Shown one piece after another: positions 1 to 64,000 of a stretch of 64,000 nt of DNA. Within the stretch, counting starts at the first letter, position 1, and each line of letters starts with the position of its first letter. The notes under the pieces were generated by a model that worked only from the letters and a program-made list of their open reading frames with translations, did not search any database and was not told where the DNA came from. This stretch comes from Limnomonas spitsbergensis (taxonomy: Eukaryota; Chlorophyta; Chlorophyceae; Chlamydomonadales). The position numbers were made by a program, and so were the translations under genes. Location of the stretch: the NCBI GenBank assembly GCA_037349105.1, contig JAYJMM010000060.1:207687-271686 (forward strand). Direction: 5' to 3'.

Positions 1-35
1 CATGGACCTGGATGCCGTTCACAAGGCCATCGCCA
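1..35 (+). other. possible tail of an upstream exon
   Basis: The first bases read MDLDAVHKAIA in one frame and end at a possible donor, gtaagg. Related copies (atggacctggatgcgc-like) recur at about 148-163 and 1206-1220, as seen next to real exons elsewhere in the window. The phase of this reading does not join cleanly to the exon at 1234, so either the donor or the frame is wrong. Confidence 0.25.
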
Positions 36-163
36 GTAAGGGCGCTAGTGGGCGCTAGTAGGGCGCTAATAGGGCGCTAGTAGGGCGCTAGTAGGGCGCT
101 AGGCTGGAGTTGACGGATTGATCGCTACGATTAACTTGCCTTTAGTTCATGGACCTGGATGCG

Positions 164-1183
164 CCATGCATACCCTGACCCCATGCATACCCTGACCCCA
201 TGCATACTCTGACCCCATGCATACCCTGACCCCATGCATACCCTGACCCCATGCATACCCTGACCGCATGCATACCCTGACTCCATGCATACCCTGACTC
301 CATGCATACCCTGACTCCATGCATACCCTGACCCCATGCATACCCTGACCCCATGCATACCCTGACCCCATGCATACCCTGACCCCATGCATACCCTGAC
401 CCCATGCATACCCTGACCCCATGCATACCCTGACCCCATGCATACCCTGACCCCATGCATACCCTGACCCCATGCATACCCTGACCCCATGCATACCCTG
501 ACCCCATGCATACCCTGACCCCATGCATACCCTGACCCCATGCATACCCTGACCCCATGCATACCCTGACCCCATGCATACCCTGACCCCATGCATACCC
601 TGACCCCATGCATACCCTGACCCTATGCATACCCTGACCCCATGCATACCCTGACCCCATGCATACCCTGACCCCATGCATACCCTGATCCCATGCATAC
701 CCTGACCCCATGCATACCCTGACCCCATGCATACCCTGACCCCATGCATACCCTGACCCCATGCATACCCTGACCCCATGCATACCCTGACTCCATGCAT
801 ACCCTGACCCCATGCATACCCTGACCCCATGCATACCCTGACCCCATGCATACCCTGACCCCATGCATACCCTGATCCCATGCATACCCTGACCCCATGC
901 ATACCCTGACCCCATGCATACCCTGACCCCATGCATACCCTGACCCCATGCATACCCTGACTCCATGCATACCCTGACTCCATGCATACCCTGACCCCAT
1001 GCATACCCTGACCCCATGCATACCCTGACCCCATGCATACCCTGACCCCATGCATACCCTGACCCCATGCATACCCTGACCCCATGCATACCCTGACCCC
1101 ATGCATACCCTGACCCCATGCACACCCTGACCCCATGCATACCCTGACCGCATGCATACCCTGACCCCATGCATACCCTGCAA
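164..1183. repeat. 17-bp minisatellite, about 60 copies
   Basis: The unit is ccatgcataccctgacc, nearly perfect. It is flanked on both sides by a short copy of the sequence at the window start. A smaller repeat of gggcgctagta units lies just upstream (about 43-112). The unit length is not a multiple of 3, yet all frames stay open, which explains the long spurious Met/His/Gly/Val open frames on the - strand. Confidence 0.95.
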
Positions 1184-1233
1184 GACCCCAAGATTAATCA
1201 ATAAAATGACCTGGATGCGCTCCCGGGCTGCAG

Positions 1234-4200
1234 GACGATGAGAACCGGAGGCTGGAGCTCAAGCTGAACAGGATTGAGGTACGGATCTGGCTCATGTGCA
1301 TTTATAAGCTTGATCTAGGATCCACTCACAAGATCTGAAGTATGGATCTGGCTGAGGCTGCTCTACTTCAGGGTATAGGATTCACTACGGGCATGGATAC
1401 AAGCTGGATCCATTACAGATACACAAGGCTGCCTTCGTTCAGGGTTCAGAACGGGCATTTAGATCTGGATCTGACTGGGGTTAGATCTAGATCTGACTCG
1501 TGGCCCTGTGCTCGTTTCTGCCATGCAGCTACGGATGGACGATGAGGCGTACGGCGTGCAAGGACAGCTCAGCGCGGTGACACACCAGAACTCAACCTTG
1601 ATGCAAAAGGTGTGTACATCCTGTGTGTACAGCCTGTGTGTACAGCCTGTGTGTACAGCCTGTGTGTACAGCATGTGTGTACAACCAGTATGTACAGGCA
1701 GTGTTTACAGCCAGTGTGTACAGCATGTGTGTACAGTCAGTGTGTACAGCCAGTGGCTTGCAGAGTCATTTTTGTAAATCAATCAACCATGAAATCAATG
1801 AACCAGGAAATAAATGTATCTAGGGTTAATTTGTGTGTGCCATGTATAGCTGAGTCACGAAAAATAGGTTTCGAGGACCAGTGTTTATTTTTCCGTGACT
1901 CACCTACATGTCAGCTACATGTCAGCTATATGTCAGCTACATGTCAGCTACATGTCAGCTACATGTCAGCTACCTCCCAGGCTGTGGTTGGCCGGTCTAG
2001 GTTTGGTCCCAATCGGGCCTTTGGAGGCTGCGGGGCGGCCTACTGAAAGTGGTCTTGTGTGTGGGAAAATATACGTGTTGAGTACAAACTTGAAAATATA
2101 CTTTAAGGTGTCCTTACTTTTAGGTGTCCTTACTATTAGGTGTCCTTACTATTAGGTGTCCTTACTATTAGGTGTCCTTACTATTAGGTGTCCTTACTAT
2201 TAGGTGTCCTTACTATTAGGTGTCCTTACTATTAGGTGTCCTTACTATTAGGTGTCCTTACTATTAGGTGTCCTTACTATTAGGTGTCCTTACTATTAGG
2301 TGTCCTTACTATTAGGTGTCCTTACTTTTAGGTGTCCTTACTTGTAGGTGTCCTTACTATTAGGTGTCCTTACTATTAGGTGTCCTTACTTTTAGGTGTC
2401 CTTACTTGTAGGTGTCCTTACTATTAGGTGTCCTTACTATTAGGTGTCCTTACTTGTAGGTGTCCTTACTTGTAGGTGTCCTTACTATTAGGTGTCCTTA
2501 CTATTAGGTGTCCTTACTTGTAGGTGTCCTTACTTGTAGGTGTCCTTACTATTAGGTGTCCTTACTATTAGGTGTCCTTACTTGTAGGTGTCCTTACTTG
2601 TAGGTGTCCTTACTATTAGGTGTCCTTACTATTAGGTGTCCTTACTATTAGGTGTCCTTACTTGTAGGTGTCCTTACTTGTAGGTGTCCTTACTTGTAGG
2701 TGTCCACTGATTTGATTGACACAAATTACGGAGGAACGGGGCATATGGGACGAGCAGTTCGGGACCTGCAGCATTAAGTGCTGGGTGGTATGAGCCTTTG
2801 ACAAACGGGCTTCTGACGCTTTCCGTTTCCGCTTGTTTGCCTTTTGTGATGCCGAGGTATCTGAACATCTCGGAATTTTTTTGTGAAGCAAAGGCGACCT
2901 TCTGTAGACCTTGCTCGGGGACTAGGTCATATCTTAGGTGGACGCAATCCGTACCTTAAAAAGGGAAGCTGGAGTGAAGCTACAGTGAAGCTATGAAGCA
3001 GCGAATGGGAAGCTACAGTGAAGCTATACAGAAGCTTAGGAGAAGCTACAGTAAAGCTTTAAGGAAGCTAAGGGGAAGCTACAGTGACGCTATAAAGAAG
3101 CTAATGGGAAACTACAGTGAAGCGTATATGGAGTTAGACCGAAGCCAGAGTGGCGTTGGAGTGAGGCTTGATGGCAGTTAAAGGTGAACCTTAGTAGTAG
3201 TTAATGGCTGTCATCCTCTTTTTGCTCAGGTGGATGATTTGGAGCGCCTGATGCGCAGCACCACGACCAGCAACAACGGCAGCGCACCGGTCAGCGTGGC
3301 TCACAGTAACCGCAACAGCACCAGCGACGTTAACCCAATGTACGGGACGCCACCGCCACAACAGCCGGTGGAGGGTGAGGTGAGGCAAGGGTACGGGAGG
3401 GAGGGGGGTGAGGTGAGGCAAGGGTATGGGAGGGGGGGGGGGGTGAGATGAGGCAAGGGTACGGGAGGGGGGGGAGGTGAGGCAAGGGTATGGGAGGGGG
3501 GGGAAGGTGAGGCAAGGGTATGGGAGGGGGGGGAGGTGAGGCAAGGGTATAGGAGGGGGGGGGTGAGGTGAGGTAAGGGTACGGGAGGGGGGGGGTGAGG
3601 TGAGGCAAGGGTACGGGAGGGGGGGGGGTGAGGTGAGGCAAGGGTACGGGAGGGGGGGGGTGAGGTGGGGCAAGGGTACGGGAGGGGGGGGAAGGAGAGG
3701 GTGGTGAGGCTAGGGTACGGGAGGGGGGGGGAGGAGAGGGGGGTGACTGGTGAGGGAAGGGTACGGGAGGGGGGGGGAGGAGAGGGTGGTGAAGCAAGGG
3801 TACGGGAGGGGGGGGAAGGAGAGGGTGGTGAGGCAAGGGTACGGAAGGGGGGGGGGGGGAGAGGGTGGTCAGGCAAGGGTATTGGAGGGGGGGGGGGAGT
3901 AGAGGGTGGTGAGGCAAGGGTATGGGAGGTGGGGGGGAGGGTGAGGGGTGCTGACTCAAGTCAAGGGCCAGGTGGCACCTCGTACATAATGTGTCGCCCA
4001 CAGTAACCGCAACAGCACCAGCAACGTATACCAGATGTACGGGACACCACCGCCCCAACAGCCGGTGGAGGGTGAGGTGAGGCAAGGGAGGGGGGGGGAG
4101 GGGTGCTGACTCTAGTCAAGGGCCAGGTGGCACCTCGTACATAATGTGTCGCGCACACTATCTGCAACGGCACCAGTAACATGTGCTAGCTATACGGGAC

Positions 4201-4923
4201 GCCACTTTCATTGCAGCCAGTGGAGGGTGAGGTGAAAAATGTGTGCGGTAGGGGGGTGGCCCATACCTGGATTATGTGATAAGGGTGAGAAGGGTGAGAA
4301 GGGTGAAAAGGGTGGCCCATACCTGTATTGTGTGATAAGGGTGATAAGGGTGAGAAGGGTGACCCATACCTGGATTATGTGATAAGGGTGATAAGGGTGA
4401 GAAGGGTGACCCATACCTGGATTATGTGATAAGGGTGAGAAGGGTGAGAAGGGTGACCCATACCTGGATTATGTGATAAGGGTGGGAAGGGTGAGAAGGG
4501 TGACTCATACCTGGAATATGTGATAAGGGTGATAAGGGTGAGAAGGGTGACTCATACCTGGAATATGTGATAAGGGTGATAAGGGTGAGAAGGGTGACCC
4601 ATACCTGGAATATGTGATAAGGGTGATAAGGATGAGAAGGGTGAACCATACCTGGAATATGTAAATTTAATTGCCCGTGCAGACGCCTGCTTGCAATCAC
4701 AGGACAAAGGCAATGTGTCCCCCCGCCTGCTTGCAATCACAGGACAAGGGCAATTTGTCCCCCCGCCTGCTTGTAGGTCTTGGCCAGTGCTCTACGTGAG
4801 ATGGAGAGACGCCAAGGGCTGTTTGTGTTCCAACAGGCCAATGGGGTGGAAGAGGAGGATGAGGATGAAGAGGAGGGGCTACATACAGGGGAGGTAGCAG
4901 AATTCAAGATCGGCAGGGCATAA
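1234..4923 (+). CDS. 3' part of a gene for a coiled-coil protein with an acidic C-terminus
   Basis: Four exons join in phase 0 throughout: 1234-1278, 1529-1609, 3230-3379 and 4777-4923, the last ending in TAA. They give about 140 C-terminal residues. The first two exons are charged and heptad-like (RRLELKLNRIE, then a Gln/Leu-rich stretch), and the third begins VDDLERLMRS, so a coiled coil is likely. A Ser/Thr/Asn-rich segment and PPPQQP follow. The last exon has LREMERRQGLFVFQQ and then an acidic EEEDEDEEE run. Each exon is bounded by a good AG acceptor and GT donor. I do not recognise a family and assign no function. The 5' part lies before the window. The introns are almost wholly minisatellite, and two start exactly at the exon's donor (1610 and 3380). 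Exon structure is fairly sure; identity is unknown. Confidence 0.6.
1610..1757 (+). repeat. 12-bp array starting at an exon donor
   Basis: Units of tgtgtacagcct follow the exon ending at 1609. The donor sequence gtgtgtacatcc is itself the first unit, so the array grew from the 5' splice site. Confidence 0.85.
1890..2075 (+). repeat. AGCTACA-type dispersed element
   Basis: Several copies of tcagctacatg lead into a GC-rich body (ggtttggtcccaatcgggcc, then gcggggcggcc). The same layout recurs at about 5415-5600, 10405-10785, 11120-11300, 15580-15745, 50890-51120, 55830-55955 and 57420-57660, in both orientations. No coding capacity or clear terminal inverted repeat is visible. Confidence 0.7.
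2107..2705. repeat. 16-bp minisatellite, about 37 copies
   Basis: The unit is aggtgtccttactatt, with interspersed variants ending actttt or acttgt. The variants form blocks, which suggests higher-order duplication. It lies in the intron between the exons at 1529 and 3230. Confidence 0.95.
2955..3190. repeat. degenerate GAAGCTACAGT repeat
   Basis: Loose repeats of gggaagctacagtgaagcta of about 30 bp lie in the same intron, just before the acceptor at 3229. Confidence 0.7.
3380..3955 (+). repeat. G-rich array grown from a 5' splice site
   Basis: It begins exactly at the donor of the exon ending 3379. Each unit of about 30-37 bp repeats gtgaggtgaggcaagggta followed by a run of 7-12 G. Each unit carries GAG|GTGAGG, a good donor match. 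Confidence 0.85.
3985..4225 (+). pseudogene. two decayed copies of the end of the exon at 3230-3379, donor included
   Basis: Copy 1 (about 3999-4090) keeps cacagtaaccgcaacagcac, tacgggac, ccaccgcccc and the donor gtgaggtgaggcaaggg. Copy 2 (about 4140-4222) is more decayed but keeps the ggtggagg-like end and donor. Both sit in the intron downstream of the parent exon. They are inferred to be intronic exon-edge duplicates. Confidence 0.75.
4262..4660. repeat. about 47-50-bp minisatellite
   Basis: Units of the type gggtgataagggtgagaagg, gtgacccatacctgga and ttatgtgat repeat about 8 times. The array sits upstream of the last exon of the first gene. Confidence 0.9.
4683..4776 (+). repeat. acceptor-side duplication before the last exon
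   Basis: Two copies of cgcctgcttgcaatcacag plus a tail are followed by a third, cgcctgcttgtag, which is the acceptor used at 4775-4776. The first two copies also end in CAG and could act as decoy acceptors. Confidence 0.7.
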
Positions 4924-5100
4924 TGGATCGGATCTCGAATCGGATCCTTCCCGAATCTACATGATCTCGGCATCTGTCTGTCTTGGAATCCTCCCGGATC
5001 TACCGGTACTTACCGGATCTATCTGGATCTACTGGATATACTCGGATCCACCTGGATCTACCGCATCTACCTGGATCTACTGGATCTGCCCTCTGTTTGC
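4924..5100. repeat. degenerate GGATCTACC repeat 3' of the coiled-coil gene
   Basis: Loose tctacctggatctactgg-like repeats, rich in GATC, follow the stop codon. A similar stretch is at about 1280-1500. I see no gene here. Confidence 0.55.
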
Positions 5101-5414
5101 CCTGTGCGGGAAAGCGGAGATCTGGGGTGATCCGTGCCCTGCCCTTCTGCTGCCGAGCATCTCCCAAACCGCTCTGCTTTAATTGCTTGCTGGTGGAACA
5201 TCCCGCTCAGCTCTTTCTCTCGATCTGCTCTGCCACGATTTCCTGCAGTGTAATTATTGGATACTAGGGCCTGCACTCGCGGCGGCGGCTGGAACCTCCT
5301 CCACCCCGCGGCGGTTGGGGCCTCTGCTGCCCCGGCCCTGCCACAATGTGTTGCCATTATAATGTATGATTTCCTCGCCCGTCCGTTCTGTTTTCGGTCT
5401 ATGGGTTCATGTTT

Positions 5415-5600
5415 TTTATTTTTTCGGCGACGAGGCCACCTTGAGCAGGCCGCCCCTCGGCCGCCCAAAGGCCCAATTAGGACCCAACCTAGCCTGGCCT
5501 ACAACTGGTGGCTAAAGCAGCATGGCAGGCCACAAATGGGGCCTGAGGCCTGGGTGTACGTAGCTGACATGTAGCAGACATGTAGCAGAGTCATGAGAAA
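5415..5600. repeat. AGCTACA-type dispersed element
   Basis: It reads from ttttcggcgacgaggcc through a GC-rich body to tagctgacatgtagc. It is in the orientation opposite to the copy at 1890. Confidence 0.65.
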
Positions 5601-6260
5601 AGAAACACTGGTCTCGGGGCGTGGCAAGGAGTGGCAGTATCTTGAGCCTCTATTCCAGCTCAGCTTACATTGAAATTATGATATATTTAGCCCCTGGCTT
5701 TCTGAATTCCTGGCCTTTTGAATTCCTGGCCTTCATATGTTACAGCGATGACATATTTATATATTACGCACGGGCTTAGGGTTTAGGGTTCAGGGTTTGC
5801 GCCTGGCTGGCGTGCTGTGTGTGGGCGGTGGCTTTCGTTCTCTGGAAGAAGCCTCTTCTGGAGACGCCTCTTGCCCCAAGCAATGAGCCACTGAACCCCG
5901 ACAAACCACACAGGGCTGTCGATAAGCGTCTGAAGCGCTGCGTTGTGCTTTGCAGACGCCTCATCATCACATCCATCATATCGACCCTTTTTCATTACTA
6001 TGCTGTTTGCCCCAGCTGTCAACATGTGCATACATTCTTGGTCATTCGTGTTTCTGATGTCACACTTTTCACAGCTGCATGCATTATTGGCGGTTTGGCG
6101 GTGTTCCGATTTCACACGTTATTTCACATCTGGTCCTGTGAGTGTGATGAAGCCTGTGCGTGCTCCGGTGGGCAGCAACAGGCCACCTCCCGCCAACTGT
6201 CCGCGTACAAAAAAAAACAGGAAGTTCATATCGTCGTCATTTATTATGTCAAGGCACTCG
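5601..6260. other. intergenic stretch with no supported gene
   Basis: It holds a short telomere-like tract (about 5775-5800). A - strand open frame of 110 residues (5783-6115) contains CSCEKCD. I cannot tie it to a family, see no convincing start context, and treat it as unproven. Confidence 0.3.
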
Positions 6261-6261
6261 C

Positions 6262-6352
6262 TCTTGGTGGCGCGGATGTGGCTACGGCCCCAAGCTGCTT
6301 AGTTTCCCTAACTGCCACCCCCAAGTTGGGCGCAGCCTTCTTTGTTTCGTTC
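6262..6352 (+). repeat. short dispersed element, family B
   Basis: About 90 bp starting gcggatgtggctacggcccc and ending in a gggcgcagc-like motif and a T-rich tail. In better copies the centre holds an inverted pair, acgcccc and ggggcgta, around a short loop. Further copies are listed below. Confidence 0.7.
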
Positions 6353-6387
6353 TGCCAAGGCACTCGTTTTGGCGGCTCCAGCACATG

Positions 6388-6450
6388 TTCAGAACAGTGC
6401 ATACCCGCTGGGCCCTTCTGAACGCTTGGGCGGGTGGAGCTAGAAACAAA
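6388..6450 (-). repeat. truncated SINE copy, family C
   Basis: It matches the terminal part of the tRNA-derived element at 10110-10378 (gtgcatacccgctgggccc, ctgaacgct). The tRNA-like head is missing. Confidence 0.5.
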
Positions 6451-6459
6451 ATATATGTG

Positions 6460-6660
6460 GAGCTTTTTAGGCAGTTTCAGATGACCTGGTTTTAGAGGTC
6501 AGGTCTATCATTGAGCGCAGCTTTCTTTCGTTCTCGAGGCAGGCCAGGCCAGGCGAGGCAGGCCGCTCGTTTTTGAGGCTACAAACATGTGTGAAGTTTG
6601 CTAGGCAGTTTCAGATGATCTGATTGTAATGGTCTGGTCTGGCATGGAGCACGCCATGAT
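6460..6660. repeat. two copies of a roughly 50-bp direct repeat
   Basis: aggcagtttcagatgacctg (about 6469) recurs as aggcagtttcagatgatctg (about 6602), each followed by tggtctg/aggtcaggtct-like sequence. Between them is a Gly-less caggccaggc tract. Confidence 0.5.
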
Positions 6661-7226
6661 CACGAGGCGCGCGAGACGTGTCAACCCACATATGCTTCCT
6701 CATGAATCTTAGTGTGTGGTATATATCTTTATAATGTTTTCAGCTGTTTTGTTTGGTGTGACAGCGTTTTCGCACTCTGTTGGTACAAGTCAGAACATGC
6801 CACTCTGCCAGAACATTCACCGAATAGCCTATATTTTCAAACAGGCATGATAATGAATTGAAGTACGATATGGAGTACAAATCGTTGTAACTCACAAAAG
6901 ACATAGCATCACGCCGGACTGACGTACAACGATCTGCAATTCGCAATACGGTAGTTAACATTTTCAAAAAGGCATGGCGCCGACCTGAAGTCCACAAATA
7001 ACTGCCATTTTGGGTGCCTGCTCTGTTGTACATTGTTGTCACACAACATCCCACCCAACGAATCTTGCCACCAAATAGCATCTTTCAAACAAGTAGCCTC
7101 TTTCAAACCATAAATTAATGGTTAGGCACACCATACTAAATTTTGAATTCACCCCCATCCCTGGATTCACCCCCCTTAACTGGGAATCCACCCCCCCTTT
7201 CAACAGAACCTGACCTAAACCATGAT

Positions 7227-8745
7227 TTAAATGAAAGCACACACATACCATAATGTGCTGACGGCGCCAAGCCGCAGCTTTAAGTCCGTGCAGACGCAAG
7301 CACACTCCCTTCGACCGGTGCGGCCCCTGGCATGCGCAAGCACGGCGCCCGCCGTAGACTGAAACCAGGTGCAGTAGGCCGCCGTAGACCTGTGTTCAGT
7401 GGCAGGATCTCTGGGGTCCCCTCTGCCAGCTGCATCTAGCTGCGCCCGCTCATATGCTGCATCAACTAGCGCTAGCACCTCTGGGACAGAGAGCGGCTGC
7501 AAGTCAGCCGCTGTCTGACGCAGTTTGGGGACGGCTGATCCCAGCTCCAGCTCCTCCAAAGCACCTAGCAAATCACTGCACCAAATGCGCCCTCCCTGCC
7601 TGACAGCGAGCTGCATGTTGGCTGCCATGGCTGTGGCCATGAGTGGGCTGTCTTGCTGTGCTGCTGGTGCGTCCGCGGCGTTGTAGAAGCGAAGTACATG
7701 CTGCCACCAACTTCGCTGTAACGGCTGGTTCTGCAGCTCACTCATGACCCCCCAACTGGCAGCGGACGAAGGTAGCCCTGCAGCATGGTGCAGATGCTGG
7801 AGGAAGCTGGACTGAATCTTGCTCTTGAGGCAATGCTGCGGCCTGAGGTGATCAGTGGCCCATACCACATCACCGTAATTAGCCGTAGGCGCTGCACAGA
7901 CAGGCGCCAACCGGATGCATGTGGGCAGATGATGCCTGAGGAGCACCTTGACGGCCATGTGGCAGACACGCTGCAACGCGGCAGCCAAAGGCTCCTCTCT
8001 ACCGTGCATGGCCTTCCTCATGCTGCCGCTCTGGTGCTGGATGATGCCCAAGAACTTAAATATTTGGACACGTTTCAGCGCTATCCTATCGGGGCTGTAC
8101 ACGCAAGCATGGGCTGATTGCCGGCGCTGCACTGCTAAGCGACTGCCAAACTCCAAGATCTCTGTCTTGCTGACGTTGACATGGAGCTGTTTGACCGCCG
8201 CATATTCATGCAGGGCATCTATCATGTGCTGCAGCCCTGCTGGGCTGCAGGCTAGCAGGGAGAGATCATCAGTATACCAGAGGGACCTGAGTCTTCGCCC
8301 CGCCCCCAGCACAATGCCCTCTGCCGGGCACTGGGGTGCGATCTTGCCCGGCAGATCGCTGATATAGAGGCTGAAGAGGAGGGGGCTGAGTGGGCAGCCC
8401 TGCTTGATACCTCGGGTGCAAGGCACAGGGCCAGTGCTTGTATGGCCGTCTGTGAGCGTGTAGACTGCACCTTTGTAGAGTGCTGAAGCGCTTGCACAGC
8501 GCGTTACAGGCCTGAAGGTATGTGAAGCCGCTGAGACATGTGCTGCCATAGCTGCTCATGTGGCACACAGTCATAGGCCTTGGTGCAATCCACAAAGGCC
8601 ACATGCAGTTTGCCACGGCCTGCAGCTGCCCGTTGCGCATGGACTGCATGCCTCAAGAGAAAAGCAGCCTGTAGTGTGCTACGTCGCTGCTGAAAGCCGA
8701 ACTGTTCAGGAGGGATGTGCTGCCAGTATGTGTCCCTGCACTCGC
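7227..8745 (-). pseudogene. non-LTR (LINE) reverse transcriptase remnant, frameshifted
   Basis: On the - strand one frame (about 8745-8520) gives FGFQQRRST and then FVDCTKAYD, matching RT motifs 2 and A. Another frame (8549-7227) gives GIKQGCPLSPLLFSLYISDL (motif B region), YTDDLSLLA (catalytic YxDD, motif C) and LHVNVSKTE (motif D), followed by a long thumb/C-terminal region with a WWQHVLRF motif. A frameshift near 8520-8560 separates the two parts. No endonuclease or first ORF is visible; upstream the frame enters a repeat at 8740-8910. It is inferred to be a 5'-truncated, inactive LINE copy. The clade cannot be assigned by eye. Confidence 0.85.
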
Positions 8746-8912
8746 ACGCACCAAACCAGTATCTTTCACTCCACTCACCCGCATCAAGCCAGTATTTTTC
8801 ACTTCACTCGCCCGCATGAAGCTAGTATGTGTCCCTCCACTCACCTGCCCCAAGCCAGTATAAATCCATCCAGTCGGCACTCGCATGCATCAAGCCAGTA
8901 TATTTCACTCCA
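8740..8912. repeat. 34-bp degenerate repeat, about 5 copies
   Basis: Units resemble cactcgcccgcatcaagcca followed by gtatttttcactcca. The block abuts the truncated end of the LINE remnant. Confidence 0.7.
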
Positions 8913-9845
8913 CATGCTTGCATGCATAGGTCAGGGAAATGGCGCTCAGCAGCAAGGTAGCACGGTATTGTCCTTGGGGCCATCATGTCTTATGTATCAT
9001 ATCCATATCGTGCTTCCTTGGCGCTCAGCAGATCCTGCCAAGTGACACTTCCACCCTGCTGATTTGTTGTCCCAACTGAAGCGCCACTGGGACTAGAGAC
9101 CTTCTGCGGAGTGAACAGAAGCGCCAGGCGATCGGCTACGCGCGGGCGGGGCGGGGCGTTCGGTCCAGCTTTCACAATTTATGCAATCACCGACTGCATT
9201 CGAAAGCAGTTTCATTCAGAGGCGAATAATGATGGTTCATAACCCAAGAATGATAGCCGGTCTGACGACCGCGGCCGGGAACTGTTTCATACGCTGCTGC
9301 TAACATGCACGGCCCCAGGGATTCTCAGCATAGTCCATCCTCTATCTATCGCCCAGGCACTGGACACCGGTGCACCATTCGGCAATCGACAGGTCGACGC
9401 TCGATCACACGGTAGAAGTGAGGACTAGCGGCGCTGCTTGCTGCGAGCGAGGGCCGTGATAACGACGATGACAACGAAGCGCGCAGGTAGGTGCATACTA
9501 TATCCTGGCCAGGAGGAGTTCCGAAAAAATTCCCCATTCAAGTTGACATTTCGGCCCTCCCAGGACTAGTAGGAGTGCATATAACTGATCGTGTCCGATT
9601 CACTAGGATCCTCGGACTGGTTAGTGCCTTCATGAGGACTAATAAGACCTTCAGGACTCATGGTTAATCTTTTCTTTTGACTGTACAAGATGTGAGGCCG
9701 GCCGCCCAACCCTAGAAAACCTGAGACGCTGACATACAAAAAACAGCCCGCCTGGTTGAGCAAGTGGCCCTCGTCGGCAGCTGGGAAATGCCATGGTATA
9801 TGCCACAGTCTCACAAACAGTCAACAAGATAGTTCGAGTGTGGTT
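8913..9845. other. intergenic DNA, nothing recognised
   Basis: No exon with consistent splice sites, RNA gene or array could be supported here. Confidence 0.4.
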
Positions 9846-9905
9846 AAGAGCTGCACTGCCACTCCTTCGTGTACAAGATTTCCTAGTTGCAGTGCAGCTC
9901 GTTCA
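9846..9905. repeat. 58-bp imperfect palindrome, two copies in window
   Basis: gagctgcactgccact pairs with agttgcagtgcagctc around a centre containing cgtgtacaa. A related copy is at 33633-33690 inside an intron of the cyclase gene, so this is a small dispersed foldback sequence. Confidence 0.6.
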
Positions 9906-9975
9906 AACATTCTAAAAATGTGCCGCATGCTTCAGTCATCATCACTATGCTATGATGCTGGCCATCACTATGGTA

Positions 9976-10062
9976 ACGGCGCGGATGTGGCTACGGCCCC
10001 AAGCTGCGTTGTTTCCTTAGCCTCCACGCCCCAATAGGGCGTAGCTTTCTTTGTATCTTATG
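9976..10062 (+). repeat. short dispersed element, family B
   Basis: A near-intact copy: gcggatgtggctacggcccc, then acgccccaatagggcgtagc, then ttctttg. It shows the internal palindrome clearly. Confidence 0.75.
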
Positions 10063-10109
10063 ATGCTGGCCACCATTAGTAGCCTGCGCCCTTAGAGGCC
10101 AGCAGGCCA

Positions 10110-10378
10110 GCATGACCGCACCTGTGTAGATCAGTGCATACCTGCTGGGCCCTGCTGAACGCTCGGCCACGTGGGGCTGGTAGGGCATGACTAAGCTCTA
10201 TTCCAGCTACCATGCACAGCCTGCGGGGTGCAGCCATGCCACCCTCCTGTGTGTGAGGAAGGAACATGGAACCCGGCGCTCTAGTCAGGGGGAGGGAGAA
10301 GATACTGTGGCGGGTTCGATCCCTCAACCTCTGGGCATGGATGCCACCTGCGTTATACCACTGGACCATTTCCCACGA
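10110..10378 (-). repeat. tRNA-derived SINE-like element, family C
   Basis: Read on the - strand it starts with tggtccagtggtataacgc, a good tRNA D-arm / pol III A-box, followed about 40 bases later by gggatcgaaccc, a B-box-like sequence. A roughly 200-bp unrelated body then ends in gggcccagcaggtatgcactg. A second long copy is at 53660-54055, with truncated ones at 6388 and 18738. Box spacing and recurrence support a tRNA-related SINE; no flanking target duplication was confirmed. Confidence 0.6.
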
Positions 10379-10404
10379 AAAGGAGCAAACACAAATTATC
10401 GGCC

Positions 10405-10785
10405 ATGACGCCATCTTCAGCAGGCCACCCCGCGGCTGCCAAAGGCCCGATTGCGACCAAACCTAATCCAGCCTACGACTGGTAGCCGAAGTAGCGTAGC
10501 TAGTAGAAAATGGGCCCCCCGGCCAGAGGCTGGAGTGTAGCTGACATGTAGCTGAGTCATGGGGGTGTGGGGGGGGAACTGGCCAGCACCATATCAATTT
10601 GTATGGTGTGACTGTCAGTGCATATTTTAGTGGGGAAGGGAACACCTTTGCTGGGCCGCCCCTCGGCCACCCTTGGGCTGATTCACACAAAACCTTGACC
10701 GGCAGGTGGCCCAAGCAGCAGGGCTGGCCGCACCACGGGCCTCTGGCTGGGAGCCGCACTGTAGCTGAACTCTAGCTGATAGTGT
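10405..10785. repeat. two adjacent AGCTACA-type elements
   Basis: Both carry a caaaggcccgattgcgacc-like body and end in tgtagctgacatgtagctga or tgtagctgaactctagctga. The second begins near 10645. Confidence 0.6.
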
Positions 10786-11119
10786 TATGCCACTCATTAA
10801 ACAAGAAACTGGTGGCTGCCTGTTGCTTGGATCCTGGGATCTATCCCTCCTGCACGTAGATCCCAGTATTTATTTTAGCGTGCTTCAGCTACAATTCAGC
10901 TACATCACGGTCCACGGCCGTGAGGGGCTGGCGCAGCTAGGTGCCTGCTGCTTGGACCACTGGCCGTAGGCTGGTCAGGTTTTGATCCCAGTGGTGGCTG
11001 CCTGAGTGGTAGCCCAGTGGTGGCCCAGTGGTGGCCCAGTGGTGGCCCAGTGGTGGCCGCCTGGTGTCCCCCTGGAGGTGGTCTGGCACGCAGTAAAACA
11101 ACCGCTGGTAGATCAGTGC

Positions 11120-11300
11120 CAGATTTATTTTTTCGGCTACGAGGCCATTATCAGTGGGCTGCACAGCGGCCGCCTAAGGCCCAATCGGGACCAAACCTTG
11201 GCCGAGCTACGGCCAGCGTCCCAAACAGCGTGGATAGCCACAACTGGGGCCTCCGGCCGGGGAGGCTGCCGTGTAGCTGACAGGTAGCTGAATCATGTGA
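11120..11300. repeat. AGCTACA-type dispersed element
   Basis: It runs from gatttattttttcggctacg to tgtagctgacaggtagctga. A short run of ggtggcccagt repeats (about 10990-11056) lies just before it. Confidence 0.65.
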
Positions 11301-11364
11301 AAGAAAAAGTGATCAGTGTCTGTCAACCCACGCCAGCCAACAGGCTCTTCAGACCAAAACACGT

Positions 11365-11440
11365 ATGCTGGCGCATCTCTGCGATGGGGAGCGGCTGAAG
11401 GTCAATGGCTGCCTGTCATAGTTTGGGGACGGCTGCTTCA
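11365..11440 (-). pseudogene. short LINE fragment
   Basis: gagcggctgaaggtc to cagtttggggacggctg-like sequence matches the C-terminal part of the remnant at 7480-7545, in the same orientation. Confidence 0.6.
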
Positions 11441-12265
11441 CGATCCTAATCAATTCCACCACCCTTTCCATGATATTTGATTCTTTCATTCAGGGATGAA
11501 CGAAATCAAGCGTAATATTCTTTATGTCCAGATTTTTTCTCCACATCAGGGCCACACATCTAAATTGTCAGTCATTGACGAATTTGCGATTTGATTCTTA
11601 ACGCAAAAAAACGGGTTTCTAAAAAAACAAAATTATGGTTATTGAGTACCACAGCTGAAAACTACCGTATCCGTTGTCTCGAAGCATCAAGAAATACACA
11701 ATTGTCATATTTACATGAATAAATCCACTCGGAATTATGTCCCAGATGCATACATGCAAGTCTGGGACAAGGGCAGGCTGCAAATACCGTTGGACCATTT
11801 TAAATTCGTAATTGGGCACTACAAAAAAATACATGTTGCACCCTTTCACAACACAGAAATCTGATTCAATCTCCTCTATTGCATGTCGGAGCGAGTTTTA
11901 TTGTTAGGGTTTAGGGTTAAGGCCACCCACGAAATCTCCAGTACATCAGCTCTTGACAAGGGCCAAGCTGTCGCTGCTGGTTTCAGCAGTAGCGCTGCTG
12001 TTCCCTTATAGGTTTGAGGTTTAGGCTTAGAGTTTTGAGGTCTAGTAGATTTGTATTGCCTTCCCTCATGAGTATCGTTGTTCAGGGGTGAAGAATTCAT
12101 TAAAATACGAATTCTTGACTGTCAATGCCAGTTTCGGTCGGAAATGAAGCGTTTTCGTCTAACGTTTGGCCAGAGGGAAGCATTTAGGGAGGGACTAAAA
12201 GTTCAATCAATAAACCCGGGGATAGGCAATTCAATTAAAGCGGTATTTGCCCTTCATATTTGCCG
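11441..12265. other. intergenic DNA upstream of the FAS1 gene
   Basis: AT-richer sequence with a short telomere-like tract near 11905. The first exon of the FAS1 gene, holding its ATG, should lie in this region or within the following array, but I could not identify it. Confidence 0.4.
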
Positions 12266-12300
12266 TGTCAGCAGTCGCACTCTGGCTGATTGTTGATCTC
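12266..12300 (+). other. decoy copy of the FAS1 signal-peptide exon acceptor
   Basis: gtcagcagtcgcactctggct resembles the real acceptor and exon start ctgcagtcgcgctgaggct at 13331. The 24-bp array lies between the two. Confidence 0.5.
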
Positions 12301-12307
12301 CTCACGG

Positions 12308-13282
12308 GGGCAGTGGTGTCCACCCGGTTTAGGCCTTGGGTGTCCACCCGGTTTAGGCCTTGGGTGTCCACCCGGTTTAGGCCTTGGGTGTCCACCCGGT
12401 TTAGGCCTTGGGTGTGCACCCGGTTTAGGCCTTGGGTGTCCACCCGGTTTAGGCCTTGGGTGTCCACCCGGTTAGGCCTTGGGTGTCCACCCGGGTTAGG
12501 CCTTGGGTGTCCACCCGGGTTAGGCCTTGGGTGTCCACCCGGTTAGGCCTTGGGTGTCCACCCGGTTTAGGCCTCGGGTGTCCTCCCGGTTTAGGCCTTG
12601 GGTGTCCACCCGGTTTAGGCCTTGGGTGTCCACCCGGTTTAGGCCTTGGGTGTCCACCCGGTTAGGCCTTGGGTGTCCACCCGGTTTAGGCCTTGGGTGT
12701 CCACCCGGTTTAGGCCTTGGGTGTCCACCCGGTTTAGGCCTTGGGTGTCCACCCGGTTTAGGCCTTGGGTGTCCACCCGGTTAGGCCTTGGGTGTCCACC
12801 CGGTTTAGGCCTTGGGTGTCCACCCGGGTTAGGCCTTGGGTGTCCACCCGGTTAGGCCTTGGGTGTCCACCCGGTTTAGGCCTCGGGTGTCCTCCCGGTT
12901 TAGGCCTTGGGTGTCCACCCGGTTTAGGCCTTGGGTGTCCACCCGGGTTAGGCCTTGGGTGTCCACCCGGTTAGGCCTTGGGTGTCCACCCGGTTAATGC
13001 CTTGGGTGTCCACCCGGTTTAGGCCTTGGGTGTCCACCCGGTTTAGGCCTTGGGTGTCCACCCGGTTTAGGCCTTGGGTGTCCACCCGGTTTGGGCCTTG
13101 GGTGTCCACCCGGTTTAGGCCTTGGGTGTCCACCGGGTTTAGGCCTTGGGTGTCCTCCCGGTTTGGGCCTTGGGTGTCCACCCGGTTTGGGCCTTGGGTG
13201 TCCACCCGGTTTGGGCCTTGGGTGTCCACCCGGTTTAGGCCTTGGGTGTCCACCGGGTTTAGGCCTTGGGTGTGCGGGTTTA
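12308..13282. repeat. 24-bp minisatellite, about 41 copies
   Basis: The unit is gtgtccacccggtttaggcc ttgg. Some units have lost one base (ggttagg), so the frame drifts. It ends about 50 bases before the acceptor of the signal-peptide exon. Confidence 0.95.
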
Positions 13283-13335
13283 AGCTTAACCCTCAAAATC
13301 CTTGCCCTCCTGTGCAACTTTTTGTTTTCCTGCAG

Positions 13336-16300
13336 TCGCGCTGAGGCTTGCGGTGGCTCTCCTGGCGGCGACTGGGGCATGGGCAGCACCCGACCCAGAT
13401 GAGCCGCCTAACCCGCTTTCCTGTGCGTGCTCAGACGTGGATTTAAGGTGAGAGACACTTCACACTTTATTTGACGCTGCTGCAGCTACACTTCAGCTAC
13501 ACTTCAGCTACACTTCAGCTTCACTTTCGACAACGATTTCCCCTCCTTCAGGACTGAGGAAGCAATTATATTTTGCCCGGGGGTGCAGCAAAAGGCGCTC
13601 TGCCACCTGTACAGCGTCCTTTTACTTATTAATTTGTCATACTTTTTCACATCTGCCTTTTGTAGGGATGATTTCACAAAGGTCAACGTACAGTACAGCT
13701 GCGTGGAGCAAGCGACATTCCCCGGCGAATGTGGACAGCCGTACATGATGTCGACGCCGGAGGAGGTGCCTGAGGGTAAGATGATCAGGTTTCGGGTTCA
13801 GGTGGGTGAGGCAGCTTGGCATGAGATCATGATGATGAGAATGCGTGCGCATGAGGGCGCTCGTTTTCATTTTCAACCGCAGCTGACCTGGATTGAATAT
13901 AAAAGCAGGCTTCAGCCCTCAGTCTGCACTCGGGTCACCTGGCGGCCCCCTGCTGCATGCAGGCTACTGCCAGATCAGCTGCGGACGCTGCCCCTGCTGC
14001 AGCACATTTTCCAAAATCCTTTCGGAAAAGGTGCGGGCATGCCATGTCTAGTGTAGGGCTCTTCACATGGATCCAGAAGGAGTCACGGATCCAGAGGAAG
14101 GAGTAGAACATGTAAAGGGTCCTATGGCTGTAATGGGGGTCCAGAAAATATTGGTTCAGGGGAAATGGCAGGCAACCTCCACTTGCTCGCCACTCTCCTT
14201 GCCCAACAACTGTAGACCCTCACCACAGCTGCAAGACCCACAACATCTCCTACTACTACTCCTGGATCTGTGACTCCCTCAGGATCCGTGACTCCTTCTG
14301 AATCCATGCCTCCTTCTGGATCCATGCCTCCTCCTGGATCCATGCCTCCTTCTGGATCCATGCCTCCTTCTGGATCCATGCCTCCTTAAGGATCCGTTAC
14401 TCCTTCAGGATCCATGCCTCCTTCTGGATCCATGCCTCCTTTAGGAACCGTGACTCCTGCTGGATCCACGCCTCATTTAGGATCCGTGATCCCTTCTGGA
14501 TCCATGCCTCCTTCTGGATCCGTGCCTCCTTAAGGATCCGTGACTCCTTCTGATTCCATGCCTCCTTCTGGATCCATGTCTCCTTTACTAACCATGCATG
14601 CCCTGCAAGGCCCCCATGCATGCCCTGCAAGGCCCCCATGCATGCCCTGCAAGGCCCCCATGCATGCCCTGCAAGGCCCCCATGCATGCCCTGCAAGGCC
14701 CCCATGCATGCCCTGCAAGGCCCCCATGCATGCCCTGCAAGGCCCCCATGCATGCCCTGCAAGGCCCCCATGCATACCCTGCCAGACCCCCATGCATACC
14801 CTGCCAGGCCCCCATGCATGCCCTGCCAGGCCCCCATGCATACCCTGCCAGGCCCCCATGCATACCCTGCCAGGCCCCCATGCATGCCCTGCCAGGCTCC
14901 CATGCATACCCTGCCAGGCCCCCATGCATGCCCTGCCAGGCCCCCATGCATACCCTGCCAGGCCCCCATGCATACCCTGCCAGGCCCTCATGCCAGCACT
15001 GTTGCTTGCAGGCACCCATGTTCATGTGGATTGCGGACAAGACCGATTATGGCTCGCTCTTTTCCCAGCCCGGCTACATGGCCACGGTGCTGGCCCCCGA
15101 TGACAACGCCGTGTGGGATCTGCTGAAGAACAGGGGTGAGATTCAAGAAGGGCGGCCAGAAGGGTGGCCAGAAGAAGAGTGACCTCTGGTTATCTGCTTT
15201 TTGCCGGGGTGACTAGGGAACAGAGGGTGGACGGATGTCATTCTGTTAGAGTGGTTTCGTTTGAGCAGGAGGATCGTCCCCCCTAGAAGTTCTGAGGGGG
15301 CTATCAAACTCCTATATTTCTTCTCCTTTTTTGCAACTATTTGTAAATATTTCCTTTGGAAAATAAAAGGGCCCTTGCATGTAGTGTGGTAGGGCATATC
15401 TTCCAAAACGCATGGCACATACTCCTATCTCTCTATGTCAACTGCTATGTTTCCCTTTCAGCTGTCATATTAAGACTGGACAAGCCACTCCGGCTCTCAT
15501 CACAAAAGCTATATTTCTTCTCCTTTTTTGCAACTATTTATAAATATTTCCTTTGGAAAATTACTATTTTTACTCAGCTACAAGTATGCTACACTCCAAC
15601 CGCTGGCCGGAAGCCCCATTTGTGGCCAGCTTTGCTTCTTTGGCCATATATTGAATGCTGGTCCAAGTCTGGTCCTAGTTGAGCCTTAAGCAGCCGCTGG
15701 GCGGCCTGTCGAGATTGAACTTGTAGCCGAAAAATTAAACACTGCACAAAATGTGCAGCACGTCCCGCGGTGCGCGCATGCGACGCCAAAAGGTTTTAGG
15801 CTTCTCACACAAGATAACATGAAGTTGGATGACAATTAATTTCTCGATAAATGTAATATCTCTCTTATCCTTATTATTGCCTGCCTGCTTTTCCTGTTAG
15901 CTTCGCAGCCATCAGATTTTGCTTGGTCGTTAAAAACTTGCGCTGTAGCAAACCTCTGTCCTTCTCCTGGGAAGTGAAAGAAATTCCTCTTTCAGGGCCA
16001 GTAGATCCATCTCCAGTACAGGTGGCAGCCCAGAATCCCCACTGGAATGAGGGGATCTGTCAGCTGGCCACTGGACTATGGAATGTCAGCGCATGTGGTG
16101 CGCTGCCACCTAAGAATGACGCTTCTAGTGACCAGGCCATGGAGTCAAAACGCCAATTGTAAACAAACCTGCTTGCCAGCCCTGCCTGCGACTAGGCACT
16201 GCATGTGCATAACATTCATTTCCATGATCATATGCTTTAATGACTGCTTTACAATGCTGCTCCGAGTACAGATCCCCGATTCAGGCCTATGCCCCCTCTG

Positions 16301-18735
16301 GGTGTGACCTCACACGCCAACGGAGGGTACATTGGTCATATCTTAGTCACCGTCAGTTTGTCTAAATTCAACAGTCGGTTTGCCTTCCCTCATGATGCAG
16401 ATCCCATACCTGGTTGTAGCGGACTGTAAAACAAACACGATTATTCCTGCTTGCTGGTGCCTGCGAAGCGGTCTGAAGGATGATTAATAAAATGGTAATA
16501 ATGAAAAATCACTATCCATAACTACTTGGTTCCTTAAAAACTTGCGCTCAGCCACACCTTTCTCACGCCCAATCTCAGGCTCCCTGCAAAGTAACTGTCA
16601 AGATCTGCCCCCTAAGGACTGCACAAATAAAAGAAACAACTCCGGGCAATGCCCTCGGCTGTCGCAAACAGGTTACAACCAGGAGCAGGCTGCGGCTGAC
16701 ACGCAACCCGGCATCTTGTACTGACATGCACCGCCACTAAATGCAAGGCCGGGAATTGCTCTCTGGCGCGAACAGGTTACAACAAGGAACAGGCTGCGGC
16801 TGACCCCGGGTGGCTCATCCAAATCATGAAGATGCACGTGCTCCCTCCCACGCCGGACATCAAAGCCACCTGGACCACACCCTTCATGCGCGGAGGGGTG
16901 CAGATGGGCAACGCCGTGACGGACGGATCCCTGACTTGCGACATGAACCCGGGTGAGCGCGATGGGGTTCAGGGTGTAGGACTTGGGGGTGGTACAAGAG
17001 GTAAAATTTAGCTACATCATTGTGGCTTTGGGTTGGTGGGCCTGGTGCAGCATGTCCTGCTGCTTGGGCCAGCAGCCACTGGCTGATGAAGGTGCTATCC
17101 CACTGGCCGAGCGGTGGCTTCCCAACCGCCTGTCAAATGCGGCCTGGTGCCCATTCGAATCAGCAGTGGTTTGAGACGAGGGTCCCAACGGGGGATTGAG
17201 ATTGGTGCCCTAGCAGGCTGCCTAGCGTATACTAGCATATGACACACTGGGCTGGGAAAATGACATGGGATCCACCTCCCCCCTCACCTACATCCCAACT
17301 TTATTCCTGGATTAAATATGACCCTGAATTAAATGGAGGCATACACCTCATACGACTCGTCCGACCCCCTAAGCGACAGGCCACTTCCTCTGCGAGGGGT
17401 GGTTTTCTTTCTTTCTTTCATGTGTGAAAACTAAAATTCGTCGGCCTTGTTTCTTTTGGATTTCATGGAAGTCTTCCAGTTCGCATCTCCCGTGGACCCT
17501 ATTACGAGAATTAGACATAAAACAAATGGACATCGTTTGAGATGTCCATACAATTAATGGACACTTTTCTGCAGAGCTCCCCCAGGTTGCCGAAGATCGC
17601 TAGGGAGAAAGCCCCCGGAATCACCCTGTGAGAGTCAGTCAGTCCGCCTGATGTTTCTGGAACATCCCGGAAACTTTCTGCGCGCTTTGGTTTCCTTATC
17701 TTTCAATTTGTGATGTAAAGAGAAAATCGTCTCAAAATTTTGCTAAATCTCCCATTTCCCCCCTAATTTTCTAGGCGGTGCTCAATTGAACTCTTTAGCA
17801 CCCACATCATGTTTATGGCTGGGGCATATATTCTGCACAATGGGGTTCATTCCCACGCCACTGTTAAGGTTGTGTGCTAGTTGCTTGCCCAGGGGGGTCA
17901 CTGGTTTTCGCTTGCTGTCCTAGTGTATCAAGTGCCTGTACCGGTTGATGGGCACATGTCCCATGCATCAAGTGTGATGCTCTGTTGGACTGTAAAAACT
18001 GCACAAAAAATTTCGCTGCAGCACAAATCAACTGGCTGTAGTTATAATTGTTTTTTCTGTCAGACCTCAAAGGCCGAGATGCAGAAGTGAGAAACTCAGC
18101 CACCAAGAGTGGATCTCACAGCGGATGATGTGAGGTGTCACACGACAGCTGCAACTTTGCTTCTCTATGCGCAATTCCATACGCATCGTTACCAGCACAC
18201 AATTGGCCAGCGATAGAGTTGTGGCAAATATTTTGGAATTCTGTAACATGGCAAGGGGTTTTGCATCCCCTGGTTTGCATGGGGTCCCGGTGACCCCGTT
18301 CGCACCTGCGCCTTCCCTCTGAAACGTCACATACCCGACTGCTCTACCGTTTTTCGTGCTGCGCAGCAGCACCACTGATTCAGAAAGAAAGCTATGACCT
18401 ATTTGGGCGTGGAAGTTAAGGAAACAACGCAGCTTGGGGCCGTAGCCAGATGTCCTAGTAAATATACCAGCTACACCTGAACACCTGAAGTAAATAATCA
18501 TTGGCGCCCAAGCTGATAAGCTGCGGTCCTTCAATCCATGCACACCGGTATCCTGTACTCTACGACTGACTGAAGTCCTAGTTAATACAAACCTGCCGCC
18601 CCCCCCTCTCTCCTCTGCACAGATGGTGGGGTCAAGGTATCGGGCCCGTCGAACTCTGCGTGGATAACGGAGCAAGACATCCCGGTGTGCAAGGGATACG
18701 TCAATATCATCAACAGTGCTATCCAGCCTGTTTAA
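13336..18735 (+). CDS. secreted Cys-rich FAS1 (fasciclin) domain protein, 5' end not found
   Basis: Six exons with matching phases: 13336-13447, 13666-13775, 13963-14030, 15012-15135, 16776-16952 and 18623-18735 (TAA stop). The first gives LRLAVALLAATGAWA, a signal-peptide core with a likely cut after AWA. The second and third are Cys-rich, with GYCQISCGRCPCC. Exons 4-6 form one FAS1 domain of about 135 residues: MATVLAPDDNAVWDLL (H1-like), MKMHVLPP (H2, YHVLP-like), then GGVKVSG and a DIPVCKGYVNIINSAIQPV end typical of the domain's last strand. FAS1 proteins are extracellular adhesion or matrix proteins; that role is inferred here. The reading enters the first exon in phase 1, so a short upstream exon with the ATG is missing from this call. 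About 234 residues are visible. Confidence 0.75.
14064..14590. repeat. 18-bp GGATCC-rich array
   Basis: Units of ggatccatgcctccttct occur with many substitutions, in the intron after the third FAS1-gene exon. Confidence 0.85.
14591..15011 (+). repeat. 22-bp array grown from a 3' splice site
   Basis: Units are ccctgcaaggcccccatgcatg, later ccctgccaggcccccatgcata. They match the acceptor and exon start gcttgcaggcacccatgttc at 15002-15021, which directly follows the array. Later units carry CAG|GC acceptor-like steps. Confidence 0.8.
15312..15562. repeat. 52-bp direct repeat, 196 bp apart
   Basis: tatatttcttctcctttttt and the following bases to ttcctttggaaaat occur at 15316-15364 and again at 15512-15560. 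The rest of this intron (to 16775) shows no further gene. Confidence 0.8.
15580..15745. repeat. AGCTACA-type dispersed element
   Basis: It has a ctggtccaagtctggtccta body and a gtagccgaaaaattaaac end. Confidence 0.6.
16661..16724 (+). pseudogene. decoy copy of the start of the FAS1 exon at 16776
   Basis: aacaggttacaaccaggagc repeats the acceptor and exon start aacaggttacaacaaggaac. It reads GYNQEQAAAD, then diverges and meets a stop at 16725. Splicing into it would truncate the protein. Confidence 0.75.
17085..17180 (+). other. tRNA-like sequence
   Basis: tggccgagcggtggc is a standard tRNA Leu/Ser-type A-box, and cattcgaatc is close to a B-box. Stems do not fold convincingly by eye, so this is a tRNA relic or SINE head at best. 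Confidence 0.25.
17345..17385. repeat. 40-bp dispersed sequence, inverted copy at 26595
   Basis: gactcgtccgaccccctaag is the reverse complement of cttagggggtcggacgagtc at about 26612. The surrounding intron (16953-18622) holds only dispersed repeats. Confidence 0.6.
18375..18460 (-). repeat. short dispersed element, family B
   Basis: gaaagaaagctatgacc, a diverged palindrome, then gcagcttggggccgtagcca. Confidence 0.65.
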
Positions 18736-18737
18736 AA

Positions 18738-18842
18738 CGGTGCATGCCCGCTGGGCCATGCTGCTGAACGCTCGGCCGCATGCGTGGGGCTGGTAGGGAA
18801 TGACTGAGCTCAATCCCAGCTATCATGCACAGCCAGGACCAA
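18738..18842 (-). repeat. truncated SINE copy, family C
   Basis: It starts three bases after the FAS1 stop codon and matches the non-tRNA end of the element at 10110. The gene's 3' untranslated region may therefore lie within SINE sequence. Confidence 0.6.
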
Positions 18843-19014
18843 GGTGCAGGACCTGTGTAAAGGGAGGATCATCCAATCCGCATCATGGCTGTTGGGTCCT
18901 GGCATGATAAGTTATCCTTCGGGCTGCCTTTTCCTTGTGGGGGGGTATTTCTTTCTCCTTTGTGTTCGTCTCCTTCTTTCCCTCGTACCTTCAATTTCTT
19001 TCTTTCCAGCGGGA

Positions 19015-19402
19015 CTGCTGGGCGCCCACGATGCCGAGCCTTTTTGAGCAGGGCCCAGAGGTGTAATGTCATTGAGAAAATCCTGAGAAAATCGCATTTG
19101 GGTATGTCGACATCCAGTGGTTTAACATAAGTCGACCCTTCAAAAACATTATACCTACCAGGAACGTTGTTCATTGCTTCCTTTTTGAGCAGGGCCAAGA
19201 GGTGTAACATCTTTAACCTGGAATGTTGTGTCAAGGCAGCCCCTAGCTGGTGTTGGGACAATTTGAGTCCATTAGTTATCAGCAACAACTGTATGTTGGC
19301 GGTCGTATCCTGTTGGCTGCAAGTGTGCTTGCTCGGCAAACATGTCAATGACATTACTCCTCTGGGTACTGCTCAAAAAGGCTCGGCTGCGTGGGCGCCG
19401 AA
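19015..19402. mobile_element. foldback (MITE-like) element 1, family E
   Basis: The left arm gggcgcccacgatgccgagc, ctttttgagcagg, aggtgtaatgtcattga is repeated inverted at about 19343-19400 (tcaatgacattactcct, tactgctcaaaaaggctcgg, tgggcgcc). An extra copy of the arm's middle lies at 19183-19215. No transposase is present. Confidence 0.7.
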
Positions 19403-19989
19403 CTAAATAACATGTGGGAGGAAAAATGGAAACAAACACAAGGGGGCAGGACAAACGGAAGGAGGAAACAGTGGGAAACATGTATGTGCTAAACACATCC
19501 TGCTTGTGTCGGAAAGAGACGCTGCCCGGATGTGAACAGCAGCAATGGGAGGTCGATGACGCTACACCAGGCACTAGGTGTAATGGTCATGCATGTACGG
19601 TAACCAGGCAGTACCCCAGAATTACCAGTCGCTGACGCGACCTGTCTTACGTTATCGGCGCTTACGCTCCATACGGAATGAAGTTGCAGGGTCGCCTAGC
19701 AAGCCCAGTCTTGAACCCTCACAGGTTAAACCCTGCATCTCCCTTATAAGAGAGCTCTGCTAGTTATCGGGAAGTCTCAGACGAGATAAATCCATCAAGC
19801 TCAATACCTGACTGTCCCACTATTCTTTTGCAAGTCTCCAGCAGTCTCCCTTCGTGAGCACCCAGTCCCCCCCGTCCGGTCAACTGTCCTACCGACTACA
19901 ACTTCCCGACTACCTCTCTACGCTCCTCTACCAGTGAGTCCTAGTCTAGCATTTAAGACCTTAGTCCCACTGGGGCCTAAGACCTTTAC

Positions 19990-20440
19990 ACTAGGCCTGC
20001 CTGAAAGAGGCTCGGCCGCATGGGCGCCCAACTGTGTCTGGTTGTGACATCGCAGGGACATGACTGAAGTAATGGCTAGAGGGGAAAGGAAAGAAGTAGA
20101 CGGGAAAGGCTAAGGGAAATGGGAAATGGTAGGTCCCAAGCATGGCCTGCGTCATTTTTACCGCTCTTCAGCTGTGACTCGACCAAGTCAAGGCATGCGC
20201 CCGCCCGTCAATGACTTAACACCTCTCGGCCAAGTCAAGGCATGCGCCCGTCAATGACTTAACACCTCTCGGCCAAGTCAAGGCATGCGCCCGTCAATGA
20301 CTTAACACCTCTCGGCCAAGTCAAGGCATGCGCCCGTCAATGACTTAACACCTCTCGGCCAAGTCAAGGCATGCGCCCGTCAATGACTTAACACCTCTCG
20401 GCCATGATGCGAAGGCTAGGCCGCATGCGCCCGACTGTGT
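19990..20440. mobile_element. foldback-related element 2 with internal 43-bp array
   Basis: ggctcggccgcatgggcgcc at about 20010 and ggctaggccgcatgcgcccg at about 20412 are arms of the same family. Between them a 43-bp unit (ggccaagtcaaggcatgcgc, ccgtcaatgacttaacacct) repeats about 5 times. Confidence 0.6.
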
Positions 20441-20861
20441 GGCCTGGTGGAAAATAAAGTAAATGCTACTAGAGGACAAAGCCAAGCGGGAACAGGCGGG
20501 AAAAGGAGGAGGACGAATGCCATCCCATATGGCTAGACAGTGGCAATGTACTTTACATGCCCCGCCGGTCTTAAGTATCTTAAGTATATCGAAAACATAA
20601 ATAAATGGCAACGACGCTTCAGCACACTACCGGTCATCAGTAAAAATGCGGCCAGACGATTACTATATTGGGGTGTGAATTCGGATTTATTGATTCTTTT
20701 AGAATATGAAGCTATAACTCGTCTCAATTGAAAATCCAGATGAGTCCTCAAGCACACACTCTGGTTCCCGACGTTTGCGGGTACGAAAGCAAGGCCAGTT
20801 AGTTCCCTACTTCAATGGGGACTACCAAGTTGGGATTGTTGAGCCTCGTATTTACAAGTTA

Positions 20862-21088
20862 GGGCGCTCACGCAGCCGAGCCTTTTCAGCTTGGCCCACT
20901 TGGCCCACTTGGCAGAGGTGTAATGTCATTGATTGTTGAGACTCAGTAGACTTAGTTCCATTCGTCACAATACCTCAATTCAGTCAGAGTCAGTAGGAGT
21001 AGTTGGAGCAGTAGTCGGAGTACATGACCTAACACCTATGGGCCAAACTGAAAAGGCTCGGCCGCGTGGGCGCCCGACTGTCTGTTCT
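20862..21088. mobile_element. foldback (MITE-like) element 3, family E
   Basis: The left arm gcgctcacgcagccgagcc to aggtgtaatgtcattga pairs with the right arm aaaaggctcggccgcgtggg and cgcccgactgt. Confidence 0.7.
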
Positions 21089-21269
21089 AGAAGAGGTTTA
21101 GGGTTTAGGGATTTGAGTGTTTGACAACATCATTGACTCACTCACGAAAACAGCAAAATTTTGGCGATCCGGTTGATGAACGTTTATTTGACACTATTTC
21201 TGTGGCCTCGACTGCTGCCGAATTCACGGCTTTGCACTGACATAACATCGGATTTTAAAAATCCGTGTC

Positions 21270-21392
21270 CGCCGCATGGCCGCCAAGGTGCACACCAGGC
21301 ATCATCTGCCTACACACATCCGGTTGGCGTCTGTCTATGCAGCGTCTGCGGCCAACTACGGTGATGATGTGGTAGGGCCACCGATCACCTTA
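21270..21392 (+). pseudogene. LINE fragment
   Basis: cacatccggttggcgtctgt, ctatgcagcg and aactacggtgatgatgtggt match the reverse complement of 7855-7925 in the LINE remnant. This is a third fragment of the same family, in the opposite orientation. Confidence 0.7.
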
Positions 21393-22362
21393 TGCCGCGG
21401 CATAATATAATGATAACCAGCTACATGATGTTAAACCATGAGAAGCAAATATGATATGATATGATACCGTGTGGTCAAATATGATATGATATGGTATACG
21501 CTTGCTTCCCCATGCCTGCATGGTAGCATGGGTAAACAAATTGGTAATGGGTTTATTTGGAGCATGGCTAGCATGGCTCTCGGACCGACCATGCATGCAT
21601 GTCGTTTTACACGGGCCCAGTTTTTGCAAGCTTGTTCGACACATGAAGCATTTACCACGAAAAATGTGGATGCATGGGCGCATGGTGACCCTTGGTCGAT
21701 AGGGTTCAGTGTGAGCGCTGACATTCTGCATGCATGCTAGCATGCATTTCATGGCATATGTCAACTAGCGGCAAACTTAGGCTACAGCCGTTTTTTTCTT
21801 GAGGACCTTGAAGTCAAGGTTCTGGTGTGTGGGCTGACGCAGACCTTGATTGACAAGCCGACCAAGCACGGTCGGCTCGCTCGCGCTGTCAGGCATAGCG
21901 GTCGACCTTACTTTCGCCAAACCCTTGCCTGGCCACCCGTACCATGTTAAACCTCCTCACCCAAACCCCGTAGAATCAGCGTAGAACCCCTTCGCCGATA
22001 CCCCAATAATACAGGTGAGTGTCGTAAGGGACAGTGATAGATTCTAACGCGTTAAAAGCGAGGAATATATAGGAGCTGCGAGTTATTGGTCGGGTTGTGT
22101 AAACCCCCTTCATCACCGATACCCCGTAAACCTCCTCGCGCGGTGGGGCAAAAGCCTGACTGACAACGTTCGTAGTAACGCACCGGTGTATAGGCCAACA
22201 TGTGCCTTGAATAGGGCCGAACGCTAGCGGCACGGACGAGGACTCGGCAGGACTCGGACTTTGAAAAGTGCGTGTGGATCTGACTGACGATGGTTGTACT
22301 ATATATGTTCCGTTTCTTCGTAACTCGGGCACCTCACAATTCTGCTGGTTGACAGAGGAATT
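21393..22362. other. intergenic DNA upstream of the receptor cyclase gene
   Basis: It includes a CATGCATG-rich stretch (21585-21740), a run of atgatatgat repeats (21449-21495) and a family D palindromic element (22014-22062). No exon is supported. Confidence 0.4.
22014..22062 (+). repeat. palindromic dispersed element, family D
   Basis: acaggtgagtgtcgtaaggg leads to attctaacgcgttaaaa. Copies at 29115-29172 and (reverse) 50520-50578 share the TCTAACGCGTTAGA palindrome. Confidence 0.7.
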
Positions 22363-22771
22363 TCAAGAAAGAAAGAAAGAAAACGCCTGAGCGTGGCTTG
22401 AGGAATACGGGATTTTAAATGCCGTACACCGGTTCTTTTGCTGTGATGTGACGCTAGGCAGGGTTGGGTTGGGTTCCGGAGGCGTAGGCGTGGGTTGGTT
22501 GTCCGTCAGGGGTCGATACCCATCTTTTGTATGATGGAGATTCAAATTGCTTTGCCTGGCCTCGAACGAATCACATGCCCTGTCTCGAAATGAAAATGAT
22601 TGCTGCCCACGGCGCACGGCCCCGGCCCGATTCACCAAAAACCGACTAAACCGAAAACCTCCGCCCTCTCTTCTTCCAGAGACTCCGGTATCTATGTCAT
22701 ACGGTGTACGGCATTTAAAATCCCGTATTCCTCAAGCCACGCTCAGGCGTTTTCTTTCTTTCTTTCTTTCA
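22363..22771. mobile_element. foldback element with about 65-bp inverted arms
   Basis: The left arm gaaagaaaacgcctgagcgt, ggcttgaggaatacgggatt, ttaaatgccgtacaccgg is repeated as its reverse complement at about 22704-22771. The loop is about 260 bp with no coding match. It ends 140 bases before the receptor cyclase start codon. Confidence 0.8.
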
Positions 22772-22909
22772 TACGAAATACTTTCATGCCCACGGCCGTG
22801 TAGAACTGCATATGAATGATTTTTGAGATTATCTTCGAACCGACCTGCGTCATTCGACCCCTCGTTTGGATGAGTCTTCCTTAGAGAGGCGCTCCTGTGC
22901 GCACTTATT

Positions 22910-23541
22910 ATGCAGCGGCTTCGCGTCGCTTGCAGCATACTTATTATTTTCCTCTGTGAGCCTCTGGAGACGATCGCCAGCCCTCAGGTACCTCTCTCTC
23001 CCTCCTCCCCCCTTCAACGCCTCTGTGGCTCAATCATCCCCCTCGCGCCCTGACGCTGAAAACCCCGGCCTCAAATCTCCCATCGCAGGCCCGACACGGA
23101 CCCAGGCACCTGCAAGCAAGCCCACTACCCGCCAATGCGACCCCGCCTTGTAACGCGACCACCCAGCGCGCTGGTCTCCTAACGCTCTTCGACGCGACCG
23201 GGGGTCCCACATGGCGGAACCAGCAAGGCTGGCCGGCCCTCAGCAGCCAGCAGGACTTAGCCGATTACCTAGCCACCGCTGCAGTCCAGTCCGGGAGCTG
23301 CACTGTCGCGCTGTCCGTCAGCATCGGAATCTCCAGCAGTATCTTTCCTGGCATCCAGGGAGTGGTCTCAACCGATGCCGCTACGACGGATAGGTCGTCG
23401 AGCACGCTGCTGCCCGACCACTGCTGCTGGTTTGGGGTGTCGTGCCGCGCCATGCAGGCGAGCGTGCCGGACGGCGAGGCATCGTCGCTGCCATGCAACT
23501 GCACCGGCCTAGTCACTGGCTTGTACCTAGCAGGAAACAAT
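22910..23541 (+). other. signal peptide and LRR N-terminal cap (exons 1-2)
   Basis: Exon 1 encodes [20 protein letters not shown], a basic start plus a hydrophobic core. Exon 2 encodes the cap seen in plant and algal LRR receptors: [19 protein letters not shown] (residues about 56-74), paired cysteines in HCCWFGVSC (about 137-145), and [10 protein letters not shown] opening the first LRR (about 168-177). Confidence 0.85.
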
Positions 23542-26500
23542 GTGAGCAATGCAGGGAGTAATGAGCATGCATGTGGAGGGATCAGGGTGAAAGAATGTGA
23601 CCGGGGGGGTTTGAATGACATGGGCATGGTAGGGAATGACGTATGCATGGCGGGTCCGAATGACACATGCATGGCAAGGACTGACATGAGCATGGTGGGG
23701 AATGATATATGCATGGCGGTTCCGAGTGACATGTGCATGGCAAGGAATGACATAGGCATGGTCGGGAATGACGTATGCATGGCGGGTCCGAATGACATGT
23801 GCATGGCAAGGAATGACATGGGCATGGTGGGGAATGACGTATGCATGGCAGGTCCGAGTGACATGTGCATGGAAAGGACTGACATGGGCATGGTGGGGAA
23901 TGACGTATGCATGGCAGGTCCGAGTGACATGTGCATGGAAAGGACTGACATGGGCATGGTGGGGAATGACGTATGCATGGCAGGTCCGAGTGACATGTGC
24001 ATGGAAAAGACTGACATGGGCATGGTGGGAATGACGTATGCATGGCAGGTCCGAGTGACATGTGCATGGAAAGGAATGACATGGGCATGGTGGGGAATGA
24101 CGTATGCATGGCAGGTCCGAGTGACATGTGCATGGAAAGGACTGACATGGGCATGGTGGGGAATGACGTATGCATGGCAGGTCCGAGTGACATGTGCATA
24201 GAAAGGACTGACATGGGCATGGTGGGGAATGACGTATGCATGGCAGGTCCGAGTGACATGTGCATGGAAAGGACTGACATGGGCATGGTGGGGAATGACG
24301 TATGCATGGCAGGTCCGAGTGACATGTGCATGGAAAGGACTGACATGGGCATGGTGGGGAATGACGTATGCATGGCAAGGACTGACAAGGGCATGGTGGG
24401 GAATGACGTATGCATGGCAGGTCCAAGTGACATGTGCATGGAAAGGACTGACATGGGCATGGTGGGGAATGACGTATGCATGGCAAGGAATGACATGGGC
24501 ATGGTGGGGAATGACGTATGCATGGCGGGGAAGGGCATGGGCATGGTGGGGAATGATGTATGCATGGCGGGAAAGGGCATGGGCATGGTGGGGAATGATG
24601 TATGCATGGTGAGGAATGATGTATGCATGGCGGGTCTGAATGACATATGCATAGCAAGGAATGACATGGGCATTGTGGGGAATGACGTATGCATGGCGGG
24701 GAAGGGCATGGGCATGGTGGGGAATGATGTATGCATGGTGAGGAATGATGTATGCATGGCGGGGAATGACATATGCATAGCGCAGAATGATTTATGCATG
24801 GTGGGGTATGATTTTATGGCGGGTAATGATGTTTGCATGGTTGAGAATGATGTATGCATTGTGGGGAAAGATGTATGCATGGCAGGGAATGATGTATGCA
24901 TAACGGGTCTGAATGATGTATGCATTTCCCAGCACCCTTCTTGTGTTGCTGTCGCACCAATGTTGCACCCCTGTTGTATTGCTGTTGCACCCCTGTTGTA
25001 TTGCTGTTACACCCCTGTTGTGTTGCTGTTACACCCCTGTTGTGTTGCTGTTGCTGTTGCACCCCTGCTGCAATGCTCTTACACCCCTGTTGTGTTGCTG
25101 TTACACCCCTGTTGTGTTGCTGTTGCACCCCTGTTGTGTTGCTCTTACACCAGTGTTGTGTTGCTCCCTGCAGCTAACAGGTGGCAACTTTGGGTTGTCG
25201 TCAATGGCGGCGGCTCTCTCGGCTCTGTCTTCTGAAGACCCATTGGTGTCGTTCGGTTGCAGCTTGATGGATCTGGACCTGAACAGGAACAGCCTTTCTG
25301 GGTCCCTACCCGCATTCCTTGCCGACATGACGCAACTTAGGAGTCTGGATATGGCGCGGAATAAGCTGAGGGGCACGTGAGTGAGCTGTGAACCCTCCCC
25401 CTTATCCCTAGGCTAGGCATGGAGAGGCCCATCCTGCCCTGTTACCTGACCGTTATGATGGATGTGGCGCGGAGGACACAAACTGAGGGGCACATGAGTG
25501 AGCTGTGAACCCTCCCCCTGAAACTTAGGCTAGGCATGGTGGGGCCCATCCTGCCCTGTTACCCGACCGTTACGATGGATGAGGCGCGGAGGACACAAAC
25601 TGAGGGGCACATGAGTGAGCTGTGAACCCTCCCCCTGAAACTTAGGCTAGGCATGGTGGGGCCCATCCTGCCCTGTTACCCGACCGTTACGATGGATGAG
25701 GCGCGGAGGACACAAACTGAGGGGCACATGAGTGAGCGTGTGACCCCTCCCCCTCAACCCTAGACTAGGCAGAGAGGGGCCCCTACCCGCTTTCCTCGCT
25801 AACGCGATGCAGCTGCAGAGTTTAGACTAAACCCCTTCAGCCCTACCATTGGGCTCTTTGGTGGGCGATAATCAGAATAACCCTCAACCCTTAATCCTCA
25901 AGGAGGCCAGGCAAGTGGAATGTTAGTTTTTTTACCCCCTCTATTTGATATACCACCCCTGATCTAACCCTTAACCCTTAACCCTAAAAACTTTAACCCT
26001 GAACCCTAAAACCTTTAACCCTAAAACCTCCTATTAGGCAGACCACCCCCAATCTAAACCTAAACCCCTAACCATAGCCCTTCTATAAGACAAACCACCC
26101 CTGATCTAAACCAAACGCCTAAACCCTATCCCCTTTATTAGGCAAACCACCCCTGATCTCAACCGTCACCCTAAACCCTAACCCCTGTATTCGGCAAATC
26201 ACCTCTGATCTAAACCTAAATGCTCAACCCTAACCCCTCTATTAGGCAAACCACCCCTGATCTCAACCTTCATCCTAAGCCCTAAGCCTTCTGCTCCTAA
26301 GCCCCCCCCCTGATGAAACCTCCTGTCCCTGCACTGAACAGGTTGCCGAATCACCTAGGGGCGCTCCCGTCCCTCCAATACATCTCCTTGTCGGGTAACC
26401 AGATCAGAGGTGAAGCGGGTGGAATATTGAGTTGCTGCTGAATCTCTTTTAGGGTAAAGAAAGAATGAAAAGAAAGAAAACTACGCTCCCCTAGGGGCGT

Positions 26501-29500
26501 GCGGGTTAAGGGAACAGCGCAGCTCGGGGCCGAAGCCACATCTCTATTAGGGTAAGTAGGGAGGGAGGTTTAGAGTTGTGGCTGATTCTCGGGCCAGGGG
26601 GCCTGTCACTTAGGGGGTCGGACGAGTCCCCTGCTGACAACCTCAGTCGACCGTTGGGATGGGGTCGTTCCCCGCGAAAAATTTACCGGCGTCCAGGACT
26701 GAAGCTTTTTAATACGGTATGTCCTTTTGACCCCAAGCTCTTCACCCTGCGCTAGGGCTGGTGCCGGACAGCCTGTGCCAGCTGGGCACAACATATCTGA
26801 ACATATCTGAACATATCAGAACATATGTCACCATATGTCACCATATCTGAACATATCTGAACATATCTGAACATATCTGAACATATCTGAACATATCTGA
26901 ACATATCTGAACATATCAGAACATATGTCACCATATCTGAACATATCTGAACATATCTGAACATATCTGAACATATCTGAACATATCTGAACATATCTGA
27001 ACCAGGGAAGGGACGCCGGGCCCGGCGCCGGGAGAAATGGGCCAAAGGCCCATTTCTGCCGGTGAGCCAGCGAACCCCCTTCCGGTAAACCCCGGCGAAA
27101 ACGGGGGTTTGGCTGACTACGCCCTCGGCGGAGGTATTTTAAATTCCCTCACAGTCTCCCCGGCAAGAACTTCCCTCGAAATGAATGAAATAGACGATGA
27201 TAGCGACTTTGAAATGCGTTGTGATGACGCGGTCGAAGATGTCGAAGTACTCTAAGAGGCCACTGCACCGCCCCCACCTCCCGCGAAGCGAGCAAGGGTA
27301 AACCTCTTGTCATGGCGCGCGCCCTGCAGCTCAACAGCCTGCACCGCCGGAATATGCCCCCGAAGCTCAGCCAGTCGAGGCCCCTGCAGCCCAGGCCGTC
27401 GATTTAGCTCAGCAAGAAGAGGCTCCTGTGGACTCGGTACGTCCATTCGAAATTTACCACATTTCTCGCAATCAACGACTGTGTTCGAAGAGGCATTGAA
27501 GTATCGCTCATAAATAATAATCGCGTTTGTCTCTTATCTCGGATGCAGTCGAATAGGGGGCCGACCGAGCCACCTGCTACCGCCAAGCTCCTCGCCTCAT
27601 GGCTGGTGAATCCTCAGCATAAGGAATGGGCGGTGTGCGGAGATGCCAGCAAAGGAAAGCTGGAAAGCAGCGGATCCAACGCTAGAAAATTGTGAAAAGT
27701 GTGGAAAACAAATTCCGTCCATACCGCCGGCCAATTTTAGACCCTTCCCGGCGAAAACCGGCCACTTGGCTACCCCCCGGCCCTTCCCTGATCTGAACAT
27801 ATCTGAACATATCTGAACATATGTCACCATATATTTGTGTGCATGACTTTTGAATCCTCTTCCCCCTGCGCTAGGCCCCGTGCCGGACAGCTTGTGCCAG
27901 CTAGGCAGCTTGAGCCCCTTGATCGTCTTGTCTCTATCCAGCAACCTGCTCACCGGCAGTCTTAACATATCAGAGTGCCGGAGCCTGGTGGCCATCGATG
28001 CAGCGGTGAGTGCTGCCTTGCCAGGACCAGAAATCTAAAGATTTACTAAAGATTTACTAAAGATTTACTATATATTTACTTAAGATTTACTATATATTTA
28101 CTAAGGATTTACTAAATATTTACTAAATATTTACTATACATTTACTATATATTTACTACACATTTACCATATATTAACTCTATATATATACTTTAATTTG
28201 CATTCTGATGCCTGGACTGTTGATAATAATGTTGATTTGAGGAAGCAACACATTGATGCAGCCGTGAGTGCAGCCTTGCCAGGATCAATAGATTTACTTC
28301 AATTTGTATTTTGATGCCTGGGCTGTTGATAATATTGTTGATCAAGGAATCGGCGCTTTGATGGATTGAAGGCGGCAGGGTGTGGGGATTTGGTGTGAAA
28401 TCTCCTCACTTGCTACGCCCCCCCCCCCCCCCCTCAACTCTCACACCCCCTCACACCCTGACCTCCCCCCCCCCTCCCCCTTCTTTCCCCTCCCCTCTCC
28501 CCTCCCCTCCCCTTTATCCCCCCCCCCCTCCCCCTCATCCCTCACTGCAGAGCAACCGATTGTCAGGGGCACCCGTCAGCCCTGCAGCCCTCAACCGCTT
28601 GCTGACTCTACACCTCGCGAATAACAGTTTCAGCGGCATCCCGGCAGGCCAGCACATTGCTGACCTGGACTTGAGAGGCAACAGCGGGTGAGTGGGTGCT
28701 GGGTCAGTGAGTGCATTCGTCATCTAACGTTTAAGCTAATTGGTGCATTCACCATTTAGCGTTTAGGGTTATTGCTGTATTCACCATCTAGCGTTTGTAG
28801 CCAGTCGGTTCATTTAACCCCTAGGATAGTCGCTGCGACTTGGACTGAAAAGACAAGATTGGGTGAATGGGCCTTGGGTTGTTGTTCCAAAGTTTATGCA
28901 ACCATTTCATTGCCTGTAATCCCGGGCCATTACGGGTAAAAATTGCTGAATTTGCATTCAAATTATGGTGACTGAAGATAAGGTATATAATTCAGTCACC
29001 GTAAGGACCGTAATCGCGGCTTGACACTGTTCCCAAGCTGTCATATCCTGTATACCTGCTCTTTCTCAGGATCTGTTGCGGACCTTAATCTCTAAAGCCT
29101 AAACCTTTAACCTAAGAATGGTGAGTGTCGTAAGGGGCAGCGTTAGATTCTAACGCGTTAGAGGGTTGCAGGGTCCGGAGCCTATATAGCCTGCATGCAT
29201 GCTCTTTCCCAGGATCTGTTGTGTACCCTTACCCCTAACACCTAAACCCTAAACCTGTTATATCCTGCATGCATGCTCTTTCCCAGGATCTGTTGTGAAC
29301 CCTCAGGGGGTACCCTGGCCTCCATGAGGTCTTTAAGCAGCCTCAACCTAAGAGACACAAACTTCACGGTGAGAAGAGCAGCGAGGATGCAGTACAATAT
29401 AGCCAACTGTTGCCATTCACCAACTGCCATCTGCCAACTGCCAATGCTGTCCTTGGTCAACTCCTTCCTGCAGGGCACGATTCCCTCCGAGCTGCTTTCA

Positions 29501-32500
29501 CTGGGGGCTCTGAGCTTCCTGTCATTTGCCAACTGCTGACTGTTGTCATTCAACAACTGCCAACTCCTGACTGCAGGGCACGATTCCCTCCGAGCTGCTT
29601 TCACTGGGGGCTCTGAGCTACCTGTCATTTGCCAACTGCTGACTGTTGTCATTAAACAACTGCCAACTCCTGACTGCAGGGCACGATTCCCTCCGAGCTG
29701 CTTTCACTGGGGGCTCTGAGCTACCTGTCATTTGCCAACTGCTGACTGTTGTCATTCAACAACTGCCAACTCCTGACTGCAAGGCACGATTCCCTCCGAG
29801 CTGCTTTCACTGGGGGCTCTGAGCTACCTGTCATTTGCCAACTGCTGACTGTTGTCATTCAACAACTGCCAACTCCTGACTGCAGGGCACGATTCCCTCC
29901 GAGCTGCTTTCACTGGGGGCTCTGAGCTGCCTGTCATTTGCCAACTGCTGACTGTTGTCATTCAACAACTTCCAACTCCTGACTGCAGGGCACGATTCCC
30001 TCCGAGCTGCTTTCACTGGGGGCTCTGAGCTACCTGTCATTTGCCAACTGCTGACTGTTGTCATTCAACAACTGCCAACTCCTGACTGCAGGGCACGAAT
30101 CCCTCCGAGCTGCTTTCACTGGGGGCTCTGAGCTACCTGTCATTTGCCAACTGCTGACTGTTGTCATTCAACAACTGTCAACTCCTGACTGCAAGGCACG
30201 ATTCCCTCCGAGCTGCTTTCACTGGGGGCTCTGAGCTACCTGTCATTTGCCAACTGCTGACTGTTGTCATTCAACAACTGCCAACTCCTTCCTGCAGGGC
30301 ACGATTCCCTCCGAGCTGCTTTCACTGGGGGCTCTGAGCTACCTGTCATTTGCCAACTGCTGACTGTTGTCATTCAACAACTGCCAACTCCTGACTGCAG
30401 GGCACGATTCCTTCCGAGCTGCTTTCACTGGGGGCTCTGAGCTACCTGTCATTTGCCAACTGCTGACTGTTGTCATTCAACAACTGCCAACTCCTGACTG
30501 CAGGGCACGATTCCCTCCGAGCTGCTTTCACTGGGGGCTCTGAGCTACCTGTCATTTGCCAACTGCTGACTGTTGTCATTCAACAACTGCCAACTCCTGA
30601 CTGCAGGGCACGATTCCCTCCGAGCTGCTTTCACTGGGGGCTCTGAGCTAATTGTCATTTGCCAACTGCTGACTGTTGTCATTCAACAACTGCCAACTCC
30701 TGACTGCAAGGCACGATTCCCTCCGAGCTGCTTTCACTGGGGGCTCTGAGCTTCCTGTCATTTGCCAACTGCTGACTGTTGTCATTCAACAACTGCCAAC
30801 TCCTGACTGCAGGGCACGATTCCCTCCGAGCTGCTTTCACTGGGGGCTCTGAGCTACCTGTCATTTGCCAACTGCTGACTGTTGTCATTCAACAACTGCC
30901 AACTCCTGACTGCAGGGCACGATTCCCTCCGAGCTGCTTTCACTGGGGGCTCTGAGCTACCTGTCATTTGCCAACTGCTGACTGTTGTCATTCAACAACT
31001 GCCAACTCCTGACTGCAGGGCACGATTCCCTCCGAGCTGCTTTCACTGGGGGCTCTGAGCTAATTGTCATTTGCCAACTGCTGACTGTTGTCATTCAACA
31101 ACTGCCAACTCCTGACTGCAAGGCACGATTCCCTCCGAGCTGCTTTCACTGGGGGCTCTGAGCTTCCTGTCATTTGCCAACTGCTGACTGTTGTCATTCA
31201 ACAACTGCCAACTCCTGACTGCAGGGCACGATTCCCTCCGAGCTGCTTTCACTGGGGGCTCTGAGCTACCTGTCATTTGCCAACTGCTGACTGTTGTCAT
31301 TCAACAACTTCCAACTCCTGACTGCAGGGCACGATTCCCTCCGAGCTGCTTTCACTGGGGGCTCTGAGCTACCTGTCATTTGCCAACTGCTGACTGTTGT
31401 CATTCAACAACTGCCAACTCCTGACTGCAGGGCACGATTCCCTCCGAGCTGCTTTCACTGGGGGCTCTGAGCTACCTGTCATTTGCCAACTGCTGACTGT
31501 TGTCATTCAACAACTGCCAACTCCTGACTGCAAGGCACGATTCCCTCCGAGCTGCTTTCACTGGGGGCTCTGAGCTACCTGTCATTTGCCAACTGCTGAC
31601 TGTTGTCATTCAACAACTGCCAACTCCTGACTGCAAGGCACGATTCCCTCCGAGCTGCTTTCACTGGGGGCTCTGAGCTTCCTGTCATTTGCCAACTGCT
31701 GACTGTTGTCATTCAACAACTGCCAACTCCTGACTGCAGGGCAAGATTCCCTCCGAGCTGCTTTCACTGGGGGCTCTGAGCTACCTGTCATTTGCCAACT
31801 GCTGACTGTTGTCATTCAACAACTGCCAACTCCTGACTGCAAGGCACGATTCCCTCCGAGCTGCTTTCACTGGGGGCTCTGAGCTAATTGTCATTTGCCA
31901 ACTGCTGACTGTTGTCATTCAACAACTGCCAACTCCTGACTGCAGGGCACGATTCCCTCCGAGCTGCTTTCACTGGGGGCTCTGAGCTACCTGTCATTTG
32001 CCAACTGCTGACTGTTGTCATTCAACAACTGCCAACTCCTGACTGCAGGGCACGAATCCCTCCGAGCTGCTTTCACTGGGGGCTCTGAGCTACCTGTCAT
32101 TTGCCAACTGCTGACTGTTGTCATTCAACAACTGCCAACTCCTGACTGCAGGGCACGATTCCCTCCGAGCTGCTTTCACTGGGGGCTCTGAGCTACCTGT
32201 CATTTGCCAACTGCTGACTGTTGTCATTCAACAACTGCCAACTCCTGACTGCAAGGCACGATTCCCTCCGAGCTGCTTTCACTGAGGGCTCTGAGCTACC
32301 TGTCATTTGCCAACTGCTGACTGTTGTCATTCAACAACTGCCAACTCCTGACTGCAGGGCACGATTCCCTCCGAGCTGCTTTCACTGGGGGCTCTGAGCT
32401 ACCTGTCATTTGCCAACTGCTGACTGTTGTCATTCAACAACTGCCAACTCCTGACTGCAGGGCACGATTCCCTCCGAGCTGCTTTCACTGGGGGCTCTGA

Positions 32501-35360
32501 GCTAATTGTCATTTGCCAACTGCTGACTGTTGTCATTCAACAACTGCCAACTCCTGACTGCAGGGCACGATTCCCTCCGAGCTGCTTTCACTGGGGGTTC
32601 TGAGCTACCTGTCATTTGCCAACTGCTGACTGTTGTCATTCAACAACTGCCAACTCCTTCCTGCAGGGCACGATTCCCTCCGAGCTGCTTTCACTGGGGG
32701 CTCTGAGCTACCTGTCATTTGCCAACTGCTGACTGTTGTCATTCAACAACTTCCAACTCCTGACTGCAGGGCACGATTCCCTCCGAGCTGCTTTCACTGG
32801 GGGCTCTGAGCTACCTGTCATTTGCCAACTGCTGACTGTTGTCATTCAACAACTGCCAACTCCAGACTGCAGGGCAGGATTCCCTCCGAGCTGCTTTCAC
32901 TGGGGGCTCTGAGCTACCTGTCATTTGCCAACTGCTGACTGTTGTCATTCAACATCTTCCAACTCCTGACTGCAGGGCACGATTCCCTCCGAGCTGCTTT
33001 CACTGGGGGCTCTGAGCTACCTGTCATTTGCCAACTGCTGACTGTTGTCATTCAACAACTGCCAACTCCTGACTGCAGGGCACGATTCCCTCCGAGCTGC
33101 TTTCACTGGGGGCTCTGAGCTACCTGTCATTTGCCAACTGCTGACTGTTGTCATTCAACAACTGCCAACTCCTGACTGCAAGGCACGATTCCCTCCGAGC
33201 TGCTTTCACTGGGGGCTCTGAGCTACCTGTCATTTGCCAACTGCTGACTGTTGTCATTCAACAACTTCCAACTCCTGACTGCAGGGCAGGATTCCCTCCG
33301 AGCTGCTTTCACTGGGGGCTCTGAGCTACCTGTCATTTGCCAACTGCTGACTGTTGTCATTCAACAACTGCCAACTCCTGACTGCAGGGCACGATTCCCT
33401 CCGAGCTGCTTTCACTGAGGGCTCTGAGCTACCTGTCATTTGCCAACTGCTTACTGTTGTCATTCAACAACTGCCAACTCCTGACTGCAGGGCACGATTC
33501 CCTCCGAGCTGCTTTCACTGGGGGCTCTGAGCTTCCTGTCATTTGCCAACTGCCGCCTATCGGGGACCATCCCAACATCCATTGGGTGGGTACCGCGATC
33601 TTGGAATCTCCTGTTTGTTAGAATGTTGGTCTATGCTGCACTGCGATTAGGACATCGTGTACAATACGTCCTAGTGGCAGTGCAGCACGGAATCTAAACC
33701 CTAAACCCTGACCCCCCTGCCAGTGGCCTTCTGCCAGGCACCATCCCAGCATTGATTAAGGTCCAGCAAAATGAACTACAATTCTAGCTAGCCCTCAACC
33801 CTCAACCATCAGTCGCCTGTCAGGCACACGCCTCGCATCAAGGTAGCACGATATGGTATTTTGAGCTATCATATCATATCATATCGTCAGATATGGTATT
33901 TTTGACAAACCGTTTAAAGGGGTGAACATGGGAGGACGGGGCATCAACATTCCCTCGGGTCAGACTTGGACTTTCAAGATATGGAATCAGCCATCGCGAA
34001 TGCCACAACACACGCGCAGTCAATGCACCATCTATAGAATATGATATGTTGACTTGCCACATCTTGCTACCTTGCCCCGCATCCCTTGGGTCGGCACAAT
34101 AACCCCGGACTCGAATTCTTAACCCTAAACCCTCTGCCCATTGACGTCTATTGAGCACCCTCCTAGCATCCATTGGGTCGGCACCATAACCCTGAACCCC
34201 TAACCCTAGAGCCCTAGCCCTGAACCGTTAACCCTAAACACTAAACTCTAGCCCTATGCCAACGACCGCCTGGCGGACACCGTCCCAGCATGCATCGGTA
34301 AGTTGATGATCCCTGAACCCTTACACTGACCCTCAACCCTAAACTCTAGCCCTCTGCCAACGACCGCCTGGCAGCGCCGTCCCAGCATCCATCGGTAAGT
34401 TGATGATCCCTGAACCCTCACCCTTAACCCCAAACCTAAGCCCTTAACCCATCGGAATGCTGATTAAACCCAAACCCCCTAAGGCCGTGTTTACACTGAC
34501 GATTCCTGATCCAAATGACTTGGATTAACGAGGCTGAAGGAGGCAACCGACGGCAACCGACACAGATGAAGGACGGATGAAGCCTCTGAAAAAAATTATA
34601 CTGGTAGCCTAATTCTCGCTGAGGACCAGGATTCGTTTTTCCGAAAGTTAATTGCCGACTTTGGTGAATGTTACAAATAACCGCCAGTGTATGTTACAAT
34701 TTTAAATATAACTGGGGGTCAGTCTATTACTAGGATGGAGGACCCGCTCCATTTTAAAAGTTCAACTTTTAAATACAAGCTCCTGCAGAATTTTCGTTTC
34801 GGAAGACTTTCGTTTACCTTCGGTACCTAAGCAAAATAAAAGTTAATAACCACTGGCGTGGCTTATTTGCCACTGCTAGTCTCATTGTCTGTCATTGACC
34901 AACTGTCATTGACCAACTGTCATTGACCAATTGTCATTGACCAACTGTTATTGACCAACTGTCATTGACCAACTGCAAGCCGTGGATCAGGCAACTATTA
35001 ATCCAATTTTAATTGTGTCGTTGCTCATCTGTCTTGGCCTCTGCAGGGATGCGGTGCAACTTGCTTACTTGGATCTGTCAAACAATAGCCTGGTGAGTCA
35101 AGCAGCTGGTGTGTGTGTGTGTGTGTGTTAGTGTCAATTTGTGACAGTGTGTGTGTGTTTGTGCCAGTGTGCTTGTTTGTGTGTGTTTGTGTGTGTTTGT
35201 GTGTGTTTGTGTGTGTTTGTGTGTGTTTGTGTGTGTTTGTGTGTGTTTGTGTGTGTTTGTGTGTGTTTGTGTGTGTTTGTGTGTGTTTGTGTGTGTTTGT
35301 GTGTGTTTGTGTGTGTTTGTGTGTGTTTGTGTGTGTTTGTGTGTGTTTGTGTGTGTTTGT

Positions 35361-35405
<45 letters not shown>

Positions 35406-38400
35406 TGTGTGTTTGTGCCAGTGTGCTTGTGTGTGTGTTTGTGCCAGTGTGCTTGTGTGTGTGTTTGTGCCAGTGTGCTTGTGTGTGTGTGTGTGTTTGT
35501 GCCAGTGTGCTTGTGTGTGTGTGTGTGTGTGTGTGTTTGTGCCAGTGTGTTTGTGCCAGTGTGCTTGTGTGTGTGTGTGTTTGTGCCAGTGTGCTTGTGT
35601 GTGTGTGTTTGTGCCAGTGTGCTTGTGTGTGTGTTTGTGTCAGTGTGTCAGTGTGTTTCGGTTTCAAACAAAGGCTGGTGAGTGACGCAGAGGGGGGGGC
35701 GACCGGGTGGCAACTGCCAGGATCATGGGGCCAGCTAGGCCAGCTAAGGGAACATTATAAGTGGGCTGCCCTCTGTCGTGGATCTTAATGTCTATGCATA
35801 TGCGTGTTTATCTCAGTGCGTGAAATGATTCAAATGTATGAATGGAGTGCGTGTTTGCGCCCGTGTGTTTGTTTGTGTGTGTATTCGGTTTCAAACAAAA
35901 GCGGGTGAGTGCAGCATCGGCAGCTTTAGGGCGGAGACAAAGCCTAAACCTATAACCTAAAACTCGTCAACTAGGCATCAGCAGTGACTAGGGCAGAGAC
36001 AAACCACAACCCTACACCTAAACCCATAAACTAGGCATCAGCAGCGACTAGGGCGGGACTAACCCTAAACCCTAAACCCATAACTAGGTATCAGCAGCGA
36101 ATAGGGCGGTGACAAACCCTTAACCTCAAACCCATGACTAGGCATCAGCAGGGATTAGGGCAGAGACAAACCCCAAGCCCTAAACCCTAAACCCATAAGC
36201 TAGGCATCAGCAGCGACTAGGACGGAGACAATTCAAGAGTTGTCATTAATTGTTAATCACTTTCACCTGTACCCTAGACCCTGAACCACTGGTGCGAATG
36301 TTTCCTATCCGTTTGGCTGAGTCGTGACGCCTTCAGTCTTGACTGCGAACCGGAGGCGGAGTTGGTCCCAGGGCAGGACCCACCCTAGGCCCCTATACCC
36401 TGATCCACTGGTGGGAATGATTCATTTCCGTTTGGCTGAGTCGTGACGCCTTCTGTCTTGACTGCGAACCGGAGGCGGAGTCGGTCCCAGGGCAGGACCC
36501 ACCCTAGGCCCCTATACCCTGAACCACGGATATGGACGTTTTCTCAGGAGGCCTAACCTAAAACCCTGGACCCATAACCTATCACTGCAAATCGCAGTCA
36601 GTGCCGTCACTAGGAGGCTTGTCCTTAATCCCTCGATCCTGACCTCTTAATTGCAAACTGTAGGCAGAGTTGATCTCATGGTGTTGCCACCCTAGACCCC
36701 TTCAACCCTTAACCCCTAAACCCTGGCCCACTGATGGGGACAATCACAGCAGGCTTAAAGTGAAACCCTGAACCCTACGATGTGTACCGCAATCGGGGGC
36801 GTGACGAGGAGGCTGAATTTTACACCGTAAGCACTCTTAATTGTGAACCGGAGGCAGAGACGTTCTCAGGGCGGTACAGCCCTAAAACCCTATAACCATA
36901 GACCCCTAGACCCCTAAAACCCTAACACCCTACAACCCAAGACCCCTAGACCCTGACCCGCTGATGGGGACCATGTCAGCAGGCTGAAAATAGAATCCTC
37001 AACCCTACGCTGTGACCCTGGATCTCTGATGGGGACCACGCCAGCAGGGTCCGTGACCCAAAACTCTAAACTGTCGACTGCCGACAGAGTCGATTCCAGG
37101 GAGGACCACCCTATAACCCTAGACCCTATAACCCTGTACCCTAAAACCCTATAGCCCTATCACCCCAATAGGAACGATTGCCATACAGCTGAACCCTCAA
37201 CTCTGAACCCTCAACTACAAACCCTCAACTCTACACCGTCAACTCTGCCACCTCAACTCTATAACCTCAACTGTAAACCCTCAACTATAAAACCTCAGCT
37301 CTAAGCCCTCAACTATAAACCCTCAACTTACCCCCCCCCCCCCCCACACACACACACACACTCCAACCCTCACTTGCAGACAGGGACCATGCCAGCGGAG
37401 ATTGTGGCTTCAATGGGTGCCAACGGTGGCTTCGTGGACGTGCGCCTGAACATGATGTCGTGTTGTGGCATTGGCTTTGTAGGGGGCTTGTCCTCATCTC
37501 TGCTTGCCAGGTGAGGGGATGGGTGGCCTTCCTACCTTTGTTAGCCCGCTTGGAGCGTGCCCCCTTCACTGGATGACGTGTTGTGGTATTGGCTTTCTCA
37601 TCCACGTCGAGGCCCGCCTGATATGTGCATTATACCTGCTTTAGCTACTGATCCTGATCCTGATCCTGATCCTGACCCTGACCCTGATCCTGACCCTGAT
37701 CCTGACCCTGATCCTGATCCTGATCCTGATCCTGATCCTGATCCTGATCCTGATCCTGATCCTGACCCTGATCCTGACCCTGACCCTGATCCTGATCCTG
37801 ATCCTGACCCTGATCCTGATCCTGCTTCTGACCCTGATCCTGACCCTGATCCTGACCCTGACCCTGATCCTGATCCTGATCCTGACCCTGATCCTGATCC
37901 TGATCCTGACCCTGATCCTGACCCTGATCCTGACCCTGATCCTGATCCTGACCCTGATCCTGATCCTGACCCTGATCCTGATCCTCCTGATCCTGATCCT
38001 GCTTCTGACCCTGCTATTCCTTTTCTGACATACGTATTCTACCGGGCACCTCCAGGTACACTTCCTACAGCCTGTCAGCACCCCGTCTGCCACGCGGCTT
38101 GGCTTTTTCAACCACGCTGAGGCCTGCCACCGATGGCCTTCGCATGCTGTCCAATACCACCAGTTACAGCCACTCAAACTATCTGGGCTTGAGGTGCGGC
38201 TTTGTGTGAACGAGTGTGTGAAATGCTGTCGCTGGGCTGATGGGGACTAAACCATGACCGGCTGGATCGGTCATTGGACTGTTGTAAATTGGTACTTCAC
38301 CCATTGCTACAGCCGAACGGTGCCCTCCTTAATCCATGCCTCAGTCTTGATGCCCCTGCGAGACGTACCCTTCTCTCTGCTGATCTGTTGATGATCTGAT

Positions 38401-41400
38401 CTCATCGCCGCTGCCCAGCTGCCCCTTTGATGTGATATATTGGAGCTGCATCGGTGACTGTTTCAGAGCTGTTATGATGACCCTGAGGTGAAGGAGTGGT
38501 CGTGGTCTGGGGGGCCGCGTTGCGCGGTTTGTTTTCTAGCCCTAAACCCTAGTGCCTAGTTATCTCGCCTCTGATCTTGTAATCCTCTAAATTGCTGTAT
38601 ATCCTCGCTGATCTACCCAGCTGCCCCTTTGTCCGATTGGAGTCCAATCCTGACGAACCTCGCTTCCTGTTGGACTGGTGGCTGGATCCGGAATACTACA
38701 TGTTTCAGGGCTGCAAGTGTGACCTGGTGAGGACTGGGAGTGTGACATGTAGAGGGCTGCAAGCGTGATCTGGTGAACACTGTAAGTATGACCTGTAGAG
38801 TCCTGCAAGCGAGACCTGGAGAGCATTGCAAGTGTGACCTGTAGAGGGCTGCAAGCGTGATCTGGTGAACACTGTAAGTGTGACCTGTAGAGGGCTGCAC
38901 GCGTGACCTGGTGAACACTGTAAGTGTGACATGTAGAGGGCTGCACGCGTGACCTGGAGAGCATTGTAAGTGTGACCTGTAGAGGGTTGCACGTGTGACC
39001 TGGGGAGGACTGGGAGTGTGACATGTAGAGGGCTGCAAGTGTGACCTGGTTCGGACTGTAAGTGTGACATGTAGAGGGCTGCAAACACGACCTTGTGAAC
39101 ACTGAAAGTGTGACATGTAGATGACTGCACGTGTGACCTGATGATGACTATGTGTGACCTGTAGATGGCTGCAAGCGTGAACTGGTGAGCACTGTAAGTG
39201 TGACATGAAGGTGGCTGCAAGTGTGACCTGGTGGGGACTGGAAGTATGACATGTATAGGGCTGCAAGTGTGACCTGGTGATAACTGGAAGTGTGGCATGT
39301 AGAGGGCTGCACGCGTGACCTGGTATGCAATGTAAGTATGACAAGTAGAGGGCTGCACGTGTGACATGATGAGCACTCAGTGTGGCATGTAGAGGGCTGC
39401 ACGCGTGACCTGGTATGCAATGTAAGTATGACAAGTGGAGGGCTGCACGTGTGACATGATGAGCACTGGCATGTAGAGGGCTGCACGCGTGACCTGGTAT
39501 GCAATGTAAGTATGACAAGTAGAGGGCTGCACGTGTGACATGATGAGCACTCAGTGTGGCATGTAGAGGGCTGCACGCGTGACCTGGTATGCAATGTAAG
39601 TATGACAAGTAGAGGGCTGCACGTGTGACATGATGAGCACTCAGTGTGGCATGTAGAGGGCTGCACGCGTGACCTGGTATGCAATGTAAGTATGACAAGT
39701 AGAGGGCTGCACGCGTGACATGATGAGCACTCAGTGTGGCATGTAGAGGGCTGCACGCGTGACCTGGTATGCAATGTAAGTATGACAAGTAGAGGGCTGC
39801 ACGTGTGACATGATGAGCACTCAGTGTGGCATGTAGAGGGCTGCACGCGTGACCTGGTATGCAATGTAAGTATGACAAGTAGAGGGCTGCACGTGTGACA
39901 TGATGAGCACTCAGTGTGGCATGTAGAGGGCTGCACGCGTGACCTGGTATGCAATGTAAGTATGACAAGTAGAGGGCTGCACGTGTGACATGATGAGCAC
40001 TCAGTGTGGCATGTAGAGGGCTGCACGCGTGACCTGGTATGCAATGTAAGTATGACATGTAGAGGGCTGCACGTGTGACATGATGAGCACTCAGTGTGGC
40101 ATGTAGAGGGCTGCACGCGTGACCTGGTATGCAATGTAAGTATGACAAGTAGAGGGCTGCACGTGTGACATGATGAGCACTCAGTGTGGCATGTAGAGGG
40201 CTGCACGCGTGACCTGGTATGCAATGTAAGTATGACATGTAGAGGGCTGCACGTCTGACATGATGAGCACTCAGTGTGGCATGTAGAGGGCTGCACGCGT
40301 GACCTGGTATGCAATGTAAGTATGACAAGTAGAGGGCTGCACGTGTGACATGATGAGCACTCAGTGTGGCATGTAGAGGGCTGCACGCGTGACCTGGTAT
40401 GCAATGTAAGTATGACAAATTGAGGGCTGCACGTGTGACATGATGAGCACTCAGTGTGGCATGTAGAGGGCTGCACGCGTGACCTGGTATGCAATGTAAG
40501 TATGACATGTAGAGGGCTGCACGTGTGACATGATGAGCACTCAGTGTGGCATGTAGAGGGCTGCACGTGTGACATGATGGGCACTGCAAGTGTGGCATGT
40601 AGAGGGCTGCACGCGTGACCTGGTATGCAATGTAAGTATGACATGTAGAGGGCTGCAAGCGTGACATGATGAGCACTCAGTGTGGCATGTAGAGGGCTGC
40701 ACGCGTGACCTGGTATGCAATGTAAGTATGACAAGTAGAGGGCTGCACGTGTGACATGATGAGCACTCAGTGTGGCATGTAGAGGGCTGCACGCGTGACC
40801 TGGTATGCAATGTAAGTATGACAAGTAGAGGGCTGCACGTGTGACATGATGAGCACTCAGTGTGGCATGTAGAGGGCTGCACGCGTGACCTGGTATGCAA
40901 TGTAAGTATGACAAGTAGAGGGCTGCACGTGTGACATGATGAGCACTCAGTGTGGCATGTAGAGGGCTGCACGCGTGACCTGGTATGCAATGTAAGTATG
41001 ACATGTAGAGGGCTGCACGTGTGACATGATGAGCACTCAGTGTGGCATGTAGAGGGCTGCACGCGTGACCTGGTATGCAATGTAAGTATGACAAGTAGAG
41101 GGCTGCACGTGTGACATGATGAGCACTCAGTGTGGCATGTAGAGGGCTGCACGCGTGACCTGGTATGCAATGTAAGTATGACATGTAGAGGGCTGCACGT
41201 GTGACATGATGAGCACTCAGTGTGGCATGTAGAGGGCTGCACGCGTGACCTGGTATGCAATGTAAGTATGACAAGTAGAGGGCTGCACGTGTGACATGAT
41301 GAGCACTCAGTGTGGCATGTAGAGGGCTGCACGCGTGACCTGGTATGCAATGTAAGTATGACAAGTAGAGGGCTGCACGTGTGACATGATGAGCACTCAG

Positions 41401-44400
41401 TGTGGCATGTAGAGGGCTGCACGCGTGACCTGGTATGCAATGTAAGTATGACATGTAGAGGGCTGCACGTGTGACATGATGAGCACTCAGTGTGGCATGT
41501 AGAGGGCTGCACGTGTGACATGATGGGCACTGCAAGTGTGGCATGTAGAGGGCTGCACGCGTGACCTGGTATGCAATGTAAGTATGACATGTAGAGGGCT
41601 GCAAGCGTGACCTGATGAGCACTCAGTGTGGCATGTAGAGGGCTGCACGCGTGACCTGGTATGCACTGTAAGTATGACATGTAGAGGGCTGCACGTGTGA
41701 CATGATGAGCACTCAGTGTGGCATGTAGAGGGCTGCACGCGTGACCTGGTATGCAATGTAAGTATGACATGTAGAGGGCTGCAAGCGTGACCTGATGAGC
41801 ACTGCAAGTCATGCATGTAGAGGGATGCAAGTGTGACATGATGGGCACTGCAAGTGTGATATGTAGAGGGCTGCAAGCGTGACCTGGAGAGCATTGTAAG
41901 TGTGACCTGTAGTGGGTTGCACGTGTAGCCTGGAGAGCATTGTAAGTGTGACCTGTAGTGGGTTGCACGTGTAGCCTGGAGAGCATTGTAAGTGTGACCT
42001 GTAGTGGGTTGCACGTGTAGCCTGGAGAGCATTGTAAGTGTGACCTGTAGTGGGTTGCACGTGTAGCCTGGAGAGCATTGTAAGTGTGACCTGTAGTGGG
42101 TTGCACGTGTAGCCTGGAGAGCATTGTAAGTGTGACCTGTAGTGGGTTGCACGTGTAGCCTGGAGAGCATTGTAAGTGTGACCTGTAGTGGGTTGCACGT
42201 GTAGCCTGGAGAGCATTGTAAGTGTGACCTGTAGTGGGTTGCACGTGTAGCCTGGAGAGCATTGTAAGTGTGACCTGTAGTGGGTTGCACGTGTAGCCTG
42301 GAGAGCATTGTAAGTGTGACATGTAGAAGGCTGCAAGTATCACCTGGAGAGTTTTGTAAGTGTGACATGTAGAGGGCAGCACGTGTGACCTGGTGAGCAC
42401 TTAACGTTTGACATGTAGAGGGCTGCAAGCGTGTCATGGAGAGCATTGTAAGTGTGACATGTAGTGGGCTGCAAGTGTGACCTGGTGCGAACAGTAAGTG
42501 TGACATTACGATGGATGTGGGTGTGACCTGGTGGGGACTGGAAGTGTGACATGTAGTGGGCTACAAGCGCGGCCTGGTGAGCATTGTAAGTGTGACCTTT
42601 AGATGGCTGCAAGTGTGACATGGTGAGGACTGGCACTGGTAATTTTGCCTCATGCATGAATATACAGAACAACATTGGTGTTTTGTCATCCCTTTGTTGT
42701 GAAATGTAAGATCTAGCTGAAATGTAGCAGAATTGTAGCTGAGGCACATGACATGTGAAGCATGATTCTATCAGAGGCAGGGATATGAATACATTCCACG
42801 TCGTGCAAGGGTATGCCCATTGTCATGGAATGCAAAATGTAGCTGAACTGTAGCTGGAGCACCTAATATATATGTAGCCGAATAATAGCTGAAGCACCTA
42901 ATATAATGAAATGTGTGTCTGCTGCAGGGATACACGTACGTCTCCACGTCGTACAACGGCATGCCCATTGTCGTGAAATGCGTGGTTGCCAGCTCAGCGC
43001 TGGAATGGTGGCAAGGCAGGCCCTGGATATTCATACTCATCACCCTGGCAGCCGTGTGCTCCATTCTGCCCGCCCTATGGTAGGGTCTTTGAGATACGCT
43101 CGCTGTCTTGCCACCACTTGTCTTTTGTGTGGGTTCAGCTACAGTTCAGGTACAGGCTCAGCTACCTCCTAGCCTTTAAACGGAGACCCTGTGTGCCACT
43201 GGTAGTCCCCCTTCTGATCTTAGTCATGATCGATATGTGCAAGCCTTTGCATGTAATCCCTGAACCCCGAACCCTACATGGTAGCACTTTCAATTTTGCC
43301 TGATTGCGCCTAGGACGCGCTCCCCCTCCTCTGATCCTAGTCATGGTCAGCATGCGCAAGCCTAGGCATGTAATCCCTGAACCCGAACCCTACATCGTAT
43401 AACTTTCATTGTTGTCTGCCTGCGCTGGGGACGCGATCTCCCTCTCCTGATTTTAGTCATGATCGATATGCGCAAGCTCATGCATACAATCCCTTAACCC
43501 TAAACCCTAGATCATAGCACTTAAATATATTAGGCTTGCGCAAGACTAGCATGACTACGGTCAGAAGAGGGGGACGGCGTCCTTGTCACAAACAAGCAGA
43601 AGAAACTGAAGGTGCTATGATGTGCCTGGTACCAGTTTGTGGGCACTATGCATCAAATGTGATACTCTGCTGAACTATACAAACTTGCCATGTTTGTCAT
43701 CCCTATACCCTGAACCCTAGACACTGAACCCTGAACCCTGAACCCTGAATCCTAGACCCTGAACCCTAGACCCTGAACCCTAGACCCTGAACTTCAAACT
43801 CTGAACCCTAGACCCTGAACCCTACATCGCAATATCCGCAGGTTCTTCTGCTTGCGACGAGGACGCCGTCCTCCGTTGATTCAAAGCATGATGGACATGC
43901 GCAAGCTCATGCGTGCAATGCCCAGCAGCGGTTCCTGCTCCATCGTGGTCACCGACATCCAGGGCTTCTCAGGTAATGGTAACAGTGCGGATGTGGCTTC
44001 GGCCCCGAGCTGCGCTGTTCCCTTAACCCGCTCGCCCCTACAGGGGCGTAGTTTTATTTCTGCCTTTCTGTCACCGACATCCAGGGCTTCCCAGGTAGGT
44101 GCATGTGACTCCTAATCCCTGAACTCCTGGTGGGCCATATTTCCATATGGGCCATATTTCCATATGGGCCAAATTTCCATATGGGCCATATTTCCATATG
44201 GGCCATATTTCCATATACGTCACCCACCAGCCCTACCAATGGCCAGGTCTGATCTCGTTAGACTTTTACCTGTAGCTGCCCCTCATGATCTCCTTCCTTC
44301 CACCGAAATGACAGACAAAATGGAGGTTGTGAGGTGCTTTGCTGCTGCTAAGGGCAATGCTGGACAATGTTTGAAACATTTAAAATGTACGTTTTAAATG

Positions 44401-47400
44401 TTTGAATGTCCCATTGGCTGTTTTCACCGAGCTGACCACAGCCTGTCCCCAGCTGGTGATGCCTGCGCTGACCATGCACAGTAACCTCAGACAGATCGTG
44501 CAATGAACGTGCTTTGCTTGTATCTGCTACACTCTCCGCTGGGACGTATTTTAATGCCATATGCCCTTTCTTTCATACTCACAGAGCTAACTAAGGCCTG
44601 TCCGGAGCTGATGATGCACGCGCTCATCATGCACAACAACATCATCCAGAAGGCCAAGTCCACGCACTTTGGCCACATCGTCGAACAAGAAGGGGGTGAG
44701 ACCGCGGGGGCGGTTGAGAAGAAGGAAGAAAACTACGCCCCTCATGGAGGCGTGTGAGTTGGGAAACGCCTGGCGGCCTCGAGCTTGCGTCCGCACCGTT
44801 GAAAAATAAAGAAAATTACGCCCCTTATGAAGGCGTGAGGGTTGGGGAACTGTACAGCATGGCGGCCTCGAGGCTGCGTCCGCCATGTTTGAGTTGAATA
44901 TCAGAAAACGAATTTTAAATCACATCACTTGCTTGCAGACGAGGACATGCGTCATCCACCTCTCTGGAATTGAATTTGAATTCTGAATGAAGGTCCATTG
45001 CTTGCCTCGCAGACTCCTACACCTTGGTTTTCGAGGAGGCCGGTGACGCTGTAAAGTTCTGCCTGCAGGTAAACGACTGTTAATCGATATTGCGTGTCGC
45101 ACCGCCCGACCTTTTTGGGGGGCAAATCCTCATGGCTTGGTGATGAGTAGGCACTGTCTGCCGATCTGATCATGAAACGCATGGTTACACGTACAGCTTT
45201 GTATCGATACTAGAGTGCATCTATGCGCATCGGATGTGCGGAATATTGTGCGTCGGTTTTGAACCTGGCTTAACACGTGACCTATTGATCTATGACCTAT
45301 GACCTATGACATATGACATATGACATATGACCTATGACCTATGACCTATGGAATCTATTAAAATCTTGGTCTGACCCTCCCTCACTCTCTCCCTCTCTCT
45401 TTGCCCTGCAGGCTCAGTTGCTGCTGGCGAATCAAAAGTGGCCGAAAGGTCTTTTCAGGGATCCAAACTCAGGTACGTCATGGAAAGGATGCGGCAAAGA
45501 TTTTGGATTTATGCTCGAGCCCTTGGATTTTGATACGTGAAAAGGATGCAGCAAAGCTTGTTTTGTTCGCATAAATTTCACTTATTTCCCAATTGTTTCA
45601 CTTTTTCACATTCCATTATTGCCGCGCTTTCCCCTTTTTTTGAGGGCTGTTGCATGCAGTCCTGATGTCGCTGTGAGGCAGGAGCGGAGGAGAACATATA
45701 GCTTGTCTGGAAAGAAAAAACACGATGCCTGGATTTGTTTAGGGTTCAGAGTTGTGGGTCTAGGGTAAAACTTATCGGCTTGATTTGTTTAGGGATCAGG
45801 GTCTAGGGTAAAACATATCGGTTGGATTTGTTTAGGGATCAGGGTCTAGGGTAAAACTAATCGGTTGGATTTGTTTAGGGGCCACGCACAGGCGGAACCG
45901 CAGACGACCATGCGTCATTTTCATCTCCTTGACCTTCTCCTCACCTCGCGTTTGTCTCGTCTCTTTCTTCACCCCCTACTCTTCATGTGCCACAACTGGA
46001 AGTGCAGTTACTTCTCAGCCCTGAGCCCCACGAGCCCCTCAGACCTGAACCCCTAAACCCAAAGCCCTTCACCTTGGCAATTCCGAAAGCCCAACCCAGA
46101 AATCTGCAACCTTCAGATCTGAGCTCTGAAGCCTAGAAATCCAGATGCTGGTATCCCCCACCACCCTGCTTGTAACCCCCAAACCTTGCTCATAACCCCC
46201 ATAACCCTGCTTGTAACTCCCATATCATGTAACCGTCCATAACCCCCATAACCCTGCTTGTAACCCCCAGATTATGTAACCGTCCATAACCCCCATAACC
46301 CTGCTTGTAACCCCCAGATTATGTAACCGTCCGTAACCCCCATAACCCTGCTTGTAACCCCCAGATTATGTAACCGTCCATAACCCCCATAACCCTGCTT
46401 GTAACCCCCAGATTATGTTAACGTCCATAACCCCCATAACCCTGCTTGTAACTCCCAGATTATGTAACCGTCAATAACCCTCATAACCCTGCTTGTAACC
46501 CCCAGATTATGTTAACGTCCATAACCCCCATAACCCTGCTTGTAACTCCCAGATTATGTAACCGTCCATAACCCCCATAACCCTGCTTGTAACCCCCAGA
46601 TTATGTAACTGTCCATAACCCCCATAACCCTGCTTGTAACCCCCAGATTATTTAACCGTCCATAACCCCCATAACCCTGCTTGTAACCCCCAGATTACGT
46701 AACCGTCCATAACCCTCATAACCCTGCTTGTAACTCCCAAACCCCTGATCACATTCCGCAGGCATGGCTGGCTTCCGTCGCAGCATCCAGTCGATCATCA
46801 GCGTTCGCCCCCCTCGACTAGGCGAGGTCGCTAGCCATGACAACCTCCCCACGCCCTCTCTGGGTAGCCAAGACCCCCTCGGGGGCACCGACACCACGGC
46901 GCCGCCGCCGGGCACGCGGGGGGCGCCCCTACCGATGCGCGCCAGCCCCGCGTGGTTCTATAACATTGGGTTGTTAGGGTCGAAGAAGATCAGACCTGGG
47001 TCGGGAGGGGGCGGGATCCAGCGGGCCAGCGGGGCAAAAAGCGGCGGAGGAGGAGGAGGAGGAGGGGGAGGAGGAGGGGGGGCTTCCTTGCCGGCCAGCA
47101 GGAGCAACTCTCTGCAACGTGCTCCGGGTCTGCAGCGGGTGGTCGAGGCGATCACTGGAGTCGCTGCGGCGATCGAGGGCTTCAAGGAGGAGGTGCGGGC
47201 AATACAAATCTTACAAAGCTAAACCCTAAACCCTAAACAAGACAGAGACTCAAGTATTTCCCCACCACTAAGCCTGCCATTGGGCCGCAACACAGTCCAC
47301 GCCCTGATAGGGCGTAGCTTTATTTCTTTCTTGCTGGACGCCACGCCCGCTGATGACACTCGCTCAAATGCTTTGATTGTAATTGTAAATCATTATATTG

Positions 47401-50400
47401 TAATTGTAGTACCAAGTTGTTTTTGTATTGCGTGGTTGTATGAAGTACCAATATTTTCCAAAGAGCCTGCACCTTTCACGAAACCCCAAACACTTCACCC
47501 TAAACCCTCAAACCAGGTTGCCCATGTGCCCAAATCCTAAGCCCTACACCCTGAATCCAGGTCACGCAAGTGCCTGAACCCTTAGCCCTGAATCCAGGTC
47601 ACTCATGTTCCTGAACCATAACCCTTAACTCCAAGTTCAGGTCATGCGTGTGCGCAAACCCTAACCCCTAAACCCTAAATCCAGGTCACTCAAGTGCTTG
47701 AACCCTGAACCCTGTACCCTCAATCCATATACTTTGGTTCATACACCCTACACCTTAAATCCAGGTCGCTCGTGCCCAAACCCAGAACCCTACACCCTGA
47801 ATCCAGGTCGCTCATGTGCCTAAACCCATGTCGCGCATGTGCCTTAACCCTTAACCCTAAACTCAGGCCGCGCATATGCCTACACCCTAAACCCTAAACC
47901 CATGTCGCGCATGTGCCTTAACCCTTAACCCTAAACTCAGGCCGCGCATATGCCTACACCCTAAACCCTAAACCCATGTCGCGCATGTACCTTAACCCTT
48001 AACCCAAAACTCAGGCCGCGCATATGCCTACACCCTAAACCTAGTACCCTGAAACCCTAAACCCTGAACCATCGATCCAGGTTGCTCATATGCACGGCGG
48101 CGCCTCGAATCATGCCAGCTTCTCCAATGATCCTGCAGACACCTTCATCCCGGGTAAGAAGGGTTTGGAATTGGGGTCCAGGTTTTGGATTTGGAGTTAA
48201 GGGGTCCAGGGCTGGGGCAAGGCTTTGGGCCATGTCAGGAGACACCTTCATACTGGACGAGAGGAGGCGGGTACTTGGAATCTCCAAATGCCAGATTGGG
48301 TTTTTTTAGTTCAGGGTTTGGGATTGGGGTTCGTAGCCAGGGGCTGGGCAAGGCTTTGGGTCATGTCAGGAAGCACCTTCTCCAACATGACACCTTTGCC
48401 AGCATGGACAAAGCTGCGGAAAAAACACGTTCATTTTGTTGTTTGCACTCTTGATAAATTGATGCCAAATTCATTTTGCATTCCTGATCAATTCATTTAA
48501 AATTCATGATGCATAAGTGTGAAATGTATGTCACAATGTCACATCCTCCTTTTCTCTCCATTGCAGGCATGCTGGTTCGGATGGGCATTGCCACAGGGAA
48601 GCTGCGTCATGGACAGAGCCCCTCAGAATCACCCATTATGGAGCTGTCGAAATGTAAATGCTGGGAGGAGGGGGGAGATTGGATGGGATGGGATGAGGGT
48701 ATAGAATGAGATGAGATGAGGGTGTGGGATGAGGGTAGGGGATGGGATTAGGTTATTGGATGGAATGGGATGAGGGTATGACTTGTGGGTAGGGAATGCG
48801 ATCTCCTGCTGCAATCCAACATGGGATCTGGATGGGATCTGGAATGGGATCTCCTGCAGCAACTTCGTATAACTGGTGTGGTGCTGTGCAGGTATCCCTG
48901 ATGTTGGTGCTGGGGGGCAGGTGCTCATATGCACAACCACCTTCCTGGCGGTGCAAGATGTGCTCATGTGCTGGTGTCTGTGCACAACCACCTTCTTGGT
49001 TGTGCCAGCTGGCTGGCCGAGAGGAATGCGCTCACGTGCTTATGTGCTATGCACAAACGCCTGCTGTGCAGGTATCTCTGATGCTGGTGCTGGGGGGCAG
49101 GTGCTCATGTGCACCACTACCTTCCTGGCGGTGCGCAATGTAGCAGATGAGCTCGGATGCATCACCAAGGACGGGCTGGATCTGGAGCAGCTGGAGAAAC
49201 CCTCTTGGTGGTTTTGGTGGAGGTGAGGACACTCAGAGGATCTCTCATTATTTAAAATATCAAATTCCAGTCCAAGACGGGTGACAACGCGGATGTGGCT
49301 TCTGCCCAGGCTGTGCTGCTTCATTTACTGTACCCTAAACCCTCGACCCTTCACTCTTAAACCTTATCCCTTGATCCTTGACCCTGCACTTTAAACCCTG
49401 AATCATTGACCCTGAACCCTTGACACTTGTCCCTGAGCTCAAAACCCTTAACCCTATACCCTGAACTCTTAGCATCTTACCCTGAACCCTTAACTTAAAG
49501 CCTCTAACCCTCTAACCCCCTCAACCTTAAATCTTGTCGCAGTTCAACCTCCATCAAGAGGGGCAACGATGCGGTCCTGCTAGACATGGGTGGGTGGGAC
49601 ACTCGGTTAGTTATAGGTTTCGTCTGCTACCACAGAACACAGATTTAGCTTGAGTTCATCATGTCAGTGCTCATAGCCTATGTCTGGTGGAACCCCTAGG
49701 ACAACAATGCGGCCCTGCTTGTTATGGGTGAATGGGAAATTATGTTATACATTTTAGGTTTTATGTTATACATTTTAGATTTTATGTTATACATTTTAGA
49801 TTTACCCTTAAACCCAAACTAAGCCAGGAAATAGATACCCATGTTCATAAAAACTATCTCTGCATCTGTATTCGCAGCTATACCCCCCCCCCACACTCTC
49901 TGACCTCCTCCGCTACCAGTACCCCTCCCCCCAGCACACTCTGACCACCTCCGCCACCAGTCCCCCCTCCCAACGTCTGGTAGGGGACCCTGATGCACCC
50001 AGCCCAGCTGCTCGGGCACCCGATACGTGTTTACTTTGCGCCTTGAAAAAAAAAAAAAGCGAAATGAACGCCGTGTGGGTATTTAAGCCATCTCTCCGAA
50101 TATTATTTTCGCTCATTTTCGCAGGGTCGTTGGCAATGTTTTCGGTAGGCATTCGACAGTCGTTCGCAAAGCTTTCGCGACGTTCTCCCGAAGCGCGGTA
50201 AGGGATACTAGTGGGCTGTGTGGATTACGACTGTCCCCCGAATATCCGTTGAAAATCCTATTTTCCGAAACCAGCGCTTACCAGTTTCGCTTATTTGTCG
50301 GTAGACTTTCGTCTGTCTTTCGCAAAGTGTCAGCGTTGTTGTTCGGTAGGTAGCGATGTTTTTCGGTAGCCTATCGTGATTCTGTCGCTGACTTCATTTA

Positions 50401-53400
50401 GACAATGTTTCGGTAGCCTTACATTAGTTCGGTGGCAATTTGTTTTTCGGTAGTCTTACATCCACACGTTCCTTAGAAGTCCGTCACTCTTTCTCGTCCA
50501 GCGCGCCCCTCCGAACCCTGAAACCCTCTAACGCGTTAGAATCTAACGCTGTCCCTTACGACACTCACCTGTATTATTGTATTATTATTATTGTTGTATT
50601 ATTTTTTGTTGGATCCCAACTGGCCCAGCGGCAGCTGCTCAGCAAGCGCTCCCGAGGTGGCTTGGCGCGCACTGCAAATGAATACACAAATAAGTAAATG
50701 TGTACAAACGATACGCCATGAGGCATGGATTAAGGAAGCCACCCGTTCGGCCGTAGTGCACTAGGTGGGCTACCATGACGCCCGTTAAAACAAACAACAC
50801 CCCTTTACTTCAGTATGCAGGGAGATGTTTCCATCATGCCCCCTGGGGGTTACCCACTACTCTGGGGGAGGCCCAGCTTCCTTCCAATGTTTATATTAGC
50901 GCACTTCGGCTACAACACAGCTCCAATTCAGCTACAGCTCAGCTACAGTGCAGCTTCAATTTAGCTGCAATGCAGCTACAACACAGCTTCAATTTAGCTA
51001 CAAGTCAGCTACAAGTCAGCTACATCACAGTGTGCAGGTTGGGGGAATCTTAAAAGCATCATGCAGCAAAGTGCCTGCTGCTTGGACTAGCAGCCGAAGG
51101 CCGGTACCCGTTCTGCCCCCCTCCGCCCTGTCGTGTCCGACCGGCAGCCCTATAACTATGATTTAGGGCTCACTCTAATAGGCATTGCTAGCTTGCTGCC
51201 TCTCTTTTATATTGGAACCTGCAGTTGGAATTTATTTTGCAATCGGGCACTTGGAACACGACCAAGTGTGATTGACATGTACCTTGAGTATGGACCTGAA
51301 ATCTCCGCTGGACGGCACCGGAGGATCGGAAGAAACGTGGTCTGATGACGAAAGCGTGGTCTCTGATGGAAGATCGTGTGTCCACTGATTTGTGAATTAA
51401 TTTTGGGTGGACATGTAAACAAATATAAAAAGAAATTACGGCCACACTGCCGACCACTCTCTTAGACCCCCTGGCCAGGCTATGCCACGGCCAAAATGAG
51501 AACCTTGTCCGGCAGAAAACGGCTAATTGGCAGACCCCAGACCCTGAACCCTCAGGTTCCCTCCGCCCGCCCCATGCCCCCAGGCCAGTACATGTACTGC
51601 CCCAAGGGTGTGGAAGTACCGCTGGTGTTCACACCCGAGGAGCTGGGCCTGGACCTCCACCCTGAGCGGGGGTGGCGCTTGGACGCCTCGCTCAACCGCA
51701 GCGGCGGCACGCGCGGCGGCAGCAGCAACGCGCGCGTCGTCAGCGGTTTCGGCTACCCGCGCGAGAGCCCGCAGGTGGCCGAGCAGGCTGCAGCCGGGCG
51801 GCCTAAGTCCGTTGGCTCTATTCTGTCCGAGGGCGAGCTGATGCGTGTTTACCAGGTCTTGTCTCCGGGGCTGGTGTCGAGAGCGCGCGTGTTCGGGAGC
51901 AAGATGGCACTGTGTAAGGAGTGGCTTTGTGTGGACGGACCATTCTTCAGCGCACCAGGTGAGGGGAAGAGGGGGAGCCGGGGTGAGGATGGAACAATGT
52001 TTACTTTTGGGTGTCTAAGCTACATGTCAGCTACATGTCGTTATAGTGTGCCTGGTGGAGGGGCAGAGGGAGAGCCGGGGTGAGGATGGAACACTGTTTA
52101 CTTTTGGGTGACTAAGCTACATGTCAGCTACATGTCGTTATAGTGTGCCTGGTGGAGGGGCAGAGGGGGAGCCGGGGTGAGGATGGAACACTGTTTACTT
52201 TTGGGTGACTAAGCTACATGTCAGCTACATGTCGTTATAGTGTGCCTGGTGGAGGGGCAGAGGGGGAGCCGGGGTGAGGATGGAACACTGTTTACTTTTG
52301 GGTGTCTAAGCTACATGTCAGCTACATGTCGTTATAGTGTGCCTGGTGGAGGGGCAGAGGGAGAGCCGGGGTGAGGATGGAACACTGTTTAATTTTGGGT
52401 GACTAAGCTACATGTCAGCTACATGTCGTTATAGTGTGCCTGGTGGAGGGGCAGAGGGGGAGCCGGGGTGAGGATGGAACAATGTTTACTTTTGGGTGTC
52501 TAAGCTACATGTCAGCTACATGTCGTTATAGTGTGCCTGGTGGAGGGGCAGAGGGAGAGCCGGGGTGAGGATGGAACAATGTTCACTTTTGGGTGTCTAA
52601 GCTACATGTCAGCTACATGTCGTTATAGTGTGCCTGGTGGAGGGGAAGAGGGGGAGCCGGGGTGAGGATGGAACACTGTTTACTTTTGGGTGTCTAAGCT
52701 ACATGTCAGCTACATGTCGTTATAGTGTGCCTGGTGGAGGGGAAGAGGGGGAGCCGGGGTGAGGATGAAACACTGTTTACTTTTGGGTGACTAAGCTACA
52801 TGTCAGCTACATGTCGTTATAGTGTGCCCGGTGGAGGAGAAGAGGGGGGTGCTGGAGTTGACAGCCTCGGTACCCCCCTACCCCTGTTCTTGGGGTACCA
52901 ATCCTGTGCATGTAACCTTCAAAGAAAAAAGAAAGCTATGCCCCATGGGGGGCGTGAGAGTTAAGGTAACAGCGTCGGCGGTCCCTTCTTCAGTCTTGGT
53001 GGGTGGGAGGATGATAAGGGTTTAGGGTTTGGGAATTTTAAGGGGAAAAGGGGGTCTCAGGTTCACAGCTTCGGGTACCCCAAATCCTCGACATGTAACC
53101 TGCATTTACAATGCAAGACAGCCCGGTGAGGTGTCCTGAATGTTTTTGTTTGCGTTACACTCAGCTGCATGTCAGCTACAGAGGCCGGAGTTCTCGATGT
53201 TGTGACCTGCCATGCTGCATTTGCCGACCGGTCGCGGGCCGGTCCCGGCTTGGTCTCCAACTCGGGCTCCACTCGGTTGCCTTTTGAAAAACAATTCCTG
53301 CAAACCCTTATCAACATCAGTCCTGCGCCCCGAAGGTACTCACTGGTGCGCATCTCCATCTGGGGGATGACCACCCGTGTTGTGCCGCATACGGTCCTGA

Positions 53401-56400
53401 CAGTGGCTGAATTACGTAGCTGAGTATCAGGCACGGCAGTTTTAAGGCATACTCAGCTACTTTCACCAGGATGGGATCATATTTTTGTGAACAAAATTCT
53501 GAATCACGGTGCAATGGGCTCAGCAGTGATACACCCACAGAGCCCCCCCCCCCCCCCCCCGTAACATCGGTTAGGATTTCACCCTAAACTCTACACCCAC
53601 AGACGACACGCCCTACGTAACATCTTTAATCTGAGACCAAACCTTGAGCGCGTAACCCTCATCCCTGATATGCAAAGGTTGAAGGATCAAACCCGCCACA
53701 CGATCTTCTCTCTCCCTCTCTGTCTAGATCTCCCTCTCTGTCTAGATCTCCCTCTCTGTCTAGATCTCCCTCTCTGTCTAGATCTCCCTCTCTGTCTAGA
53801 TCTCCCTCTCTGTCTAGATCTCCCTCTCTGTCTAGATCTCCCTCTCTGTCTAGATCTCCCTCTCTGTCTAGATCTCTGTGATCCCCTGTACCTGTCCTCC
53901 TCACATCAGAGGATGGCATGACGTCACCATGTTCCTGGCTGTGCAATCCTACCATGCACAGTGTGCAGGGTAGCTGGAATTGAGCTTTGAAGTCATTCCT
54001 TACCAGCCCCACGCCGCCGAGCGTTCAACAGGGCCCAGCGGGTATGCCCTGTTCTAAACCCTCACACTGTTGGTGCTCAACAGGCGCCTCTTGTGCCCGA
54101 CTCAATTCCGAGGATCCACTGCGGGCAGAGCTGCCTCCAGTTACAACCGTCTTTTGCATGGTGGACGGCGGGAAGCAGTACTCGTCCCGCCACCACCAGG
54201 ATGCCCGGGAGATGTCCAAGTGCTTGATAGCTATCATGCGCAACATCTTGAGACAGGTAGGTGCAACATCTGGAGGTAAGGGGGTGCAACATCTGGAGGC
54301 AGGTAGGCAGTAGGCGCAACATCTGGAGGTAAGGGGGTGCAACACCTGGAGGCAGGTAGGCAGTAGGTGCAACATCTGGAGGTAAGGGGGGGCAACATCT
54401 GGAGGCAGGTAGGCAGTAGGCACAACATCTGGAGGCAGGTAGGCAGTATGCGCAACATCTGGAGGTAAGGGGGTGCAACACCTGGAGGCAGGTAGGCAGT
54501 AGGCGCAACATCTGGAGGTAAGGGGGGGCAACATCTGGAGGAAGGTAGGCAGTAGGCACAACATCTGGAGGCAGGTAGGCAGTAGGCGCAACATCTGGAG
54601 GTAAGGGGGTGCAACACCTGGAGGCAGGTAGGCAGTAGGCGCAACATCTGGAGGTAAGGGGGGGCAACATCTTGAGGCAGGTAGGCAGTAGGCGCAACAT
54701 CTGGAGGTAAGGGGGTGCAACACCTGGAGGCAGGTAGGCAGTAGGCGCAACATCTGGAGGCAGGTAGGCGGTAGGCGCAACATCTGGAGGTAAGGGGGGC
54801 AACATCTGGAGACAGGTAGGCAGTAGGCGCAACATCTGGAGACAGGTAGGCAGTAGGCGCAACATCTGGAGACAGGTAGGCAGTAGGCGCAACATCTGGA
54901 GACAGGTAGGCAGTAGGCGCAACATCTAGAGGTAAGGGGGTGCAACACCTGGAGGCAGGTAGGCAGTAGGCGCAACATCTGGAGGTAAGGGGGTGCAACA
55001 CCTGGAGGCAGGTAGGCAGTAGGCGCAACATCTGGAGGCAGGTAGGCGGTAGGCGCAACATCTGGAGGTAAGGGGGGCAACATCTGGAGACAGGTAGGCA
55101 GTAGGCGCAACATCTGGAGACAGGTAGGCAGTAGGCGCAACATCTGGAGACAGGTAGGCAGTAGGCGCAACATCTAGAGGTAAGGGGGTGCAACACCTGG
55201 AGGCAGGTAGGCAGTAGGCGCAACATCTGGAGGTAAGGGGGGGCAACATCTGGAGGCAGGTAGGCAGTAGGCGCAACATCTGGAGGTAAGGGGGGGCAAC
55301 ATCTGGAGGCAGGTAGGCAGTAGGCACAACATCTGGAGGCAGGTAGGCAGTAGGCGCAACATCTGGAGGTAAGGGGGTGCAACACCTGGAGGCAGGTAGG
55401 CAGTAGGCGCAACATCTGGAGGTAAGGGGGGGCAACATCTGGAGACAGGTAGGCAGTAGGCGCAACATCTGGAGACAGGTAGGCAGTAGGCGCAACATCT
55501 AGAGGCAGGGGGGCGCAACATCTGGTGCGTGGCAAGTCCCAACGAACAACCCTTATGTACGTTGCGATGTGGCGCATCGTCTGGCGATGTGGCGCTTCGC
55601 CTTGCGCTTTGTTGAATGTGCCCCGCAGAATGTCGTGAGCGGGCTATCCTACTTAGGATAGAATTTCTGTGGGTCGAGCGGTCTCACGCCTCCTGCCTCG
55701 GCGGAGGAGGAGGCTTTCTGCGATGTGCCGGTGCTGCACTTTACTGATGAAAGGAAGGTGGCGAATCCTAACAAGCAACTCTCTTGTCCCTATACACAAC
55801 CAGAGTTTTCCAAGTGGTAAGCGCATCAATTTCAGCTAAAGTGTGGTCTACGGCCACCAGCCCCTGGCTCGGCCAGCCCTGCTGCCAAGGCCTCCGGCCG
55901 GAGGCTGGTCCATGTTTGGTGTCAATCAGCCCAGGGGTGGCCGCGGGACGCCCCATGAAAAGTGTTCTGGTGCCCACTAAGACAGACACTACACACAAGC
56001 ATCCTGTATGTTGCAATGTGCAGGTGTATGGCGGATACTTTGTGAAGAGTATGGAGAGCGAGTTCAAGTATATGCTGAACTTCACCACGCCAGAGGTGCG
56101 ATCGTTTTTTAGGAATCTGCTTTAGGGGAGACTGCAAAGGATTTGCCGGGGAACAACTAGCGCAAGCCAGAGGTATAGTGGAGAAAGAAAAGACACAAAA
56201 TAAACCACAAGACACAAAATAAACCACAAGACACAAAATAAACCACAAGACACAAAATAAACCACAAGACACAAAATAAACCACAAGACACAAAATAAAC
56301 CACAAGACACAAAATAAACCACAAGACACAAAATAAACCACAAGACACAAAATAAACCACAAGACACAAAATAAACCACAAGACACAAAATAAACCACAA

Positions 56401-58631
56401 GACACAAAATAAACCACAAGACACAAAATAAACCACAAGACACAAAATAAACCACAAGACACAAAATAACAGCCTGCCTGGTGCTAACTGGCGGCGTTGT
56501 TGGTGGATTTTGAATCCTTGCCACGAGGGCAGAGTCTTCATTTCTTTTCTACATTCTGAACTTCGCCACGCCAGAGGTGCGATCATTTATTTTGTTATCA
56601 GCCTGCCTGGTGCTAGCTGGCGGCATGGTTGGTGGATTTTGAATCTGTGCCGCAAGGTCAGAGTCTTCATGTATTCCTACATGCTGAACTTCACCGCGCT
56701 GGAGGTGCGATCCATCTCATGATATCCACAATTACATTATGTACCCAATTACGTGATTTAGCCCAATTATCTGATATAGCCCAATTACGTGATTTAGCCC
56801 AATTATTTGATATAGCCCAATGACGTGATTTAGCCCAATTATTTGATATATCCCAATGACGTGATTTAGCCCAATTATTTGATATATCCCAATGACGTGA
56901 TTTAGCCCAATTATTTGATATAGCCCAATGACATGATCTCCAATTACGTAAAATAGCCCTCCCAGTGTAGCGGCGGAATAGGTTGCTTTCAAATCCATGC
57001 CGCAATCCTTAGTATTCATATGTTTGGATTTGCTACAATTGTCAAGGCTCAGTATTTGTGTGTACATGTTCAGCTACATGCTCAGCTACACGCCCAGCTG
57101 CATGATCAGCTACATGATTTGCTACATCACATCCTGCATCTTCCAAGGATGCAAGCAGGGTAGTAGAGTACCTGGGGACCCAACCTTCAGCTACACTGGT
57201 CGCACTAATTCAGCTACGCTGGTTGCACTAATTCAGCTACACTGGTTGCACTAATTCAGATACACTGGTAGCACTAATTTAGCTACACTGGTTGCACTTA
57301 TTCAGCTACACTGGTTGCACTTATTCAGCTGCATCACGTCCTGCAGTTGGCAGGGACTAGTGAAACCAGCCTCGTAGCTGAGGACACCGGTTGTAAGCCC
57401 TTGAAGGTTGGGTCCATTTTTGTACTCAGCTACATATCAGCTACAATCTTGCTTGTTGTCAGAAGCCCCAGGTGTGGGCAGCCACTCCGCCACAACACCA
57501 GGTGGTTTAGGGTTAAGGTGTAGGGTTTAGATAACCCCTAAACCATTAACCCTAAACTAGGCCAGCCATGCTGCTTGGGTGGACGGCTGTTGGCTGGACC
57601 AGGTTTGGTCCCTATCGGTTCCGGACAACCGCGGGCCTTGTAGCCAAAAGACAGGATCATTCTACTGGTGGACCAACGGCGTCTACCCTGAGAGCCCTGT
57701 TACTTGTTTAGGGTTAAGGGTTTAGTCTATATTAGGGTTAAGGGTTTTAGGGTTTAGAACCGTACCAACGGCATGTACCCTGAGAGTACCCTGCTACTTG
57801 TTTCTGTAAATTTTATCACCCTGCCGCACTTCAGTCAATGCCACACAGATCCATCACAGATAAATCACAGATCCATGACAGATCCATCACAGATTCCACT
57901 TGCCAGGTTCCACTGTGTACGTATCACATCCTGATTTGTATAATGCACTAAACGGTACTTTCATGGGCATGTGTGATAACCATTATTTATGAATTGATCC
58001 CCTCCCCTTCGACCCCGCAGGATGCCTTGTACTGGTGTGCTGCAGTACAAGTCAGCATCATGTACGCCGAGTGGCCCATCACCTGCCTCATGCAGTGGCC
58101 CTCGGAGTCTGGGGAGGGAGATCAGCTGCTGTTCAGAGGGCCCAGGTGAGGCAGGGACTGGGAAGTGTAGACAGTGTGAGGGAGTGTGGGGTGAGCAGTG
58201 TGACCCTCGGAGTCTGGGGAGGGAGATCGGCTGCTGTTCAGAGTGCCCAGGTGAGGCAGGGTCTGGGAGGTGTGGAAAGTGTGAGCCAGTGTGGACAGTG
58301 TGGGCCATGAACCCTGAACTATGAAACATGAAACATGAACCCTGAACTATGAACCATGAACCATGAACCCTGAATCATGAACCATATTTGCTTGTAGGCT
58401 CAAGATGGGTTTTGAGTGAAGGCGTCCCCACGTCCATCCAGCCAGACCGCTACACTTAAACTATGAACGCCGAACGCTGAACCATGAATCCTGAATCCTG
58501 AACCCTGTCTGCTTGTAGGCTCAAGATGGGTTTGAGTGAAGGCGTCCCCTCGTCCATCCAGCCAGACCATATGGGGCGCGCAGATTACCACGGGAACAGC
58601 GTGAATATGGCCGCCCGCTACATGGATGCAG
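22910..58631 (+). CDS. LRR receptor with single TM helix and tandem class III nucleotide cyclase domains (3' end beyond window)
   Basis: Twenty-seven exons, every junction in matching phase: 22910-22987, 23089-23541, 25174-25376, 26342-26409, 27875-28005, 28551-28687, 29287-29368, 33491-33585, 35047-35092, 37380-37510, 38056-38193, 38621-38726, 42928-43079, 43842-43972, 44585-44695, 45013-45068, 45412-45472, 46762-47192, 48081-48153, 48567-48653, 49072-49222, 49543-49589, 51584-51958, 54084-54256, 56024-56095, 58021-58145, 58519-58631. They encode about 1275 residues so far: signal peptide 1-26, LRR N-cap and plant-type LRRs to about 470, TM helix about 588-611, cyclase C1 about 639-1085, cyclase C2 from about 1132. 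The predicted role is a plasma-membrane receptor that makes a cyclic nucleotide, most likely cAMP, on ligand binding. The start is chosen as the first ATG giving a signal peptide in frame. Coding DNA is about one tenth of the locus. The C-terminus of C2 is not visible. Confidence 0.85.
23590..24925. repeat. 66-bp minisatellite in intron 2
   Basis: The full unit runs from gacatgggcatggtgggg, aatgacgtatgcatggc, aggtccgagtgacatgtgca to tggaaaggact. About 20 units occur, mixing full and shortened forms. It gives long spurious Met/Gly/Asp-rich open frames on both strands. Confidence 0.95.
24930..25173 (+). repeat. about 22-bp array ending at the exon 3 acceptor
   Basis: Units of gttgctgttacacccctgtt run right up to gttgctccctgcag. 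The last unit grades into the acceptor. Confidence 0.85.
25377..25832 (+). pseudogene. copies of the exon 3 end, donor lost
   Basis: Three 119-bp units repeat atggcgcggaataagctgag-like sequence as gcgcggaggacacaaactga, ggggcacatgagtgagc. The parent donor GTGAGTG reads ATGAGTG in all three, so it is inactive. A fourth, different copy (about 25776-25830, ccctacccgctttcctcgct) derives from an earlier part of exon 3. Confidence 0.85.
25900..26310. repeat. telomere-like CCCTAAA tract in intron 3
   Basis: Degenerate ccctaaaccctaaccc mixed with a unit of about 70 bp (ggcaaaccacccctgatc). Similar tracts occur at 35930-37330, 43690-43830, 47220-48080 and 49330-49530. Confidence 0.8.
26455..26545 (-). 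repeat. short dispersed element, family B
   Basis: gaaagaaaactacgctcccc taggggcgtg, then gcgcagctcggggccgaagc. Confidence 0.75.
26746..26795 (+). pseudogene. decoy copy of the exon 5 acceptor and start
   Basis: ctgcgctagggctggtgccg, gacagcctgtgccagctggg matches the true acceptor and exon 5 start at 27866-27905. It runs straight into the 10-bp array. Confidence 0.8.
26795..27830. repeat. 10-bp acatatctga array, split by a transposon
   Basis: About 20 units lie at 26795-27002, and the array resumes at 27791 for a few units. Variant units (acatatcaga, acatatgtcacc) mark internal duplications. Confidence 0.95.
27003..27790. mobile_element. hAT-like non-autonomous DNA transposon
   Basis: The ends are inverted: CAGGGAAGGG at 27003 and CCCTTCCCTG at 27781-27790. 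Both flanks read atctgaac, an 8-bp direct repeat, the target duplication size of hAT elements, whose ends also typically start CAGGG. The caveat is that the target is itself a 10-bp repeat, so flank identity is less telling. Inside are further palindromes (27037-27055) and a short acidic open frame, but no recognisable transposase. Confidence 0.7.
28030..28200. repeat. AT-rich 11-bp repeat in intron 5
   Basis: Units of agatttactaa / atatttactat follow the exon 5 donor. Confidence 0.85.
28246..28300 (+). pseudogene. decoy copy of the exon 5 end and donor
   Basis: attgatgcagccgtgagtgc, agccttgccagga matches atcgatgcagcggtgagtgc and tgccttgccagga at 27993-28025. The donor GTGAGT is intact. Confidence 0.8.
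29050..29240 (+). pseudogene. two decoy copies of the exon 7 acceptor
   Basis: ctctttctcaggatctgttg (about 29059) and ctctttcccaggatctgttg (about 29200) precede the real ctctttcccaggatctgttg at about 29276. A family D element lies between the first two. Confidence 0.8.
29474..33490 (+). repeat. 39 x 103-bp array of exon 8 acceptor plus exon start
   Basis: Thirty-nine units of exactly 103 bp (4017 bp in total). Each holds a tgactgcag acceptor (or close variant) followed by ggcacgattccctccgagct and 40 further exon bases. Each reads [20 protein letters not shown] and then Cys and TGA. The fortieth copy (33491) is the productive exon 8, where TGC is followed by CGC and the LRR continues. Units are very similar, with a few shared variants (aaggcacg, ctaattgtc, cttcctgtc) that point to multi-unit duplications. 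Confidence 0.97.
33590..34410 (+). pseudogene. decayed copies of the exon 8 end and donor in intron 8
   Basis: At about 33713-33765, 34130-34180, 34252-34310 and 34348-34400 the sequence resembles gccaactgccgcctatcggg and catcccaacatccattggg. Two copies end atcggtaagttg, a better donor than the parent's ggtgggta. A 58-bp palindrome copy lies at 33633-33690. From 34480 to 34860 nothing is recognised. Confidence 0.75.
34880..34980. repeat. 15-bp repeat, about 7 copies
   Basis: Units of aactgtcattgacc lie just upstream of exon 9. Confidence 0.85.
35105..35650. repeat. GT-rich microsatellite/minisatellite in intron 9
   Basis: It starts 15 bases after the exon 9 donor. Regular tgtgtgtttg units come first, then gtgccagtgtgcttgtgtgt units. 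It yields Cys/Val open frames that are not genes. Confidence 0.95.
35930..37335. repeat. telomere-like and degenerate repeats in intron 9
   Basis: CCCTAAACC-type tracts, a unit built on ataaactaggcatcagcagc (about 35960-36225), a duplicated block of about 125 bp (36300 and 36410, tgactgcgaaccggaggcgg), then an acctcaactctaa tract. It ends in a C/CA run before exon 10. Confidence 0.75.
37555..37630 (+). pseudogene. chimeric copy of exon 10 and exon 11 fragments
   Basis: gatgacgtgttgtggtattg resembles gatgtcgtgttgtggcattg of exon 10. The following ggctttctcatccacgtcga, ggcccgcc resembles ggctttttcaaccacgctga, ggcctgcc of exon 11. Confidence 0.65.
37645..38015. repeat. hexamer array (ctgatc / ctgacc) in intron 10
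   Basis: About 60 units. Translates as Asp-Pro or Arg-Ile repeats that are not expected to be expressed. Confidence 0.95.
38408..38430 (+). other. decoy copy of the exon 12 acceptor
   Basis: cccagctgcccctttg repeats the acceptor and exon 12 start at 38616-38631. Confidence 0.7.
38704..42620 (+). repeat. donor-derived array in intron 12, 45/90-bp units
   Basis: Units copy the exon 12 end and donor (ggctgcaagtgtgacctggt gagg). Early units are about 45-50 bp. From about 39390 to 41800 a dimer of 90 bp is amplified about 26-fold, each with ctggtatgc and aatgtaagtatgac (a consensus GTAAGTAT donor). A third block (41890-42330) repeats a 47-bp unit with attgtaagtgtgacc. Long open frames on the - strand (up to 824 residues) arise because 90 is a multiple of 3. 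Confidence 0.92.
42773..42835 (+). pseudogene. decoy copy of the exon 13 start
   Basis: ggcagggatatgaatacatt, ccacgtcgtgcaagggtatg, cccattgtcatggaatgc matches exon 13 and its acceptor at 42923-42982. Confidence 0.85.
43185..43590. pseudogene. three direct and one inverted copy of exon 14
   Basis: tagtcatgatcgatatgcgc, aagctcatgcatacaatccc (about 43452) and relatives at 43215 and 43340 resemble exon 14's agcatgatggacatgcgcaa, gctcatgcgtgcaatgccc. An inverted copy lies at about 43528-43585. Telomere-like CCCTAAACC bits sit between the copies. Confidence 0.75.
43980..44068 (+). repeat. family B element inserted at the exon 14 donor
   Basis: It is flanked by a direct repeat of exon 14's last bases and donor: gtcaccgacatccagggctt ctcaggta at 43949 and gtcaccgacatccagggctt cccaggta at about 44070. 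Two candidate donors therefore exist, one on each side of the element. Confidence 0.8.
44130..44222. repeat. 17-bp repeat, 5 copies
   Basis: Units of gggccatatttccatat in intron 14. Confidence 0.9.
44423..44510 (+). pseudogene. decoy copy of exon 15
   Basis: gagctgaccacagcctgtcc, ccagctggtgatgcctgcgc matches exon 15's agagctaactaaggcctgtc and cggagctgatgatgcacgcg. It reads [19 protein letters not shown] and then meets a stop. Confidence 0.85.
44710..44890 (-). repeat. two family B elements in intron 15
   Basis: gaaaactacgcccctcatgg aggcgtg (about 44727) and gaaaattacgccccttatga aggcgtg (about 44811), each followed by ggcggcctcgag. Confidence 0.75.
45730..45885. repeat. about 52-bp repeat, 3 copies
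   Basis: ggatttgtttagggatcagg gtctagggtaaaac in intron 17. A short gacctatgac repeat lies at 45280-45352 in intron 16. Confidence 0.85.
46150..46745. repeat. about 47-bp minisatellite before exon 18
   Basis: Units of cccccataaccctgcttgta, acccccagattatgtaaccg, tccataa repeat about 12 times, ending about 15 bases before the exon 18 acceptor. Confidence 0.95.
47285..47335 (+). repeat. partial family B element
   Basis: gtccacgccctgatagggcg, tagctttatttctttctt: the palindrome and tail only. Confidence 0.6.
47500..48080 (+). repeat. telomere-like array carrying copies of the exon 19 acceptor
   Basis: About 11 units of 50-65 bp combine ccctaaaccc with caggtcgctcatgtgcc or close variants. They resemble the real acceptor and exon 19 start ccaggttgctcatatgc at 48077. 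Confidence 0.8.
48154..48420 (+). pseudogene. decayed copies of the exon 19 end
   Basis: gacaccttcatactgg (about 48241) and caccttctccaacatgacac (about 48373) resemble parts of exon 19. They sit in two roughly 120-bp units with ggctggggcaaggctttggg. Confidence 0.6.
48660..48800. repeat. GGGATGAG repeat in intron 20
   Basis: Loose gatgggatgagggta units follow the exon 20 donor. Confidence 0.8.
48885..49060 (+). pseudogene. decoy copies of the exon 21 acceptor and start
   Basis: gtgctgtgcaggtatccctg, atgttggtgctggggggcag matches the real gcctgctgtgcaggtatctc and tgatgctggtgctgggggg at 49059. A second, shorter internal copy (tgcacaaccaccttcttgg) lies at about 48980. The first copy reads [20 protein letters not shown] before diverging. 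Confidence 0.85.
49272..49535. repeat. partial family B element and telomere-like tract in intron 21
   Basis: gcggatgtggcttctgccc at 49291, then ccctaaaccctcgaccct-type sequence up to the exon 22 acceptor. Confidence 0.65.
49693..49740 (+). pseudogene. decoy copy of the exon 22 end and donor
   Basis: aacaatgcggccctgcttgt tatgggtgaatggg resembles aacgatgcggtcctgctaga catgggtgggtggg. A 21-bp repeat (ttttatgttatacattttag) follows at 49738-49800. Confidence 0.8.
49880..51540. other. rest of intron 22: dispersed repeats only
   Basis: A repeated ccaccccctccc-type stretch (49885-49980), a ttcggtagcc-rich degenerate region (50100-50470), a reverse family D element (50520-50578) and an AGCTACA-type element (50890-51120). 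No exon with fitting phase was found. Confidence 0.5.
51953..52835 (+). repeat. 97-bp array grown from the exon 23 donor
   Basis: About 9 units. The first coincides with the exon end and donor (gcaccaggtgaggggaagag); later ones read gtgcctggtggaggggcaga. Each also holds ccggggtgaggatgg, another donor-like step, and two agctacatgtc copies. Confidence 0.9.
52920..52990 (-). repeat. short dispersed element, family B
   Basis: gaaagctatgccccatgggg ggcgtgagagttaaggtaac agcg. Confidence 0.7.
53660..54055 (+). repeat. tRNA-derived SINE-like element with internal 18-bp array, family C
   Basis: ggttgaaggatcaaacccgc corresponds to the B-box region of the copy at 10110-10378. The shared body and the end gggcccagcgggtatgccct follow. 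Within it tctagatctccctctctg repeats about 9 times (53720-53875), absent from the other copy. It ends about 30 bases before the exon 24 acceptor. Confidence 0.65.
54245..55525 (+). repeat. donor-derived array in intron 24
   Basis: Units copy the exon 24 end and donor (gcgcaacatcttgagacagg taggtg). Two unit types alternate, caacatctggaggtaagggg and caacacctggaggcaggtag gcagtagg, each with a donor-like GAG|GTAAGG or CAG|GTAGGC. More than 25 copies of each occur, in irregular blocks. Confidence 0.95.
55830..55955 (+). repeat. AGCTACA-type dispersed element
   Basis: ttcagctaaagtgtggtct, then a GC-rich body with ggtccatgtttggtgtcaat. Confidence 0.6.
56190..56468. repeat. 19-bp array, about 15 copies
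   Basis: Unit acacaaaataaaccacaag. It yields spurious hydrophobic open frames on the - strand. Confidence 0.97.
56540..56720 (+). pseudogene. two copies of the exon 25 end and donor
   Basis: attctgaacttcgccacgcc agaggtgcgatcatt (about 56552) and atgctgaacttcaccgcgct ggaggtgcgatcc (about 56681) match atgctgaacttcaccacgcc agaggtgcgatcg at 56072. Donors are intact. Confidence 0.9.
56740..56945. repeat. about 42-bp repeat in intron 25
   Basis: Units of gatttagcccaattatttga tatagcccaatgacgt, about 5 copies. Confidence 0.9.
57060..57660. repeat. CAGCTACA arrays and a dispersed element in intron 25
   Basis: cagctacactggttgcacta units (57185-57330), then an AGCTACA-type element (57420-57660). Telomere-like ttagggttaagg tracts follow to 57755. 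Confidence 0.75.
58200..58270 (+). pseudogene. copy of the exon 26 end and donor
   Basis: ctcggagtctggggagggag atcggctgctgttcagagtg cccaggtgaggcagg duplicates 58104-58155, with the donor intact. Confidence 0.9.
58392..58460 (+). pseudogene. frameshifted decoy copy of the exon 27 start
   Basis: gcttgtaggctcaagatggg repeats the real acceptor and exon 27 start at 58511. One extra T (ggttttgagtga against ggtttgagtga) puts a stop directly in frame. Confidence 0.9.
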
Positions 58632-58707
58632 GTGAGGCAACCAGATCCATGGGATCTACGGCAAGATCCATGGGATCTTTGGTCAGATCCACGAGATCTT
58701 GAGTCAG

Positions 58708-58927
58708 ATCCCGACCATATGGGACGTGCAGATTACGAAGGGAACAGCGTGTTCATGGCAGCCTTATACATGGATGCAGGTGAGGTGACCAGATCCATGG
58801 GATATACAGTCAGATCTATGGGATCTATGGTCAGATCCACGAGATCTAGAGTCAGATCCCGACCACATGGGGCGCGCAGACTACCAAGGGAACAGCGTGC
58901 TCATGGCAGCCTTATACATGGATGCAG
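58708..58927 (+). pseudogene. two in-frame copies of the catalytic exon 27 end
   Basis: 58708-58779 and 58856-58927 are each 72 nt, start after a CAG and end at GTGAGG, in phase 1 at both ends. They read MGRADYEGNSVFMAALYMDA and MGRADYQGNSVLMAALYMDA. The catalytic Asn is Phe or Leu and the catalytic Arg is Leu. They could be decayed copies or in-frame cassette exons; acceptors look weak. Confidence 0.75.
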
Positions 58928-58929
58928 GT

Positions 58930-59060
58930 GAGGTGACCAGATCCATGGGATATACAGTCAGATATATGGGATCTGTGGTCAGATCCACGGGATCTACATT
59001 CAGATCCATGGGATCTGCAGTCAGATTTGTGGGAATTGCAGCCAGGTCTTCTGAACCCAT
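58930..59060. repeat. GATCCATGGGATCT repeat
   Basis: Loose cagatccatgggatctacag units, also present between the exon 27 copies from 58635. Confidence 0.7.
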
Positions 59061-59119
59061 GGGCAGTTTAGTATACTTTAGTTTGGGTCACGAGATGTAA
59101 TGCCAGGATACAGCACAGC

Positions 59120-62100
59120 AGATGAAATGCCCGTAAATGCGCTTGCCCCTTCCTCCACCACCTCCAGTCCTGAACGCGCCCACCCTCCTCCCCCTGTAGT
59201 CCTGAACGCGCCTATCCCCCCTCCTTTAGTCCGGCTAAATGCACCTGATCCTCCTCCTCCTCTAGTACTGCTGAACATGCCTACCCCATCTCCTCTAGTC
59301 CTGCTGAACATGCCTACCCCACCTCCTCTTGTCCGGCTAAATGCACCTGATCCTCCTCTTCCTCTAGGCCTGCTGAACTTGCCTACCCCACCTCCTCTAG
59401 TCCTGCTGAACCTACCCCCCCCCCTCCTCCTCTAGTCCTGCTGAACCTACCCCCCCCCTCCTCCTCCTCTAGTCCTGCTGAACCTACCCCCCCCCTCCTC
59501 CTCTAGTCCTGCTGAACCTACCCCCCCCCCCTCCTCCTCCTCTAGTCCTGCTGAACCTACCCCCCCCCCCCTCCTCCTCCTCTAGTCCTGCTGAACCTAC
59601 CCCCCCCCTCCTCCTCCTCTAGTCCTGCTGAACCTACCCCCCCCCCTCCTCCTCTAGTCCTGCTGAACCTACCCCCCCCCTCCTCCTCTAGTCCTGCTGA
59701 ACCTACCCCCCCCCCCTCCTCCTCCTCTAGTCCTGCTGAACCCCCCCCCCCCCTCCTCCTCTAGTCCTGCTGAACCTACCTCCCCCCTCCTCTTCTAGTT
59801 CTGCTGACCCCCCCCTCATCCTCCTCTAGTTCTACTGAACCTACCCCCCCCCCTCCTCTTCTAGTTCAGCTGACCCCCCCCCCCCCCTCCTCTTCTAGTT
59901 CTGCTGATCCACCCCCCCCTCCTCTTGTAGTTCTGCTGACCCCCCCCCCCCTCCTCTTGTAGTTCTGCTGACCCCCCCCCCCCCCTCCTCTTCTAGTTCT
60001 GCTGACCCCCCCCTCCTCCTCTTCTAGTTCTGCTGACCCCCCCCCCCCTCCTCTTCTAGTTCTGCTGACCCCCCCCCCCCTCCTCTTCTAGTTCTGCTGA
60101 CCCCCCCCCCCCTCCTCTTCCAGTTCTGCTGACCCCCCCCCCCCTCCTCTTGTAGTTCTGCTGACCCCCCCCCCCCTCCTCCTCTTCTAGTTCTGCTGAC
60201 CCCCCCCCCCCCCCCCCCTCCTCTTCTAGTTCTGCTGACCCCCCCCCCCCCCCTCCTCTTCTAGTTCTGCTGACCCCCCCCCCCCTCCTCCTCTTCTAGT
60301 TCTGCTGACCCCCCCCCCCCCCCCTCCTCTTCTAGTTCTGCTGACCCCCCCCCCCCCCCCCCCTCCTCCTCTTGTAGTTCTGCTGATCCACCCCCCCCCT
60401 CCTCTTGTAGTTCTGCTGACCCCCCCCCCCCCCTCCTCTTCTAGTTCTGCTGACCCCCCCCCCCCTCCTCTTCTAGTTCTGCTGACCCCCCCCCCCCCCC
60501 CTCCTCTTCTAGTTCTGCTGACCCCCCCCCCCCTCCTCTTCCAGTTCTGCTGACCCCCCCCCCCCCCTCCTCTTGTAGTTCTGCTGACCCCCCCCCCCCT
60601 CCTCTTCTAGTTCTGCTGACCCCCCCCCCCCTCCTCTTGTAGTTCTGCTGACCCCCCCCCCCCTCCTCTTCTAGTTCTGCTGACCCCCCCCCCCCCCTCC
60701 TCTTCTAGTTCTGCTGACCCCCCCCCCCTCCTCTTCCAGTTCTGCTGACCCCCCCCCCCCTCCTCTTCTAGTTCAGCTGACCCCCCCCCCCCCTCCTCTT
60801 CTAGTTCTGCTGATCCACCCCCCCCCTCCTCTTGTAGTTCTGCTGACCCCCCCCCCCCTCCTCTTGTAGTTCTGCTGACCCCCCCCCCCCCCCTCCTCTT
60901 CTAGTTCTGCTGACCCCCCCCTCCTCCTCTTCTAGTTCTGCTGACCCCCCCCCCCCTCCTCTTCTAGTTCTGCTGACCCCCCCCCCCCTCCTCTTCTAGT
61001 TCTGCTGACCCCCCCCCCCCTCCTCTTCCAGTTCTGCTGACCCCCCCCCCCCCTCCTCTTGTAGTTCTGCTGACCCCCCCCCCCCCTCCTCCTCTTCTAG
61101 TTCTGCTGACCCCCCCCCCCCCCTCCTCTTCCAGTTCTGCTGACCCCCCCCCCCCTCCTCCTCTTCTAGTTCTGCTGACCCCCCCCCCCCCCCTCCTCTT
61201 CTAGTTCTGCTGACCCCCCCCCCCCCCCTCCTCTTCTAGTTCTGCTGACCCCCCCCCCCCCTCCTCTTCTAGTTCTGCTGACCCCCCCCCCCCTCCTCTT
61301 CTAGTTCTGCTGACCCCCCCCCCCCTCCTCTTCTAGTTCTGCTGACCCCCCCCCCCCCCCTCCTCTTCCAGTTCTGCTGACCCCCCCCCCCTCCTCCTCT
61401 TCTAGTTCTGCTGACCCCCCCCCCCTCCTCCTCTTCTAGTTCTGCTGACCCCCCCCCCCCCTCCTCTTCTAGTTCTGCTGACCCCCCCCCCCCCCTCCTC
61501 CTCTTCTAGTTCTGCTGACCCCCCCCCCCTCCTCTTCTAGTTCTGCTGACCCCCCCCCCCCTCCTCTTCTAGTTCTGCTGACCCCCCCCCCCTCCTCTTG
61601 TAGTTCTGCTGACCCCCCCCCCCCTCCTCTTCTAGTTCTGCTGACCCCCCCCCCCCTCCTCCTCTTCTAGTTCTGCTGACCCCCCCCCCTCCTCCTCTTG
61701 TAGTTCTGCTGATCCCCCCCCCCTCCTCTTCTAGTTCTGCTGACCCCCCCCCCCCTCCTCTTCTAGTTCTGCTGACCCCCCCCCCCCTCCTCCTCTTCTA
61801 GTTCTGCTGACCCCCCCCCCCCCCCCCTCCTCTTCTAGTTCTGCTGACCCCCCCCCCCCCCCCCTCCTCTTCTAGTTCTGCTGACCCCCCCCCCCCCTCC
61901 TCTTCTAGTTCTGCTGACCCCCCCCCCCTCCTCTTCTAGTTCTGCTGACCCCCCCCCCCTCCTCCTCTTGTAGTTCTGCTGATCCCCCCCCCTCCTCTTC
62001 TAGTTCTGCTGACCCCCCCCCCCCTCCTCTTCTAGTTCTGCTGACCCCCCCCCCCCCCTCCTCTTCCAGTTCTGCTGACCCCCCCCCCCCTCCTCCTCTT

Positions 62101-64000
62101 CTAGTTCTGCTGACCCCCCCCCCCTCCTCCTCTTCTAGTTCTGCTGACCCCCCCCCCCCCTCCTCTTCTAGTTCTGCTGACCCCCCCCCCCCTCCTCTTC
62201 TAGTTCTGCTGACCCCCCCCCCCCTCCTCTTCTAGTTCTGCTGACCCCCCCCCCCCCTCCTCTTCTAGTTCTGCTGACCCCCCCCCCCCCCCTCCTCCTC
62301 TTCTAGTTCTGCTGACCCCCCCCCCCCTCCTCTTCTAGTTCTGCTGACCCCCCCCCCCCCTCCTCTTCTAGTTCTGCTGACCCCCCCCCCCTCCTCTTGT
62401 AGTTCTGCTGACCCCCCCCCCCCTCCTCTTCTAGTTCTGCTGACCCCCCCCCCCCTCCTCCTCTTCTAGTTCTGCTGACCCCCCCCCCCCTCCTCTTCTA
62501 GTTCTGCTGACCCCCCCCCCCCCCTCCTCTTCCAGTTCTGCTGACCCCCCCCCCCCCTCCTCTTGTAGTTCTGCTGACCCCCCCCCCCTCCTCTTCTAGT
62601 TCTGCTGATCCCCCCCCCCTCCTCTTCTAGTTCTGCTGATCCACCCCCCCCCTCCTCTTCTAGTTCTGCTGACCCCCCCCCCCCCCCTCTTCTAGTTCTG
62701 CTGATCCACCCCCCCCCTCCTCTTCTAGTTCTGCTGACCCCCCCCCCCCTCCTCCTCTTCTAGTTCTGCTGACCCCCCCCCCCCCCCCTCCTCTTCCAGT
62801 TCTGCTGACCCCCCCCCCCCTCCTCCTCTTCTAGTTCTGCTGACCCCCCCCCCCCCCCCCTCCTCTTCTAGTTCTGCTGACCCCCCCCCCCCCCCCCCCC
62901 TCCTCTTCTAGTTCTGCTGACCCCCCCCCCTCCTCCTCTTCTAGTTCTGCTGACCCCCCCCCCCCCTCCTCTTCTAGTTCTGCTGACCCCCCCCCCCCCT
63001 CCTCTTCTAGTTCTGCTGACCCCCCCCCCCCTCCTCTTCTAGTTCTGCTGACCCCCCCCCCCCCCCCTCCTCTTCCAGTTCTGCTGACCCCCCCCCCCCC
63101 TCCTCCTCTTCTAGTTCTGCTGACCCCCCCCCCCCTCCTCCTCTTCTAGTTCTGCTGACCCCCCCCCCCCCCTCCTCTTCTAGTTCTGCTGACCCCCCCC
63201 CCCCTCCTCTTCTAGTTCTGCTGACCCCCCCCCCCCTCCTCTTCTAGTTCATGCTGACCCCCCCCCCCCCTCCTCTTCTAGTTCTGCTGACCCCCCCCCC
63301 CCCTCCTCCTCTTCTAGTTCTGCTGACCCCCCCCCCCTCCTCTTCTAGTTCTGCTGACCCCCCCCCCCTCCTCTTCTAGTTCTGCTGACCCCCCCCCCCT
63401 CCTCTTGTAGTTCTGCTGACCCCCCCCCCCCCCTCCTCTTCTAGTTCTGCTGACCCCCCCCCCCTCCTCCTCTTCTAGTTCTGCTGACCCCCCCCCCCCT
63501 CCTCTTCTAGTTCTGCTGACCTCCCCCCCCCCTCCTCTTCCAGTTCTGCTGACCCCCCCCCCCCCTCCTCTTGTAGTTCTGCTGACCCCCCCCCCCCCCC
63601 TCCTCTTCTAGTTCTGCTGACCCCCCCCCCCCCCTCCTCTTCCAGTTCTGCTGACCCCCCCCCCCCCTCCTCCTCTTCTAGTTCTGCTGACCCCCCCCCC
63701 CCTCCTCTTGTAGTTCTGCTGACCCCCCCCCCCCCCCCTCCTCTTCTAGTTCTGCTGACCCCCCCCCCCCCCCCTCCTCTTCTAGTTCTGCTGACCCCCC
63801 CCCCCCTCCTCCTCTTCTAGTTCTGCTGACCCCCCCCCCCTCCTCTTCGTAGTTCTGCTGACCCCCCCCCCCCTCCTCTTCCAGTTCTGCTGACCCCCCC
63901 CCCCCCCTCCTCTTCTAGTTCTGCTGACCCCCCCCCCCCCCCCTCCTCTTCTAGTTCTGCTGACCCCCCCCCCCCCTCCTCTTCAGTTCTGCTGACCCCC
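59120..64000 (+). repeat. poly-C / TCTAGTTCTGCTGA array, runs off the window
   Basis: Roughly 140-150 units of 25-45 bp: a C run of 7 to about 20, then tcctcttctagttctgctga. The first units differ (cctccagtcctgaacgcgcc), and the C runs lengthen downstream. Each unit looks like a pyrimidine tract plus TAG, i.e. a 3' splice-site copy. The next exon of C2 must lie beyond the window end. Run lengths may be affected by assembly error. Confidence 0.95.

Follow-up and report, generated by a model that had tools for sequence, protein, structure and literature searches.

A likely LRR receptor adenylyl cyclase with a divided C1/C2 catalytic pair in the green alga Limnomonas spitsbergensis

Little is known about which receptors act upstream of cAMP signalling in green algae. 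A locus of Limnomonas spitsbergensis raises the question of whether a plant-style leucine-rich repeat (LRR) ectodomain may be joined, through a single membrane helix, to an adenylyl cyclase in place of a kinase. The locus lies at 22910..58631 of the forward strand of the window, by which we mean the whole stretch of 64,000 nucleotides analysed here. By reading the sequence we rebuilt a chain of 27 exons with GT..AG introns and consistent phases, beginning with the ATG at 22910 and ending with exon 27 at 58631, at an open splice donor. The same coordinates, exon number and matching phases had been given by the initial annotation, which was made from the DNA letters. Our base-by-base reading covered 22000-38800, 42500-54300 and 55500-60300, which flank the array stretches 38801-42499 and 54301-55499. 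The exons, and two decayed copies that follow them, are as follows.

22910..22987, +, exon 1: ATG, then a hydrophobic N-terminal stretch (predicted signal peptide), aa 1-26; hydropathy peak of 1.79 (aa 6-24), no tblastn match
23089..23541, +, exon 2: LRR N-terminal cap, aa 27-177; tblastn, 8 proteins, best 2.6e-17
25174..25376, +, exon 3: LRRs, aa 178-244; exon chain, Pfam and tblastn
26342..26409, +, exon 4: LRR, aa 245-267; one tblastn match
27875..28005, +, exon 5: LRRs, aa 268-311; tblastn 7e-9
28551..28687, +, exon 6: LRRs, aa 312-356; aligned within the spliced protein, no single-exon match
29287..29368, +, exon 7: LRR, aa 357-384; exon chain, no single-exon match
33491..33585, +, exon 8: LRR, aa 385-415, the final unit of the intron-7 array continuing into new coding sequence; one tblastn match
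35047..35092, +, exon 9: LRR, aa 416-431; exon chain, no single-exon match
37380..37510, +, exon 10: final LRR and SCCG motif, aa 432-474; exon chain and tblastn
38056..38193, +, exon 11: membrane-proximal ectodomain, aa 475-520; exon chain and tblastn
38621..38726, +, exon 12: membrane-proximal 12-residue motif, aa 521-556; tblastn 3e-11, 12 proteins
42928..43079, +, exon 13: predicted transmembrane helix, shared with exon 14 (aa 590-608), aa 557-606; hydropathy 2.47, no single-exon match
43842..43972, +, exon 14: start of C1, VTDIQGFS, metal aspartate D645, aa 607-650; tblastn 4e-12
44585..44695, +, exon 15: C1, E684 at the base-recognition position, aa 651-687; tblastn 1e-11
45013..45068, +, exon 16: C1, D688 as second metal aspartate, aa 688-706; exon chain and tblastn
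45412..45472, +, exon 17: C1, aa 707-726; exon chain, no single-exon match
46762..47192, +, exon 18: glycine-rich linker within C1, aa 727-870; variable, no tblastn match
48081..48153, +, exon 19: end of linker, aa 871-894; variable, no tblastn match
48567..48653, +, exon 20: second half of C1, LVRMGIATG, aa 895-923; two tblastn matches
49072..49222, +, exon 21: end of C1, aa 924-973, near-copy at 48894-49133; tblastn 8e-20
49543..49589, +, exon 22: aa 974-989; exon chain, no single-exon match
51584..51958, +, exon 23: inter-domain region, aa 990-1114; tblastn 3e-15, 16 proteins
54084..54256, +, exon 24: start of C2, M1140 in place of the first metal aspartate, aa 1115-1172; tblastn 6e-12
56024..56095, +, exon 25: C2, K1180 at the base-recognition position, aa 1173-1196; one tblastn match
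58021..58145, +, exon 26: C2, aa 1197-1237; tblastn 2e-12, 19 proteins
58519..58631, +, exon 27: C2, D1260, N1267 and R1271, aa 1238-1275, open donor end; tblastn 4e-15, 22 proteins
58713-58779 and 58861-58927, +, 3′ portion of exon 27 repeated twice in decayed form, with H1262, N1267 and R1271 replaced: YEGNSVFMAAL and YQGNSVLMAAL

The spliced model comprises 3826 nt, that is 1275 codons and one base, and its reading frame is free of stops, whereas the two alternative frames carry 45 and 27. A start of exon 19 at 48139 (48139-48153) was rejected since it broke the frame (10 stops), which the acceptor at 48081 restores. Exon 27 ends at an open donor; therefore the gene continues, and the end of C2 and the C-terminus lie outside the model. 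The raw window was compared by tblastn (E <= 1e-3) with 35 proteins, 24 from a search with the cyclase part and 11 from a search of shorter proteins. All 188 rows were on the + strand and 18 of the 27 exons were matched singly (exons 4, 8 and 25 by one row each, exon 20 by two), whilst the sole matches off the exons were 2 rows on near-copied sequence of exon 21 and 26 rows on that of exon 27. Exons 1, 6, 7, 9, 13, 17, 18, 19 and 22 had no single-exon match to these 35 proteins at that threshold. The best matches of P0001, a relative from Chlamydomonas eustigma, to exons 2, 4, 8, 10, 16, 21 and 23 ascend in order along that protein. Moreover, the spliced protein aligned with P0002 in a single alignment (window residues 47-1275, 41% identity, E 0.0) and with P0001 in two pieces flanking a variable linker. 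When aligned with P0001, P0002 and P0005, 15 of the 26 junctions (4, 5, 7, 8, 9, 11-16, 20 and 24-26) were without a gap and three (3, 21 and 22) showed a one-residue difference; junctions 1, 2, 6, 10, 17, 18, 19 and 23 fall in variable stretches, where the alignment has little check value. Homology to the relatives thus supports the exon chain and confirms, at the level of sequence, the prediction that the 27 exons encode one protein.

The predicted protein runs from a hydrophobic N-terminus through an LRR cap, approximately 10 plant-type LRRs and one hydrophobic helix to the cyclase domains C1 and C2. The cysteine cap bears a 10-residue motif at 136-145. Counted from the sequence, the repeats keep a register of ~24 residues (208, 232, 256, 283, 305, 328, 347, 373, 397 and 421), five of them being found by the strict LRR pattern, and the membrane-proximal region carries SCCG and a 12-residue motif. 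C1 (~635-970) is split by a 168-residue variable linker at 727-894 (exons 18-19); an inter-domain region leads to C2, which begins at ~1127 and is cut at 1275. The profiles proposed earlier as a check on the spliced protein both matched: LRR_1 at 1.4e-19, and Guanylate_cyc (PF00211) at 6.7e-10 for the whole protein (39.3 bits, cut-off 21.9). C1 with its linker left out scored 31.9 bits, and C2, at 22.3 bits, was barely over the cut-off of 21.9. No PP2C profile matched the window protein at E <= 1, nor did any kinase profile match residues 1-1275, the model ending at exon 27. Hydropathy exceeded 1.6 at residues 590-608 (2.47) and 6-24 (1.79), the next peak (97-115) reaching 1.59. Residues 27-1275 therefore hold one internal peak above 1.6, and the two six-helix bundles of animal adenylyl cyclases were not seen. 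Pfam and hydropathy agree with the layout originally read from the locus, namely one protein that joins an LRR ectodomain, through one membrane helix, to two class III cyclase domains. From hydropathy, the N-terminus is probably a cleaved signal peptide; the LRRs would lie outside the cell. The class III cyclase fold was recovered with an AlphaFold model which is that of a homologue and has poor overall confidence (mean pLDDT 61, pTM 0.54), and no docked C1-C2 pair was visible in the structure matches of that model.

Both of the tandem cyclase domains that had been annotated are present, but they are not equivalent, the catalytic residues being split in the manner of C1 and C2. Profiles of C1 and C2 match trypanosome GRESAG 4.1 (1e-12 and 3e-8, respectively). 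In the GRESAG alignment D645 and D688 of C1 fall on the metal aspartates and E684 falls in the lysine column. For C2, K1180 occupies the lysine column, D1260 that of the DY aspartate, N1267 and R1271 those of N and R, and M1140 that of the first metal aspartate. In the column of the second metal aspartate of C2 the relatives have GD and the window protein S-E (hairpin KSMESEFKY); given their GD, the relatives may retain more of the C2 metal site than the window protein does. C1 has ELSKC (E920, C924) where C2 has NMAAR. The class III set (two metal aspartates, base pair, Asn and Arg) is thus complete at one site only if C1 and C2 pair. Because C1 has both metal aspartates and C2 has K1180, D1260, N1267 and R1271, one composite ATP site is predicted, whilst the mirror-image site is predicted to be dead since C1 is without the Asn and Arg and C2 is without the first metal aspartate. 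This split resembles that of animal adenylyl cyclases, in which a single C1-C2 site is active and its mirror image is not.

Conservation was followed in two ways. In an alignment of 20 proteins, N867 and R871 (P0003 numbering) were invariant and D226, D269 and D860 (same numbering) were at least 90% conserved. A table of catalytic residues covered 17 of 24 sequences (the window protein and 23 relatives listed). P0009 and P0011 were dropped as the second C1 motif was not recovered, P0014 as the C2 motifs were not (it has RPVY in C2 where others have RADY), P0019 and P0021 as they have no C1, and P0022 and P0025 as neither C1 nor C2 motifs were recovered. The counts for the first aspartate and the GD in this table are partly built in because the row patterns require them, and the free alignment of 20 proteins is the better measure.

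These residues bear on the substrate. A receptor of the same layout acting as a guanylyl cyclase, with GTP as substrate and cGMP as messenger, is rather unlikely in our view. It would be consistent with E684 of C1, which occupies what we take to be the guanine-reading position of guanylyl cyclases and is a glutamate in 14 of the 17 tabulated sequences, and with the C2 lysine position, which is R in 13/17 and K in 4/17; some UniRef names also read ‘Guanylate cyclase domain-containing’, possibly a mere echo of the Pfam name. However, a site built on the metal aspartates of C1 reads the base through C2, where K1180 and D1260 form the adenylyl pair, and the aspartate partner of this pair is kept in 16/17 tabulated sequences. 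In the PDB, the sequences most closely related to it are those of adenylyl cyclases. Adenylyl cyclase, as first annotated, is therefore the better reading, though the specificity of the family is less certain than that of the window member because the position of K1180 is R in 13/17. The PDB matches of C1 include the KDA to EGY mutant of Ma1120, with a glutamate at C1's position.

It is also improbable that the LRR receptor carries a catalytically dead cyclase part which it uses for binding or as a scaffold. The missing first metal aspartate of C2, the missing transition-state pair of C1 and the weak Pfam match of C2 would fit such a module; yet the losses are complementary and leave one complete site, the residues of which are invariant or at least 90% conserved in the 20 proteins, a constraint needless in a dead domain.

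We consider it likely that the locus encodes a cell-surface receptor adenylyl cyclase with an LRR ectodomain, a predicted helix and paired C1 and C2. The LRRs would bind a ligand outside the cell and the single helix would relay this to C1-C2 inside, where altered packing of the two domains would raise cAMP. ATP would be held at the one composite site, to which C1 would supply D645 and D688 for the metals, and C2 would supply K1180 and D1260 for adenine recognition together with N1267 and R1271 for the transition state. As a single chain would suffice to form this active site, the receptor would not have to dimerise upon ligand binding, as single-domain receptor cyclases must.

Relatives were sought with residues 607-1275 against the 7979 candidates sharing most words, of which 24 proteins were found at E <= 0.001. 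P0001-P0022 were counted as relatives; P0023 carries PP2C and G-alpha-binding domains, which is the fungal set, and P0024 is a Chlamydomonas reinhardtii cyclase with no LRR match. The window's own protein is absent among the 24 listed. The sources include Chlamydomonas eustigma (P0001, P0002), Volvox africanus (P0007), Chlamydomonas sp. UWO 241 (P0010), Monoraphidium minutum, Raphidocelis subcapitata, Tetradesmus obliquus and Scenedesmus sp. PABB004. The relatives share the layout, with a membrane helix in 20/22, and are named in databases as hypothetical or cyclase-domain proteins. They are like the window protein in domain order, cysteine motifs and the C1/C2 residue split (41% identity to P0002), and differ in their linkers and in having R, in 13/17 tabulated, where the window protein has K1180. 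No LRR member from C. reinhardtii was found among the 7979 candidates scored; if borne out, this absence might account for the family having escaped notice. A search of shorter proteins with the cyclase part gave 11 at E <= 1e-10, namely P0025 (a relative), P0026 (a PP2C-bearing cyclase) and nine others. The membrane-proximal region alone had no match at E <= 0.01 among 814 candidates, known relatives also being missed, and none of 45 pattern-matching stretches in viral contigs was confirmed. Three relatives cover much of their contigs (P0012, 1630 aa on 5166 bases; P0006, 1292 aa on 5876; P0018, 1692 aa on 6982); such short, nearly filled contigs would fit cDNA, the genes being intron-rich.

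Looking elsewhere for LRR-TM-cyclase-cyclase proteins, a check suggested at the outset, thus found them in several green algae (P0001-P0022). The three named relatives with checked lineage are Chlorophyceae; therefore nothing points to the prasinophyte setting assumed initially. The combination had also been taken as undescribed, and indeed we found no paper in the open-licence literature describing an algal LRR-membrane-cyclase protein, but the layout is common to a multi-species green-algal family already in public databases and is therefore not unique. As we found no described role for the related database proteins, the sequences likely represent an undescribed kind of algal receptor.

Receptor families often sit in clusters of near-consecutive genes. 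The C. eustigma proteins P0001, P0002 and P0005 are g6176, g6175 and g6178 on a 515999-base contig, likely a tandem cluster, and UWO 241 members 007304 and 007310 are also near-consecutive in number on one contig.

A tree of 41 cyclase domains, with 15 family sequences (the window protein and 14 relatives), a midpoint root and thin sampling outside the family, placed the 15 C1 and 15 C2 domains in two separate clades, each at 100/99. P0023 and P0026, which are PP2C-bearing and fungal-type, formed a pair outside both, and this 41-domain tree did not join algal and fungal LRR cyclases. As C1 and C2 each form one clade, the C1-C2 pair likely predates the spread of these members.

The protein recalls several known systems without coinciding with any. 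It resembles plant LRR receptor kinases in its LRR ectodomain, cap and single membrane helix (from hydropathy), but has a cyclase pair in place of the kinase. Animal membrane adenylyl cyclases carry C1 and C2 in one chain with a shared active site, have twelve membrane helices and lack an LRR ectodomain; the C1/C2 residue split of the window protein resembles theirs, and the structure matches to AC9 and AC5 span both cyclase domains. Trypanosomatid receptor cyclases are single-pass proteins with another ectodomain and one cytosolic class III domain bearing all residues. The ESAG4/GRESAG4 type is the closest catalytic domain by sequence and fold, yet it is all-in-one where the window protein splits the residues over two domains. 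The fungal Cyr1/Mac1 type likewise carries its LRRs on the same chain as a class III cyclase, but has PP2C between the two and no membrane helix, whereas the window protein has the helix at 590-608 and no PP2C. In a 2010 survey of 101 eukaryotic genomes (PMC2939053), LRR and PF00211 occur in one gene solely in Fungi. There, the fungal cyclase domains are nearest to those of Leishmania and Trypanosoma, and the fungal LRR cyclases have PP2C and no membrane helix, many having a G-alpha and a Ras binding domain.

The same survey describes Cyr1p as cytoplasmic (PMC2939053), which would suit LRRs within the cell or an organelle and a cyclase that is no surface receptor, as would the reliance of the window protein's signal peptide and helix on hydropathy. 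We give this little credence, given the hydrophobic N-terminus, the helix between LRRs and cyclase (kept in 20/22 relatives), the cysteine-rich LRR cap and the membrane-proximal cysteines. Such caps and membrane-proximal cysteines are usual in secreted ectodomains.

In other literature, each source seen in part, C. reinhardtii has >100 annotated cyclase proteins in >20 domain combinations (PMC5632652). In a Phytophthora membrane proteome, two of three named cyclases are fused to a voltage-sensor or channel part and no LRR cyclase was found in the portion seen (PMC12223298). The five most induced transcripts in one comparison of a transcriptome study of Chlamydomonas under salinity include two named ‘adenylate cyclase’ and an ‘inactive LRR receptor kinase XIAO’ (PMC11355073). 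The accessible part of PMC9026201 held the searched terms in its reference list only.

The introns of the gene are rich in repeats. Within ten of the 27 introns (the unclosed intron after exon 27 is included), the intron's own splice junction recurs (24-mer, <=4 mismatches): introns 3, 4, 5, 6, 7, 12, 20, 25, 26 and that after exon 27. No junction copies of these ten were found elsewhere in the window. The array of intron 7 (29458-33553) repeats a 103-base unit 40 times if the beginning of exon 8 is taken as one of them; each unit has an acceptor and the first part of exon 8, and 38/40 run into TGA. The introns seem, from these sequences, to have grown via tandem duplication across splice sites and exon edges. 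The 3′ portion of exon 27 is present three times in all, and N1267 and R1271 are kept solely in the copy that belongs to the model. An artefact joining two adjacent genes or pseudogene exons, for which the sequence-based prediction, long repeat-filled introns and decayed exon copies might speak, is very improbable, as in other genomes each relative is predicted as one protein with its parts in this order, the window frame is without stops, and exon 27 keeps catalytic residues that its two copies lost.

Other features of the window were noted. A partial copy of the start of exon 5 lies at ~26756, and ~1.1 kb with a AACATATCTG array precedes exon 5 (26756-27874); the array stretch may be an insertion splitting an exon 5 duplicate. 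Following exon 27, a C-rich unit of 32 bases is repeated in tandem ~137 times over 59386-64000; this array shows a strong strand skew and runs off the window. A reverse transcriptase (PF00078, 8.3e-14) at 7233-8555 (-) is likely part of a retrotransposon. Rfam gave no match within the window at gathering scores.

Taken together, we think it reasonably probable that a receptor family so far undescribed exists in green algae, made up of single-pass LRR adenylyl cyclases with a plant-style recognition ectodomain wired directly to an intramolecular C1/C2 pair. Such a family contradicts the 2010 statement (PMC2939053) that LRR cyclases are unique to fungi. The receptor idea is directly testable with a soluble C1-C2 construct, and a family joining plant-type LRRs to a class III cyclase pair offers candidate proteins in several sequenced algae. 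If true, it would represent a third route from LRR recognition to signal, beside receptor kinases and the cytosolic LRR cyclases of fungi.
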